64,000 nucleotides of DNA from Primulina eburnea. Lineage: Eukaryota > Streptophyta > Magnoliopsida > Lamiales > Gesneriaceae. This document shows, piece by piece, positions 1 to 64,000 of the stretch. The translations under genes were made by a program, and so were the position numbers. Numbering within the stretch: the stretch's first letter is position 1; every line of letters begins with the position of its first letter. Below the pieces are notes generated by a model. It was not told the DNA's origin. It saw nothing but the letters and a program-made list of their open reading frames with translations, and ran no database searches. The stretch lies in assembly GCF_022965805.1 (NCBI RefSeq), contig NC_133108.1, positions 20,489,545-20,553,544 on the forward strand. Direction: 5' to 3'.

Positions 1-331
1 GTTTTGAAAGGTGATACTATGAGCTATATTTTGCAAATTATTTATTTTTAGGGTTGGTAAAACGTTTGACGATTTTATGTTTTGAATATTACCATGGATT
101 TTTAAATATTAGTTGTTTGCTTTATTTTAAAAATGGTGCAAAAATATTTTATGTATTTGTATGAATGTTCGGCCGATGCAATAGTTAGGTTTTCTTTTTT
201 AAATTTTTTTTTATACTTTTTAAGCAAAACGAATAGCCGACCTTTCAGAATCTGCTAATGATTTCCTTTATAAATTCAAGAAAGTGAGAAGTAGATGCTG
301 AGTGTTCCTTTCTGATTTAGAGTATGTGAAA
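1..331. other. No recognisable gene
   Basis: AT-rich sequence directly upstream of a gag remnant. It may be more of the same decayed element, but nothing in it can be identified. Confidence 0.4.
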
Positions 332-1757
332 ATGGCACGACGAGGGCTTGATTTTGAACTTAGAAAGAAGTTCCAAGGGATGAAATTCCGTGATTTTTAT
401 GAGCTTGATGCCAAAGTATCAGAATATTAAGAATTATTTGGGGGGAAGAGTCATAAAAGAAAATCTACAGTAGGCTCTTACTTCCAAGAAGTTGAGAAAG
501 TCACGTTGGCCGAGGTGGCAAATTCCGGATCACGCACCGTCTCTTTCTTGAAATGCAGGAGCGAATAACTTTCCAAGAAAAACATTCCTCCAGTGCAAAC
601 ACCATGAACTTTCGATGCGTCAAAGAGTGAAGAAATCTTTGATCACTTGGTACAAGAAAAGTTTATAACGTTTCTCCAGATCATAAGCTACCCACCAGGG
701 AAGAGATGAAAGGAAAAGGTTCCTGAAAGTATAACAATTGCTTCAACCATAATATTAATGCTTGTTGGGCTTTCAAAAATGTCTTGCAGGAAAGAATCAA
801 CAAGGGAGTCCTGAAATTTCTCGAGAAAAAAAGAAACAATGACAGTGGACGAAGATCTTTTTCCCCCGGTAGCCAATGTGAATGTGAGCAGTACTGACTT
901 GCGTTTCTTCATCAATGAGAGGAGAAGGAGTGGAGGTGAGGACAGGTGCACTAGGCCGAGATTTACTTTAAAGAAGTGTTGGGTGCCTCAGAAAATGATA
1001 TTTGAGGTTAAGGAGAAGAAAACAGAAAGTTTTCATGAAAAGGACCGCTATTACAGTGGGATTGGTGTGCTTTATAGTGGGAGGAATATGAGATATGATA
1101 GGGAATCTACGGCCAAAAGGCCAGAGAACCAGTACCTCGGAAGGAGCTCGTTTCTTGGGTTGGCAAATGGCGAGAGAAGAAGTGACCCAATGTTATGTTT
1201 GAAAATAATACCGAGGCCAGCACCTCTAAGCACTAATAAAAAAATATAAAAGAAAACCTCGTTTTGTTGTTCCTCCCAGAGCAACCCTCGACGGCGTATG
1301 GAAGCAAGTAGAACATCCAAAGTTCCCAAAACATCTTTCTCGAACTCAAAAACGATGTTTGTTGAGAGAAAAAGCTGCTGAGCGCAGGTAAAAGATTGAT
1401 GAGTCATTCAAAGAGAGGAAAAAATTTGGAAGGAAGGCTACTGAAGATAATGAGGAAGAAGGTGACGACTTGTTATCAGAGGAAGACAAAGAACTAGTCA
1501 GGAAGGATACTTTTATGGTGGGACAGATTCTCGTTTCACTCGAGTGTACCACTGGCTCGTTAATGTTGCCAGAGGAGTTTAAATGCAAAAAGATGTTTGA
1601 ATCTGATGCATCCACTGGAAACCAAAGTGTTACGAAATCCATTCAATCCAAATTTTTGAATGATGCCCACTTACTTAAAGACTCGTTGGTACTACAACTT
1701 TACTCAGGTCGGGCAGTGTTGATGAAGCGACCTACCAATGAGATGACTAAAAAATAA
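332..1757 (+). pseudogene. Decayed Ty3/gypsy gag remnant
   Basis: Translating in pieces across several frames gives the order of a plant Ty3/gypsy Gag. From the ATG at 332 there is a segment reading RKKFQGMKFRDFYEL, broken by a stop near 428-430. Near 620-700 comes a stretch reading SEEIFDHLVQEKFITF. A relic of a zinc knuckle (CFNHNINACW-like) lies near 740-770. An open stretch from 839 to 1249 contains MTVDEDLFPPVANVNV and STDLRFFINE, which I recognise from plant gypsy Gag proteins just after the knuckle. A further open stretch at 1470-1757 leads into the protease. Stops and frameshifts are frequent, so it cannot encode a full Gag. No LTRs were found around it. The family call rests on remembered motif patterns. 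Confidence 0.6.
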
Positions 1758-2598
1758 AACCACTCTATATTATAGCACATGTTAATGGAAAGTCTTCATC
1801 TAGGGTACTTATAGATAATGGGTCTGCTGTGAATATTTTACCATACATAATCCTTCAGAAGTTGGGGAAGAATGTGGAAGAGTTGATTCTTACCGAAGCC
1901 TCTCTGGCGGCTTTTACTAGGGAATCTACAAAAACTTTGCGAGTGTTGCTAGCAAATTTTAGTGTAGGGTATCGATCCTCGATGTAAGTTTTGTTTGTGG
2001 TCAATTCCAGTGCTAGCTTCCGTGTTCTGTTAGGGAGTGATTGGATTCACTCCAATCATTGTGTACCATCATCCATGCACCGGTTACTGTTAATGTGGTA
2101 AGGGGATGAAGTGGAAATGGGACAGGCTGATCCATAGCCGTATCAATTTAATTCCAATGCCGTGGAAGCTAGATATTATGATTGAGCTTTTGGTTCAATT
2201 AAGTTTCGTGACTACAAGGTGCATGGACAACCAGGAGCAGTGTACATGGACACTCAAAATGTTAAAGAAGCAGTTGAGAAAGTTCTCAAACCTACTGCCA
2301 TGGTCTCTCCTAGACCTATGGTCCGACCTATTATCGAGGACGTCGATGACTAAGTTCACTAAAGAAGATATGGAAGTTGCTGCAACTTCCAAGTGTAAAG
2401 CCAAAATGCAACAACTGGTGAACGAAGTGCAGCCTCAGGAGTTGTGGGATTTCGATGGAGCTGAAGTAATATTTGAGGAGGATTGTGGAGGTAGCGACGA
2501 AGAAGAGTTACAAATGGAAGATTTAATCTTAGCTCTGGCTGTCGCTCAGATGAAAGATCGACAGCTGGAGACAAGTGGTTCATAAAGATTAAATACAT
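1758..2598 (+). pseudogene. Decayed retropepsin-like aspartic protease remnant
   Basis: One frame from about 1770 reads VNGKSSSRVLIDNGSAVNILP. D-N-G-S is the expected aspartic protease active-site position (usually D-S/N/T-G), and NILP is the normal plant gypsy follow-on. A later segment reads RVLLGSDWIHSN and VPSSMHRLL, matching the second conserved LLG block near 2020-2090. The frame is broken by a TAA near 1986 and again after 2100. An open stretch at 2106-2585 continues in another frame and ends at 2583-2585. No reverse transcriptase, RNase H or integrase follows, so the element is truncated here. Confidence 0.6.
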
Positions 2599-4441
2599 GA
2601 GAAGTGTTGTACAAAGTAGGTTAGATAACCACTTTGGTTAAATTTGTCATATTGACTCACAAGAAGTTTCTGTAAATATGTGAGGCATAGGTTTTTAAGC
2701 TATTCTTTGTTGAAGTTGTTTGTAAATAATGAAAGAGAATTTGTGAATAAATAAAAAATATTTCTCATGGAATCCGATGTAGTTGATGTATTTTGAGAGG
2801 AATATTTGTTGTATTGGTTGGCTAAATTGAAGGAAAAGTGAAGTTTATTTATTGCTTATCTTGAAACCTTGGGGAGTATTGTTTGAAAATTGTTGTTTAA
2901 CTGTTGATTTGTAACATGCAGTGTTAACCCGCTATGTTTTCATCAATGTTGAAGAAAACAAGCTTTTTGTCGTTTGTTTAGTTTTTAGAAAATTTTGACA
3001 GAGTTTCCCTTGTAAATGCAAAATACAAAAAATACAAATACATGTAAATAAAGCTTGGTGATTTTCTTTTGGATTGGCCAGCAGCACTACCATGAAGATT
3101 TTTCATATCCATTTATATTTAAGGTACTTTCTTCCTTTGGGCTTTGAGATTCTCAAATAATTGATTTCTCCAACCATGTTTCCTGAAAAATAAATGAGAA
3201 CCACATGAGAAATAATGGAGTTTTGATCAACAAAACTATGCTTTATGTGTGCTATATGTTGTCACTAATGTGGCACTTGCCACTTCTTTGTGATGGAATG
3301 GATCTTGCCATTTTTGAGTTTATGGCTTGCCAAAATTCCAGAAAATGGGGTCTCATCCTCAGTGAATTTTGTGGAGCATCACAATTCCTTGGATGATGCA
3401 ATTCTTGTAAGCACATGGAAGATTACATAAGTTGCACAAGCTATAGACCATGCTCTGAATATGCAAACCAAGAGAGTCACACTGTTGAGGTGAAAACAAT
3501 GGGTGTTGCAATGTGTTACACATCAAAAACTTATTCAGACATATCACAAACACCTTTAGTGCAACATGAAATGTGATATATTCTACAATGTTTTTGAGAT
3601 TAGGGATTGGAAAAATGGTGAAATATAGCTACCTTGAGAAGGTGTGGCTTGATGTAAAGGAGATTGATGATAGAAATTTTCAGAAACTTGGATGGCATGA
3701 CAAACTCGATGTAATCGGCGGTTTTTTCGGGAAGATCGGTGGGCTCCGATAGAGATTTGGGGGAAGGAAATGAGAAGAAAGAGATAAAGATGGGGTTCAG
3801 GGAATGCACACTTGGATTTAACCTGTTGGAGGAAGAACATGTGTTTCAGCTGTCGATTATTCTTCAAGTCCGTAGAACTATTCCTTGCAACCATATGATT
3901 CTACATTGAGCTCTGAATAGCTAGAAGAACGAATAAATCAAATAAATAGCCAACTTGGCCCACTGGACTGATGGTAAAATTAGCCAAATAGCCAAAAACG
4001 CCAAATTGGCCATTGGCCCAAATTGGCTAGGGGGCAGTTGTTTAGCCCAAATCGTTTTAAGTCCAATTAAAATAAAAGCCCACCATACATGATGTCCCAA
4101 ATGGTGCTAAGTTTAGGATTGATATAGTTGGTCCAATAAAAAGCATGATGGAGCAGTTGATCCACGATGCATCATGGGTGATCGTTGAATATGGAGGGAA
4201 CTTCTCAATGGAGTTGAACAAAAACAGGAAGGAAGAATCAGAAAATGGAACATCGACAAATCAACACAAAAAAACTACAGCAAGAACTCTGCATAATTCC
4301 TTGTCAATTTTATGTCTGTTTATGTCAATTTCTAGTTCCAGTAGCAAAATCTTCTAAATACTCCATAGGTTCATCAATCTTCTTTGTAAAAATATTGGTC
4401 AAGTTCATATCAACATAATGATATTTGATGTTGTTAATCGA
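2599..4441. other. Unassigned AT-rich stretch
   Basis: About 1.8 kb with only short ORFs on both strands (for example 3205-3396 plus and 3583-3894 minus). None shows a domain, a splice-consistent exon chain or biased composition. It lies between the gag-protease remnant and the Copia-type LTR. It could be decayed transposon or intergenic host DNA. I see no tRNA, long tandem repeat or terminal inverted repeat. Confidence 0.4.
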
Positions 4442-5313
4442 TGTTAGAGTAGATGTCCGTCGAGCCAAGTGTTGGCCGAGGGTTCATGTTAAAACTCTAT
4501 GTATAAATAATCATTATTTTAATAGTATTTAAAATTATTTTTTTGGCACATCTTTATCTGTATACACATGCTAGTTGCATAGATAAAGTCCTTGAATATA
4601 CAAATAGTATAAAGAATATGAGATGCTCATATGATAAATATCATGAAACTCATATTTGCAAACTGTATATTCTAAACAGTTCCTAGTCGATTCAGCCGCC
4701 GCAAAGAAGGATATAGGCCTCTCGTGTTTGAGACTAGTATATGCGATATGAGTACCATGTTTCATTGGTAGGGGACATTGTGATGTCCGAGCATGCATAT
4801 AGGTGCTCCTGGTAGAGTGCACTGAAGAACCCTCCATATAGGACTTTCCAAGTGGTTCTTACTTATCGAGTGGAAACGTCCTAGTTTATGGTTGTACACC
4901 ATTAGTCCTTATGACCTGAACATCATTGAGACTCTATGTGCTAGCATTGCAGTTTGACTTGTTTACCGACTCTCATGGTGTCATCATGTGGCAAGGTTGG
5001 GTGTTTGTCGAAACATATAGGAGTCGATGCATTGTAGTCGGGGATTTACCACTTACCTTCGGATAGGGATATCCTATGTGATCTCATGTATATGTAGTAT
5101 GAAATCTCTGATCAGAGTATGGTGGTAACTATGAAAGGGGTTTCATAGATTACACCATCGATGCAACTACGACATGACACACAGTATTGATTCTTTGACA
5201 GCTCTCGATACCAATAGTTGTCGAATCGGTCGGGATATATGAGTTGAAGGGACCGTACTGTACGCTAACCATATATGAATGATTCTTGCAGGCACTATCA
5301 TTTGATGCCTAGG
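4442..5313 (+). mobile_element. Copia-type (Angela-like) LTR, left part
   Basis: This begins TGTTAGAGTAGATGTCCGTC and contains long stretches that I recognise from abundant plant Copia (Angela-like) LTRs, for example GCATATGAGTACCATG-like and AGTGGAAACGTCCTAG text. It ends at GATGCCTAG, where element A is inserted. The sequence resumes at 15046 as GGAATCATG, and the joined text is the normal LTR sequence. The two parts total about 2.1 kb. The flank on the left is ATCGA and on the right ATGGA, a possible one-mismatch TSD, so this looks like a solo LTR. The lineage name is from memory; that it is an LTR is better supported. Confidence 0.7.
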
Positions 5314-6182
5314 TGATGCGATCGTGGTAGCCGTGCACGGGCGTGTGAGCAAAGAAGATGGATTCACGTGCGAAGAGCAAAGTGGTGGAGGGCTCGTGAT
5401 GCATGGGAATGTGCTTGGAAGCCAAAAGAATATCATTCAAGCATGTGAGGAAAAGGCCGAGTCTGGACGGACCCGCACACGGACCTGCATACGAGGTCCG
5501 TGTCCTTTACAACCTGAGATGAGCTTTTCCAGTGCCTGCACGGACCTGAAGACGGACCCAGGCACGGGGTCCGTGCCCTATGTATTTGGCGAAGACAGTG
5601 CCTACACGGACCCGTACACGGAGGTGAGCACGGGGTCCGTGTCCCTTGATCCCGACTGAAGATGAGTTACAGTATGTACACGGACCCAGACAAGGAGGTC
5701 TGCATGGGGTCCGTGCCTAGTGTTTCTGCGCGTCAAAATTACCTTTTTCAGAGTTTTATTTTGTTAGGAAACTAGATTTTATGATATCTTTTGATATATA
5801 GACTATGTTGAACGAATTTTGGAACACAATACACATATTATTTTGAGTTTATCAAACTTGTGAGAATTTTCTCTCAACTTTTCAAAGCTTTTAGCTTTGT
5901 CAAATCAAATCAAACTTATCAAAGTTTTTAACTTTGTGGCGTTTGTCGATCGTTGCTTGTGCGGATTGTCGTAGGCAAAGTTCTTCGAAGGTTCGTATAG
6001 TTTTCGATTGTTTATCCTCGTGTTTATTTGTTGCTAAACTCTTGCTAGTTTAGAGGTGAATATCACACAATACTTGAATCAAAAGATCGAGAAAACACAC
6101 GGATCTTAATATCGTAATTGAATAGAGGGTGCGATTTATTTTTAATCGTGTTTGCTATTTATTCGTATCAAGATTCACGTCA
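5314..6182 (+). repeat. Element A LTR1
   Basis: An 869-bp LTR starting TGATGCGATCGTGG and ending ATTCACGTCA. It contains a four-unit GC-rich palindrome array (5464-5718) and a possible TATA (GATATATAG, about 5787-5795). It differs from LTR2 and LTR3 at sites where those two agree, for example ACAAGG versus ACACGG near 5692 and GCGTC versus GCGAC near 5730. Confidence 0.95.
5464..5718 (+). repeat. Family-A palindrome array in LTR1
   Basis: Four imperfect units start near 5464, 5534, 5600 and 5674, a period of about 66-74 bp. Each has CACGGACC-type text followed 20-25 bases later by its complement GGTCCGTG, so each can form a hairpin. The units are far more GC-rich than the surrounding LTR. 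The same array recurs in LTR2 and LTR3. Confidence 0.85.
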
Positions 6183-6184
6183 TT

Positions 6185-6197
6185 TGGTATCAGAGCC
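6185..6197 (+). promoter_or_regulatory. Primer binding site, tRNA-Met type (element A, copy 1)
   Basis: TGGTATCAGAGCC lies 2 bases after the LTR. It is the usual plant primer site complementary to the 3' end of initiator tRNA-Met. Confidence 0.9.
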
Positions 6198-6795
6198 CAG
6201 GTTTATTGAATTCAAGTAATTATCTTGTTTCTAAATTGCAGATCTGTATTATTTCTTCGTTTATTTTCAGATCTGTTTTGTTCTATCGTTCTTCGTAAAT
6301 TTTTTCGTGAATCTGTGATTCTCGAAATTTGTTGGTGACTTTTTTTTTTGGGATTTTCGAGTAGTACTCAAGCCAAAAAAAAAAAAAAAAAAAGAGTACA
6401 AAAATTCCGAAAATTCACCATTATTTCTTTTTGATATATTGTTCTATTCCCTTTAGAGAGTCATATTTAATTGTCTCTCACAGTCAAAAAAAAAAAAAAA
6501 AATTCATATTCGAATTTCTTGTCTACACAGTCCAAGTGAGTCGGTCGCATTTGTTCACAAGTTTGAACCTTGATTGTTTGATATCCGAAATACAAAGCTT
6601 GAGCACACTTTTGAGAGTACTATCAAATTTGAGTGGAAACATTTGAGTGTGAGTGTTATTTCTTTGGAGTGACTAGTGAGTATTTGTTGTGAGCAAAAAA
6701 ATAAGAGAGGAGAGACGAGTGACCGGTGAGCTTTTGGGTGAGGAGTTATTTGTTTTCTACTAACTTTTTCTTGCAGGTACAATTCTAAGAATTAG
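6198..6795 (+). other. Element A untranslated leader with poly-T and poly-A tracts
   Basis: About 600 bases between primer site and gag ATG. A T-run near 6341-6350 and an A-run of about 20 near 6375-6394 flank GAGTAGTACTC and could pair. A second A-run lies near 6485-6501. Run lengths differ between the two copies. Such leaders normally hold packaging and dimerisation signals, but none can be named from sequence alone. Confidence 0.6.
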
Positions 6796-8560
6796 ATGGA
6801 GAAGGAGGTAGGAGATAATTCGAACCCGGGGTCATCTAAGTTTCCACTGGAGGCGTTGTTTGGGGATTTTAGTAGGATGATGACGACCCAAATGGAGTCG
6901 TTGCATGAGAGGTTGGGTAAACTTGAGGTTAGTGTTAGTGGGGGTAAATCTAAGCCTAGGGATTTGGGTAGAGATGACGAGGAGTATGATCTAGGAGGAG
7001 GCGATGAGAGTCAAAATGAGAATTGGGGTAGGAATGGAAGAGATAGAGGATTTGGTAGAGGAAGAAGGGTGGCCATGCGGGGTAGGTATGAGGAGACTAG
7101 GGAAGATGGTCACATGGGTAGTATTAAGATGAAAATCCCTTCATTCCATGGGAAGTCTGATCCGGAGGCGTACTTAGAATGGGAAAAGAGGGTAGAGTTC
7201 GTTTTTGAATGTCACCACTACTCCGAACAAAAGAAGGTGAGGTTGGCAGTGGTTGAATTCTTAGATTATGCTCTCATTTGGTGGGATCAATTAGTGACCA
7301 CATCAATTAGTGACCACTAGGAGGAGGTGTAATGAGAGGCCTATTGAGTCTTGGGATGAGATGAAGAGCGTGATGAGAAAAAGGTTTGTGCCTAATCACT
7401 ATTATAGGGAGATGTTTAAGAGGCTTCAAACCTTGAGGCACGGGTCAAGGAGTGTTGAGGACTACTATAAGGAGATGGAGGTAGTCATGATTAGGGCCAA
7501 TATTGAGGAAGATAATGAAGCAACCATGGCTCGTTTTCTTTGTGGCTTAAACAGGAAAATCCAAGATCAAGTTGAGCTTCGGCACTACTTGGATCTAGAC
7601 GAGATGGTGCAAATGGCCATAAAGGTGGAACAACAACTAAAAAGGCGTGGAGTTGGCCGCACCAATCAAGCCGGGGGGTCATCATCTTCTTGGCAATCCA
7701 ATGTTGTGAAGCGTGAGGAGAATAAAGTGGAGTCCAAGCCAAGATTTGACACTAAGCAAGAGGCGCCTAAGCAAGGAGTCCAAGGTAAATATGAAACTCC
7801 TTCTAATCGTTCTAGGGATACTAAATGCTTTAGATGTCAAGGGTTGGGTCATATTGCTAGTGAATGTCCTAATAAGAGAGTGATGGTTTTGAATGCTTGT
7901 GGTGAGTATGAGTCCCAAAGCGAGGGTAGTGATGATGATATGCCTGGATTGGAGGATCCCGATGAGGGATATGAGGCGGTTGTAGGAGAATCGTTGGTGA
8001 CTAGGCGTATCATGATTGGCCAAGTCGAGGAGGAGGAGACCAATCAAAGGGGGAACTTGTTCCATACTAGGTGCTTTGTGAACGAAAAGGTTTGCAACGT
8101 TATTATAGATGGGGGAAGTTGCACCAACGTAGCTAGTTGTGAGATGGTGGAGAAGTTGATTTTGCCTACTTTAAAGCACCCTCAACCATATAGACTTCAA
8201 TGGTTGAATGATTGTGCGGAAGTGAAAGTAAATAGGCAAGTACTAGTGTCCTTTTCTATCGGGAAGTATGCGGATGAGGTTTTGTGTGACGTGGTGCCTA
8301 TGCATGCTTGTCATATCTTATTGGGTAGGCCTTGGCAATTTGATAGGAAGGTAACACATGATGGTTTCAAGAATAGGTACTCATTTGTCCTAAACAAAGA
8401 ACCAATTATATTACTACCTTTGTCACCAAAACAAATACTTGAAGATCAATTGAAAAAGAAAAAAAAAGATGAGGCCGAAAAAAAGAGTGTCCAAAAGAGT
8501 GAGATGGCCTTCGAAAAAGAAAAAGACAATTATATGGTCGAAAGAAAGAGTGAACAATAG
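6796..8560 (+). pseudogene. Gag-protease of element A, copy 1 (frameshifted)
   Basis: The Gag ORF starts at the ATG at 6796, just after the leader. It has an acidic and Gly/Arg-rich N-terminus, then a retrotransposon Gag core beginning with SFHGKSDPEAYLEWEKRVEF. At 7286-7317 a 16-bp direct duplication shifts the frame and gives a stop at 7318-7320. The Gag core resumes in another frame, open from 7310, with RFVPNHYYREMFKRLQTL. A CCHC zinc knuckle (CFRCQGLGHIASEC) lies near 7827-7868. An aspartic protease follows with VIIDGGSCTNVAS near 8099-8137 and HILLGRPWQFDR near 8309-8344. A lysine-rich tail ends at the TAG at 8558-8560. The same duplication and stop occur in copy 2, so they predate the tandem duplication. 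Confidence 0.9.
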
Positions 8561-8566
8561 AGTGAG

Positions 8567-10090
8567 ATGACCATAGACAAGAAAAAAGAGAGAGAAAAAG
8601 AGGCCAAAGAGAAAGAAAAGAAAAATAATTTGATGGCCCAAAGGAGTGAAAAGAATGAGATTGAGAGTTGTTTATTAGTGCATAAACCATTACATGTACC
8701 TTTGTACAAAGTGGTTTACTCATATTGTGATGAAATCGTCGGTTCAATCCCGACCATTGTTACTTCTTCTTTGCAGGATTACGGTAATGCCATGATGGGG
8801 AGGCTAGCAAGTGTTGTTGGTGTGAGGATACAATGGGATGAACCATATGGATCCAAGAGCCATAGCGATGAGGTAAGGTTAGTTGTCAACACAACACCTA
8901 TGAGGTATGATTTTCTTCCTTACCTTAATTCATTGTTGTTTTGTTTTCAAGAACTATGGGGACAAGTTGGAAATGTGATTTTTAGAAGATGTGAATGTGA
9001 TTTAATCTTGTTGCCTAAGTGTCATAGAAGTGAGAATGAATATGCACTGCATGAATTAGATTCAAATGTTATTGATTTTGAGTGTTCAAAGATTGTCCAA
9101 TTGACACTTTATCTTGGCAATGACCTATGTGCATTAGAATTAAATTCATGTGGTGAGTTAAATGAATATAAGAATTTCTTTGTCCATGATGAATATAATT
9201 TTAAGGAGATTAAGTTGTTCATGTTATGCTTATTTTATGAGTTACCCGCTAGTGATGCATATTGTTATGATTTCATTATTGATAAGATGCATGACTTTCT
9301 ATATTGGTTACATATGAAGAGGTATGTCGAATGGTGTTGTGACGAGGGTCTTGCATGTATGAAGATAGCAACTAGGTTAGGGTTTTATGACATGCATGAC
9401 TTAATTCTTAGTCCTAGTAAGCAATATATTTACATTTGTGCCATACTTGCTTTGGTGCTGACTAGGTCTAAGAAGGGGAGGAACTTGATATTTGTGATAC
9501 TTAATCATATTTTATCATTTGGTGTCCTTTGTTGTTTGGTGTATATTGAGGTTGGTGATTTGATAGTGAAAGAAACCTTGGAGTTGGAGTTCAAAGCGTG
9601 GATGGAGCACGTGGGCGATAGCACCTACAAACTTGAGTTTGAAGGTAAGCATATTGGACATACAATTATTGTTGTTACTAACTTGCTCCGTTTCTGTGTA
9701 GGTAGTAAAGATTTGAGGACAAATCCTTTTCAAGAAGGGGAGGATGATGCGATCGTGGTAGCCGTGCACGGGTGTGTGAGCAAAGAAGATGGATTTACGT
9801 GCGTAGAGCAAAGTGGTGGAGGGCTCGTGATGCATGGGAATGTGCTTGGAAGCCAAAAGAATATCATTCAAGCATGTGAGGAAAAGGCCGAGTCTGGACG
9901 GACCCGCACACGGACCTGCATACGGGGTCCGTGTCCTTTACAACCTGAGATGAGCTTTTCCAGTGCCTGCACGGACCTGAAGACGGACCCAGGCACGGGG
10001 TCCGTGCCCTATGTATTTGGCGAAGACAGTGCCTACACGGACCCGTACACGGAGGTGAGCACGGGGTCCGTGTCCCTTGATCCCGACTGA
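8567..10090 (+). CDS. Element A ORF3, unidentified protein in place of RT-integrase (copy 1)
   Basis: This ORF is in the same frame as the protease ORF and separated from it only by the TAG at 8558-8560. Its start continues the Lys/Glu-rich linker. Then LLVHKPLHVPLYK and IVTSSLQDYGN resemble the linker that normally joins protease to reverse transcriptase in Ty3/gypsy polyproteins. After about residue 75 similarity stops. None of the RT (FxDD), RNase H or integrase motifs appear. About 900 bases of open, Cys- and Tyr-rich sequence follow that I do not recognise. The end, SKDLRTNPFQEGEDD, resembles the usual last residues before the PPT of gypsy elements. The frame then runs through the PPT and into LTR2, stopping at 10088-10090, so about 115 C-terminal residues are LTR-encoded. 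Whether it is translated is unknown. Confidence 0.55.
   Translation: MTIDKKKEREKEAKEKEKKNNLMAQRSEKNEIESCLLVHKPLHVPLYKVVYSYCDEIVGSIPTIVTSSLQDYGNAMMGRLASVVGVRIQWDEPYGSKSHSDEVRLVVNTTPMRYDFLPYLNSLLFCFQELWGQVGNVIFRRCECDLILLPKCHRSENEYALHELDSNVIDFECSKIVQLTLYLGNDLCALELNSCGELNEYKNFFVHDEYNFKEIKLFMLCLFYELPASDAYCYDFIIDKMHDFLYWLHMKRYVEWCCDEGLACMKIATRLGFYDMHDLILSPSKQYIYICAILALVLTRSKKGRNLIFVILNHILSFGVLCCLVYIEVGDLIVKETLELEFKAWMEHVGDSTYKLEFEGKHIGHTIIVVTNLLRFCVGSKDLRTNPFQEGEDDAIVVAVHGCVSKEDGFTCVEQSGGGLVMHGNVLGSQKNIIQACEEKAESGRTRTRTCIRGPCPLQPEMSFSSACTDLKTDPGTGSVPYVFGEDSAYTDPYTEVSTGSVSLDPD
9732..9744 (+). promoter_or_regulatory. Polypurine tract, element A copy 1
   Basis: AAGAAGGGGAGGA lies immediately before the TG of LTR2, the expected site of plus-strand priming. 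Confidence 0.85.
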
Positions 10091-10613
10091 AGATGAGTTA
10101 CAGTATGTACACGGACCCAGACACGGAGGTCTGCACGGGGTCCGTGCCTAGTGTTTCTGCGCGACAAAATTACCTTTTTTAGAGTTTTATTTTGTTAGGA
10201 AACTAGATTTTATGATATCTTTTGATATATAGACTATGTTGAACGAATTTTGGAACACAATACACATATTATTTTGAGTTTATCAAACTTGTGAGAATTT
10301 TCTCTCAACTTTTCAAAGCTTTTAACTTTGTCAAATCAAATCAAACTTATCAAAGTTTTTAACTTTGTGGCGTTTGTCGATCGTTGCTTGTGCGGATTGT
10401 CGTAGGCAAAGTTCTTCGAAGGTTCGTATAGTTTTCGATTGTTTATCCTCGTGTTTATTTGTTGCTAAACTCTTGCTAGTTTAGAGGTGAATATCACACA
10501 ATACTTGAATCAAAAGATCGGGAAAACACACGGATCTTAATATCGTAATTGAATAGAGGGTGCGATTTATTTTTAATCGTGTTTGCTATTTATTCGTATC
10601 AAGATTCACGTCA
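9745..10613 (+). repeat. Element A LTR2 (shared middle LTR)
   Basis: An 869-bp LTR serving as 3' LTR of unit 1 and 5' LTR of unit 2. A palindrome array lies at about 9895-10149. It matches LTR3 at positions where LTR1 differs. Confidence 0.95.
9895..10149 (+). repeat. Family-A palindrome array in LTR2
   Basis: Same four-unit CACGGACC/GGTCCGTG array as in LTR1. The fourth unit is a better palindrome here (ACACGGAGG, TGCACGGGG) than in LTR1. Confidence 0.85.
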
Positions 10614-10615
10614 TT

Positions 10616-10628
10616 TGGTATCAGAGCC
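10616..10628 (+). promoter_or_regulatory. Primer binding site, tRNA-Met type (element A, copy 2)
   Basis: TGGTATCAGAGCC two bases after LTR2, as in copy 1. Confidence 0.9.
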
Positions 10629-11222
10629 CAGGTTTATTGAATTCAAGTAATTATCTTGTTTCTAAATTGCAGATCTGTATTATTTCTTCGTTTATTTTCA
10701 GATCTGTTTTGTTCTATCGTTCTTCGTAAATTTTTTCGTGAATCTGTGATTCTCGAAATTTGTTGGTGACTTTTTTTTTGGGATTTTCGAGTAGTACTCA
10801 AGCCAAAAAAAAAAAAAAAAAAAGAGTACAAAAATTCCGAAAATTCACCATTATTTCTTTTTGATATATTGTTCTATTCCCTTTAGAGAGTCATATTTAA
10901 TTGTCTCTCACAGTCAAAAAAAAAAAAAATTCATATTCGAATTTCTTGTCTACACAGTCCAAGTGAGTCGGTCGCATTTGTTCACAAGTTTGAACCTTGA
11001 TTGTTTGATATCCGAAATACAAAGCTTGAGCACACTTTTGAGAGTACTATCAAATTTGAGTGGAAACATTTGAGTGTGAGTGTTATTTCTTTGGAGTGAC
11101 TAGTGAGTATTTGTTGTGAGCAAAAAAATAAGAGAGGAGAGACGAGTGACCGGTGAGCTTTTGGGTGAGGAGTTATTTGTTTTCTACTAACTTTTTCTTG
11201 CAGGTACAATTCTAAGAATTAG
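10629..11222 (+). other. Element A leader, copy 2
   Basis: Near-identical to the copy 1 leader but with shorter T and A runs (for example the A-run near 10916-10929), the usual pattern of replication slippage. Confidence 0.6.
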
Positions 11223-12987
11223 ATGGAGAAGGAGGTAGGAGATAATTCGAACCCGGGGTCATCTAAGTTTCCACTGGAGGCGTTGTTTGGGGATTTTAGT
11301 AGGATGATGACGACCCAAATGGAGTCGTTGCATGAGAGGTTGGGTAAACTTGAGGTTAGTGTTAGTGGGGGTAAACCTAAGCCTAGGGATTTGGGTAGAG
11401 ATGACGAGGAGTATGATCTAGGAGGAGGCGATGAGAGTCAAAATGAGAATTGGGGTAGGAATGGAAGAGATAGAGGATTTGGTAGAGGAAGAAGGGTGGC
11501 CATGCGGGGTAGGTATGAGGAGACTAGGGAAGATGGTCACATGGGTAGTATTAAGATGAAAATCCCTTCATTCCATGGGAAGTCTGATCCGGAGGCGTAC
11601 TTAGAATGGGAAAAGAGGGTAGAGTTCGTTTTTGAATGTCACCACTACTCCGAACAAAAGAAGGTGAGGTTGGCAGTGGTTGAATTCTTAGATTATGCTC
11701 TCATTTGGTGGGATCAATTAGTGACCATATCAATTAGTGACCACTAGGAGGAGGTGTAATGAGAGGCCTATTGAGTCTTGGGATGAGATAAAGAGCGTGA
11801 TGAGAAAAAGGTTTGTGCCTAATCACTATTATAGGGAGATGTTTAAGAGGCTTCAAACCTTGAGGCAAGGGTCAAGGAGTGTTGAGGACTACTATAAGGA
11901 GATGGAGGTAGTCATGATTAGGGCCAATATTGAGGAAGATAATGAAGCAACCATGGCTCGTTTTCTTTGTGGCTTAAACAGGGAAATCCAAGATCAAGTT
12001 GAGCTTCGGCACTACTTGGATCTAGACGAGATGGTGCAAATGGCCATAAAGGTGGAACAACAACTAAAAAGGCGTGGAGTTGGCCGCACCAATCAAGCCG
12101 GGGGGTCATCATCTTCTTGGCAATCCAATGTTGTGAAGCGTGAGGAGAATAAAGTGGAGTCCAAGCCAAGATTTGACACTAAGCAAGAGGCGCCTAAGCA
12201 AGGAGTCCAAGGTAAATCTGAAACTCCTTCTAATCGTTCTAGGGATACTAAATGCTTTAGATGTCAAGGGTTGGGTCATATTGCTAGTGAATGTCCTAAT
12301 AAGAGAGTGATGGTTTTGAATGCTTGTGGTGAGTATGAGTCCCAAAGCGAGGGTAGTGATGATGATATGCCTGGATTGGAGGATCCCGATGAGGGATATG
12401 AGGCGGTTGTAGGAGAATCGTTGGTGACTAGGCGTATCATGATTGGCCAAGTCGAGGAGGAGGAGACCAATCAAAGGGGGAACTTGTTCCATACTAGGTG
12501 CTTTGTGAACGAAAAGGTTTGCAACGTTATTATAGATGGGGGAAGTTGCACCAACGTAGCTAGTTGTGAGATGGTGGAGAAGTTGATTTTGCCTACTTTA
12601 AAGCACCCTCAACCATATAGACTTCAATGGTTGAATGATTGTGCGGAAGTGAAAGTAAATAGGCAAGTACTAGTGTCCTTTTCTATCGGGAAGTATGCGG
12701 ATGAGGTTTTGTGTGACGTGGTGCCTATGCATGCTTGTCATATCTTATTGGGTAGGCCTTGGCAATTTGATAGGAAGGTAACACATGATGGTTTCAAGAA
12801 TAGGTACTCATTTGTCCTAAACAAAGAACCAATTATATTACTACCTTTGTCACCAAAACAAATACTTGAAGATCAATTGAAAAAGAAAAAAAAAGATGAG
12901 GCCGAAAAAAAGAGTGTCCAAAAGAGTGAGATGGCCTTCGAAAAAGAAAAAGACAATTATATGGTCGAAAGAAAGAGTGAACAATAG
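11223..12987 (+). pseudogene. Gag-protease of element A, copy 2 (frameshifted)
   Basis: Same organisation as copy 1: start ATG at 11223, Gag core, the 16-bp duplication (11713-11728 and 11729-11744, one base different between halves) with a stop at 11745-11747, resumed Gag from 11737, CCHC knuckle near 12254-12295, DGGS protease near 12526, and the TAG at 12985-12987. Scattered single-base differences from copy 1 change a few residues, for example Ser to Pro in the N-terminal region and His to Gln in LRHGSRS/LRQGSRS. Both copies carry the same two lesions, so Gag-Pro as a single product is unlikely from either without recoding. Confidence 0.9.
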
Positions 12988-12993
12988 AGTGAG

Positions 12994-14517
12994 ATGACCA
13001 TAGACAAGAAAAAAGAGAGAGAAAAAGAGGCCAAAGAGAAAGAAAAGAAAAATAATTTGATGGCCCAAAGGAGTGAAAAGAATGAGATTGAGAGTTGTTT
13101 ATTAGTGCATAAACCATTACATGTACCTTTGTACAAAGTGGTTTACTCATATTGTGATGAAATCGCCGGTTCAATCCTGAGCATTGTTACTTCTTCTTTG
13201 CAGGATTACGGTAATGCCATGATGGGGAGGCTAGCAAGTGTTGTTGGTGTGAGGATACAATGGGATGAACCATATGGATCCAAGAGCCATAGCGATGAGG
13301 TAAGGTTAGTTGTCAACACAACACCTATGAGGTATGATTTTCTTCCTTACCTTAATTCATTGTTGTTTTGTTTTCAAGAACTATGGGGACAAGTTGGAAA
13401 TGTGATTTTTAGAAGATGTGAATGTGATTTAATCTTGTTGCCTAAGTGTCATAGAAGTGAGAATGAATATGCACTGCATGAATTAGATTCAAATGTTATT
13501 GATTTTGAGTGTTCAAAGATTGTCCAATTGACACTTTATCTTGGCAATGACCTATGTGCATTAGAATTAAATTCATGTGGTGAGTTAAATGAATATAAGA
13601 ATTTCTTTGTCCATGATGAATATAATTTTAAGGAGATTAAGTTGTTCATGTTATGCTTATTTTATGAGTTACCCGCTAGTGATGCATATTGTTATGATTT
13701 CATTATTGATAAGATGCATGACTTTCTATATTGGTTACATATGAAGAGGTATGTCGAATGGTGTTGTGACGAGGGTCTTGCATGTATGAAGATAGCAACT
13801 AGGTTAGGGTTTTATGACATGCATGACTTAATTCTTAGTCCTAGTAAGCAATATATTTACATTTGTGCCATACTTGCTTTGGTGCTGACTAGGTCTAAGA
13901 AGGGGAGGAACTTGATATTTGTGATACTTAATCATATTTTATCATTTGGTGTCCTTTGTTGTTTGGTGTATATTGAGGTTGGTGATTTGATAGTGAAAGA
14001 AACCTTGGAGTTGGAGTTCAAAGCGTGGATGGAGCACGTGGGCGATAGCACCTACAAACTTGAGTTTGAAGGTAAGCATATTGGACATACAATTATTGTT
14101 GTTACTAACTTGCTCCGTTTCTGTGTAGGTAGTAAAGATTTGAGGACAAATCCTTTTCAAGAAGGGGAGGATGATGCGATCGTGGTAGCCGTGCACGGGC
14201 GTGTGAACAAAGAAGATGGATTTACGTGCGTAGAGCAAAGAGGTGGAGGGCTCGTGATGCATGGGAATGTGCTTGGAAGCCAAAAGAATATCATTCAAGC
14301 ATGTGAGGAAAAGGCCGAGTCTGGACGGACCCGCACACGGACCTGCATACGGGGTCCGTGTCCTTTACAACCTGAGATGAGCTTTTCCAGTGCCTGCACG
14401 GACCTGAAGACGGACCCAGGCACGGGGTCCGTGCCCTATGTATTTGGCGAAGACAGTGCCTACACGGACCCGTACACGGAGGTGAGCACGGGGTCCGTGT
14501 CCCTTGATCCCGACTGA
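12994..14517 (+). CDS. Element A ORF3, unidentified protein (copy 2)
   Basis: Second copy of the unidentified ORF, 507 aa from the first ATG after the TAG at 12985-12987. It remains open over its full length and reads into LTR3, as copy 1 reads into LTR2. Differences from copy 1 are few (for example IVGSIPTIV versus IAGSILSIV). An open frame of this length in AT-rich DNA, unbroken in both copies, argues for coding capacity at the time of the last replication. The tandem copies are too similar to test selection. Confidence 0.55.
   Translation: MTIDKKKEREKEAKEKEKKNNLMAQRSEKNEIESCLLVHKPLHVPLYKVVYSYCDEIAGSILSIVTSSLQDYGNAMMGRLASVVGVRIQWDEPYGSKSHSDEVRLVVNTTPMRYDFLPYLNSLLFCFQELWGQVGNVIFRRCECDLILLPKCHRSENEYALHELDSNVIDFECSKIVQLTLYLGNDLCALELNSCGELNEYKNFFVHDEYNFKEIKLFMLCLFYELPASDAYCYDFIIDKMHDFLYWLHMKRYVEWCCDEGLACMKIATRLGFYDMHDLILSPSKQYIYICAILALVLTRSKKGRNLIFVILNHILSFGVLCCLVYIEVGDLIVKETLELEFKAWMEHVGDSTYKLEFEGKHIGHTIIVVTNLLRFCVGSKDLRTNPFQEGEDDAIVVAVHGRVNKEDGFTCVEQRGGGLVMHGNVLGSQKNIIQACEEKAESGRTRTRTCIRGPCPLQPEMSFSSACTDLKTDPGTGSVPYVFGEDSAYTDPYTEVSTGSVSLDPD
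14159..14171 (+). promoter_or_regulatory. Polypurine tract, element A copy 2
   Basis: AAGAAGGGGAGGA immediately before LTR3. Confidence 0.85.
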
Positions 14518-15040
14518 AGATGAGTTACAGTATGTACACGGACCCAGACACGGAGGTCTGCACGGGGTCCGTGCCTAGTGTTTCTGCGCGACAAAATTAC
14601 CTTTTTTAGAGTTTTATTTTGTTAGGAAACTAGATTTTATGATATCTTTTGATATATAGACTATGTTGAACGAATTTTGGAACACAATACACATATTATT
14701 TTGAGTTTATCAAACTTGTGAGAATTTTCTCTCAACTTTTCAAAGCTTTTAACTTTGTCAAATCAAATCAAACTTATCAAAGTTTTTAACTTTGTGGCGT
14801 TTGTCGATCGTTGCTTGTGCGGATTGTCGTAGGCAAAGTTCTTCGAAGGTTCGTATAGTTTTCGATTGTTTATCCTCGTGTTTATTTGTTGCTAAACTCT
14901 TGCTAGTTTAGAGGTGAATATCACACAATACTTGAATCAAAAGATCGGGAAAACACACGGATCTTAATATCGTAATTGAATAGAGGGTGCGATTTATTTT
15001 TAATCGTGTTTGCTATTTATTCGTATCAAGATTCACGTCA
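14172..15040 (+). repeat. Element A LTR3
   Basis: An 869-bp LTR ending ATTCACGTCA, followed by the right TSD CTAGG and the resumed Copia-type LTR. Palindrome array at about 14322-14576. Confidence 0.95.
14322..14576 (+). repeat. Family-A palindrome array in LTR3
   Basis: Same four-unit CACGGACC/GGTCCGTG array, matching the LTR2 version. Confidence 0.85.
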
Positions 15041-15045
15041 CTAGG

Positions 15046-16271
15046 GAATCATGTAAGCGATGTTGCAAGCCGTTTAACATGATTGGTTGGGTACTATCAG
15101 ACTTGAGTTCTGACGTTCTTATTATCAAGGAGTTGATAAGTAAGAATGGAGCAATTGAGGTATACTCATATAAGGACATGTTTAGTCCCGAATCACATGG
15201 AGATGTGAATCCACAGTTAGTTGTATCAATGAACCATTGAGGGCCACACGAGTGCTAAATTTCTAGATCCCGTTGAGAAGTTAAAATAGTTCAATGTATT
15301 GAACGGCTTGTAAAGGAATTTATAAGCATAAATAAAAATAGAAGTATGACTTCTATAAGGAGAATGTTACTTTTAATTTGAGAAAGTGTTACTAAATTCA
15401 AAGTTGGCCAAATAAATAATGTATTTTGAAAATTGTGATTTTCATAAACATTATTATGGGCTAAATTAAATTAATTCAAGTGTTGAATTAATTAAACATT
15501 AGTGGACCTAGTAGTATCCAAATAATTAAATTAATTCAAGTGTTGAATTAATTAAATAAAATTGGGCCTTGTAGAGCCCAATTAGAGATAATTATTTGTT
15601 TGAGAAGGATTGAGACATTTAAATATGTTTGAGACATTTAAATATGGATTGAGCCCACCATACATATTTGTTTGGGTCTCAAATATGTTTGAGACATTTA
15701 AATAAAAAGTTTAAGGGTCTTGTAATTGTTACAAGTCCAAGTAGAAAGTATGCGAGGGAGGTGAAGGATTGGAGGCTACTTTTTTAATATCCAAGGCATG
15801 ACATGCATATGCTCACTTTAACTTTTTCATACACCAAGAAAAACACTCCTCCTTCTCTCCTCCCCTTAGATGGCCGAAATTTTCAATTAAAATCTCCACC
15901 ATATTTTTGCATCTTCAATTTTTGAAGATTGCACTCTCTTCTCAAAGAAAAATTCTCTAATTTTTCTAATGCAAAATTAGATCGGATCTTTCTTGTTGGT
16001 GGTGGGCTTAATTTTTGAGCAAGTTGTGCTCTTGGAAGCTTGAAGATTAATTAGTCTTGCCATTGAAGAGTTTAGTTGTTTGACAACTAAGTTGGAGCCA
16101 TCATCAATCTTTTAAGATTGATCGGTAATTTTCTAAAAAAATCTATGAATGTCATTTTGTGTTTTATTGTATTTGCTATACAATATAGTTTAGGGTGCTC
16201 GATTTTCATGCTAGAAAAATATTTTTGAAACTTCCGTTGCGCAAGCAAGCACCTTAATCGATCCCCTTTCA
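15046..16271 (+). mobile_element. Copia-type (Angela-like) LTR, right part
   Basis: Continuation of the LTR that starts at 4442. It ends near CTTCCGTTGCGC and AATCGATCCCCTTTCA. No tRNA-Met primer site follows, so this is a solo LTR or a decayed end. It contains short direct repeats: about 31 bases around TTAATTCAAGTGTTGAATTA repeated 60 bases apart (about 15466 and 15526), and TTTGAGACATTTAAATA-like text repeated near 15620-15705. Confidence 0.65.
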
Positions 16272-17573
16272 ATGGATTCCTCCCATAATTTGGGCATATT
16301 CCATGTTGTGTGTTTGCGCTTTTGAGTCATTTAGAAAGAGTTATAACTTACGACCGAATCGAGGCCTACAACATTTGGTAAACGAAGTCAGATTATTTCA
16401 CAACTTTGGCATGATCACGTGCCTGGCACGCCCCGAAATTTTGAGTCAAACACTTATGTTTCACTAAAATGCAACCAAAAAACTGCACACAAATCCAAGA
16501 AAATCTAATTCTTCTAGCAATTTTCAATATATAGTAATAGTTTTGCTTGGGTAAATCTCACGAAGAACCTCAAATAACACTTACTATTCCTCGAGCAACA
16601 CAACCAGCTATCTTGTAAAGTTTAACACAGCCAAAGGAAAAAAATAGAATAATTTTTATACATTGATTATGAGGAAAATGATATGAAAATTGTAGTTTGA
16701 AATTTTTTTCTTGAAGAAATTACAGAACAAAGAAATATGTAAGGTAAACACTTACTCTAAAAGTCCATTATCACCGCATAAAAGATTTTAGACTACATTT
16801 TGAGATTTTTTTTTATTTTAGAAATAAATTAAATTCGTAAGCAAACCAAACAGCTCAAAGTAAATTGTATCGTAGTGCTCTAGGAGATGTTAGAGAGCAT
16901 AGTCATTAAATGTGGCTACGAAAAGGATGCACGCTTATAGTGCACTGAAAATTAGAGAGCATTGCATAACGACGATAATGTTGTGCAAATATCACATTTT
17001 ATATGGAACATAATTATTTATGTCACCGTGAAATTGTCTTATTAATCACGTATGATTCAATTAAATATCGAAAAGGAATTTCCCTTTCACAAAATGCTAC
17101 TGGTTTATAATTTCAAGAGCGACCTTGGTGTTCACCAAATATCACATTTCCCATTATTGTCTCCCTCCAAAACCCTCTATATGTTTTTCGAACACATAAA
17201 CGACGACACAAACATCATTGTGATATTATTTTTCAACCTTTGCTTCACTGCAAAATTATAAATGAGAAAATACTTAAAACTTTAGAGCACCATGTTCATA
17301 CATTATGCCAAACGGTTGGTGTACAAATTGAGTTATGTCCAAACCTTAGGGAAAACGACACAAACATCATTCAATAAACTGAAATAAAAATAATTATTCT
17401 AGTAAGACAACACTAAATCTCTATCCTAAATGCGCACGCAAAAATAAGAAAACAAAAAAATAAGGTTCTTACCGTCGCGTGATTGAAGAATTACATTCAA
17501 GAGAATCCATCGTGTGACAGAAGTTTGGGATGGGAGATTTAACTTGAAAGAGAATGTGTCGTGCTGAGAAGTT
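16272..17573. other. Unassigned AT-rich stretch
   Basis: About 1.3 kb between the solo Copia-type LTR and LTR D1. ORFs are short and uninformative (for example 17052-17261). I see no domain, array or RNA gene. Confidence 0.4.
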
Positions 17574-18468
17574 TGTATAAGGTCCAAAAATTAAGACGAC
17601 ATAATCCAACTGCATGCAAATCTAGGAAATATGAAAAATGACTAATTAAATAATTTTAATGACTAAATTGATTATGTGACATTTGTATATGATATTTTAG
17701 TAGTTTTTCTACTTACATGCATTAAAATGTATTTTTAAGAATTATTCGAGATGCGATCGAGGAACGGAGACCGAGGGCTGAAAAATAGAAAATGTTTTAT
17801 TTAATAATTAATTTTAATTATTTTAAATATGGTTGATGTTTTTTCATATTTTTGAAAATAAGGGGTTTTGAGGTGCTTTTATACGACGATACATAAATTT
17901 TATCGATGTTGGATTTTCAACAAAAATACGAACGTTTTGACAACCCAGCTAATAAATTCACAAACATTATTCGACAAAATAATTTTTTTAATAATTTAAT
18001 GAAACACTAATGGGCTAAATGAGCCTAACTAACTCCATTAATGGGCCTAAGCTAGCAATTAGAGTTTAATTAGGATTTATTAAATATTTAAGGTAATAAT
18101 CACCCCATTAAACCTAAGAACCTCACGCCCCACACCCCAACTCAAGACAAATTCTTATTTTTCTCACGGAACACACATCAAACTTCAAGAGCAAGAGTTT
18201 CGAATTTTACAAAGAAAAATCAATCCAAGGTAGATCGTCATCGTTCTTCTTCATCGACAACATTTAATCGTGCGTTAAATACGCAAAGGCACGTCATACA
18301 TCTACTTTTCTTGTCTATCACATCGTATTATCGTTTTAAATTACGTTTGTACGAGAAGCATGATGTTCTTATGAATATTTTCATAATATTGCATATACAT
18401 GTGGTAAACTTATGATTTTAAGTTCCAAAGTCATGTTTTTATGTTTTTAAGAGGGCTGCCATGATTAG
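17574..18468 (+). mobile_element. LTR D1, first segment
   Basis: Starts TGTATAAGGTCCAAAAATTA. It is the plus-strand counterpart of the reverse-strand LTR D3 (44516-47947). For example GATCGAGGAACGG and GACCGAGGGCTGAAAA here match the complement of 47740-47770. It runs to GGCTGCCATG, where element C is inserted at TSD ATTAG. It continues at 55266 and 58423. The LTR is long (about 3 kb) and non-coding, in the style of Tekay/Del Gypsy elements. That lineage name is tentative. Confidence 0.75.
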
Positions 18469-19864
18469 TGATAGGACTCGTTTTTACGTGTTTTTAGTGT
18501 TGGTTTTGAGTCGCATTCATGTATCATATTAGTTTGTTTAGTTTAATTTTGCATCTTTTTAGCATTATTTAGCATTTGACTGATCTCGTGTATTTTGTGG
18601 TGATTTTGTAGGAATTGAACCCAAAAGTGGGAGAAACTTTGGCATAATATCAAAGAGGATTCGCTTTTGACCGCCCCAGCGAGCATTTTGGTCTGGACAA
18701 GGAGTTTATGCGCTAGTGCCTCGCTAGGGCGGTCAAAAGTGACCGCCCCAGCGAAACCAGGGACATGCTCAAGAAGTTTATTCGAGGACCTCTCGCTAGG
18801 GCGGTCAAAATATACCGCCCTAGCGAGAAGCAAGATTGAGAAAGATTTGTTCCCAAATTTTGAGGGACTCTATCCTACACCTAAACATAACACACGAGAT
18901 CAGCAGCCGTTTTTCAGACTTTATCAGACTTTTCATCATTTTTCTTGGAGAGTAGGCTAGGAGCAAAGGAGATTTCGAAGACTTCGAGATTTCCACGCGT
19001 CGTGGCTGTTACCCGTCGTCATCTTTAGTATTTTCATTATTCAGTATTTGATTTCTTACATTGATTGTTGGTTTTTATCATGAATTTCAGTAGCTAAACT
19101 CTAAATTTGTTGGGATTTGAGGGGATCCTATTCCGTACTCGGTGTTTGATATTATTTCTCGACGTGTTTATTAGTGATTTGTTTATGCTATTGTTATTTC
19201 TTGCTTCAAACGAAGACTAGCTAACTTCTTTTGATTATTTCATGTTGTTAATGATTTCGATAGAATAATTAACAATACGATCAAAAAGTATAAACCACGG
19301 ATTTGCGATTTTAGTAGATATATGGAATTGGGTACGTGTCGATAGTGATAGTTCACCCGGATGAAAGCTAGTGGATTCCATAGAATGTAATGCAATCTTG
19401 AACTGTTAAATACTTGAGGACACTTGAGTACTGCATGTTTAGGATTAGTATTAATCTTGCTCGACAGAGTATATTAATTAGTCTAGGGAATTCCGTCGAA
19501 TGCACGAGTAAAAGTCGAGTGTAATTATTTAAACACGAGTGGTAGGTGAACTGATAATTCCCAACAAACTCATTTCTCATTTGATTTAATCCAAATTAAT
19601 CATTGCGTTCTTGAACACGTTTTCTTTGCATTTTAATTATTTTAATTGTTTAATTTACATTAGTTTAATCATCAACTCAATTTATCGTTGCTAAAGAAAT
19701 TTTACTTGAAAATAAAAATAGTGTAACGCAGTCCTTGTGGATCGATACTCGTATTCACTTACGTTTATTATAACTTGACTATCGTGCACTTGCGATATTT
19801 AAATCGAGCTTTCTTTTATAAAATAAATTTTGGGACTATTCACCGTGCAAGTTTTGCTCGATCA
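18469..19864 (+). repeat. Element C 5' LTR
   Basis: Starts TGATAGGACTCG and ends TTGCTCGATCA, 1396 bp. It carries the GC-rich palindrome array at 18663-18827. No obvious TATA box follows the array. Confidence 0.93.
18663..18827 (+). repeat. Family-C palindrome array in 5' LTR
   Basis: Two full units plus one half unit. The best unit is 18792-18827, with perfect 14-base arms CTCGCTAGGGCGGT and ACCGCCCTAGCGAG around an 8-base loop. The first unit (about 18663-18685) has lost most of its left arm. Confidence 0.85.
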
Positions 19865-19870
19865 AGTTTT

Positions 19871-19888
19871 TGGCGCCGTTGCCGAGGA
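19871..19888 (+). promoter_or_regulatory. Primer binding site, tRNA-Asp type (element C)
   Basis: TGGCGCCGTTGCCGAGGA lies 6 bases after the LTR and matches the 3' end of plant tRNA-Asp with one mismatch, the usual Athila primer site. Confidence 0.88.
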
Positions 19889-19990
19889 CTGTTGATTCAC
19901 AATTTTTTATTTTTCATTTAAATTCTTTAGTATTATTTATTTTATTGTTATTTGATACTCTCATTGTGTTGCAGATTTTTCTTGTGGTGC

Positions 19991-20066
19991 ATGCGAAGAT
20001 CACTCGAGTTTAAGCTTGAGCCTTTTGACCCCGAGATTGAACGCACAGCTAGACGTCGACTACAGC
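19991..20066 (+). pseudogene. Element C gag, N-terminal fragment
   Basis: ATG at 19991 opens MRRSLEFKLEPFDPEIERTA, the same start motif as the intact Gag of element B (MRRSQNLDLL, DPEIERTARR). The frame is cut after 25 codons by insertion of element B at TSD ACAGC and resumes at 41284. Confidence 0.85.
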
Positions 20067-20250
20067 TGATAAGTGCAATTTATTGTACTTTTATTACTTG
20101 TTTTTAACTTGGAATTTTGTGATTCTTGAGCAGGTTTTATTTGATATGTTGTTGTTTTTGTTATTGTAGTTTGGAAGCTTAGAAACGAGAGTTTGGAATG
20201 ATAAAGTGATGAATTAGAAGGTGCAAGGGACAAAGATACACGAAGCACTA

Positions 20251-20473
20251 CTGCACCCGCGCCACACCAAGCGCCGCGGCCGCACTACCTGCCGAGAAGA
20301 CAGCGCCCCGCGCTGCTTACATGAGCGCCCCCGCGCCAACTGCCGAGGCATGACCGCACCCGCGGTCATGCAAGCGCCGCACCCGCGCTGTCAACTCTGC
20401 AGCAAGAGATTTTTATGCGAAAGGACACCGCACCCGCAGTCCTTATACTGCTGCACCCGCGGTCATGCACAAA
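20251..20473 (+). repeat. Family-B palindrome array in 5' LTR
   Basis: About nine units built on CCGCACCCGCGGT or AGCGCACCCGCGCT. The clearest, at 20348-20371, has 10-base arms GCATGACCGC and GCGGTCATGC around ACCC. One unit here has lost a C (GCGCCCCGCGCT) compared with the 3' LTR. Confidence 0.88.
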
Positions 20474-20558
20474 CACCATTCCGGAAATTAAGAAACTTTG
20501 TGGACTTTGAACAAAAGAATGGGAAAATGGTGTGCTACGTGATGTATCTTGTCTAGAG

Positions 20559-20566
20559 TATAAAAG
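20559..20566 (+). promoter_or_regulatory. TATA box of element B 5' LTR
   Basis: TATAAAAG lies about 90 bases downstream of the palindrome array, placing the array in the U3 promoter region. It is repeated at 40331-40338 in the 3' LTR. Confidence 0.6.
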
Positions 20567-21517
20567 GGTCTCTTTATTATCATCTAGGGTATGGAGAGAA
20601 GCTAGGAAAAGGGTGGAGGCTACAAAGAAGAAGATTGAAGATCAAGAAGATCATCTCCAACAAGTTCTTGCACATCTTTGGACAAAAACTTCATACACTC
20701 CAAAACTCTTGTTCTAAGTTCTTTCTTTCTTTATTTTTACTTTTATTTTGATATGTCTTGTTTAAGATTTATGTGTTGTTGTTTTATTTTCATTATTATG
20801 AACTAAATCTTAATTCTAGAGGTATGATGGAACAAAACTAGAAACCATGTGTTGAGATTCATGATTTATGCTATATAAGTTGTCTTTATTGTTTATTTGT
20901 GTTTTTTCAATCTTAATGCTTTCATTTTATTGGCCATATCTTGAATGATTTGTATGTTATAAATTATCACTTGAAAAAGGAAATTTATAATCAAGAAAGG
21001 GAAAAATACATCGATGGTATTGATATAGTTCGAGAGGACATATTTTGCTATTGAAGCTATAAAAAGAATTTAGTGCTTGTTGTTGTATTATTTAATTATT
21101 GATTGTCGACGGAGACGTTGCAATCTTTTGTTAGATAATTAGTATCTACTTAGCACTCGAGAGAGGGAGTAGATAATTATAGAATTCTTGGTTAATGAAT
21201 AAGAAGGACAATTATAATATAGCTACACACAATAGCACATGGTGGATAGTTGAGTGAAGTCGGACCTCTAGATCTTTTATTCCATTGTTAAACTCTGTTT
21301 GGTATTAAAATTAAATTTATTTTCAATTCAGTTATTGGTATGAACAAATCTGTTATTTGATTATTCTAAATAAAATCGAGACTATTCTAATTACAAGCAT
21401 TAGTATAAATTTAGAAATTACATTCCTCGTGGGATCGATACTTGTACTTAAATTACATTTTATTATAGCTTGACGCCGTGCGCTTGCGAGCATTAAAGAA
21501 AACACGCTACAAGTTTT

Positions 21518-21535
21518 TGGCGCCGTTGCCGGGGA
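21518..21535 (+). promoter_or_regulatory. Primer binding site, tRNA-Asp type (element B)
   Basis: TGGCGCCGTTGCCGGGGA, an exact match to the 3' end of plant tRNA-Asp, 6 bases after the LTR. Confidence 0.9.
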
Positions 21536-21652
21536 GTGTAAAATTTGAATTTATATTAGTATTGTTACCAATTAGTCTAGATTTTAATTTAGAGCTATTT
21601 TTATTATACTACATTAAACACTGATTTGTTTATTGTTTTTGTTTGACAGTGC

Positions 21653-24181
21653 ATGCGAAGATCGCAAAATCTTGACTTGCTTATCTTTGATCCTGAGATT
21701 GAAAGAACCGCAAGAAGATTAAGAAAGGCAAGAAGAGAAGAGATTCGAGCAATGGCTGAAAACAGAGACAATGAAAATCCACCCCCTGCAATACCCATCC
21801 GAGATCATTTTAGGCCGGTATTGAATGCTCATTATTCTGGTATAGCACGAGGAACGATTAATGCAAACAACTTTGAGCTCAAACCTGCATTGATAAACAT
21901 GGTTCAACAGAATCAGTTTGGAGGAGCAGCTACTGCAGATCCTCATTTACATCTCAGAACATTCCTTGAAATTACTGACACGGTAAAAATAAATGGTGTT
22001 TCTGATGATATAATTCGATTGCGTTTGTTTCCTTTTTCTCTTAGGGACCAAGCAAGAGGATGGCTCCAATCGCTTCCTTTGGGGAGTATCACTACATGGC
22101 AGGATTTAGCAACCAAGTTTCTTGCAAAATATTTTCCACCTGCAAAGTCTGCACAGTTAAAAATCGAGATAAGTACTTTTAGGCAGACTGATTTTGAGCA
22201 ACTATATGAAGCATGGGAAAGATATAAGGAATTGTTGAGGAGATGTCCAAACCATGGTTTTGAAGATTGGGTACAGATTGAATTATTTTACAATGGTTTG
22301 AATGGACAGACAAGAGGCACTGTTGATGCAGCAGCTGGTGGCACGATATTTGCCAAATCACCCGATCAAGCATATGATTTGCTTGAACAGATGACCATTA
22401 ACAGTTATCAGTGGCCGACTGAAAGATCAGGAGTGAAGAATCAAGCTGGAATTTATGCCATAGATCCTATTACATCACTCACAGCTCAAGTTTCAGCTTT
22501 AACAACTCAAATTGCAGCAATGAACAAGGCTAGTTCATCAGAGGTTGAAAATGCATCTGTTGTCACCGAAGAACCACATATTCCTGATGAGGCTCATTAT
22601 ATCAACAATAGGAATTTTGGTGGATACGGAGGATATCGAGGTAACCCTCCCTCTAACACGTATCATCCTGGTTTGAGAAATCATGAAAATTTTTCATATG
22701 CTAATAATAAGAATGTGTTGAATCCTCCACCGGTGTTCAATACATCAAAGGGGGAGGGAAAGCCTTCATTTGAAGATTTGGTAGGTACATTTGTTGCTGA
22801 GTCTGGAAAAAGGTTGGCGAGAACTGAATCTCGTCTTGACAATATGGAGACTCACATGGGAAACATGGGTGCTACAATGAAATCTTTGGAAACGCAAATC
22901 GGACAGTTGGCCAACGCTCTAAAAGATCAGAACAAGGGGCAATTTCCCAGTAACACAGAGGTGAACCCAAAAGAGCAGTGCAAGGCAGTAACTTTGAGGA
23001 GTGGAAAAGAATTTGATGGTAAAAATACCAATGATAAGGATGAAAAGGAGGTAACTGTTGAAGAAGTCGAAACTGAGGGTTCCAAAGCTGAAGCTAAAGT
23101 TGAACAACCTCCGGTATTTCAGCCAATTCTTCCATATCCGCAGAGGTTCAAAAAGAAGAAATTGGATGAGCAATTTGCCAAATTTTTGGAAATTTTCAAG
23201 AAGATTCACATCAACATTCCATTTGCTGATGCGTTAGAACAAATGCCAAACTATGCAAAGTTCATAAAAGATGTGATGTCAAAGAAGAGAAAGTTGCATG
23301 AGTTTGAGACAGTGAAATTGACAGAAGAGTGTAGCGCCATACTTCAAAGGAAACTACCACAGAAACTCAAAGATCCAGGGAGTTTTACTATCCCTTGTGT
23401 TATTGGTGGTTCTAGAATAAATAAAGCTTTATGTGATTTGGGTGCCAGTATTAATTTAATGCCTTTTTCCATTTACAGGACTTTAGAGCTTGGCGAGGTG
23501 AAACCTAGCACTATTACCTTGCAGCTGGCGGATAGATCACTTACATATCCACGGGGTATAGTGGAGGATGTTCTGGTAAAGGTAGACAAATTTATATTTC
23601 CTGCTGATTTTGTCATTCTAGATATGGAAGAAGACCAGGACACCCCACTTATCTTTGGAAGGCCATTTTTGGCCACTGGAAAAGCTTTGATCGATGTGCA
23701 CAAGGGTGAGCTTACATTGAGAGTAGGTGGAGAAGAAGTCATGTTCAACATCTACAACACAATCAAGGAACCAAATGAGGTAAGTACTTGTAATAGTATT
23801 GATGTAATTGATTCATGTGTATCTCATGTTGGTGCAGGTAGATTGACGAAAGATTCTTTGGAAAGATGCTTGTTGGAATCGGCGTCTATATTGGATGAAG
23901 ATGATTGGGACGTGCAAGAAGAGTTACTTGCTCTCGATACATTGCCTAAAGAAAAGATTGATGTGCATAATGTAGAACTACTTGAAGATGCAATTATAGA
24001 GGTACCAAAAGTATCCCCTGAATTGAAGGAACTTCCAAGTCACCTCTGTTATGCATTTTTAGGTGAAAATTCAACATATCCGGTAATCATCTCTTCTTTT
24101 CTTACTTGTACTGAAAAAGAAAAATTGTTGAGGGTGTTGAGAGAATTTAAATCTGCTCTGGATGGACAATTGCTGATATAA
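21653..24181 (+). CDS. Gag-protease of Athila-type element B
   Basis: 842 codons from the ATG at 21653. The Athila Gag core spans about residues 95-220, including RLRLFPFSLRDQARGWLQSL and LYEAWERYKELLRRCP. It is followed by a Gly/Asn-rich stretch with SNTYHPGLRNHENFSY. The expected CCHC knuckle is absent; C has a variant of it. Residues about 405-430 form a coiled-coil-like segment ending in IGQLANALK. The protease has the catalytic D-L-G-A-S at about residue 595 and IFGRPFLATGKALID at about 673-687. The capsid assembles particles and the protease matures them. The frame ends at a TAA at 24179-24181, produced by a one-base shift near 24156-24161, after which the RT continues in another frame. 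Confidence 0.88.
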   Translation: MRRSQNLDLLIFDPEIERTARRLRKARREEIRAMAENRDNENPPPAIPIRDHFRPVLNAHYSGIARGTINANNFELKPALINMVQQNQFGGAATADPHLHLRTFLEITDTVKINGVSDDIIRLRLFPFSLRDQARGWLQSLPLGSITTWQDLATKFLAKYFPPAKSAQLKIEISTFRQTDFEQLYEAWERYKELLRRCPNHGFEDWVQIELFYNGLNGQTRGTVDAAAGGTIFAKSPDQAYDLLEQMTINSYQWPTERSGVKNQAGIYAIDPITSLTAQVSALTTQIAAMNKASSSEVENASVVTEEPHIPDEAHYINNRNFGGYGGYRGNPPSNTYHPGLRNHENFSYANNKNVLNPPPVFNTSKGEGKPSFEDLVGTFVAESGKRLARTESRLDNMETHMGNMGATMKSLETQIGQLANALKDQNKGQFPSNTEVNPKEQCKAVTLRSGKEFDGKNTNDKDEKEVTVEEVETEGSKAEAKVEQPPVFQPILPYPQRFKKKKLDEQFAKFLEIFKKIHINIPFADALEQMPNYAKFIKDVMSKKRKLHEFETVKLTEECSAILQRKLPQKLKDPGSFTIPCVIGGSRINKALCDLGASINLMPFSIYRTLELGEVKPSTITLQLADRSLTYPRGIVEDVLVKVDKFIFPADFVILDMEEDQDTPLIFGRPFLATGKALIDVHKGELTLRVGGEEVMFNIYNTIKEPNEVSTCNSIDVIDSCVSHVGAGRLTKDSLERCLLESASILDEDDWDVQEELLALDTLPKEKIDVHNVELLEDAIIEVPKVSPELKELPSHLCYAFLGENSTYPVIISSFLTCTEKEKLLRVLREFKSALDGQLLI

Positions 24182-25020
24182 GAGGAATTAGCCCTACTGT
24201 TTGTATGCATAAAATTTTGATGCAGGAGTCATATTCACCTTATGTTGATCATCAGAGAATGCTTAATCCTGCAATGAAAGAAGTTGTGAGGGCTGAGGTG
24301 TTAAAATTGTTAAATGCTGGTGTTATTTATGCTATATCTGATAGCTCATGGGTTTCACAAGTACAAGTAGTGCCTAAGAAGGGAGGAATAACTGTAGTGA
24401 AAAATGAGAACAATGATTTGATTTCAACTCGCCCAGTGACTGGTTGGCGAGTATGCATAGACTACAGGAAATTGAATGATGCTACTAGGAAAGATCATTT
24501 CCCACTTCCATTTATTGACCAGATGCTTGATAGAGTTGGTGGTTATCATTATTATTGTTTTCTAGATGGTTATTCAGGTTACAATCAGATTGTCATAGCA
24601 CCGGAGGATCAGGAGAAGACTACCTTCACTTGCACTTACGGTACATTTGCTTTCAGGAGAATGCCATTTGGACTATGCAATGCACCTGCTACTTTTCAGA
24701 GGTGTATGATGGCCATATTTTCTGACATGGTTGAGGAAATAATGGAGGTTTTTATGGATGACATTTCTGTATTTGGTACATCTTTTGATCATTGTTTGCA
24801 AAATTTAATGCTTGTTTTGCAGAGATGTCAGGATAAGAATCTAGTTCTGAATTGGGAAAAATGTCACTTCATGGTTCCAGAAGGTATTGTGCTTGGCCAC
24901 AAAATTTCAGCTAAAGGAATAGAAGTTGACAGGGCCAAAGTTGTGGCAATTGAAAATCTTCCACCGCCGAAAAATGTGAAAGGAATCAGAAGCTTCTTGG
25001 GACATGCTGGGTTTTATCGT
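24182..25020 (+). pseudogene. Element B reverse transcriptase, N-terminal part
   Basis: The polyprotein continues in a shifted frame with VCMHKILMQE, SPYVDHQRMLNP, VTGWRVCIDYRKLNDATRKD and FAFRRMPFGLCNAPATFQRC. The catalytic FMDD is at 24751-24762 and is intact. The domain runs to LGHAGFYR and is then cut at 25020 by element E (TSD ATCGT). The remainder is at 34071 onward. The earlier frameshift and this insertion together mean no full Pol can be made. Confidence 0.9.
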
Positions 25021-25176
25021 TGTTACGCCTTAAACGCATACAAATCTCGAGGATGAGATTAATGTTTTTAATGCTGTAACATATACCAAAGTTTTTGTTT
25101 TGATGATACCAAAACTTGGATTAAAAATGTACTAATGTTTTATATTGAGGCATGCAGGAAATTAAGAACAGGTTAC

Positions 25177-25652
25177 GTTCGGAAGATCCGACATTCGGTT
25201 CGGACGGTCCGAAATTGTGCAATTCAGAAGCAAAATAGAAGCTGTTCGGAAGCTGCGAGGAGAGCGTTCGGACGTTCCGAAGACGTGATCGGACGTTCCG
25301 AACAAAAGCAATCAAATCACTTCAATGCGGAGACAAATTGATATGACTGATTGATCGAGTAAGATTTCGGACGCTACGAAGGACATTTCGGACGCTACGA
25401 AGTGTTGAAGATTTCAAATCTCCGGAAACGCGGGAATGTTCGGACGGTACGAACTTGAGTTCGGACCTTCCGAAGCTGGTCATACACTGTCTGAAAGAAC
25501 CGTTCGGAAGAAACGAAGCTGGATCGGTCCCTCCGAAGCATATGTTCGGACCCTACGAACTCAAGAACGGACGATCCGAAGTCATCCCAAAATTACGGAA
25601 ATTGATTTCAATCACATCGGACGTTCCGAAGCATAAACAGAAGATCCGAACC
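25177..25652 (+). repeat. Family-E palindrome array in 5' LTR
   Basis: About fourteen copies of TTCGGACNNTCCGAA or near variants. Examples: GTTCGGACGTTCCGAA at 25266, ATCGGACGTTCCGAAC at 25288, GTTCGGACCTTCCGAAG at 25459, ATCGGACGTTCCGAAG at 25616. The motif is a near-perfect palindrome with a variable centre and irregular spacing (22-60 bases). It ends about 18 bases before the TATA box. Confidence 0.9.
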
Positions 25653-25669
25653 TTGGCGTCCAAGACTAG

Positions 25670-25677
25670 TATAAATA
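25670..25677 (+). promoter_or_regulatory. TATA box of element E LTR
   Basis: TATAAATA followed by GGC, directly after the palindrome array. The same core TATAAATAGGC recurs upstream of the 3' ORF (31257). Confidence 0.75.
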
Positions 25678-26173
25678 GGCCTTTGAGGATGCATTTTCAA
25701 TAATCCACTCCACTCTCTCTTGTCTCTTACAAAGCTTTCTACTATCTCTTGTGTGCGTTGATTAAAAGAGTTGTAATATCAAAAGAGTTGTAGAAAAAGA
25801 GTGAAAGTAATACTCTCGAGTGGGTTGTAAAGTTCGTGGCTATCCTTGGAGCCCTCAAGGCCAAGTAGACGCATCGAGGCGTGGTTGTAAAAGCTAGCTT
25901 GGAGCTCCTAAAGCCAAGTCGATATAGTGATACCTCGATCCTCATCGAGAAGGGGAGACGTAGACGATTCTTCGTCGAACTTCCATAAACATCTCTATCC
26001 CTCTTTACTTTACGCATTTACTTTACTACGCACTTATTTTACGCACTTACTTTACGCATTCATTTTATTTGTGATTGTCCCTCAAGTCTTCCGCTTGCAA
26101 TTTTTGCAAACTCGTTCTAAAAACGCTAAAGGGCCTAAAAGAACCTATTCACCCCCCCTTTAGGTTCTTCAAG

Positions 26174-26189
26174 TGGTATCAGAGCAAGG
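26174..26189 (+). promoter_or_regulatory. Primer binding site, tRNA-Met type (element E)
   Basis: TGGTATCAGAGCAAGG two bases after the LTR. The gag ATG follows only 18 bases later, an unusually short leader. Confidence 0.9.
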
Positions 26190-26207
26190 TTTTTCAAAAT
26201 CTTTTAA

Positions 26208-27758
26208 ATGGCCAATCTAGCAAGCGAGTATGCCCAAGGACAATCCACAAATCGTCCCCCTCTTTTCAATGGTACTAATTACGGATATTGGAAAAATAGA
26301 ATATCTCTATACATCCAATCCGTCGATTACGACCTTTGGAAAATAACGGTGAAAGGTCCCTATATCCCCATGAAAACGGTGGATAATAAGGAAATTCCTA
26401 AGGGAATGGATGACTTCACCAAGGACGATATGAAACTTATCTCTCAAAATGCTAAAGCTATGAATATTCTTCATTTTTCTCTAGATATGAATGAATACAA
26501 CCGAATCTCGGCTTGTACCTCCGCCAAAGAGATTTGGGACAAATTGGAGATTTGCCACGAGGGAACCAATCAAGTCAAAGAAACGAAGATAGACCTTCTC
26601 CAACTCAAGTACGAGACCTTTGAGATGGAACCCAAGGAGGATATCGACACCATGTTCCGGCGGCTCACCCAAATCATCAATGAGCTTGCCCAACTTGGTG
26701 AGAACTACCCAACTAAACAAGTGTGGAGGAGAGCCCTTCGAGCATTACCGGCGGAATGGGATGCAAAGCGCACGGCTATCATTGAATCCAACAAGGGAGA
26801 TGCTGCATCCTACGACCTTGATCAACTTCATGGGACCCTAAAGACCCATGAACTTGAAGTATCTACCCGGAAGGAGACAAAGAAAGATGACGACAAAGTA
26901 AAGGCGAAAGGGATCGCCTTGACCAGTCAACTTGAAGATAGCGACGATGAAGAAATGGCACTCCTCACTAGAAAGTTCAAAAGATTCATGCGGAGTTCCA
27001 ACTTCAACAAGAAAGACAAAAAGTTTGAGAAGGAAGTGACCTGCTACAACTGTCAACATAAGGGTCACTATGCAAACGAGTGTCCCTCCAAGAAGAAGGC
27101 CGGCAAAGACAAGAAAAAGGCCCTTCTAGCCACGTGGAGCGACAGCGACAACGAAGAGGAGTCTACCCTATGCTTCATGGCGAAGGAAGATCATCTGACC
27201 GACTCGGATGACGACGAGGTACCCTCTTACGATGAATTACTCTCCGCGTACACTAGTATGTACAATAAGGCTAAGTCACTTAGAAATGAGAATAAGCAAC
27301 TTAAAACTGAACTAGAAGCTAGGATGCATGACAACACTAAGCTCAAGACAAACCTAAGAGACTTAGAGAAAGCCTTCAACAAGTTCAATGTGAGTAGCGG
27401 TAAACTAGAAAACCTCTTGAGCATGCAAAGGTGTAACTTCGACAAAGGAGGTCTAGGATATGAAAAGAAATCAGTCAACTTCGCTAGTCTTATCGCAAAG
27501 GCAAAACCAAGAACACCACCAACATGCACTTACTGTTGTAAGATAGGCCACATAAGACCTAAATGCAAGAAACTTAGACACCAACACAACAAGAATAGTT
27601 ATTGGAAATGGATCCCCAAATCCCCAACTACTACTAACCTCAAAGGACCCAAAGAAACGGGTACCAACTATCAAACTGTATCTCAACCTTGTAGGGACAA
27701 AGGGGAGACAAGTCATCGAGCACTTGGTATCTTGACAGTGGATGCTCTCGACACATGA
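26208..27758 (+). CDS. Gag of Sirevirus-type element E
   Basis: 516 codons from the ATG at 26208. The N-terminal region has [20 protein letters not shown], the usual Copia Gag opening. A UBN2-type Gag core follows with [15 protein letters not shown] and [15 protein letters not shown] (about residues 100-220). A CCHC knuckle [14 protein letters not shown] is at about residue 279 and a second, [14 protein letters not shown], at about residue 439. Two knuckles are unusual outside Sireviruses. Between them lie an acidic stretch and a probable coiled coil (about 345-410). It forms the particle and binds the RNA. The frame ends at 27758, overlapping the first bases of the pol ORF. The protease catalytic D-S-G lies just upstream of 27755 in the pol frame, so Gag and Pol are separated by a frameshift. 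Confidence 0.92.
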
Positions 27759-30745
27759 CGGGAGAAAAGAAGCTGCTACAATCCATTCGACCAAAAGAAA
27801 AGGGATCGGTGACCTTCGGAGACAACAGCAAAGGGATCATAGAAGGCATCGGCTCAATAGGTATATCTAACTCTACTATTATTGATGATGTACTTCTTGT
27901 GAAAGGGCTTAAACATAACCTCCTAAGCATTAGTCAATTGTGCGATAGGGGTTATGAAGTCAAATTCACACCACACGATTGCACTGTATCACTCACAACT
28001 GACAAAACCATTAGTTTCAAAGGTTATAGAAGTGAAAATGTTTACAAGGTCGATTTAAAGATTTCATCTTTTTCAAAAATAAAAAGCCTTGTAACATTAA
28101 ATGTTGATGACAACATTCTTTGGCATAGACGACTTGGTCATGTTGGGATGAGCACCATAGAAAAACTTTTAAAACTTGACCTAGTTTCCGGAATGCCAAA
28201 GCTGAATTTAAAATTAGATTCTTTTTGTGATGCTTGTCAACTTGGTAAACACACAAAGGAATCTTTCAAAAATAAAAATTTTGTATCCACTTCTATGCCC
28301 CTTGAATTACTTCACCTAGATTTATGTGGTCCCTCGAGGACAACTAGTCTAGGAGGAAAATCTTATGCTTTTGTCATTGTAGATGATTTTTCACGTTTTA
28401 CTTGGACATTGTTTTTAGCCCACAAAAATGATGCCTTTGATCATTTCAAAATTTTTGTCAAAAAGGTTGAAAATGAGAAAAATCTTTTGATCAAACAAAT
28501 CCGTAGTGACCACGGAACGGAATTTCAAAATGAAAATTTTTCAATTTTTTGTCAAAGCAAAGGCATTGGTCACAACTTTTCTTGTCCTAGAACTCCTCAA
28601 CAAAACGGTGTCGTTGAGAGGAAGAATAGGACCCTAGTAGAGATTGCAAGGACCATGCTATGTGAGCATTCTCTACCAAAATATTTTTGGGCTGAAGCAA
28701 TGAGTTCTGCTTGTTACATCATCAATCGCGTATCAATAAGGCCAATTCTCAAGAAAACTCCATACGAACTATGGAGAGGGAGAAAGCCTAACATTTCTTA
28801 CTTCCGCGCTTTTGGATCAAAATGCTTCATCCACAACAATGGTAAGGACAACCTGGGTAAGTTCGATGCTAAATCGGACAAAGGTATCTTTCTTGGTTAC
28901 TCTACTTCTAGCAAAGCATATAGAGTCTTTAATAAACGTACTTTACTAGTTGAAGAATCTATTCATGTCATATTTGATGAAACTAACCCTTGCTTGCCTA
29001 GAACTGTTGTTTCTGATGATGATGATATAGATATCCTTGGCGAAAAGTTGGAGTCCACAAGCCTAGATGATGTTCCTAAAGATCAAGAGGACGCACCTCT
29101 TCCGAAGGAGTGGACTACACACAAGGATCATCCCATGGACCTCATCATTGGTAGCCCATCGAAGGGAGTATCTACTCGTTCTTCTAATATGTGCAATTAT
29201 CTTGCTTTTCTTTCTCACATAGAGCCTAAGAACATAGAAGAAGCTTTACTTGATGATTCTTGGATTATTGCTATGCAAGATGAACTAAATGAATTTAGAA
29301 GGAATAAAGTTTGGAATCTTGTACCTAGACCCACTGATAGACCTGTCATAGGAACTAAATGGGTATTTAGGAACAAGTTAGATGAGCATGGTACAATCAC
29401 TAGAAATAAAGCTAGGCTAGTAGCTAAAGGATATAGTCAAGAAGAGGGAATTGATTATGATGAGACTTATGCCCCTGTTGCTAGACTAGAATCCATTCGC
29501 ATGCTACTTGCTTTTGCTTGCTCTAGAGACTTTAAATTGTTTCAAATGGATGTTAAAAGTGCTTTTCTTAATGGTGATTTGAAAGAAGAAGTGTATGTTG
29601 AGCAACCTGTTGGTTTTGAAGATGTGCACTTATCTGATTATGTGTATAAACTTGATAAGGCTTTGTATGGTTTGAAACAAGCTCCTAGAGCTTGGTATGA
29701 GAAATTATCTACCTTTTTGCTGTCTAATGGTTTTTGTAGAGGTAAAGTTGATATTACCTTATTTACCTTGACTAAAAATAATGATTTGCTGATAGTACAA
29801 ATATATGCAGATGATATTATTTTTGGTGCTACTAATGAACACTTGTGTAGAGATTTTTCTAAGCTTATGCAGGATCACTTTGAGATGAGCATGATGGGCG
29901 AACTCAACTACTTCCTTGGTCTCCAAATCAAGCAATGCAAGGATGGTTTCTTTGTCAACCAAGGGAAGTACATCAAGGAGATGCTAAAAAAGTTTGGGAT
30001 GGAGTCTTCCAAAGCCTCATCCACACCTATGAGCACGACAGTCAGACTCGACAAAGATGAGGGAGGTAAACCTGTTGACCAAAAGTTATTTCGTAGCATG
30101 ATTGGCTCCCTACTCTATGCGACTGCTAGTAGACCTGACATTATGTTTAGTGTTTGCTTGTGTGCACGATTTCAATCATGTCCAAAGGAATCACACTTAT
30201 TCGCCTTAAAACGCATTTTCAAATATCTTTCAAATACTCCAAATCTCGGATTATGGTATTCTAAGAACTCATTTTTCGATTTAAAAGCTTACTGTGATGC
30301 CGACTTTGGAGGATATAAGGTGGATAGAAAGAGCACTAGTGGAACTTGTTTCTTTTTGGGAAATTGCTTGGTGTCATGGTTTTCTAAAAAGCAAAACTGT
30401 GTTGCACTTTCAACGACCGAGGCCGAGTATATGGCTGCCGGTAGTTGTTGTGCACAAATTCTTTGGATGAAGTATCAATTACTCGACTATGGTGTTACTT
30501 TTTCAAAAATTCCAATATTTTGTGATAATACAAGCACCATATGTCTAACAAAGAATCCAGTTCAACATTCTCGTACTAAACATATTGACATTCGACATCA
30601 TTTCATTCGTGATCACATTGAGCAAAATGATGTTGAACTTCACTATGTTGACACCAAGAATCAAATTGCTGATATTTTTACAAAACCACTAGATGAATCT
30701 ACTTTTACTCGTTTGCGTGGTGAACTTGGCATGATTGAGTTGTAA
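27755..30745 (+). CDS. Pol of Sirevirus-type element E (protease, integrase, RT, RNase H)
   Basis: 996 codons open from 27755. The true domain start is slightly upstream, since the protease active site (L-D-S-G-C-S) is at about 27731-27748 in this frame. Order by residue: rest of protease 1-100; GAG-pre-integrase HHCC finger about 118-185 ([16 protein letters not shown]); integrase core about 185-310 with D in HLDLCGP, D in RSDHGTEF and E in [11 protein letters not shown] about 518-745 with [25 protein letters not shown] and catalytic YADD (about 684-687); RNase H about 840-990 with [16 protein letters not shown] and FCDNTS, ending near ADIFTKPLD. All catalytic residues are present and the frame is open to 30745. 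The integrase-before-RT order defines it as Copia. Confidence 0.95.
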
Positions 30746-30779
30746 ACACTAGTCGAATACTCTCGTACATATTTGTTAA

Positions 30780-30791
30780 ATTAAGGGGGAG
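30780..30791 (+). promoter_or_regulatory. PPT-like copy after pol (element E)
   Basis: ATTAAGGGGGAG-type tract 35 bases after the pol stop. It matches the PPT copies near the 3' LTR. Confidence 0.65.
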
Positions 30792-30915
30792 TATTATTAA
30801 TGTGAGCATTATAATGTCGGATAATACAAATTAATTGTATTTATCCATAATTATGGCTCAACATTCATTTATGTGCTAAATATTTTAAATTTTAGGTGTT
30901 CCTCATCTTGGCTAC

Positions 30916-31283
30916 TTCGGAATCACCGCTCCTATTCGGATGCTCCGTTTCACCTCGGATCCACCGAATGTGTTCGGATCGTCCGAACCTGACCATAGGT
31001 TCCAGAACCTCCGATTCCCTCTTCGGACCATCCGAACAAACATCGGATCGTCCGAACTCCTTCCGATGTCATTTAATGTTCGCGCCTTCCCATGCCTGAT
31101 TGTCAGACTTCGGACCCTCCGTTTACGCTTCGTAGCCTCTGTTCTATGATCGGATTGTCCGATTGTGAATCGGATCGTCCGAACGGACTGCCAGATAACC
31201 GTTCCGTTCAAATTCCGGACCTTCCGAACTCATGTTCGGACCGTCCGAACATGGCCTATAAATAGGCGTTCGGATCCTCTGAT
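30916..31283 (+). repeat. Family-E palindrome array upstream of 3' ORF
   Basis: About eleven copies of the same TTCGGAYNNTCCGAA motif as in the LTR, for example GTTCGGATCGTCCGAAC at 30972, CTTCGGACCATCCGAAC at 31021, ATCGGATCGTCCGAAC at 31042 and GTTCGGACCGTCCGAAC at 31234. It ends at a TATA box and the 3' ORF begins about 80 bases further on. Confidence 0.9.
31257..31267 (+). promoter_or_regulatory. Candidate internal promoter TATA before 3' ORF (element E)
   Basis: TATAAATAGGC, identical over 11 bases to the LTR TATA region at 25670, again just after the palindrome array, 83 bases upstream of the 3' ORF ATG (31340). Confidence 0.65.
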
Positions 31284-31339
31284 TTATTTACTCATTCACT
31301 CCTTCTTTCTTTCCCCACACAAAACACTCACTACTCACT

Positions 31340-32611
31340 ATGCCTCCGCGCCGTAACGTAGCTGGCCGAAATGTTCGCCCTCGTCACGGTGCCTTTCATC
31401 ATGATCTTACCCAACCACCCAACCCTCGTCCTATCCCACCTGAATTCGAAACCCGTAACATTCTGCCTGGTCGTACCCTTCACACCGATTATCTTCGTGC
31501 AAATTTCTTTACGTTGATTACTCTTATTGAGTCTCAACGTTGGGGAAACTTCTTTCTACCTTCCGTACCCGATCTCATCTACCCCTCTCTCATACATCAG
31601 TTCTATGCGAACTTTTCCCTAGTTCTTGGTGGTGATGACACTCGTGTTGTTACCATTGTTCAGGGTCGGTTCATTTCTTTTTCTACCGCCGACCTCTCCA
31701 CTTGGTTCGATCTTCCTCGAGACGGACCGAGTGAGTTCTTTTCTCAGTCTTGGACTGAGAATGACCCTACTTTTGATCGAGTCACTGCCTTGACCACCAT
31801 CTTCGGTCGTCCGCCTACTCCTGCCGATGACCGTCCTCATGCGAAGGACCTTCCTCCTCAGCTTCAGCTTGTTTTGAAGCTCATCACTTCTTCTATTGTT
31901 CCTCGCAGTGGAGACCTCTCCACTTGCAAATATCTCGATCTGTACATTCTCTATTATTTAGTCTCCCAGCGTCCTTTTAACCTTCCCCGTTTTCTAATGT
32001 ACGCCATGGAGTACGCGGCTTCTTCTACTCGCGTCTCTTTTCCATTTGGCCGGTTCATTAACCGGATTCTAGCCCATCTGGGCATTGACTTTACAGATGA
32101 AGAATCCTTATCTATTTCTCCTCGCGAGACTATCGACCATGATACTGTTGTTAAGATGGGACTCTCTTGGAATCCCGTCTTATCCTCTTGGGTCATCGAC
32201 AAGGATCGCATCTTTGCGTCCTATCGTCCGACCGAACACTTTCATGTTCCCTTCGGTCTCCTTCCTCCTCACGTTCAGACGAGAGGATTTCCCGCTGGTC
32301 CCCCTACTACGGGTACCACTCCTACCCCTTCGTTTGATATTCCCTCTACATCCCATCAGCGTGTTCCCGACCCTATTAGCACTCCTTTGATGACCATGGA
32401 TGACCTTCCTCATGGCTTCACTCCGCCTGCTCCCTCTGGACCCTACGATCGGATTTTCGAGTATCTCGAGCGATTGGAGACTCGTTTCGACACTCGTTTT
32501 TCTCTTTTAGAGTCTACCTTAGAGCGCCATCATACCGAGACTTCTTCGCGTCTGGATTCCATCGAGGCTGAGATGAGGAGACATAGAGAGTCGCGGGATG
32601 CGGATTCTTAG
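31340..32611 (+). CDS. 3' ORF of element E ('env-like' by position; plant transposon protein family)
   Basis: 423 aa from the ATG at 31340. The N-terminal domain contains LIHQFYANFSLVLGGDDTRV near residue 85, then VQGRFISFSTADLSTWFDLP and a second block around SFPFGRFINRILAHLGIDF. These line up in order with FYAN, VRGK/VRGH and LC-A-R-V/G blocks of the 3' ORFs of elements B and C. The middle is Pro/Thr-rich. The C-terminus (about 360-420) is a heptad-like coiled coil (FEYLERLETRFDTRFSLLES). I see no signal peptide or membrane helix, so an envelope role is not supported. By family it resembles the 'putative plant transposon protein' domain. Molecular function is unknown. Confidence 0.75.
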   Translation: MPPRRNVAGRNVRPRHGAFHHDLTQPPNPRPIPPEFETRNILPGRTLHTDYLRANFFTLITLIESQRWGNFFLPSVPDLIYPSLIHQFYANFSLVLGGDDTRVVTIVQGRFISFSTADLSTWFDLPRDGPSEFFSQSWTENDPTFDRVTALTTIFGRPPTPADDRPHAKDLPPQLQLVLKLITSSIVPRSGDLSTCKYLDLYILYYLVSQRPFNLPRFLMYAMEYAASSTRVSFPFGRFINRILAHLGIDFTDEESLSISPRETIDHDTVVKMGLSWNPVLSSWVIDKDRIFASYRPTEHFHVPFGLLPPHVQTRGFPAGPPTTGTTPTPSFDIPSTSHQRVPDPISTPLMTMDDLPHGFTPPAPSGPYDRIFEYLERLETRFDTRFSLLESTLERHHTETSSRLDSIEAEMRRHRESRDADS

Positions 32612-32734
32612 CTTATGTTTTTGTTATTTTTTATTTTATCTTTATGCATCATTGTATAAAAGAATTGCATTTATTAGTGGATATTTTACCTGTTTATTTG
32701 TCTCTCTTTATGCTTATGTCTTTTTGCTTATCAC

Positions 32735-32919
32735 AAAAAGGGGGAGAATTTATTTGGTTAAAATTGCTGTTAATTGGTTATTAAATAAATTCGCCTTAAT
32801 TCAACCTCTTAGACTTGTTATTTGATTAAGGGGGAGTTATTTAATAACCATTTCGATTATGTTGATTATTGTTATCTCAATTTTTAACCAAGTTTTGTGA
32901 TCATCAAAAAGGGGGAGAT
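32735..32919 (+). promoter_or_regulatory. Repeated polypurine tracts of element E
   Basis: Three copies: AAAAAGGGGGAG at 32735, TTAAGGGGGAG at 32826, and AAAAAGGGGGAGAT at 32906-32919 immediately before the 3' LTR. Repeated PPTs are a known Sirevirus feature. Confidence 0.85.
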
Positions 32920-34070
32920 TGTTACGCCTTAAACGCATACAAATCTCGAGGATGAGATTAATGTTTTTAATGCTGTAACATATCCCAAAGTTTTTGTTTT
33001 GATGATACCAAAACTTGGATTAAAAATGTACTAATGTTTTATATTGAGGCATGCAGGAAATTAAGAACAGGTTACGTTCGGAAGATCCGACATTCGGTTC
33101 GGACGGTCCGAAATTGTGCAATTCAGAAGCAAAATAGAAGCTGTTCGGAAGCTGCGAGGAGAGCGTTCGGACGTTCCGAAGACGTGATCGGACGTTCCGA
33201 ACAAAAGCAATCAAATCACTTCAATGCGGAGACAAATTGATATGACTGATTGATCGAGTAAGATTTCGGACGCTACGAAGGACATTTCGGACGCTACGAA
33301 GTGTTGAAGATTTCAAATCTCCGGAAACGCGGGAATGTTCGGACGGTACGAACTTGAGTTCGGACCTTCCGAAGCTGGTCATACACTGTCTGAAAGAACC
33401 GTTCGGAAGAAACGAAGCTGGATCGGTCCCTCCGAAGCATATGTTCGGACCCTACGAACTCAAGAACGGACAATCCGAAGTCATCCCAAAATTACGGAAA
33501 TTGATTTCAATCACATCGGACGTTCCGAAGCATAAACAGAAGATCCGAACCTTGGCGTCCAAGACTAGTATAAATAGGCCTTTGAGGATGCATTTTCAAT
33601 AATCCACTCCACTCTCTCTTGTCTCTTACAAAGCTTTCTACTATCTCTTGTGTGCGTTGATTAAAAGAGTTGTAATATCAAAAGAGTTGTAGAAAAAGAG
33701 TGAAAGTAATACTCTCGAGTGGGTTGTAAAGTTCGTGGCTATCCTTGGAGCCCTCAAGGCCAAGTAGACGCATCGAGGCGTGGTTGTAAAAGCTAGCTTG
33801 GAGCTCCTAAAGCCAAGTCGATATAGTGATACCTCGATCCTCATCGAGAAGGGGAGACGTAGACGATTCTTCGTCGAACTTCCATAAACATCTCTATCCC
33901 TCTTTACTTTACGCATTTACTTTACTACGCACTTATTTTACGCACTTACTTTACGCATTCATTTTATTTGTGATTGTCCCTCAAGTCTTCCGCTTGCAAT
34001 TTTTGCAAACTCGTTCTAAAAACGCTAAAGGGCCTAAAAGAACCTATTCACCCCCCCTTTAGGTTCTTCA
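32920..34070 (+). repeat. Element E 3' LTR
   Basis: 1151 bp, near-identical to the 5' LTR. Palindrome array at about 33076-33551 and TATA at 33569-33576. It is followed directly by TSD ATCGT and the resumed RT of element B. Confidence 0.95.
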
Positions 34071-35962
34071 ATCGTCGTTATATTAAAGATTTTTCTAAAA
34101 TTACAAGACCTTTATGTAATTTGTTAGAGAAAGATTCGACATTTATTTTTGATGATGATTGCTTGCAGGCATTTAACAAGATCAAGGCAGCACTAATTTC
34201 AGCACCCATCATGATAGTACCTGATTGGAAAGAGCCCTTTGAGCTCATGTGCGATGCTAGCGACTATGCTGTAGGAGCAGCATTGGGACAAAGGCGAGAT
34301 AAGATGTTCAAAGCCATCTACTATGCAAGTCGTACACTTAATGCAGCCCAACAGAATTACACCACTACTGAGAAAGAAATGCTAGCAGTGGTGTTTGCAT
34401 TCGACAAATTCAGAACATATCTCATTGGCACAAAGGTAACGGTTTTCACTGACCATGCAGCTCTTCGTTACTTGTTTGCAAAAAAGGATGCAAAGCCCAG
34501 ATTGATACGATGGATACTCCTACTTCAAGAATTTGACTTTGAAGTCAAAGATAAGAAAGGTTGTGAGAATCAGGTGGCTGATCACCTATCACGATTAGAG
34601 CTGGAAGAACGAACTGAAGGTGGAGCTATTAACGAATCATTCCCAGATGAGCAACTTTTCAAGGTAAGTGTTACATATCCGTGGTTTGCAGATATAGCTA
34701 ATTTTCTTGCTGCAGGAGAATTGCCTTCAGATTTAACGTATCATCAAAAGAAGAAATTTCTTCATGATGCTAAGTTTTACTTGTGGGATGATCCATTCTT
34801 GTTCAAGAGATGCGCTGATCAGATAATCAGACGATGTGTAGCTGAGGAAGAAGCAGGTATGATTCTAGAGCAATGTCATTCTTCACCTTACGGTGGACAC
34901 TTTGGAGCATCTAGAACAGCAGCTAAAGTATTACAGTCAGGTTTCTATTGGCCTAATTTATTTAAAGACAGTTATACTTTAGTCAAGTCATGTGATAAAT
35001 GCCAAAGAGTTGGCAACATTTCTAGACGACATGAACTTCCACTAACAAATATTTTGGAGGTGGAACTCTTTGATGTATGGGGTATTGATTTTATGGGTCC
35101 TTTCCCATCTTCGTTTGGTCAGTCATACATTTTACTTGCTGTCGATTATGTGTCAAAATGGGTGGAAGCAATTGCCACCGCAACTAATGATGCTCGAGTT
35201 GTTGTTAAGTTTGTCCACAGGAACATCTTCACGAGATTTGGAACGCCTAGAGCCATTATCAGTGATGAAGGTACACATTTCTGTAACAAAATTTTTAATT
35301 CACTATTGGCCAAGTATGATGTGAAGCACAGGGTGACACTGGCATACCACCCGCAAGCTAATGGGCAAGCAGAAATATCCAACCGGGAGATTAAGCAAAT
35401 ATTGGAAAAGACAGTGAAAACAAACCGGAAGGATTGGGCAATCAAGCTAGATGACGCTTTATGGGCATACAGGACTGCATACAAGACACCTATCGGGATG
35501 TCACCTTATAGGTTGGTCTTTGGGAAAGCTTGTCATTTATCTTTGGAACTGGAGCACAAGGCATTTTGGGCTATCAAAAAGCTCAATTTTGACATGGGAG
35601 CATCGGGCGAGCAACGGCTGTTGCAGTTGAATGAGATGGATGAATTCAGGAATGATGCATACGAGAATGCCAAGATATACAAAGAAAATACCAAGAGATG
35701 GCACGACAAGCAGATTCTTCGACGAGAATTTGAAGCAGGACAATAGGTGTTATTATTCAATTCTCGACTGAGGTTGTTTCCGGGTAAGTTAAAATCCAGA
35801 TGGTCTGGCCCATTCACAGTAGAAAAAGTGTACCCACATGGTGCAATTGAACTAAAATGCAAAAATGGCGAAACATTCAAAGTCAATGGTCAGAGGGTCA
35901 AGCATTATTTTGGCAACGAAGTGCGGCAAATGGACAACATACCGTTGCGAGAATCAAAATAG
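34071..35962 (+). pseudogene. Element B RT end, RNase H and integrase (one internal stop)
   Basis: Continues the RT cut at 25020 ([13 protein letters not shown]). RNase H follows with [31 protein letters not shown] and [15 protein letters not shown] linker leads to the integrase HHCC finger ([18 protein letters not shown]). The integrase core has D in [12 protein letters not shown] in [11 protein letters not shown] (SDGGTHF is usual, Gly to Glu beside the catalytic Asp) and E in [17 protein letters not shown] at 35744-35746 interrupts the frame, which continues as [20 protein letters not shown] and ends at 35962 after [12 protein letters not shown], the Athila C-terminal block. RT-before-integrase order defines it as Gypsy. 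Confidence 0.92.
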
Positions 35963-37056
35963 ACTGAAGAAAGTCAGGCTGATGACGTTAAACCAAGCGC
36001 TTATTGGGAGGCAACCCAAATTTTTGTTTCTATTGCATTTTGATTTCAGTGTTGATTTTATTTTTTTTGTATCATGTTTTTGTGTTGTTGTATATTTTTT
36101 TTATATATTGTATGATTTTATCTTCCCAAATTTAATGAATCCCAATTGTTTTCTTTTCAGGACTGATAATTTTAGAAGAAAATTCGAAGCAGGAGTGCAC
36201 CCGCAGCACAAAGACAGCGCACCCGCGCTATGAGTGCCGAAGCACTACCGCACCAGCGGTGCTGATAACGCCGCACCCGCAGTCATGCAGTGTCGAGAAA
36301 TGCTAGGAAATGCCGAACAGACAGCGCACCCGCGGTAATAACATGCAGCGCACCCGCGCTAATCTGCCGAACGCACAGCGCACCCGCACTCCTTAGCATA
36401 CCGCCCCCGCGCTGATTCGCATGGAAAAATGCAAGGCCTGCCGAACATACACCGCATCCGCGCTGTTTGTTCGAACATACACCGCACCCGCGGGGCTTAC
36501 ACTACCGCACCCGCGGTCTCACGTTTTTAAGACAGATTTGGGCATTCATCAACCATTACCGAAAACATTCTCAAGAACACCCACTTCCACTTTCGAAATC
36601 CCTACTCAAAACTCAACTCATACACCAAATTCTTGTTCTTCTTTCAACAAATTCATCACTACAACCTAAAAATCTTCAATTATTCCATCAAATTTCTCAT
36701 TCCTTTCCATCAAATTCAAAATCAAACCTAGGGTTTGAAAAGGGGGTTCGAAAATCTCTTCAAGATTTGAGAGGAGCTTTGAATTAATTCTTCAAGAAAC
36801 ATTTCAACACACTCAAGGTGAGCCAATTCATTGCATATTTGTTGGAAAATTCGAGATTGTTGGTGTTAGTGGCTATAGAAGGAAATTATTGGTGAATACA
36901 TTCTTCATTTTGGGGATATTGTTCATTGATTGTTGTGTATATTGTTGTGTTGTGGATATTGTTTGTATTGAGTTTGGGGGAGTAAAAAAAAAAAAATTCA
37001 TTGAATTGTGAGAATTGGGTTGAAGTAAAGTTGGTGTTTGCAAGGTGTTTGACAAA
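35963..37056 (+). other. Element B spacer between pol and 3' ORF
   Basis: Begins with the GCGCTTATTGGGAGGCAACC text typical of Athila elements after pol (about 35998-36017). It then holds the palindrome array (36196-36516) and a long pyrimidine- and AT-rich leader. A 13-base copy of the PPT core (AGTTTGGGGGAGT) lies at 36971-36983. Confidence 0.75.
36196..36516 (+). repeat. Family-B palindrome array upstream of 3' ORF
   Basis: About eleven units of AGCGCACCCGCGCT or CCGCACCCGCGGT type, spaced 20-55 bases, for example at 36216, 36247, 36322, 36347, 36450, 36481 and 36504. Same motif as in the B LTRs, about 540 bases before the 3' ORF. Confidence 0.88.
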
Positions 37057-38088
37057 ATGCCACTAAAAAGAAAGTCATCAAAGGGTGCTTCATCATCATC
37101 ACAAGTGAACTATGATGCGAGTCGATTTTATGACGAGAGGGCGGAGGAACAATACGGGAAAATATTGAATAGAAGCATAATCAAGGAGAGGGGTTTTGAT
37201 ATGAGCTTCCCTGATACTGAAATTGGGAGGATGCTTACTGCTAGACAGTGGGAAGAATTTGGCAGACAGCCACAGGATGCTGTCATATCACTGGTGAGAG
37301 AGTTCTACGCTAACCTTAAGGTTAGATATGATCGATTGACAGTTTTTGTTCGAGGTAAACAGGTAGCATATGATGCACATACAATCAACACGATATATGG
37401 CTTCCCTCAAATCATGCACGATGAGTATGAAGAATACCGAAATGAGCATGTTGATTATAACAATATTCTTCAAACAATATGTATACAGGGAGCCGAATGG
37501 CGAATGCGAGACGATGTGCACTTGAGCTTAGCAAAGTCTGATCTGAAGACTGTTGCTAAAAATTGGTATTCATTCATTGCTGCCAGAATAAAGCCAACCG
37601 AACACACAACCACTGTCATTAAGGAGAGGGCCATCCTCATATTTTGCATTATGACAGGGAAGACAGTTGATCTCGGTCGATTGCTTCAGAATTCCATTTT
37701 AGACTATGCAAGAGGTAACTCTCCAAGTGGACTTCTCCACCCCTCTCTCATAACTGTTTTATGCCAACGTGCGAGGGTTACTTGGGCGACGAGTGAAGAG
37801 TTGCTGAGGCCTAAGAATGATATTGTGGTAATTCAACCATATGGGGGCATCAGAAATGACCAAGCTGCAGCACGTAGAGCTGAAAGGGAATTCAATCGGA
37901 GAGCTGCAGAGAGACGTGACCAAGCCCAAGCTCAAGAGCCACAGCCGCAGCAAAGGCATAGGAGAAATAGGTTGAATCAGTTGGAAGAGGATATGAGGGT
38001 ACAACGCCAAGAGATGGATGCTTTTCGGTATAGGACCGATACATTCATGGATTACATGATGGATTTCACTTCGGTGTTGGCTCAGTAG
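37057..38088 (+). CDS. 3' ORF of Athila-type element B (plant transposon protein family)
   Basis: 343 aa from the first ATG at 37057 (MPLKRKSSKGASSSS); the frame is open from a GTG at 37045. The Ser/Lys-rich N-terminus is followed by a domain with ERGFDMSFPDTEIGRML, VREFYANLKVRYDRL near residue 80, VFVRGKQVAYDAHTINTIYG, and later LLHPSLITVLCQRARV. The C-terminus is Gln/Arg-rich (about 275-310) and then helical (LNQLEEDMRVQRQEMDAF). It aligns by eye with the 3' ORFs of C and E. It lacks a signal peptide and membrane segment. This position has been called env-like in Athila, but the sequence supports only the 'putative plant transposon protein' family. Function unknown. Confidence 0.8.
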   Translation: MPLKRKSSKGASSSSQVNYDASRFYDERAEEQYGKILNRSIIKERGFDMSFPDTEIGRMLTARQWEEFGRQPQDAVISLVREFYANLKVRYDRLTVFVRGKQVAYDAHTINTIYGFPQIMHDEYEEYRNEHVDYNNILQTICIQGAEWRMRDDVHLSLAKSDLKTVAKNWYSFIAARIKPTEHTTTVIKERAILIFCIMTGKTVDLGRLLQNSILDYARGNSPSGLLHPSLITVLCQRARVTWATSEELLRPKNDIVVIQPYGGIRNDQAAARRAEREFNRRAAERRDQAQAQEPQPQQRHRRNRLNQLEEDMRVQRQEMDAFRYRTDTFMDYMMDFTSVLAQ

Positions 38089-39822
38089 TTCCCTTCTGCT
38101 TCCACTTCTGGACATCCATTTCCACCTCCTCCACAGTGGCCACCTGTCTACCACCCGCCAGAGTTCCAACCACCCCACCATGATGACGATGACGAGGATG
38201 ATGGCAATGACCACTGACGGTCGTTGCCCAGTGTATGTGCATTTTCCAATTTATCATGCCTATTTACATCGAGGACGATGCACATGTTTAAGTTTGGGGG
38301 AGTTATTTTATTTTATCTTTGTGTGTTTTGTTTTAATTTATTTAGAGTGTTTATTTGTTTATTTGCTTTTGTGTGTTTATTTACTTAGTGTATTTTTGTG
38401 TGTTTAATTTTTTTGGTTTATTTTGTGTGTTTGTAGTATTTTAGTCATGAAATGTTTAATGAATTGGCCAATGATGAAATTTTTTTTAGAAAAGCAATGT
38501 CATGCATCAAATTCATGTTAATTAACCACTTTGAAAATTTAGAGAATAATCATGAAATTTGGTGAGTTTGAGACTTAAAATTTCTATAAAACTTTGTGAT
38601 TTTTATTTGACATTGAAATAAAATTTTTGCAAACATATAAATGATTTAGGCAATCTTTGAATTCATTTGGGCCATGTATATTATTCATAAACATTCATTT
38701 GAAACCCTTTTGAGCCTATATGAGAAAAGAGTTGTGTTTTTGAAATTCCTTGGAAGCCAAGCACATTTCTTTTAAATATATGTATTTGTTTGATGCATTG
38801 AGACATCATTTTCACGATGATTAGAATTATACTATTTTGATGGTGAATTGAGATTTTGTCTACAACTATCCAAACATCACTCGAGGCGAAATACGGACAA
38901 ATTATGATTTAGGAATGATTTAGGTGATTTTTGGATCGATTGAGCCTTTCAAGCTACCAAATAAATTAATTTATCATTTGTCACCTCTTTGAACTTATAT
39001 GAATTTGAATGGCACACTTAAATATGTGTAAAAGACCCCCATTCAAATATTTTTTTTCAAGAATCCCACAATTACCAACCTTTTGAATATCTTATATAAT
39101 TAATTCCTACCTTCTCAAGGGAGTAAGAATTCGAAAGAAATTAATTTTCTCCTACAAAAGAAAAATGAATAATGATACATTGTTGAAGATTGAAAAAAAA
39201 AAAGGGGGAGAAAAAGAGATGAGATGAATAAAGAAAAGAAAAAGAAAAAAAATGGAGATCAAAAGAAATAATGGAGTTGGAAAAAAGAGAAGAAATTCAA
39301 TTTATTCCCTTATTTGAACTCCTAAACTTTATTTGTAGCTATGAACCGAGGCCTAACATTATAACCATTGAAAATCCTATTAACCTAGTCATAGTTGTCC
39401 AATATACTAGTGGAGAGTGATTGGGAGGATCTAGCCTATGGACAATCGATAAACACTGTCATTGAGTAAGAATTTTGATTAATTTTTCACACACCACATT
39501 GCATCAAACATTTATTGGGTATCCCTTTCTTGAATAAATATTGATTTGAACCCAATCTTTACCTAAAAAGACCTTGTGATATGTGTTTGTAAAAATTTGA
39601 CATCAATTGAGAATGATTTGATACATGGTTGAAGAGATTTGAAGTTAGAGAACGAACCAATCACATGATTCTATCTGGATGAACAAGTGGTTGAATTGAT
39701 TTGAATTGTAAATACATGATGGATTTTGAATTTATATTGAGGCCAAGTTCTTTAAAATATTTCATGAATTGTTTGTTGGTTTGTTTTTGTTGTTTTGTTT
39801 TGCTCGGGACTAGCAAAATCTT
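38089..39822 (+). other. Element B long 3' untranslated region
   Basis: AT-rich, with no coding signal. A first PPT copy AAGTTTGGGGGAGTT is at 38290-38304, about 200 bases after the 3' ORF. A purine-rich low-complexity run lies near 39190-39290. Confidence 0.75.
38290..38304 (+). promoter_or_regulatory. Internal PPT copy, element B
   Basis: AAGTTTGGGGGAGTT, identical over 15 bases to the PPT at 39823-39837, 1533 bases upstream of it. Confidence 0.8.
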
Positions 39823-39837
39823 AAGTTTGGGGGAGTT
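39823..39837 (+). promoter_or_regulatory. Polypurine tract, element B
   Basis: AAGTTTGGGGGAGTT directly before the TG of the 3' LTR. Confidence 0.85.
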
Positions 39838-41283
39838 TGATAAGTGCAATTTATTGTACTTTTATTACTTGTTTTTAACTTGGAATTTTGTGATTCTTGA
39901 GCAGGTTTTATTTGATATGTTGTTGTTTTTGTTATTGTAGTTTGGAAGCTTAGAAACGAGAGTTTGGAATGATAAAGTGATGAATTAGAAGGTGCAAGGG
40001 ACAAAGATACACGAAGCACTACTGCACCCGCGCCACACCAAGCGCCGCGGCCGCACTACCTGCCGAGAAGACAGCGCCCCCGCGCTGCTTACATGAGCGC
40101 CCCCGCGCCAACTGCCGAGGCATGACCGCACCCGCGGTCATGCAAGCGCCGCACCCGCGCTGTCAACTCTACAGCAAGAGATTTTTATGCGAAAGGACAC
40201 CGCACCCGCGGTCCTTATACTGCTGCACCCGCGGTCATGCACAAACACCATTCTGGAAATTAAGAAACTTTGTGGACTTTGAACAAAAGAAGGGGAAAAT
40301 GGTGTGCTACGTGATGTATCTTGTCTAGAGTATAAAAGGGTCTCTTTATTATCATCTAGGGTATGGAGAGAAGCTAGGAAAAGGGTGGAGGCTACAAAGA
40401 AGAAGATTGAAGATCAAGAAGATCATCCCCAACAAGTTCTTGCACATCTTTGGACAAAAACTTCATACACTCCAAAACTCTTGTTCTAAGTTCTTTCTTT
40501 CTTTATTTTTACTTTTATTTTGATATGTCTTGTTTAAGATTTATGTGTTGTTGTTTTATTTTCATTATTATGAACTAAATCTTAATTCTAGAGGTATGAT
40601 GGAACAAAACTAGAAACCATGTGTTGAGATTCATGATTTATGCTATATAAGTTGTCTTTATTGTTTATTTGTGTTTTTCCAATCTTAATGCTTTCATTTT
40701 ATTGGCCATATCTTGAATGATTAGTATGTTATAAATTATCACTTGAAAAAAGAAATTTATAATCAAGAAAGGGAAAAATACATCGATGGTATTGATATAG
40801 TTCGAGAGCACATATTTTGCTATTGAAGCTATAAAAAGAATTTAGTGCTTGTTGTTGTATTATTTAATTATTGATTGTCGACGGAGACGTTGCAATCTTT
40901 CGTTAGATAATTAGTATCTACTTAGCACTCGAGAGAGGGAGTAGATAATTATAGAATTCTTGGTTAATGAATAAGAAGGACAATTATAATATAGCTACAC
41001 ACAATAGCACATGGTGGATAGTTGAGTGAAGTCGGACCTCTAGATCTTTTATTCCATTGTTAAACTCTGTTTGGTATTAAAATTAAATTTATTTTCAATT
41101 CAGTTATTGGTATGAACAAATCTGTTATTTGATTATTCTAAATAAAATCGAGACTATTCTAATTACAAGCATTAGTATAAATTTAGAAATTACATTCCTC
41201 GTGGGATCGATACTTGTACTTAAATTAGATTTTACTATAACTTGACGCCGTGCGCTTGCGAGCATTAAAGAAAACATGCTACA
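39838..41283 (+). repeat. Element B 3' LTR
   Basis: 1446 bp. Palindrome array at about 40023-40245 and TATA at 40331-40338. It ends CATGCTACA, followed by TSD ACAGC and the resumed gag of element C. It differs from the 5' LTR at about 16 sites by eye, several within the array. Confidence 0.94.
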
Positions 41284-42486
41284 ACAGCAGAAAAGAGCGA
41301 AGGAAAAAATGGAAGACGAGCAACACAGAGAGGAGCCATGGCGTATACCGATGTTGGATTATGCACAGCCGTCTCTTGATGGAGCACGTCCCAGCATCGT
41401 AAGACCAGTCATCCGAGTTAATCAGTTTGAGATCAAGCCAGCTATCATTCAGATGATTCAGAACACTGTCCAATTTGGGGGAAGTGCACTTGACGACCCT
41501 AATTCTCATATAGCTGACTTTCTTGAAATTTGTGATACTTTTAAGTTTAATGGCGTGTCTGATGATGTTGTTCGTTTGCGTTTATTTCCATTTTCACTGA
41601 GAGATAAAGCTAAGTCGTGGTTAAACTGTCTGCCTGTAGGGTCTATTACTACATGGGAGGATATGGCAAAGGCATTCCTAATCAAGTACTTTCCTCCGTC
41701 AAAGACTATGAAGCTTAGAGCCGACATTACTAATTTTGCCCAATATGAGCAAGAGTCACTTTACGAGGCATGGGAGCGCTACAAGGACTTGTTGAGGAGA
41801 TGTCCACACCATGAGCTGCCTCTTGGGTTAGTTGTTCAAACTTTCTACTACGGTCTGCTTACTCCTAACCGTACTATGATAGATGCTGCTGCCTGTGGTA
41901 ACTTACTGAGAAAGACGGCGGAGGAAGGATATGAGTTATTGGAGGAGATGGCTGCTAGTAGCTATCATCCTCAGTCTGATAGGCAGAGACGAGGTGCTGG
42001 AGTTAATCAAGTTAATGATTTTTCGGCGGTTTCAGCACAGTTAGAGGCTTTGAATAGAAAGATTGATGGGATGAGCATGAGTGGGTCGGCTATGCGTCTG
42101 CAAGAAATTTTCTGTGTTAAGTGTGGGGGTGAGCATGATGTGCAGGATTGCCAAGATGGCAATCCATTCTATGTGCCTGAAAGAGCACCGGTAAAACAAG
42201 TGGGATTCCAGAACCGTCCTAGAAATGACCCTTACTCGAACACATATAATCCGGGATGGAGGAATCACCCAAACTTTTCATGGGGAGGTCAAAACAACCA
42301 AAATCGCCAACAAAGAGGTCCACCATATGGGATGCACCAAGGATTCAAGCCAGAACCGTCTCGGGAGGAGAAGTCCAATTTAGAGCAAATGATGACTAAA
42401 TTTATTTCTGCAATAGAGACGAGATTTCAGAACCAAGATGCATATGTAAAGGGGTTAAAGAATCAAATTGGACAATTGGCTAAGTT
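41284..42486 (+). pseudogene. Element C gag, main part
   Basis: Continues the gag begun at 19991. The Athila Gag core has RLRLFPFSLRDKAKSWLNCL and SLYEAWERYKDLLRRCPHHE. A zinc-knuckle variant reads CVKCGGEHDVQDC near 42114-42152. The Asn/Pro-rich stretch SNTYNPGWRNHPNFSWGG follows, then a coiled-coil-like segment ending QIGQLAK. The frame is cut at 42486 by the hAT-type MITE and continues at 43244. The reading frame upstream of 41284 (from 41276) is accidental, arising from the end of LTR B. Confidence 0.9.
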
Positions 42487-43235
42487 TAGGGGTGATCACG
42501 GTGCGGTTTTGCGGTTTTTTTTAAAAAAATTCAAACCGAATTGCCATATGCGGTCGGTTAGTATTTTGAAAAATTAATCGCGGTTTTACGTAAAAAATCA
42601 GCCTTGCGGTTTTGAGCGGTTTCAAGCGGTTGCGGTCGGTTTTACGGTTTTTTTAATGAAAATATTAGAATATATATTCTAATTTATTTGAAAACAACAA
42701 CAATATATTGTTTTCAAATATAAAATATAGTTCAAAGCATATAAAGATCAAAATAGATTAAACAATAATCAAGATTCAAAACTAAGTTAATAATTTAACA
42801 ACACAACACATTCATAACAAAAATGACATTTACACTATTTTATCATTTTTTTACTTTGAGACTACAAACAAAATATTGTAGCAAGAAAAATAAATACTTT
42901 AATAAAAGACTAATATGAAGAATAATTAAGAAAAAAATAATTTTATTTGTAAGAATAAAATTTTTAAAGAGAGTTAGGATATAATGAATGATGAATTCTT
43001 TATTTGAATATTTTTTTTACAAATTATTATAATTCTAGGCCAAATATTATGGCAAGCGGTTTAGGCGGTGCGGTTTGGTGCGGTTCTTGGCAAAAAAAAT
43101 AACCGAACCGCGTATGCGGTGCGGTTTATGATTAATATTTTTAATCGCGGTTTTTATAAAATATTATGAAAAACGGTGCGGTGCAATTCGGTTCGGACGG
43201 TTCGGGCGGTTAATAAAAAATTTTGATCACCCCTA
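42487..43235. mobile_element. hAT-type MITE with subterminal GCGGT repeats
   Basis: 749 bp with terminal inverted repeats TAGGGGTGATCA and TGATCACCCCTA and an exact 8-bp TSD GCTAAGTT (42479-42486 and 43236-43243). 8-bp TSDs and T-A-G-G-G-type ends are typical of hAT elements. There is no transposase ORF, so it is non-autonomous. Both ends hold dense GCGGTT or AACCGC motifs (about 42510-42655 and 43050-43215), the layout expected of subterminal transposase binding sites. The middle is very AT-rich. Confidence 0.93.
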
Positions 43236-43243
43236 GCTAAGTT

Positions 43244-44510
43244 GATTGCTAATAGGGAGCAAGGAACTTTGCCAAGCAACACGGAAACTAACCCAAGAGA
43301 ACATGTGAAGGTGGTGGAATTGCGTAGTGGAAAAGCACTCGAGTCTAACGAGGAAAAGACCAAGCACGGTGAGGATGAGGTGGAAAATCGAGGAGGTAAG
43401 TCTTCTAACTCTACATCTACACCTATTGCACAAAATAAAATTGTTATCCCTCCACCTTTTCCTGCAGCAATGAAGAAAGCTAAATTAGATGCACAATTTG
43501 GTAAATTTCTTGAGATATTTAAAAAATTGCATATTAACATTCCTTTTGCTGATGCTTTATTGAATATGCCAAGTTATGCAAAATTCTTGAAAGATATCTT
43601 AGCAAATAAGCGGAAGCTAGAAGATCATATGACGGTGAATTTGACCAAAAATTGCTCCGCTTTAGTTCAAAACAAGATGCCTCCTAAGCAAAAAGATCCA
43701 GGGAGTTTCTTTATACCTTGCATTATTGGTGACATTAATTTTCATAAAGCTCTATGTGATCTTCGTGCGAGTATTAATCTGATGCCTTTTTCTGTGTTTA
43801 GGAGACTGGGATTAGGTGAACCCAAGCCAACTAGGATGTCGTTGCAGCTGGCTGACAGATCTATCAAGTATCCACGTGGGATTATCGAAGATGTTTTGGT
43901 GAAAGTGGACAAGTTTATTTTCCCTGCAGATTTTGTGATACTGGACATGGAGGAAGATTTAGAGATGCCTTTAATCCTAGGGAGACCGTTTCTGGCTACA
44001 GGGAAAGAGCTAATTGATGTTGAAGAGGGGAAATTGAGACTGAGAGTTGGAGAAGAAGAAATTATTTTTGATGTCTTTAATACTCTCAAGCACACAATGC
44101 ACAATGATAATTGTTTTCGTATTGATGTCTTGGATTCTCTCGTTTGCGATTTTATGCAGGATGGGTTGAAAGAACCATTGGAGGCCACTCTCACTACTGA
44201 AAAGCAGGAGGACGAGCTAGACGAGGAAAAGATGGAGATGGTAGCTCACTTGAATGCCATTCCACCTTGGAGAAAGCAAGTGAGGCTTAGACTAGAGGAA
44301 TTGGGAGACAGAAAAGATTTAATGCCTCAAAAGTCAAGCCTAGAGGAGCCACCTACTTTGGAGCTCAAACCACTACCTCCACATCTCAAGTACGTATATT
44401 TAGGAGAAGATAATAAATTGCCTGTTATTATTTCCTCTTCTTTGACAGATGATATGGAGAGTAAGCTCTTGGGAGTCCTTAAGGAGCATAAAGGAGCATT
44501 CGCTTGGAAG
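43244..44510 (+). pseudogene. Element C gag end and protease
   Basis: Continues after the MITE with NREQGTLPSNTETNPREH, VVELRSGKALES, AKLDAQFGKFLEIFKKLHIN and FADALLNMPSYAKFLKD, closely parallel to element B. The protease active site reads D-L-R-A-S (about 43757-43771) where D-L-G-A-S is required, so the catalytic loop Gly is replaced by Arg. ILGRPFLATGKELIDVEEG follows. The linker to RT, PPHLKYVYLGEDNKLPVIIS, leads to KEHKGAFAWKVA, where the frame is cut by solo LTR D3 (TSD GTTGC). The Gly to Arg change should abolish protease activity. Confidence 0.9.
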
Positions 44511-44515
44511 GTTGC

Positions 44516-47500
44516 TGAAACGTCCTCATCTTTTATTTCTTTAAAAGTACTAGAATTTTTTTTAAACCTCACGTAGCATCGGCCGAACCATACACATTGC
44601 ATAAAAATATTTTAGAGCCCTTTTAAAATTAAAACCACCAACTACACATTTGAGAAATACAGCCCATACTATAATCTCTCAAAAATCTCTCAAAACATAA
44701 ATAAAAAGTCGTACAATCTTTTAACAAATCATAAACATATATGCGGAAACTAGCGTCGGTCCTCGGGTCATGTGCACCTTCAGTCCAGTCGGATCAACCA
44801 TCAAGACCTCCATTAGCATTATCATGATAACCTGCATCCATCACTCCTAGTGAGTCTAAAGACTCAATACACCATAATCTTTACAACGAGTAATACATAA
44901 TACAATCAACATATAACGGTAAAAAATATTTGTACTTAAAATATCGTTTTCATGAAGATGCATAAACGTAAAAATTTTCGTAAATATTTTCATGATGCAT
45001 AAAACTTTAAACATAAACATTTTCATAAATATTTTCATGCTGCATTTCATAAACCTTAACTTTTTTCCTTTTTCCTCAACATGACATGACAAAACATTTT
45101 TCATGATCATAAAGATTTTTCCTTTTCCTTTTCCTTTGTTGAATTCAGATCGTTAATTGTGACTTTCGTGACATGACATGACATGACGATGGATTCATCT
45201 AAATAAAACCACAGTACTGGGCGGCGGGGGACACCAGCAACACTCTCACCGGTCAACTGGGCCCTGGCCTATCATGATTCGAATAGAAATACGATCGTCG
45301 GGGCTCCCTCTGGGGCATTTTCCCATAAATGGGCTCCCCCTGGGGCCTTTTCCCCTAACGATATTCTCATTCTTCCGTTACCACAAAACCGTTACCACTT
45401 TAACCGTTACCACATATTCGTAATGATGGAAACACGATCGTCGGGCTCCCACTGGGACCATAACCCTCACGACGTCGCCACCATTAACGAATTAGTCACA
45501 ATCACTTCACATCCTTCAACATTTTTCATTCACATCACTTTATAAAAATCATGCATAACATAACATTTTTCATTTTCGAAACCAAGCATTCAACATGTAT
45601 TTTAAATGTCTACTTAAATCATGAAAATTCCTTAGACATTTAAAAATCATAATTAAATCATGAGAAATTCATAAACATATAAAAATGATCATATTTTCAT
45701 AAAAAAACAGCATTTCGGGCACTGCCATGACCTTTACTAATTTCCCGGTGGAAAAAGACCGTTTTACTCCTGGACTCGACATTTTTCGTTTTCGAATTTT
45801 TTCTTGATTTCATGACTCTAACATGTCCCAAATAATTATTTAAGCCTACAAGAAGTTTCTCATATTTTTATTTAGCTTAATTCGATGACTTTTAAATTTA
45901 TCTTTAAATATAACGTCTTAATGCGTTTTAATCCCGAATTAAACAAAACTTTCATATAAAATTCCCAAAATTAAAAATTAGACTTATAATAATTATTTAA
46001 GCTTAACCCTAATTTTTCATAATTTTATAAAGCTTAAAACTAGACTTTTCAATTAACTCGTTAATTAGCGTTTCGTGCGACGATTAAATCCCGAAAAATA
46101 CCAAAACTCATTATTTTGACCCCAAATTTTAAACATAACCTTTTCATGATTTATTCTACCCTTCCAAGTCGTGAGCCACCCCCGTGGACCCTTGGATCAT
46201 TTTTTTGTTCTTTCATTTCGAAATATGACACCCTACCGAACGCACCGAGCCATCTTCTAATTTACTCGAGCCACGCCCGAGCCACCTTGAACCAAAGCCT
46301 AGCCAACTCACCGAGGGACCCTATTGTGCAAGCCCAAGCCCAAGAACCCGTCCCTAAGTCGCTCAAACTCATTCTGAAACTTGACCCAATTCTGCACACT
46401 CCTAGAACTCACACTAGAAGACTCCTAGTCATCCTAGGTCACCTCCAGCCGAGCCACCCCCGAGCCCAGCCGACCCTGACCACCCCTGGACCATGCCCAG
46501 ACCCTGAACAACCAGCCCAGGCCACTAGAGTCGCGCACGAACCAACTGCAATCCCTCAACAGCTGCGCGCTAGCTTCTTCTTGTTCCTAAGGTCTCGGCC
46601 CTCATCTCCCTCGAGCCACACCAAGCCCTGGCTGCACCAGGCCCCGTCCTAGCCCTGATCCATTGTCCCTAGCCCCTAATGGACTAGCCTGGCTCGTGCC
46701 CAGGCCAGCCGCAACCCCTCCTCTCAGCAGCCGTGCGTGAATATGCATGGGTGGAGTCCCACTCCGGGTGGACTCTTTCCACCAGCCTATAACTCGAACC
46801 CTAGCCACCCTAGGACCCAACCCAGCCCTAGACCGAGACCACCCTGACCCTGACCCAGCCCTGGACGAGCCACCTTGCCCCCATGCAAAACCACCGAACT
46901 TTGCACTTTGAAGGAACCCAATAAACCATCGGCCCTCTCTGTACATATTTCCCTTGGATTCCAGCCTTTAACTTTCATGTTTGTGCAGCGTTTTTGGGTG
47001 ATTAGGACTCTTAAAACTTGTATAAAACACCCTTAATCCATACCCTAGCCATGGCAGCCCCTTACCACAAATTATACTTGATTTTTGGATCAAAATTCAT
47101 GATTTAAATACAGGTATGCACAATAATCCGAAAATAATCACAAAAACTTCATGTTTTTCATGCACACGATATTAAAAAAATAATACGATGTGATAGATGA
47201 GAAAAGGAGATGTATGGCGTGTCTTTGCGTAATTTACGCACGAAAATTTGTTGACGATTGCGAAGAACGGGCGAGAACCGCGGCTATCACCTTCCTTAGC
47301 TTTCTAACGAAATTTTCCTCCAAATAAGGTGCTGTGTGTGTCGTGTAGTTTAGGAGGGGTGGGGAGAGTTTTATCTTTTTAAAATTGAGTGGCCGAGAAT
47401 ATATGTTGCATGGTAGGGTTTTTAGTAGCTTATATACTAATCAAGCACTAATTATTAGTTAAGCACATTAATCAAATTAATTAGGCCCAATTAACCCATT

Positions 47501-47947
47501 AGTGTTTAATTCGGATTTAATAAAATATTATCAAGGTTTTTTTTTTTAAATAATTTGTGAATTTATTAGCCGGGTTGCGAAAACGTTCGCATTTTTTGTT
47601 GAAAAACCAACACCGATAAAATTTACGTCCCGACGTATAAAATCACTGCAAAAACCCCATATTTTCAAAAATAAGAAAAAGCATCAACCATATTTTAAAT
47701 AATTAAAAAAAATCATTTAATAAAAACATTTTACGTTTTTCAGCCCTCGGTCCCCGTTCCTCGATCGCAACTTGAATAACCTTTAAAAATACATTTTTGT
47801 GCAACCATGTAGAAAATATAATTTAAACATACATATATGCACAACATAATTAATTTATGCAATTAAAACATTTAATTAAAATACAGGAGAATTTAATAAT
47901 TCAATGCACGTGGTTCGTGTGGATCTTAAAATTTTCGGTGCGTTACA
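44516..47947 (-). mobile_element. Solo LTR D3 (reverse strand)
   Basis: 3432 bp with TSD GTTGC on both sides (44511-44515 and 47948-47952), inserted in the pro-RT junction of element C. In its own orientation it starts TGTAACGCACCGAAAA and ends GACGTTTCA. It has no coding internal region, so it is a solo LTR left by LTR-LTR recombination. It is the reference copy for D1 and D2. The plus strand is markedly C-rich at about 46160-46900. Long non-coding LTRs of this kind fit Tekay/Del-type Gypsy elements, tentatively. Confidence 0.88.
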
Positions 47948-50690
47948 GTTGCAGACATAAAAGGGATAAGTCCTTCGATCTGCATGCACAAAATTCTGAT
48001 GGAAGATAAATACTCACTTCTAGCACAACCACAAAGGAGACTCAATCCAAAGATGCAAGAGGTAGTAAAAGCTGAAACCATTAAACTTCTGGATGCAGGT
48101 ATTATCTATCCTATCTCTGATAGTGCGTGGGTAAGCCCTGTACAATGTGTGCCTTAAAAGGGTGGGATTACTGTTATTACTAATGAAAAAAATGAGTTGA
48201 TTCCCACTAGAACTGTTACGGGTTGGCGTGTGTGCATAGATTATAGGAAATTGAATGATGCAACCCGTAAAGATCACTTTCCCTTGCCATTTATCGATCA
48301 AATGATTGAACGATTAGCAGGTCATGAATTTTATTGCTTTTTAGATGGATATTCGGGATACAATCAAATCACAATTGCACTTGAGGACCAAGAGAAAACT
48401 ACTTTCACTTGCCCTTATGGTACTTTTGCGTTTAGGCGTATGCCCTTTGGTTTATGCAATGCACCTGCAACATTTCAAAGATGCATGACCGCTATCTTTC
48501 ATGACATGACTGAAAATTTCCTTGAAATCTTTAAGGATGACTTCTCTATTTTTGGCTCCTCATTTAATGAATGTTTAGAGAATTTGAACTTGGTGTTAGT
48601 TAGATGTGAGGAGAGCAATTTGGTGTTGAATTGGGAGAAGTGTCATTTTACGGTTCAAGAGGGGATTGTGTTAGGACACAAGGTATCGGAGAATGGAATT
48701 GAGGTTGACAAAACCAAGGTGGAAGTAATCAAAAACTTACCCCCACCTTCATCAATAAAAGGAGTTAGAAGTTTCCTAGGGCATGCTGGTTTTTATAGGC
48801 ATTTCATTAAAGATTTTTTCCAAAATTGCTAAACCTTTATCCTCTTTGTTGATGAAAGATGTTGAATTTAATTTTGATTCTACTTGTCTGCATGCATTCG
48901 AGATACTCAAGGAGAGCTTGGTGACAGCACCTGTTCTGACTGTCCCTGATTGGGAGTTACCATTTGAGGTGATGTGCGATGCTAGTGATACAGCTGTTGG
49001 TGCGGTGCTGGGTCAAAGGAAGAACAAGGTATTTCATACCATCTACTATGCAAGTAAGACTTTAAATGATGCTCAATTGAATTACGCTACTACTGAAAAG
49101 GAATTACTTGCTATAGTATTTGCTTTCGACAAATTTCACGCATACCTTGTTCTGTCTAAAGTAACTGTGTATACAGATCATTCTGCCCTCAAATACTTGT
49201 TTGCTAAGAAAGATGCGAAACCTAGGTTAATTAGGTGGATTTTATTATTGCAAGAATTTGATCTCGAGATTCGAGATAAAAAGGGTGTGGAAAATGTAGT
49301 TGCTGATCATCTGTCTAGGCTTGAGCATGTTAGAATTAAGGGCAGTGACGATGATATAGATGACTGGTTTCCGGATGAACAATTGCTTGAGATGAAACTT
49401 TGTCCATGGTATGCAAATTTCGCTAACTTTCTTGTCACAGGCACACCTCCACCAAACCTATCGTTTCACCAACGAAAGAAATTCTTTTCTGACGTGAAAT
49501 ACTATTTTTGGGAGGAACCGTTTTTGTTTAAAATTTGTGCATATTCCATGATAAGACGGTGTGTTGCGGAGGAAGAGTTTGATCGAATTCTCAACCATTG
49601 CCATGACCGTGAGGTAGGTGGTCATTTCGGACCAATAAGGACGGCATCCAAGGTACTTGAAAGTGGCTTTTATTGGCCAACTCTCTTTAAAGATGCTCGT
49701 TCTTATGTGCTACATTGTGATAAATGCCAGCGGATAGGTAACATCTCTAACCGTCACGAAATGCCTTAAAATAATATCATTGAGTGTGAGGTTTTTGATG
49801 TGTGGGGGATAGACTTTATGGGACCGTTTCCTAGTTCTTTCACGAAAAAATATATTTTGGTGGCAGTGGAGTATGTATCTAAATGGGTGGAGGCAGAGGC
49901 TTGTGCCACTAATGATGCACAAGTAGTGTTAAATTTTTTGAAGAAACATATTTTTAATCGATTTGGTGCACCACGTGCAATCATAAGTGATGGTGGCACC
50001 CATTTTTGCAACAAAATTTTTGATAAACTGTTGGGCAAATATGGTGTCACCCACAAGGTTTCCACTCCATACCATCCCCAAACTAGTGGACAAGTTGAAG
50101 TATCCAATCGAGAAATTAAGAGTATTTTAGAGAAGACGGTTAATGTGAATAGAAAGGACTGGTCCATTCGGTTAGATGATGCTTTGTGGGCGTATTGTAC
50201 TGCTTTTAAAACTCCTATAGGCACTACACCATATAGGTTGCTTTTTGGTAAAGCATGTCATCTACCAGTAGAATTAGAGCATAAAGCATATTGGGCGACC
50301 AAAGCACTAAACTTTGATTTTGCTCTTGCAGGTGAAAAACGATTGCTGCAATTGAATCAGTTAGATGAGTTTCGAGGAAAAACTTATGATCTTGCGCTAT
50401 CTTACAAGGAACGCACCAAACGAGCCCATGATAAACACATCTTAAGAAGTGAATTCAAAGTGGGTGACGCGGTGTTGTTATACAATTCTCGCTTACGACT
50501 CTTTCCGAGCAAGCTAAAGTCAAGGTGGTCAGGACCATTCACTATAGCCAAGGTGTTCCCATCGGGTGCAGTGGTGTTACATGATGGCAAGGAGGGGACA
50601 TTTACTGTGAACGCTCAAATAGTGAAGCACTATATCGGTGGCACAATTGAGCCACAAATTGGAGTCACTCGGCTCCATGACAGTCATTGA
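47948..50690 (+). pseudogene. Element C RT, RNase H and integrase (multiple breaks)
   Basis: Resumes after D3 with VADIKGISPSICMHKILMED. Breaks: TAA at 48155-48157; a one-base shift in the T-run at 48814-48819; TAA at 49767-49769. RT motifs VTGWRVCIDYRKLNDATRKD and FRRMPFGLCNAPATFQRC are present. The catalytic loop reads F-K-D-D (near 48531-48542) instead of F/Y-M-D-D. RNase [19 protein letters not shown] and [14 protein letters not shown]. Integrase: HHCC finger ([18 protein letters not shown]), core D in [15 protein letters not shown] in [12 protein letters not shown] in [13 protein letters not shown]-terminal block [17 protein letters not shown], ending at 50690. Non-functional as it stands. 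Confidence 0.92.
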
Positions 50691-51467
50691 GGACATGGGT
50701 GAAAAGTCGAGCTCTAGACTATAAATTGAGAACTACTTCTACTCCTTATATTGATTTTGATTATTATTTTTAGTTATTAATCGCATCATTTGCATTTAGG
50801 TAGTTGCATGGCATTCCATTCAATTTTTTTTCCCGACCACTTCTCGCCCGGGCGGTCAAAACTGACCGCCCCAGCAGGTACTCGTTTTTTTCAAAAAAAA
50901 AAGAAGTCTTCTGGGGTAACTTCTCGCTAGGGCGGGAAAAATATACCGCCATAGCGAGTCGCGCAGATTAAAAAACCTTTTTTTTCCCCGCAAACTTCTC
51001 GCTCGGGCGGATATTGTTGACCGCCCTAGCGAGTTGCACAGATTATCAAAAAAAAATTTTCCGAAAACTTCTCGCTCGGGCGGTCAATTTGGACCGCCCT
51101 AGCGAGTCGCACAAATTTTTAAATATTTTGTCGGCGAGAACCCCTCGCTAGGGCGGACACAATTGACCGCCCTAGCGAGTCGCGCAGATTTAAAAACTTT
51201 TCCCCTTCTCTTTTCTTCTCCACTTCGAACCCTACTCCTCCTCTCCAATTTTCGGCGCCCCCCCTTCCTTCTATTGTGCTCAAGACGTTTTATTTGGTGA
51301 TTTTTCAGGGCAAAGACCCAATCTTGGTCCATACACTCCACGAGGAAGCATTTAGGCTACAAGATTTTCTTCTCCGGTCATCTTCCACAGATTCCGGTGA
51401 GCATCTGCGGCGACCTTTAACAATTCTCCGGCGGTTGGATACTTGTGCTCCCCTCCAATTTCCCACA
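50691..51467 (+). other. Element C spacer between pol and 3' ORF
   Basis: Contains the five-unit palindrome array (50843-51180), then a possible TATA-like ATTTAAAAAC near 51187-51196, a pyrimidine-rich stretch (51200-51275) and the start of the 3' ORF reading frame. Confidence 0.7.
50843..51180 (+). repeat. Family-C palindrome array upstream of 3' ORF
   Basis: Five hairpin units start near 50843, 50924, 50998, 51071 and 51144, spaced 81, 74, 73 and 73 bases. Each is CTCGCTNGGGCGG...CCGCCCTAGCGAG, as in the C LTR. Units are separated by AT-rich spacers that share GCAGATT-like text. Confidence 0.9.
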
Positions 51468-52616
51468 ATGGCACCCAAAAGATCTAAGGTAACTCGCGGT
51501 GCTTCTAGCTCTCGGTCCACTCCATCTATGTTTGTGAATGATAATGCTAGGGAGAGATATGAAAATGCTAGACTACATAGGAAACCAATCCCTGAGCGAG
51601 GATTTAGCTCGTCTATTATCAATCATTTTGCGGAGTTCCACGTAGCAGGAAGAGGGTGGACTGCCTTTGTGGCACAACCGAACGCAGCAATAGTTCCGGT
51701 TGTGCATGAATTTTATGCCAATGCTCCGGAGGGGAATGAGCATAAGGCATTTGTGAGGGGACATCTAGTCCCGTATGATTTCCGTACGATCAATGACATG
51801 TTGGGTTTAACGTCGGTGGATGATTCGGTGTTTCAGGTGTGGGTGCTTAACCCGGATTATGATTTGATCATTCGCACACTCTGTTATCCGGGCACCACGT
51901 GGAAACAACCGGGGACGTATACGGTTTTTCTTGAAAATTTTTTGAAAGTGGACGCGGCATTGTGGTATGCATTCCTGTCTAAGAGATTGATGCCGGTCGA
52001 TCATACGAGTGATGTGCAGCGCGAGCGGGTGGTTGTTCTTTATGCCATCTATACTGGGATGGTGATTGATGTGGGCAGGCTCATTTTCGGACAGCTTAAC
52101 ATGTGTATAAACAGCAGAAATTTGACTTTTTACTTTCCGACGATAGTGACTGAGCTGTGTGCCCGAGCGGGGGTGATATTTGCAGATGATGATGAGTGGT
52201 TACCGCCGATGAGAGCCATTGATGAGGCTCTTTATCGATCCAAGAGGGAGAAAAGACAGTCTGAGCTGCCCGACGAGGTATTTTTCGATTATGGGGGAGC
52301 AGCTCAACCACCTTCGGCCTTAGGACATGCACCACCACCTCCGCAGCCACGCCGCCGTGCCATGCGAGATCGCATCGACGAATTGGGCGCTTGGGCCACT
52401 TATCAGACTGAGTACCAGGCCGTTAATCAGGCTCACATTCAGAACATCGAATACTTGGTGCAGGGGATCTCAACTCATTTGGGCATCGACACTTCCGGAC
52501 GGCCACCTACACCCGCATACCCGCCACCCTTCCAGTTTCAGTACCATTATCCTATGCCCCCAGCAGCTGAAGAGGGAGTTCCACCGCCTGAGAATGAAGA
52601 GGAGGACAATTTCTGA
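51468..52616 (+). CDS. 3' ORF of Athila-type element C (plant transposon protein family)
   Basis: 382 aa from the ATG at 51468 (MAPKRSKVTRGASSSRSTPS); the frame is open further upstream from 51276 but resemblance to the B protein starts here. Blocks: IPERGFSSSIINHF, VVHEFYANAPEGNEHKAF near residue 80, VRGHLVPYDFRTINDMLG, ERVVVLYAIYTGMVIDVGRL, FPTIVTELCARAGVIF. A Pro-rich segment (about 285-300) and a helical stretch (RDRIDELGAWATYQTEYQ) follow, then a Pro-rich acidic tail. The same order and spacing occur in the B protein. Unlike the rest of C, this ORF has no stop or frameshift, although C is the oldest element of the nest. No signal peptide or membrane helix. Function unknown. Confidence 0.8.
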   Translation: MAPKRSKVTRGASSSRSTPSMFVNDNARERYENARLHRKPIPERGFSSSIINHFAEFHVAGRGWTAFVAQPNAAIVPVVHEFYANAPEGNEHKAFVRGHLVPYDFRTINDMLGLTSVDDSVFQVWVLNPDYDLIIRTLCYPGTTWKQPGTYTVFLENFLKVDAALWYAFLSKRLMPVDHTSDVQRERVVVLYAIYTGMVIDVGRLIFGQLNMCINSRNLTFYFPTIVTELCARAGVIFADDDEWLPPMRAIDEALYRSKREKRQSELPDEVFFDYGGAAQPPSALGHAPPPPQPRRRAMRDRIDELGAWATYQTEYQAVNQAHIQNIEYLVQGISTHLGIDTSGRPPTPAYPPPFQFQYHYPMPPAAEEGVPPPENEEEDNF

Positions 52617-53849
52617 TCAGGGGAGTTTAATGTTTCCCTTTTCTTTTTATTTTTCATATTCTGTCTTTGCATTTACATTCATGATTTTTTATGTTTTTAG
52701 TGTTTGTTTCGTTTTGTGCAATGAGGGCATTTGCACAACTCTAGTATGAGGGGGTGGGTAGATTGTTATGTTTGCCTAGTTATTCGTTGCATTTCTTTTG
52801 TTTGGTGTCGTTTATGGTGAGAAGACATAGTTTATGAGCCAATGATGAGGTTGGATTGATAGTATACAAAACTATTGATTGGGTCACTTCATGAATGGTA
52901 CTTTTGATTGTTAAAGCATGAATTTTGGCACTAATTTTGAACTTTTTGAGCACACATGTGTGGGGACTAGAATTTTGTAGGAATAATGGTGAAATTTGAA
53001 GGTTTTGTGTGGTTAACTTGAAAGGCATCATTTATGAGTTGATTTAGCATGTAAACCCGTGAAAATAAGTCACTAATTGGGGACCTTGAATGAGAACATT
53101 TGATTTGCCTTGAACTTTACATATATCCCCTGTTCAATGCACGAAATTAAAATATCGTACTCCTAACCAGCTGTAATCCAAAGTTATATATTCTTAGCCT
53201 AGGGAGTACATGTGTGAAAATTGTGCATCTTGAAAAAAAAAAAAAAAAAAGAGGAAACAAAATGGTGGAGATGTAAGGTGAGGGGGAGCCGAAATAAAAG
53301 GAATGAAATTCTATTCCTGGGCTAAAAGTTGGAGATGTAAGGAGACGAGGAAAGTCAAACAAAAAGTCTTGACGATTTCACAATGAAAATGATCGGTGTA
53401 CTCCCGACTGTTAGCCACTTGAGCTTATTTTCCTTCTTTTCGACACCCTTATCTGCACTTAAAATTGAATAAAGTTCAATTTATGGTTAGTGATAAATGG
53501 ACACGGGGGTGCATGCTAGTGAGACTTGTATTGAAATGTTAATTGAGTGACTCACATGATTTGATGATTGATCTATTTGGAATACGAATGACTAGACCCA
53601 TCATGACACACACACACGTTCCAATTAGTGTCGAGATTTATGTGTAGATGAGAGTGAGTATTCGTTTGCGATTTGACTTGATTATGATTTGTATGTGGGA
53701 AAGTTCGCTGAGGCATGAGCATAACAGTTGTTAACTCACCATGGACATTTACTTATGTTGGTTATTTCTTGTTTGAGTATTTTGTGGTTGTTGTGTTAGT
53801 TTAGAATCTCGTGCTTTAACCTATTTTGCTCGAGGGCGAGCAAAAGGTT
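52617..53849 (+). other. Element C long 3' untranslated region
   Basis: AT-rich and without coding signal. The first PPT copy is at 52743-52755. An A-run lies near 53234-53251, followed by purine-rich sequence. Confidence 0.75.
52743..52755 (+). promoter_or_regulatory. Internal PPT copy, element C
   Basis: AGTATGAGGGGGT, identical over 13 bases to the PPT at 53850-53862, 127 bases after the 3' ORF. Confidence 0.8.
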
Positions 53850-53862
53850 AGTATGAGGGGGT
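53850..53862 (+). promoter_or_regulatory. Polypurine tract, element C
   Basis: AGTATGAGGGGGT immediately before the TG of the 3' LTR. Confidence 0.82.
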
Positions 53863-55260
53863 TGATAGGACTCGTTTTTACGTGTTTTTAGTGTTGGTTT
53901 TGAGTCGCATTCATGCATCATATTAGTTTGTTTAGTTTAATTTTGCATCTTTTTAGCATTATTTAGCATTTGACTGATCTCGTGTATTTTGTGGTGATTT
54001 TGTAGGAATTGAACCAAAAAGTGGGAGAAACTTTGGCATAATATCGAAGAGGATTCGCTAGGGCGGTCACCCAGCGAGCATTTTGGTCTGGCCAAGGAGT
54101 TTATGCGCTAGTGCCTCGCTAGGGCGGTCAAAAGTGACCGCCCCAGCGAAACCAGGGACATGCTCAAGAAGTTTATTCGAGGACCTCTCGCTAGGGCGGT
54201 CAAAATATACCGCCCTAGCGAGAAGCGAGATTGAGAAAGATTTGTTTCCAAATTTTGAGGGACTCTATCCTACACCTAAACCTAACACACGAGATCAGCA
54301 GCCGTTTTTCAGACTTTATCAGACTTTTCATCATTTTGCTTGGAGAGGAGGCTAGGAGCAAAGGAGATTTCGAAGACTTCGAGATTTCCACGCGTCGTGG
54401 CCGTTACCCGTCGTCATCTTTAGTATTTTCATTATTCAGTATTTGATTTCTTACATTGATTGTTGGTTTTTATCATGAATTTCAGTAGCTAAACTCTAAA
54501 TTTATTGGGATTTGAGGGGATCCTACCCCGTACTCGGTGTTTGATATTATTTTTTAGACGTGTTTATTAGTGATTTGTTTATGCTATTGTTATTTCTTAC
54601 TTCAATCGAAGACTAGCTAACTTCTTTTGATTATTTCATGTTGTTAATGATTTCGATAGAATAATTAACAATACGATCAAATAGTATAAACCACGGATTT
54701 GCAATTTTAGTAGATATACGGAATTGGGTACGTGTCGATAGTGATAGTTCACCCGGATGAAAGCTAGTGGATTCCATAGAATGTAATGCAATCTTGAACT
54801 GTTAAATACTTGAGGACACTTGAGTACTGCATGTTTAGGATTAGTATTAATCTTGCTCGACAGAGTATATTAATTAGTCTAGGGAATTCCGTCGAATGCA
54901 CGAGTAAAAGTCGAGTGTAATTATTTAAACACGAGTGGTAGGTGAACTGATAATTCCCAACAAATTCATTTCTCATTTGATTTAATCCAAATTAATCATT
55001 GCGTTCTTGGACACGTTTTATTTGCATTTTAATTATTTTAATTGTTTAATTTACATTAGTTTAATCATCAACTCAATTTATCGTTGCTAAAGAAATTTTA
55101 CTTGAAAATAAAAATAGTGTAACGCAGTCCTTGTGGATCGATACTCGTATTCACTTACGTTTATTATAACTTGACTATCGTGCACTTGCGATATTTAAAT
55201 CGAGCTTTCTTTTATAAAATAAATTTTGGGACTATTCACCGTGCCAGTTTTGCTCGATCA
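53863..55260 (+). repeat. Element C 3' LTR
   Basis: 1398 bp, ends TTGCTCGATCA followed by TSD ATTAG. Palindrome array at about 54056-54224. The first unit keeps its left arm (CGCTAGGGCGGTCA) and has lost most of its right arm, the reverse of the 5' LTR. Confidence 0.93.
54056..54224 (+). repeat. Family-C palindrome array in 3' LTR
   Basis: Two full units and one truncated first unit, matching 18663-18827 except for the different deletion in unit 1. Confidence 0.85.
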
Positions 55261-55265
55261 ATTAG

Positions 55266-55339
55266 GACATGATCAAGCATTGTATTACATGGGTTTAGAG
55301 TCCTAAGAATACACACAAAATGTTGCACATCAAGAAACG
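55266..55339 (+). mobile_element. LTR D1, second segment
   Basis: Short stretch between element C and solo LTR F. TTTAGAGTCCTAAGAATACA and ATGTTGCACA here match the complement of D3 near 46985-47020. This shows that D1 was continuous from GGCTGCCATG (18461) across the C insertion. Confidence 0.75.
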
Positions 55340-58300
55340 TATAACGGCCCGAAAATTCGTGCTTGAAAATTTGCGGAAAATTTGAAAATTTTCTCTTTAA
55401 ATAAATAAAAGGCCTCATTCATAATTAAATTGATAAATAAAGTTAAAGGTTTAAAATGGCAGCAGAAGTATTTAATGTTTGCAAAATAACCGTAAAAAAA
55501 ATAATCCAACGACAGATAAAAATAGTTGATCATAAATGATAACTGCTAAAAATGAGGTCATCGGGTTCCACTACTGCCGACCCAAGCTAGCTCACTGGTC
55601 CCCGCCCTCGGTCCCGACCTCATCAGTACCTACAACAATCAAGTCTAGTGAGCCTAAAGACTCAGCATGCATATATCGTAAATAACGAGTAAATATAGTA
55701 AAAATTTCATGGGAGTAAAAATATCATGTCATGAGGCACAATGTGAAAATGACATAACATGAGCGATTATAATACGTGCATAACTGAACTGAAAATCATA
55801 GTGAAAATGTTTGCTCCTTGGAGCCCTGTAATAAAATAGCATGTAATAAATTTCTGGTGAGATTATGCTCTACGCATGTGGTCCCTGAACTGAACTGACC
55901 GGTAACTGGCGACCGGGCATGTAACTGGCGACAGGACTTAGTAATGTACGTCTGATCAGACCACTGCCACAGTACTGGGTGAAACAACTGAACTGACCGG
56001 TAACTGGCGAACGGGCCTGTAGCTGGCGACAGGACTTAGTAATGCTCTCATAACCGGTAACTAACGATCGGACCGGTAACTGGCGACCGGATTTAATCAT
56101 GATAGTAAAGTGACCACAAGAAATATCGCATAAATCTCAAAAATGAATATTTTGCACGTAATATAATTAACCAACATAATTAAATATGAACAATTTTGAT
56201 CTTCTTGCATTAACATCATGTACTTGCGATATTTAAAAATATCTATATGCCTTAATTGAAGAGTGAAAGAATATATAAACATGCCTTGGTTTGTTTTGAC
56301 AGAAAACAAACGAAATAACGACGCGACGCGGCGGAGACGGAGTGCTCTTCACTTTCTCACTTTTTCTCTCTTAATCCCTTTAAACCAAGCATGCACCATA
56401 ATTATTATAATAGCGTAAAAATCGTAAACGTGATGCATGAACATTTAAAAATATTATGATTGGTGCTCGGGGCGCTGCTATGAATAAAATCTCACCCCGG
56501 GTGCAAAATGACCATTTTGCCCCTATAAACCCAAAAATTGTCGTTTCAACCCTGGACCTCTAAAATTGACCCGAAGCTTATCAAACTCCTTAAAATATTT
56601 TAAAACATATTTAAAAGTATTCCTAGACGTAAACTCGAGCTCAAACTCAAACTTAATCAATTCGCTTTAAAACTTGGACCAGGGTCCCGTTTTAAGCCCG
56701 AATCAACCCGAAACTTAACCAAAATTTTACCAAACTTAAACCATGACTTAAAAACACTTAAAGACTCTAAAGAACCCAAAACCCAGCTTTTTAAGGCATT
56801 CGAATTCCCCTGGGCAGCCGCTGAAAAATCCAGCAGCTCATCCCTCTCCTCTAACCGAACTACTAGCACACAAACCCCACTCTTACACTCAAGCCGATGG
56901 CTCCAGCCCCTAGCCAGCCTATTGTGGACTTAGACCAGACCCCAAGGAGTCTACCAGCACCAAGAACCCAGCCCCATACAGCCTGCACTACCTGCCTACA
57001 TGCTAGAAGCAGTAACGCCAACACCGCGAGTTCCCTCATGCTAGGTTCGATCGTGCTTGCTCGAGAGTTTGGACCAGAGGGGTTAGGGATCTCCCAGGTC
57101 GTGGTTCGTACCCCTTAGGGGCATGTCCAACGCCTGGAATCACGCTGACGCCGTTGGCCTCTCTCCCAACTCACGATCGACCTGATACCCTTCCAAGCTC
57201 ACCGATCTAGCATGTATTCTCACCCTCTCGACCAACCACGCCTCCAGTAGCTACACTACTCGAACCCTTGACAGAAACGACTCTGAAACACTACACCAGC
57301 AGCCCCTTTACAACACAGATCACAGAAAACGTGAGTAGTGAACCCATGATGCATGTATTTGAACAAAAAGATGAAAACTCCCATGCACATGGCTAGAAAC
57401 AAAAACCCTCATACATATACATACACACGATAGTATAAGGCTTGGATGATGCAGAAATAAAGGTAAAAATTTGTGCCTTATGATGCAAAGACTTGAGGAG
57501 AATGAGGAGAAACAATGCCGTGAGAATTGGTCTAAGCGAGGATTGCAATGGCCGAAGGTCCTTGAGCTTTGCTGTTGAGAATCTCGAGATGGTGAGGAAT
57601 TCTGAGTGGGGTGTCGGTTGGGTGAGGGATTAAAGCACTAGGTTTAGGGTTAATTGGGTGATTAGGACCTAATTATATAGATAATAATTAGTTCATGGGC
57701 CATAAAAAAATGCATTTTTAAAAGTTTTAAAAGGGTTTTAAGCCCAATCAACTAATGGGTAGACCCATTAGGCCCAAACACTCTTCCGAAAAATATTTCG
57801 AGTTGGAAAGATTTGGAAAATAATAACTGAACCATTAAAAAGTGTCCCGATTCCATAAAATTTGTGTACCGTTAAAAATAAAGTCCTGCGAGTAAAATAC
57901 CCAAATAAAATCCCATTTTTGAGAAATACCCTTAAAAATACCTTAACTTAATTTATAAAAATAAATCGTATAATAAAATAATTTTCCTGAAAATTCTCCG
58001 GTCTCTGATCCTCGTTTGAACGTGAAATGCAACTAGAAATTCTAATGCATGAATTATGTCTAAAATGCATAAAAATAATTAAACATAAATTAATGAAATA
58101 AACATGTGTTTTATGCTTTAAAAGAATTTAATAAAATACCAAAGAAGTTTAATAACTTGCATGCATGCCAACTTTTTAAAATATATTTACTAACATGCTA
58201 AATTACCTCTTCTTAAATAAGTCTTTATTAAGTTATCTCAATACTCCAATTCCAGTCCGGCCTCACTTATTTAACTGAAAAGGTAACAATTAAACTACTG

Positions 58301-58417
58301 CGTAAAATAAATAAATTTACAGAAAAAGAATTTAAATACTCATGCAATAAAAATCATTTTAATTTAAATACTAGAATTATGCATGACTTCTACGTAGTCT
58401 AATTTACGGGTTCTACA
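55340..58417 (-). mobile_element. Solo LTR F (reverse strand)
   Basis: 3078 bp flanked by TSD AAACG (55335-55339 and 58418-58422), inserted in D1. In its own orientation it starts TGTAGAACCCGTAAATTAG and ends GGCCGTTATA, where CA has become TA. It has no coding region. It contains a tandem motif array at 55895-56095. The start sequence resembles Tekay/Del-type Gypsy LTRs, tentatively. Confidence 0.82.
55895..56095 (-). repeat. Motif array in LTR F
   Basis: About seven copies of ACCGGTAACTGGCGACCGG or shortened forms (for example near 55898, 55919, 55999, 56022, 56053 and 56072). ACCGGT and CCGG/CCGGT give local palindromes. The composition is more GC-rich than the rest of the LTR. Confidence 0.75.
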
Positions 58418-58422
58418 AAACG

Positions 58423-60150
58423 AACAAGATGGAACCAATTGGTTGTCAAGAGATCTTAGGGGCTTTGTTTTGGGAATTAAGGACTTGTCATGGTCTTGGC
58501 TTGAGGCCAGGGCTAGCCAGGGTCTGGTATGAGTCTGGGAGAGAGTCCTAGCCATGCTAGGACTCGAGGGTCACGGCTAGGGAGGAGGAGTCCTAGCAAG
58601 CTAGGTCTCCACCCGAGGGCCATCAAAGAAACCCGTAGGGTACGCAAGCTTGCAGGGGATAAGGGGCTCGTCCAGGTGGCTCAGGGCTGGGCTAAGGTGA
58701 CTCTTTCAGGTCCTAGGTCAGTGCACAAGAGGCTAGTTCAAGGAATGGGTCGATGGCTAGGTCCTAGGCACACTTACAAGATTTCTTGTCTTAAGAGAAG
58801 TCCTCGGCTGTGAGTTGCAACATGGTTTGTGGCTTACGATTGGGGCTAGGGTCGGGTTCCATGGGTGCTTTGGGGCCATTAGGGTTCAAGGGAGAGCAGG
58901 CTCGATGTTGGCTCAGGGCGGCTCGAGATTGGCTCGTGAAAACGTGAGTGTGGCTCGAGGGTAGGCTCGTCCGAGTGCTTAGGGTTTTCTCATTTGAAAA
59001 TAAATTGAAACATGGCTCACGGGGGTCGAGTAATGGTTAAGAAGGGTTAAAATAATATAAAAAGTCTAATTTTTGAATTTAGGAATTTTATATTAAATTT
59101 TGAAATTTTTCGAGATTAAAACGCATTAAAAACGAAAAATTAAAGATTAATTTAAAAGTCTAGTATTTAAGCTACATAAAATTATGGGAATTTAATTTAA
59201 TCTTAATTATTTGGGACATGTCAGAGTCAATAAAATCGAGAAAAAATCAAAATTGTGAAATTTTACGTCAAGGGGCAAAACAGTAATTTGACACCCAAAA
59301 TTTAGTAAACATCATGGCAGTGTCCCGAATGATGTTTTATTGGCTAATATGATTATTTTAAATGTTTATGAATTTTTATATGTTAAATCATGATTTTTAA
59401 ATGTTTACGGTTTTTTATGATTTACCATTGACATTTAAAAGATATGTTGCATGTTAAAAGAAAAACGATATTATATGCATGTTTCTATTAAGTGATAGAA
59501 ATACGAAATGTTGAAGGACGTGAATGGATTGTGACTAATACGATGATATGTTGGAGATAACGTGAGGGTTATGGTCCCAGTGGGCGCCCGACAATCATGT
59601 TTCCTTGGATACGAATATGAATACATTAATATGTTAATACGTTGGTCAAGGCTCAGTTGACGGGTGAGAGTGTCGCTGATGTCCCCACCGCCTAGTACTG
59701 TAATTTTTATAGATGGATCCATCGCCCAATACGAGAATACGAATACGAGTCAGAATCACGATCTGAATTCAACAAACACGAATAAGAATATGAATATGTT
59801 AATATGAATACGTTGATATTAAAATGTTTTTGTTTAAATTTTATACATTATAATGTTGTTTTAAGTACAAGTATTTTTCACTGTTGTATGTGATATTTAT
59901 ATGTATTATGTCGATATCAAGATTATGGGGTGTTGAGTCTTAAGACTCAATAGGTGTGATGGATGCAATTGATATTGATAATTATGATGTTGGAGGTCTT
60001 GATGGTTGACTTTGCTGGACTTTCGGTGCACATAACCCGAGGACCAGCGCATCTATATTTTTCCGCACTTATGATTTACGTTTATGATATATGTTAAAGA
60101 TTTTACGACTATTTATTTATGCTTTTGAGAGGTTTTTTGAGAGGTGATAG
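58423..60150 (+). mobile_element. LTR D1, third segment
   Basis: Continues D1 after LTR F. GAGTCCTAGCCATGCTAGG-type, GTTATGGTCCCAGTGGG and TCTGAATTCAACAAA stretches match the complement of D3. It ends at GAGGTGATAG, about 200 bases short of the expected LTR end, where LTR D2 begins on the opposite strand. The missing end should lie beyond D2, outside the window. Confidence 0.75.
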
Positions 60151-63100
60151 TGAAACGTCTGCTATTCGTTTTCTTAAATCGTGCTAATTTTTTTTTATTA
60201 CATATATATAAATACTTTGAAAATACCTTGTACCATTTTAAAAATAATCAATCAACTAACATTCAAAAATCAAAAGAAAATATTTTAAATCATAAAATCG
60301 TCAAATGTTTTACCAAACCTAAAAGCATTAATTGAAAAGTGTAGCCCATACTAAACCTCTCAAAAAGCATAAATAAAAGCCTTAAAATCTTTAACCTAAT
60401 CATAAACTTAAATCATACGTGCGGAAAATAGAAGCGCTGGTCCTTGGGTTATGTGACCTCCAGTCCAGTCAAATCAGGGATCCAAGCCTCCCTCATAATT
60501 ATTATCATAGTCACCTGAATCAATCACAACTAGTGAGTTTAAAGACTCAACACCTCATATTCTTGATACCAAAATAATACGTAAAAAAATCACATACAAC
60601 AGTGTAAATACTTGTACATAAAATACCGTTTTCAAGAAGATGCATAAACTTCAAACATGACATTTTTGTAAACATTTTATTGATGCATAAATTTTAAAAA
60701 TATTATCATGATCCTTTTTCATAAACATTTTCGTAAACATATTCATATTCATATTTTCATCAACATATATGTATTCCTTTTACCTTTCGTTGAATTCAGA
60801 TCGTTATTTGTGACTATCGTGTTCGTCTACGTCTATTTCTACATGTTGGGTGACGGATCCATCTACATGTAACTACAGTACTGGCCGGCGGGGACGCCAG
60901 CAACAATCTCACCGATCAACTGAACCTTGGCCTTACGTATTAACATATCATCGTATACATCTACATATCCGTATCCAAGGAAACACGATTGTCGGGCTCC
61001 CACTGGGACCATAACCCTCACGATATTTCCAACATATCATCGTATTAGCCACAATTATTTCACTTCCTTCAACGTTTCATATTCTCATCACTTTATAAAA
61101 TTTAAACATACATATAACCTTTTCTTTTAAAACCAAGCATGCAAAATATCTTTTAAATGTTCATCATTATACCATAAAAATCCATGAACATTTAAAAATC
61201 ATAATTTAACATATAAAAATCCTTAAACATTTTAACATCGTAAATGTTTAAAATAAACATTTTAACATAAAAATCCATAAACATAAAAATTCCATAAACA
61301 TTTAAAATAATTCTTTTAATATATAAAATTCCATAAACATCCATAACTATAGAAAATGATCATATTAGCACATAAAACAGCATTCAGGGCACTACCATGA
61401 CGTTTACTAATTTCTAGGTATAAAATGACCGTTTTACCACTAGACATAAAATTTCACGTTTTTGACTTTTTCTTAATTCAATTGGTTCTAACATGTCCCA
61501 ACTAATTATTTAAGCTTACATGAATCTTCTCATATTTTTTTTTTGGCCTAAATCGAGGACTTCTAAATCAATCTTTAAATAAGACGTATTACTGCGTTTT
61601 AATCCCGAATAAAACCAAAACTTAATATAAAATTCCCAAATTTAAAACTTAGACTTTTAATAATTAAGCTTAAATATAATTTTCCATAATTTTATAAAGC
61701 TTAAATTTAGGTGTTTCAATTAATTCGTTAATTAGCGTTTCGTGTGACGATTAAATCCCGGATAAATCCAAAACTCGTTATTTTGATCCCAATTTTTAAA
61801 CATAGCATTTTTATTGTTTATTCCACCCTTCCAAATCATGAGCCACACCCGTGGACCCATGGATTCAATATCAGCTTTATTATTTTCAAAATTGACACCT
61901 TAATGAACACACCGAGCCATCTCCCAAAATACTCGAGCCACGCCCAACCCACCTCGAGCCAAACCCCAGCCAACCCATCTAGGGACCCTACTGACCAAGC
62001 CCAACCATAAGAACCAGCTTTGGCCCGCTCAAAGACCTCCTGGACAGTGGACCAATTTCAGCATGTTTTGTGCGTGTCATCCTAGCATCTCTAGAACTCC
62101 TAACCCAACTTGGTCACTTCCAGATGATCCACCACCGAGCCCACCTGACCATAAACGTCCCTGGACCACGCTAAATCAATCTTTAAATAAGACGTATTAC
62201 TGCGTTTTAATCCCAAATAAAACCAAAACTCAATATAAAATTCCCAAATTTAAAACTTAGACTTTTAATAATTAAGCTTAATATAATTTTCCATAATTTT
62301 ATAAAGCTTAAAACTAGGTGTTTCAATTAATTCGTTAATTAGCGTTTCGTGTGACGATTAAATCCCGGATAAATCCAAAACTCGTTATTTTGATCCCAAT
62401 TTTTAAACATAGCATTTTTATTGTTTAATCCACCCTTCCAAATCATGAGCCACACCCGTGGACCCATGGATTCAATATCAGCTTTATTATTTTCAAAATT
62501 GACACCTTAATGAACACACCGAGCCATCTCCCAAAATACTCGAGCCACGCCCAACCCACCTCGAGCCAAACCCCAGCCAACCCATCTAGGGACCCTACTG
62601 ACCAAGCCCAACCAAAAGAACCAGCTTTGGCCCGCTCAAAGACCTCCTGGACAGTGGACCAATTTCAGCATGTTTTGTGCGTGTCATCCTAGCATCTCTA
62701 GAACTCCTAACCCAACTTGGTCACTTCCAGATGATCCACCACCGAGCCCACCTGACCATAAACGTCCCTGGACCACGCCCAGACCATACCCAGAACAACC
62801 TAAGCCCTAGAACCCACACACAAGCCTCCTGGATCAGAACAAGTCACGTGCGTAACTCCCATGCTTTCTCACGGTTCTATCTTTTTCTCACGCCAGCAGC
62901 GACCAGGCTGCACAGCCCTTGGCCCGACCCCTGACCATCATCCTAGACCCTATACGACCCACCTGGACACCTAGGACCTAGCCCTAAGCCACGCCGAAGC
63001 TTTTTGCAACCTTGTGAGTGCTGCGGCCGAGAAGCATCTCAGGCTAGGACTCTTCGCACCCCCAACCAAGACACTCGCCCTTGATCCAACAGCGAGACCA

Positions 63101-64000
63101 GACCCTTATGAACCCTCTCAGGACTCTAACCGACCTAGCCCGGACCCTTGACCCCAGCCACGAAGCCCCCACGCTGTTGCTCTCTTCTCAGGTAGCTTGG
63201 GGAAGAGTCCTTGTGCTCATGGACTCTTCCCTAGCCATCTAACTCGAGTCGTAGCGTGGCTAGGACTCCTATCCTGACCCAACCACGTCCTAGCCCAGCT
63301 TTGGTCGAGCGAAAACCAATCCATGCAGTGGTTCACCCCAAAAACCAAACCCTGGTCTTTAAATCATGCAACTTCGGTTCAAACTTTCTGTTGTACGTGT
63401 GCAGCAGGTTTTTCTGATTTAGGACTCAAAAAAACATGCAAAAACCACCCTTAAACCTTACCTAATCATGGCATCCCCTTAGGATCATGTTAAACATAAA
63501 TTTTGGATCAACTTACATGATTTAAAAACCATTCTTGATGCAAAAACGAAAATACAACAAAGGTTCCCATATTTTTCACGCAAAGCACAATAAAATAAAT
63601 ACTATGGTGTGATAGATGTTATAAGAAAAGAATATGGCGTGCCTTTGCGTGTTTAAAGCACAAATAAATGTCGATGAATCGAAGAACGATGGCACGAAGA
63701 CGATGGCTTGAATTTCCTTGAAGAACCTTGATGCTTTTTCCCTATAATTTGAACACTTTCTCATCAAAACATGATGTGTGTGCCATGTAATTTGTTTCAA
63801 GGGAAAGTTTGATTTGTTGTGGCAAAGTGAGGCGTGAGTTTGTGAATTAATGGGGAGGGTTTTGAGTATTTTATAGTTTAATTGATCACTAATTAGGCCT
63901 TGGCCCATTAAGTAGGTATTAAGGCCCATTAGTGTTTAGTTAGAATTTTAAAAATAGTTTCGTTTAAATAAGTTTGTGAATTTATTAGCCGGGTTGCCAA
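60151..64000 (-). mobile_element. LTR D2 (reverse strand, runs off the window)
   Basis: Starts TGAAACGTCTGCTATTCG, the same end as D3 (TGAAACGTCCTC at 44516), and follows D3 through to TTATTAGCCGGGTTGC at the window edge, corresponding to about 47555-47575 in D3. Some 370 bases should remain outside. It is longer than D3 because of a tandem duplication of about 608 bases. Its expected TSD would be GATAG if D2 is an insertion in D1. Confidence 0.8.
61563..62778 (-). repeat. 608-bp tandem duplication inside LTR D2
   Basis: Two adjacent near-identical copies, 61563-62170 and 62171-62778, starting CTAAATCAATCTTTAAATA. They differ by a one-base indel (AAATATAATT versus AATATAATT) and very few substitutions, so the duplication is recent. 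D3 has only one copy of this region. Confidence 0.9.

Follow-up and report, generated by a model that had tools for sequence, protein, structure and literature searches.

The role of the sense 3' open reading frame (ORF) of plant Athila and Sirevirus retrotransposons is unsettled; most discussion has treated it as envelope-like (PMC2829016, PMC7264820). Repeated-motif (RM) boxes were described in the LTRs and upstream of ENV of nine Sirevirus elements, and the accessible part of that paper gives them as absent from the linker of four Sireviruses without ENV (Bousios et al. 2010, PMC2829016). The Sirevirus half of the layout examined here, in which one motif is arrayed both in the LTR and ahead of the 3' ORF, is already published there. 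The same text places the boxes in Copia Sireviruses, says that they are absent from classic Copia and, unlike the present report, mentions in its accessible part neither a binding protein nor Gypsy arrays nor the spacing of paired sites.

Short, family-specific motifs arrayed in an element's own non-coding DNA are also known from the VANDAL transposons and their VANC anti-silencing proteins, where an unrelated element can be affected as well (Hosaka 2017, PMC5735166). The elements described below likewise have short arrayed motifs, as putative targets of a protein of their own. By the accessible text of that work, they differ in that VANDALs are DNA transposons, in that VANC contains DUF1985 and DUF287, which were not found here, and in that the VANC21 motif YAGTATTAY lacks the CpG that is present in every core reported below; loss of methylation was demonstrated for VANC, whereas we infer it for the proteins considered here.

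Sunflower Athila elements were reported to have an additional 3' ORF with similarity to Transposase_32/PF20167 and a predicted nuclear signal (PMC11728184), resembling the third ORF (ORF3) of the two Gypsy elements below. The available text of that paper presents no palindrome array, VANC comparison (both words are absent from its main text) or Copia counterpart. Retand TRP28 elements have an extra ORF, thought to be DNA-binding, and the region from pol to the 3' LTR holds tandem repeats that are specific to the family, but their ORF is antisense and carries PF04195, and the accessible text does not report that the repeats match the LTR (PMC11963269). A sunflower paper of 2026, after citing VANC, describes in its available part the encoding of such methylation-shaping proteins by Athila or Tork elements as still to be investigated. 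A literature search, with most subscription journals and preprints outside its reach, did not turn up any account of matching arrays in elements of the Athila type, of PF20167 behind arrays in both superfamilies, of a resemblance to VANC21 or of the pair spacing; the Athila-like half, the shared protein, the VANC21 resemblance and the site geometry thus appear here without an earlier report that we could find.

Three nested elements and their arrays

The window, i.e. the whole 64-kb stretch of DNA that was analysed, contains three nested elements: C (18469-55261) encloses B (20067-41284), and E (25020-34071) sits inside B. Their LTRs, ORF3 genes and pol spans are on the forward strand; the RVT_1 match of B is given by position only. 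The LTRs of C (18469-19865 and 53863-55261) are 97.7% identical, those of B (20067-21512 and 39838-41284) 99.0% and those of E (25020-26172 and 32919-34071) 99.8%. A PBS-like TGGCGCC follows the 5' LTR of C at 19871 and that of B at 21518, and the PBS of E, TGGTATCAGAGC, lies at 26174. In both B and C, a Gypsy pol in the order reverse transcriptase (RT), RNase H, integrase precedes a 3' ORF, as in the Athila layout. The pol parts of C (RVT_1, RNase H, integrase) span 48197-50690; in B, RVT_1 matches at 24205-25056, and RNase H and integrase lie at 33974-35746 in an open frame that starts within the 3' LTR of E. We take TGGCGCC to be the Athila PBS, and it is for this PBS and the layout that B and C are named Athila-like. 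E is Sirevirus-like, with a Copia pol (RVT_2, integrase; 27755-30745) and several polypurine tracts AGGGGGAG (30784, 32739, 32829 and 32910) that are presumably the Sirevirus PPT. The pol domains bear out an earlier note on this DNA, which had read B and C as Gypsy and E as Copia. A tRNA scan of the window with the bacterial code gave no tRNA.

That note had placed six arrays in these elements, one in the LTR and one between pol and the 3' ORF of each; all were found where it placed them, and the 3' LTRs hold arrays as well. C has CGC-N4-GCG sites at 18671-18828 in the LTR and at 50843-51180 upstream of ORF3 (51468-52616). B has CGC-ACCC-GCG sites at 20252-20461 in the LTR, and its internal array (36196-36516) lies between pol and ORF3 (37057-38088). 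In E, TTCGGA-N3-TCCGAA sites occupy 25180-25648 of the LTR, and the internal array (30918-31281) lies upstream of ORF3 (31340-32611). Across the 64 kb, 35 of 36 CGC-N4-GCG dyads fall inside the LTRs or pol-to-3'ORF spacers of B and C (the exception is at 43109), and all 27 CGG-N5-CCG dyads inside the LTRs or spacer of E.

A blind search, in which any dyad with 3-base arms and a gap of 0-9 bases was ranked by z against 300 dinucleotide shuffles, returned CGC-N4-GCG as the top dyad in the C LTR (5 seen, 0.08 expected), the C spacer (9, 0.21) and the B spacer (8, 0.11), and CGG-N5-CCG in the E LTR (8, 0.15) and the E spacer (11, 0.17). The B LTR array, where CGC-N4-GCG (3, 0.06 expected) ties with CCG-N0-CGG (3, 0.04), is the weakest of the six by exact dyads. 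With that tie, the motif proved the same in both places of each element, as had been claimed. Neither core was among the four top dyads listed in eight other stretches (three between ORF3 and the 3' LTR, three coding, and two of an element A, one of these in its second LTR). A count of all perfect inverted repeats exceeded all 500 shuffles in the C spacer, E LTR and E spacer, and stayed within them in the two arrays of B and in the short one of the C LTR; it was too crude and was therefore replaced by the dyad-specific counts. With CGG-N5-CCG on top in LTR and spacer, and with boxes before the TATA motif in the LTR and before the 3' ORF, E agrees with the Sirevirus RM boxes, which in the accessible part of their description are likewise palindromic, family-specific and built on a CGG-CCG core (PMC2829016).

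Motifs unrelated between elements, as the earlier note had them, do not hold for B and C, whose common core emerged from the blind search. The site is CGC-ACCC-GCG in B and CGC-CCTA-GCG (or CCCA) in C, with the same dyad core and another centre and flanks, and the 14-base palindrome once read in C is really two CGC-N4-GCG sites in opposite orientation, 22 bp apart. The proposed fast change of the recognition sequence stands for the centre, the flanks and the pair orientation, which differ between B and C, and for the different core of E, but not for the B and C core, which is common to proteins about 30% identical. At the base adjoining the B core, the two sides of the dyad covary, which is what a two-fold binder would call for; the C flanks show no such covariation.

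In all three elements the sites are often paired about two helical turns apart, a feature absent from the earlier note. Paired sites in C face each other at 22 bp, and the pair-to-pair steps are 72-80 bp (72 bp in the LTR, 73-80 bp in the spacer). In B they have the same orientation and a spacing of 22-24 bp, alongside wider gaps of 29-31 and 49-54 bp; distances of 23-24 bp make up two of five in the LTR and four of nine in the spacer, and the pair-to-pair steps are about 74-77 bp, with 53-bp steps (23 + 30) too. Neighbouring E sites are 19-22 bp apart in 8 of 13 LTR and 7 of 12 spacer distances (15 of 25 together), many of those in the LTR at 20-22 bp. TATAAA follows the array in the B LTR (20559) and the E LTR (25670) and is found at 31257 in the E spacer, where one weaker site (31271) lies past it. 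A scan for TATA-like forms found just TTTTAAG and TTTAAA in the B and C spacers, and none of the scanned forms in the C LTR.

Element A, at 5311-15040, is a tandem arrangement of three LTRs with two internal regions, without PF20167; two ORFs that were scanned in it gave gag and no RT. Its LTR holds a fourth, different array, of opposed ACGGACC/GGTCCGT pairs 28 bp apart in a 66-74 bp rhythm. Further stretches rich in inverted repeats, outside these arrays, lie at 15101-16400 and 42301-42900.

ORF3 proteins and their co-occurrence with the arrays

The 3' ORFs of B, C and E are homologous, all three matching PF20167. ORF3 of C is 33% identical to that of B over 256 columns, and the B and C proteins are about 30% identical. 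The closest named relative of the B protein, with 80% identity, is from Primulina. For B and E, the two that were modelled, the best fold match of both models is the solved VANC21-DNA structure (9lnj), with a long C-terminal helix noted for E. As in the VANC system, the protein is encoded by the element itself, and its predicted fold may be VANC21-like. A plain Foldseek search of the models against the PDB gave nothing significant, a profile search of PDB sequences found nothing, and none of 34 PF20167 proteins matched DUF1985 or DUF287 at E values up to 10 within HMMER's filters. Searches of public viral contigs with B ORF3, E pol and B RT yielded no relatives.

B-type ORF3 is under purifying selection, as judged by dN/dS for this type alone, from pairs with dS of 0.05-0.6 among the 25 of 30 loci in which a script found a stop-free domain frame. 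The B ORF3 of the window (343 aa; region 37057-38214) ends earlier than its closest relative, which has 384 aa, and a weak profile match persists in the frame past its stop. ORF3 of E (31340-32611) has 99 scored copies at 98-100% identity (from 2411 candidates), 97 of them without an internal stop; these sequences give E the appearance of a large family of very recent origin.

The 30 best-scoring PF20167 loci of 3949 candidates (150 scored) form a single 80% identity cluster with B, and 28 of them have 4-13 CGC-N4-GCG sites in the upstream 1.3-1.8 kb. The earlier note's own objection, that most families might lack the second array, thus found no support among ORF3-bearing loci, nearly all of one family, with three protein families sampled. 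Two B-type loci, L042 and L043, have no upstream site. One locus, L052, had been a candidate for a motif switch, as its Athila-type ORF3 seemed to go with CGG dyads of the E type. It is not counted as one since it has its own CGC-N4-GCG array (four sites) and the E-like dyads form a separate stretch, probably an insertion. Its 3' LTR, the one B-type 3' LTR fetched, carries four sites in steps of 23, 51 and 23 bp.

Sixteen further stretches (L009-L024) were picked by the exact C 14-mer; arrays were therefore expected in them, and only their co-occurrence with ORF3 is informative. Exact 22-bp spacing accounts for 96 of their 178 neighbour distances below 200 bp, and a spacing of 50-51 bp for another 51. 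ORF3 is present in ten of the 16, split over more than one segment in L013, L017 and L022. These ten, and L056 from the PF20167 list, have 3-12 sites upstream of ORF3 and another 1-8 in the region of the 3' LTR, 1.3-2.0 kb downstream (the single downstream site of L020 is explained by the end of the stretch); L024 and L056 have one further site within ORF3. The six stretches without ORF3 are of several kinds. Just the 5' part of an element is visible in L011, and L014 is a C copy with ORF3 deleted and both internal and LTR arrays kept. L009, L012, L018 and L023 are short elements, LTR pairs with arrays in the LTRs only. L009 and L012 are C derivatives. The LTRs of L018 and L023 have no match to the window, and in both the second LTR extends to the end of the stretch. 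These two have a gag ORF, and directly ahead of TATA-like runs they carry C-type sites paired at 22-23 bp; each array includes a single exact 14-mer along with near variants of it. Their sequences make motif hitch-hiking possible.

A putative self-activation system and its rivals

The two-place layout shared by Gypsy and Copia elements, which was the central claim of the earlier note, is backed more strongly than that note could put it, because the 3' ORFs are homologous and the spacing of the paired sites is similar. To the observed arrays, the core shared within each family, the site geometry, the homologous ORFs, the selection on the B type and the fold predicted for B and E, we would add a mechanism that we hold to be rather probable: the PF20167 protein is a sequence-specific activator or anti-silencer that acts on the LTR array and on its own promoter, in a positive feedback like that of VANC. 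Encoded after pol, the protein would bind the paired dyads of its own family as a dimer or oligomer, on one face of the helix in both arrays, which would be its targets. On the LTR array it would counteract plant silencing, by activation or demethylation, so that the promoter there stays open or active, and on the second array it would do the same at a promoter of its own gene and thereby close the loop. Gypsy and Copia retrotransposons would in this way use the mode of action of VANC, the anti-silencing protein of the VANDALs.

The main rival, which we consider unlikely, is that host transcription factors bind the arrays as enhancers, a module duplicated for the LTR and for a separate ORF3 promoter, and that ORF3 has another job. 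It would suit the four short elements with LTR arrays and no ORF3, the internal array that L014 retains without ORF3, the similar 66-74 bp period of the element A pairs, the B and C core shared despite the low identity of the proteins and, in the accessible text, the LTR copies retained by the four Sireviruses without ENV (Bousios 2010, PMC2829016). Another reading of the short elements, however, makes them hitch-hikers that use a protein provided in trans. The paired C-type sites of L018 and L023 (found by the exact C 14-mer) fit dependence on a C-encoded factor, and a precedent is reported in the unrelated AT9TSD1, which is affected by VANC6 (Hosaka 2017, PMC5735166). Nor would host enhancers predict a VANC21-like fold in ORF3.

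It is very doubtful that the arrays function as RNA hairpins, be it in packaging, translation or as small-RNA precursors. By RNA folding against 100 shuffles, the C spacer (z -11.7) and the E spacer (z -6.1) fold strongly, and the B spacer better than all 100 shuffles (z -2.5), but the direct rather than opposed order of its pairs leaves the B array much weaker. As fold strength is not common to the arrays, a hairpin was rated low as their shared function; moreover, a hairpin has no need of the dyad spacing, which is the shared trait, and nearly all E sites lie upstream of the TATA motif, with the one at 31271 after it. We give hardly any credence to an envelope-like ORF3 behind an internal array that is a splice or promoter relic without a link to the LTR array, since, although plant sense 3' ORFs are called env-like in the accessible literature (PMC2829016, PMC7264820), the N-termini are basic, the highest 19-residue hydropathy is, in a crude test, 1.46 in B, 1.77 in C (residues 188-206, inside the PF20167 core) and 1.02 in E, and the best fold match of the models is a DNA-binding protein.

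Under the favoured reading, of an ORF3 protein that activates its own element, B, C and E may carry their own self-activation system. More tentatively, and with somewhat less confidence than doubt, we suggest that the 'envelope-like' 3' ORFs of Athila and Sirevirus could be one family of VANC-fold, sequence-specific anti-silencing proteins, kin by descent to VANC of the Mutator-like transposons. Two retrotransposon superfamilies and one group of DNA transposons would then run on the same self-activation machinery, and the family-specific CpG dyads would be addresses copied by non-autonomous or unrelated elements. A role in DNA binding and anti-silencing, with one named target motif per family, lends itself to direct testing. 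If true, it would connect two superfamilies of retrotransposons with VANC biology and would go some way to explaining how these large families remain active in genomes with heavy methylation.
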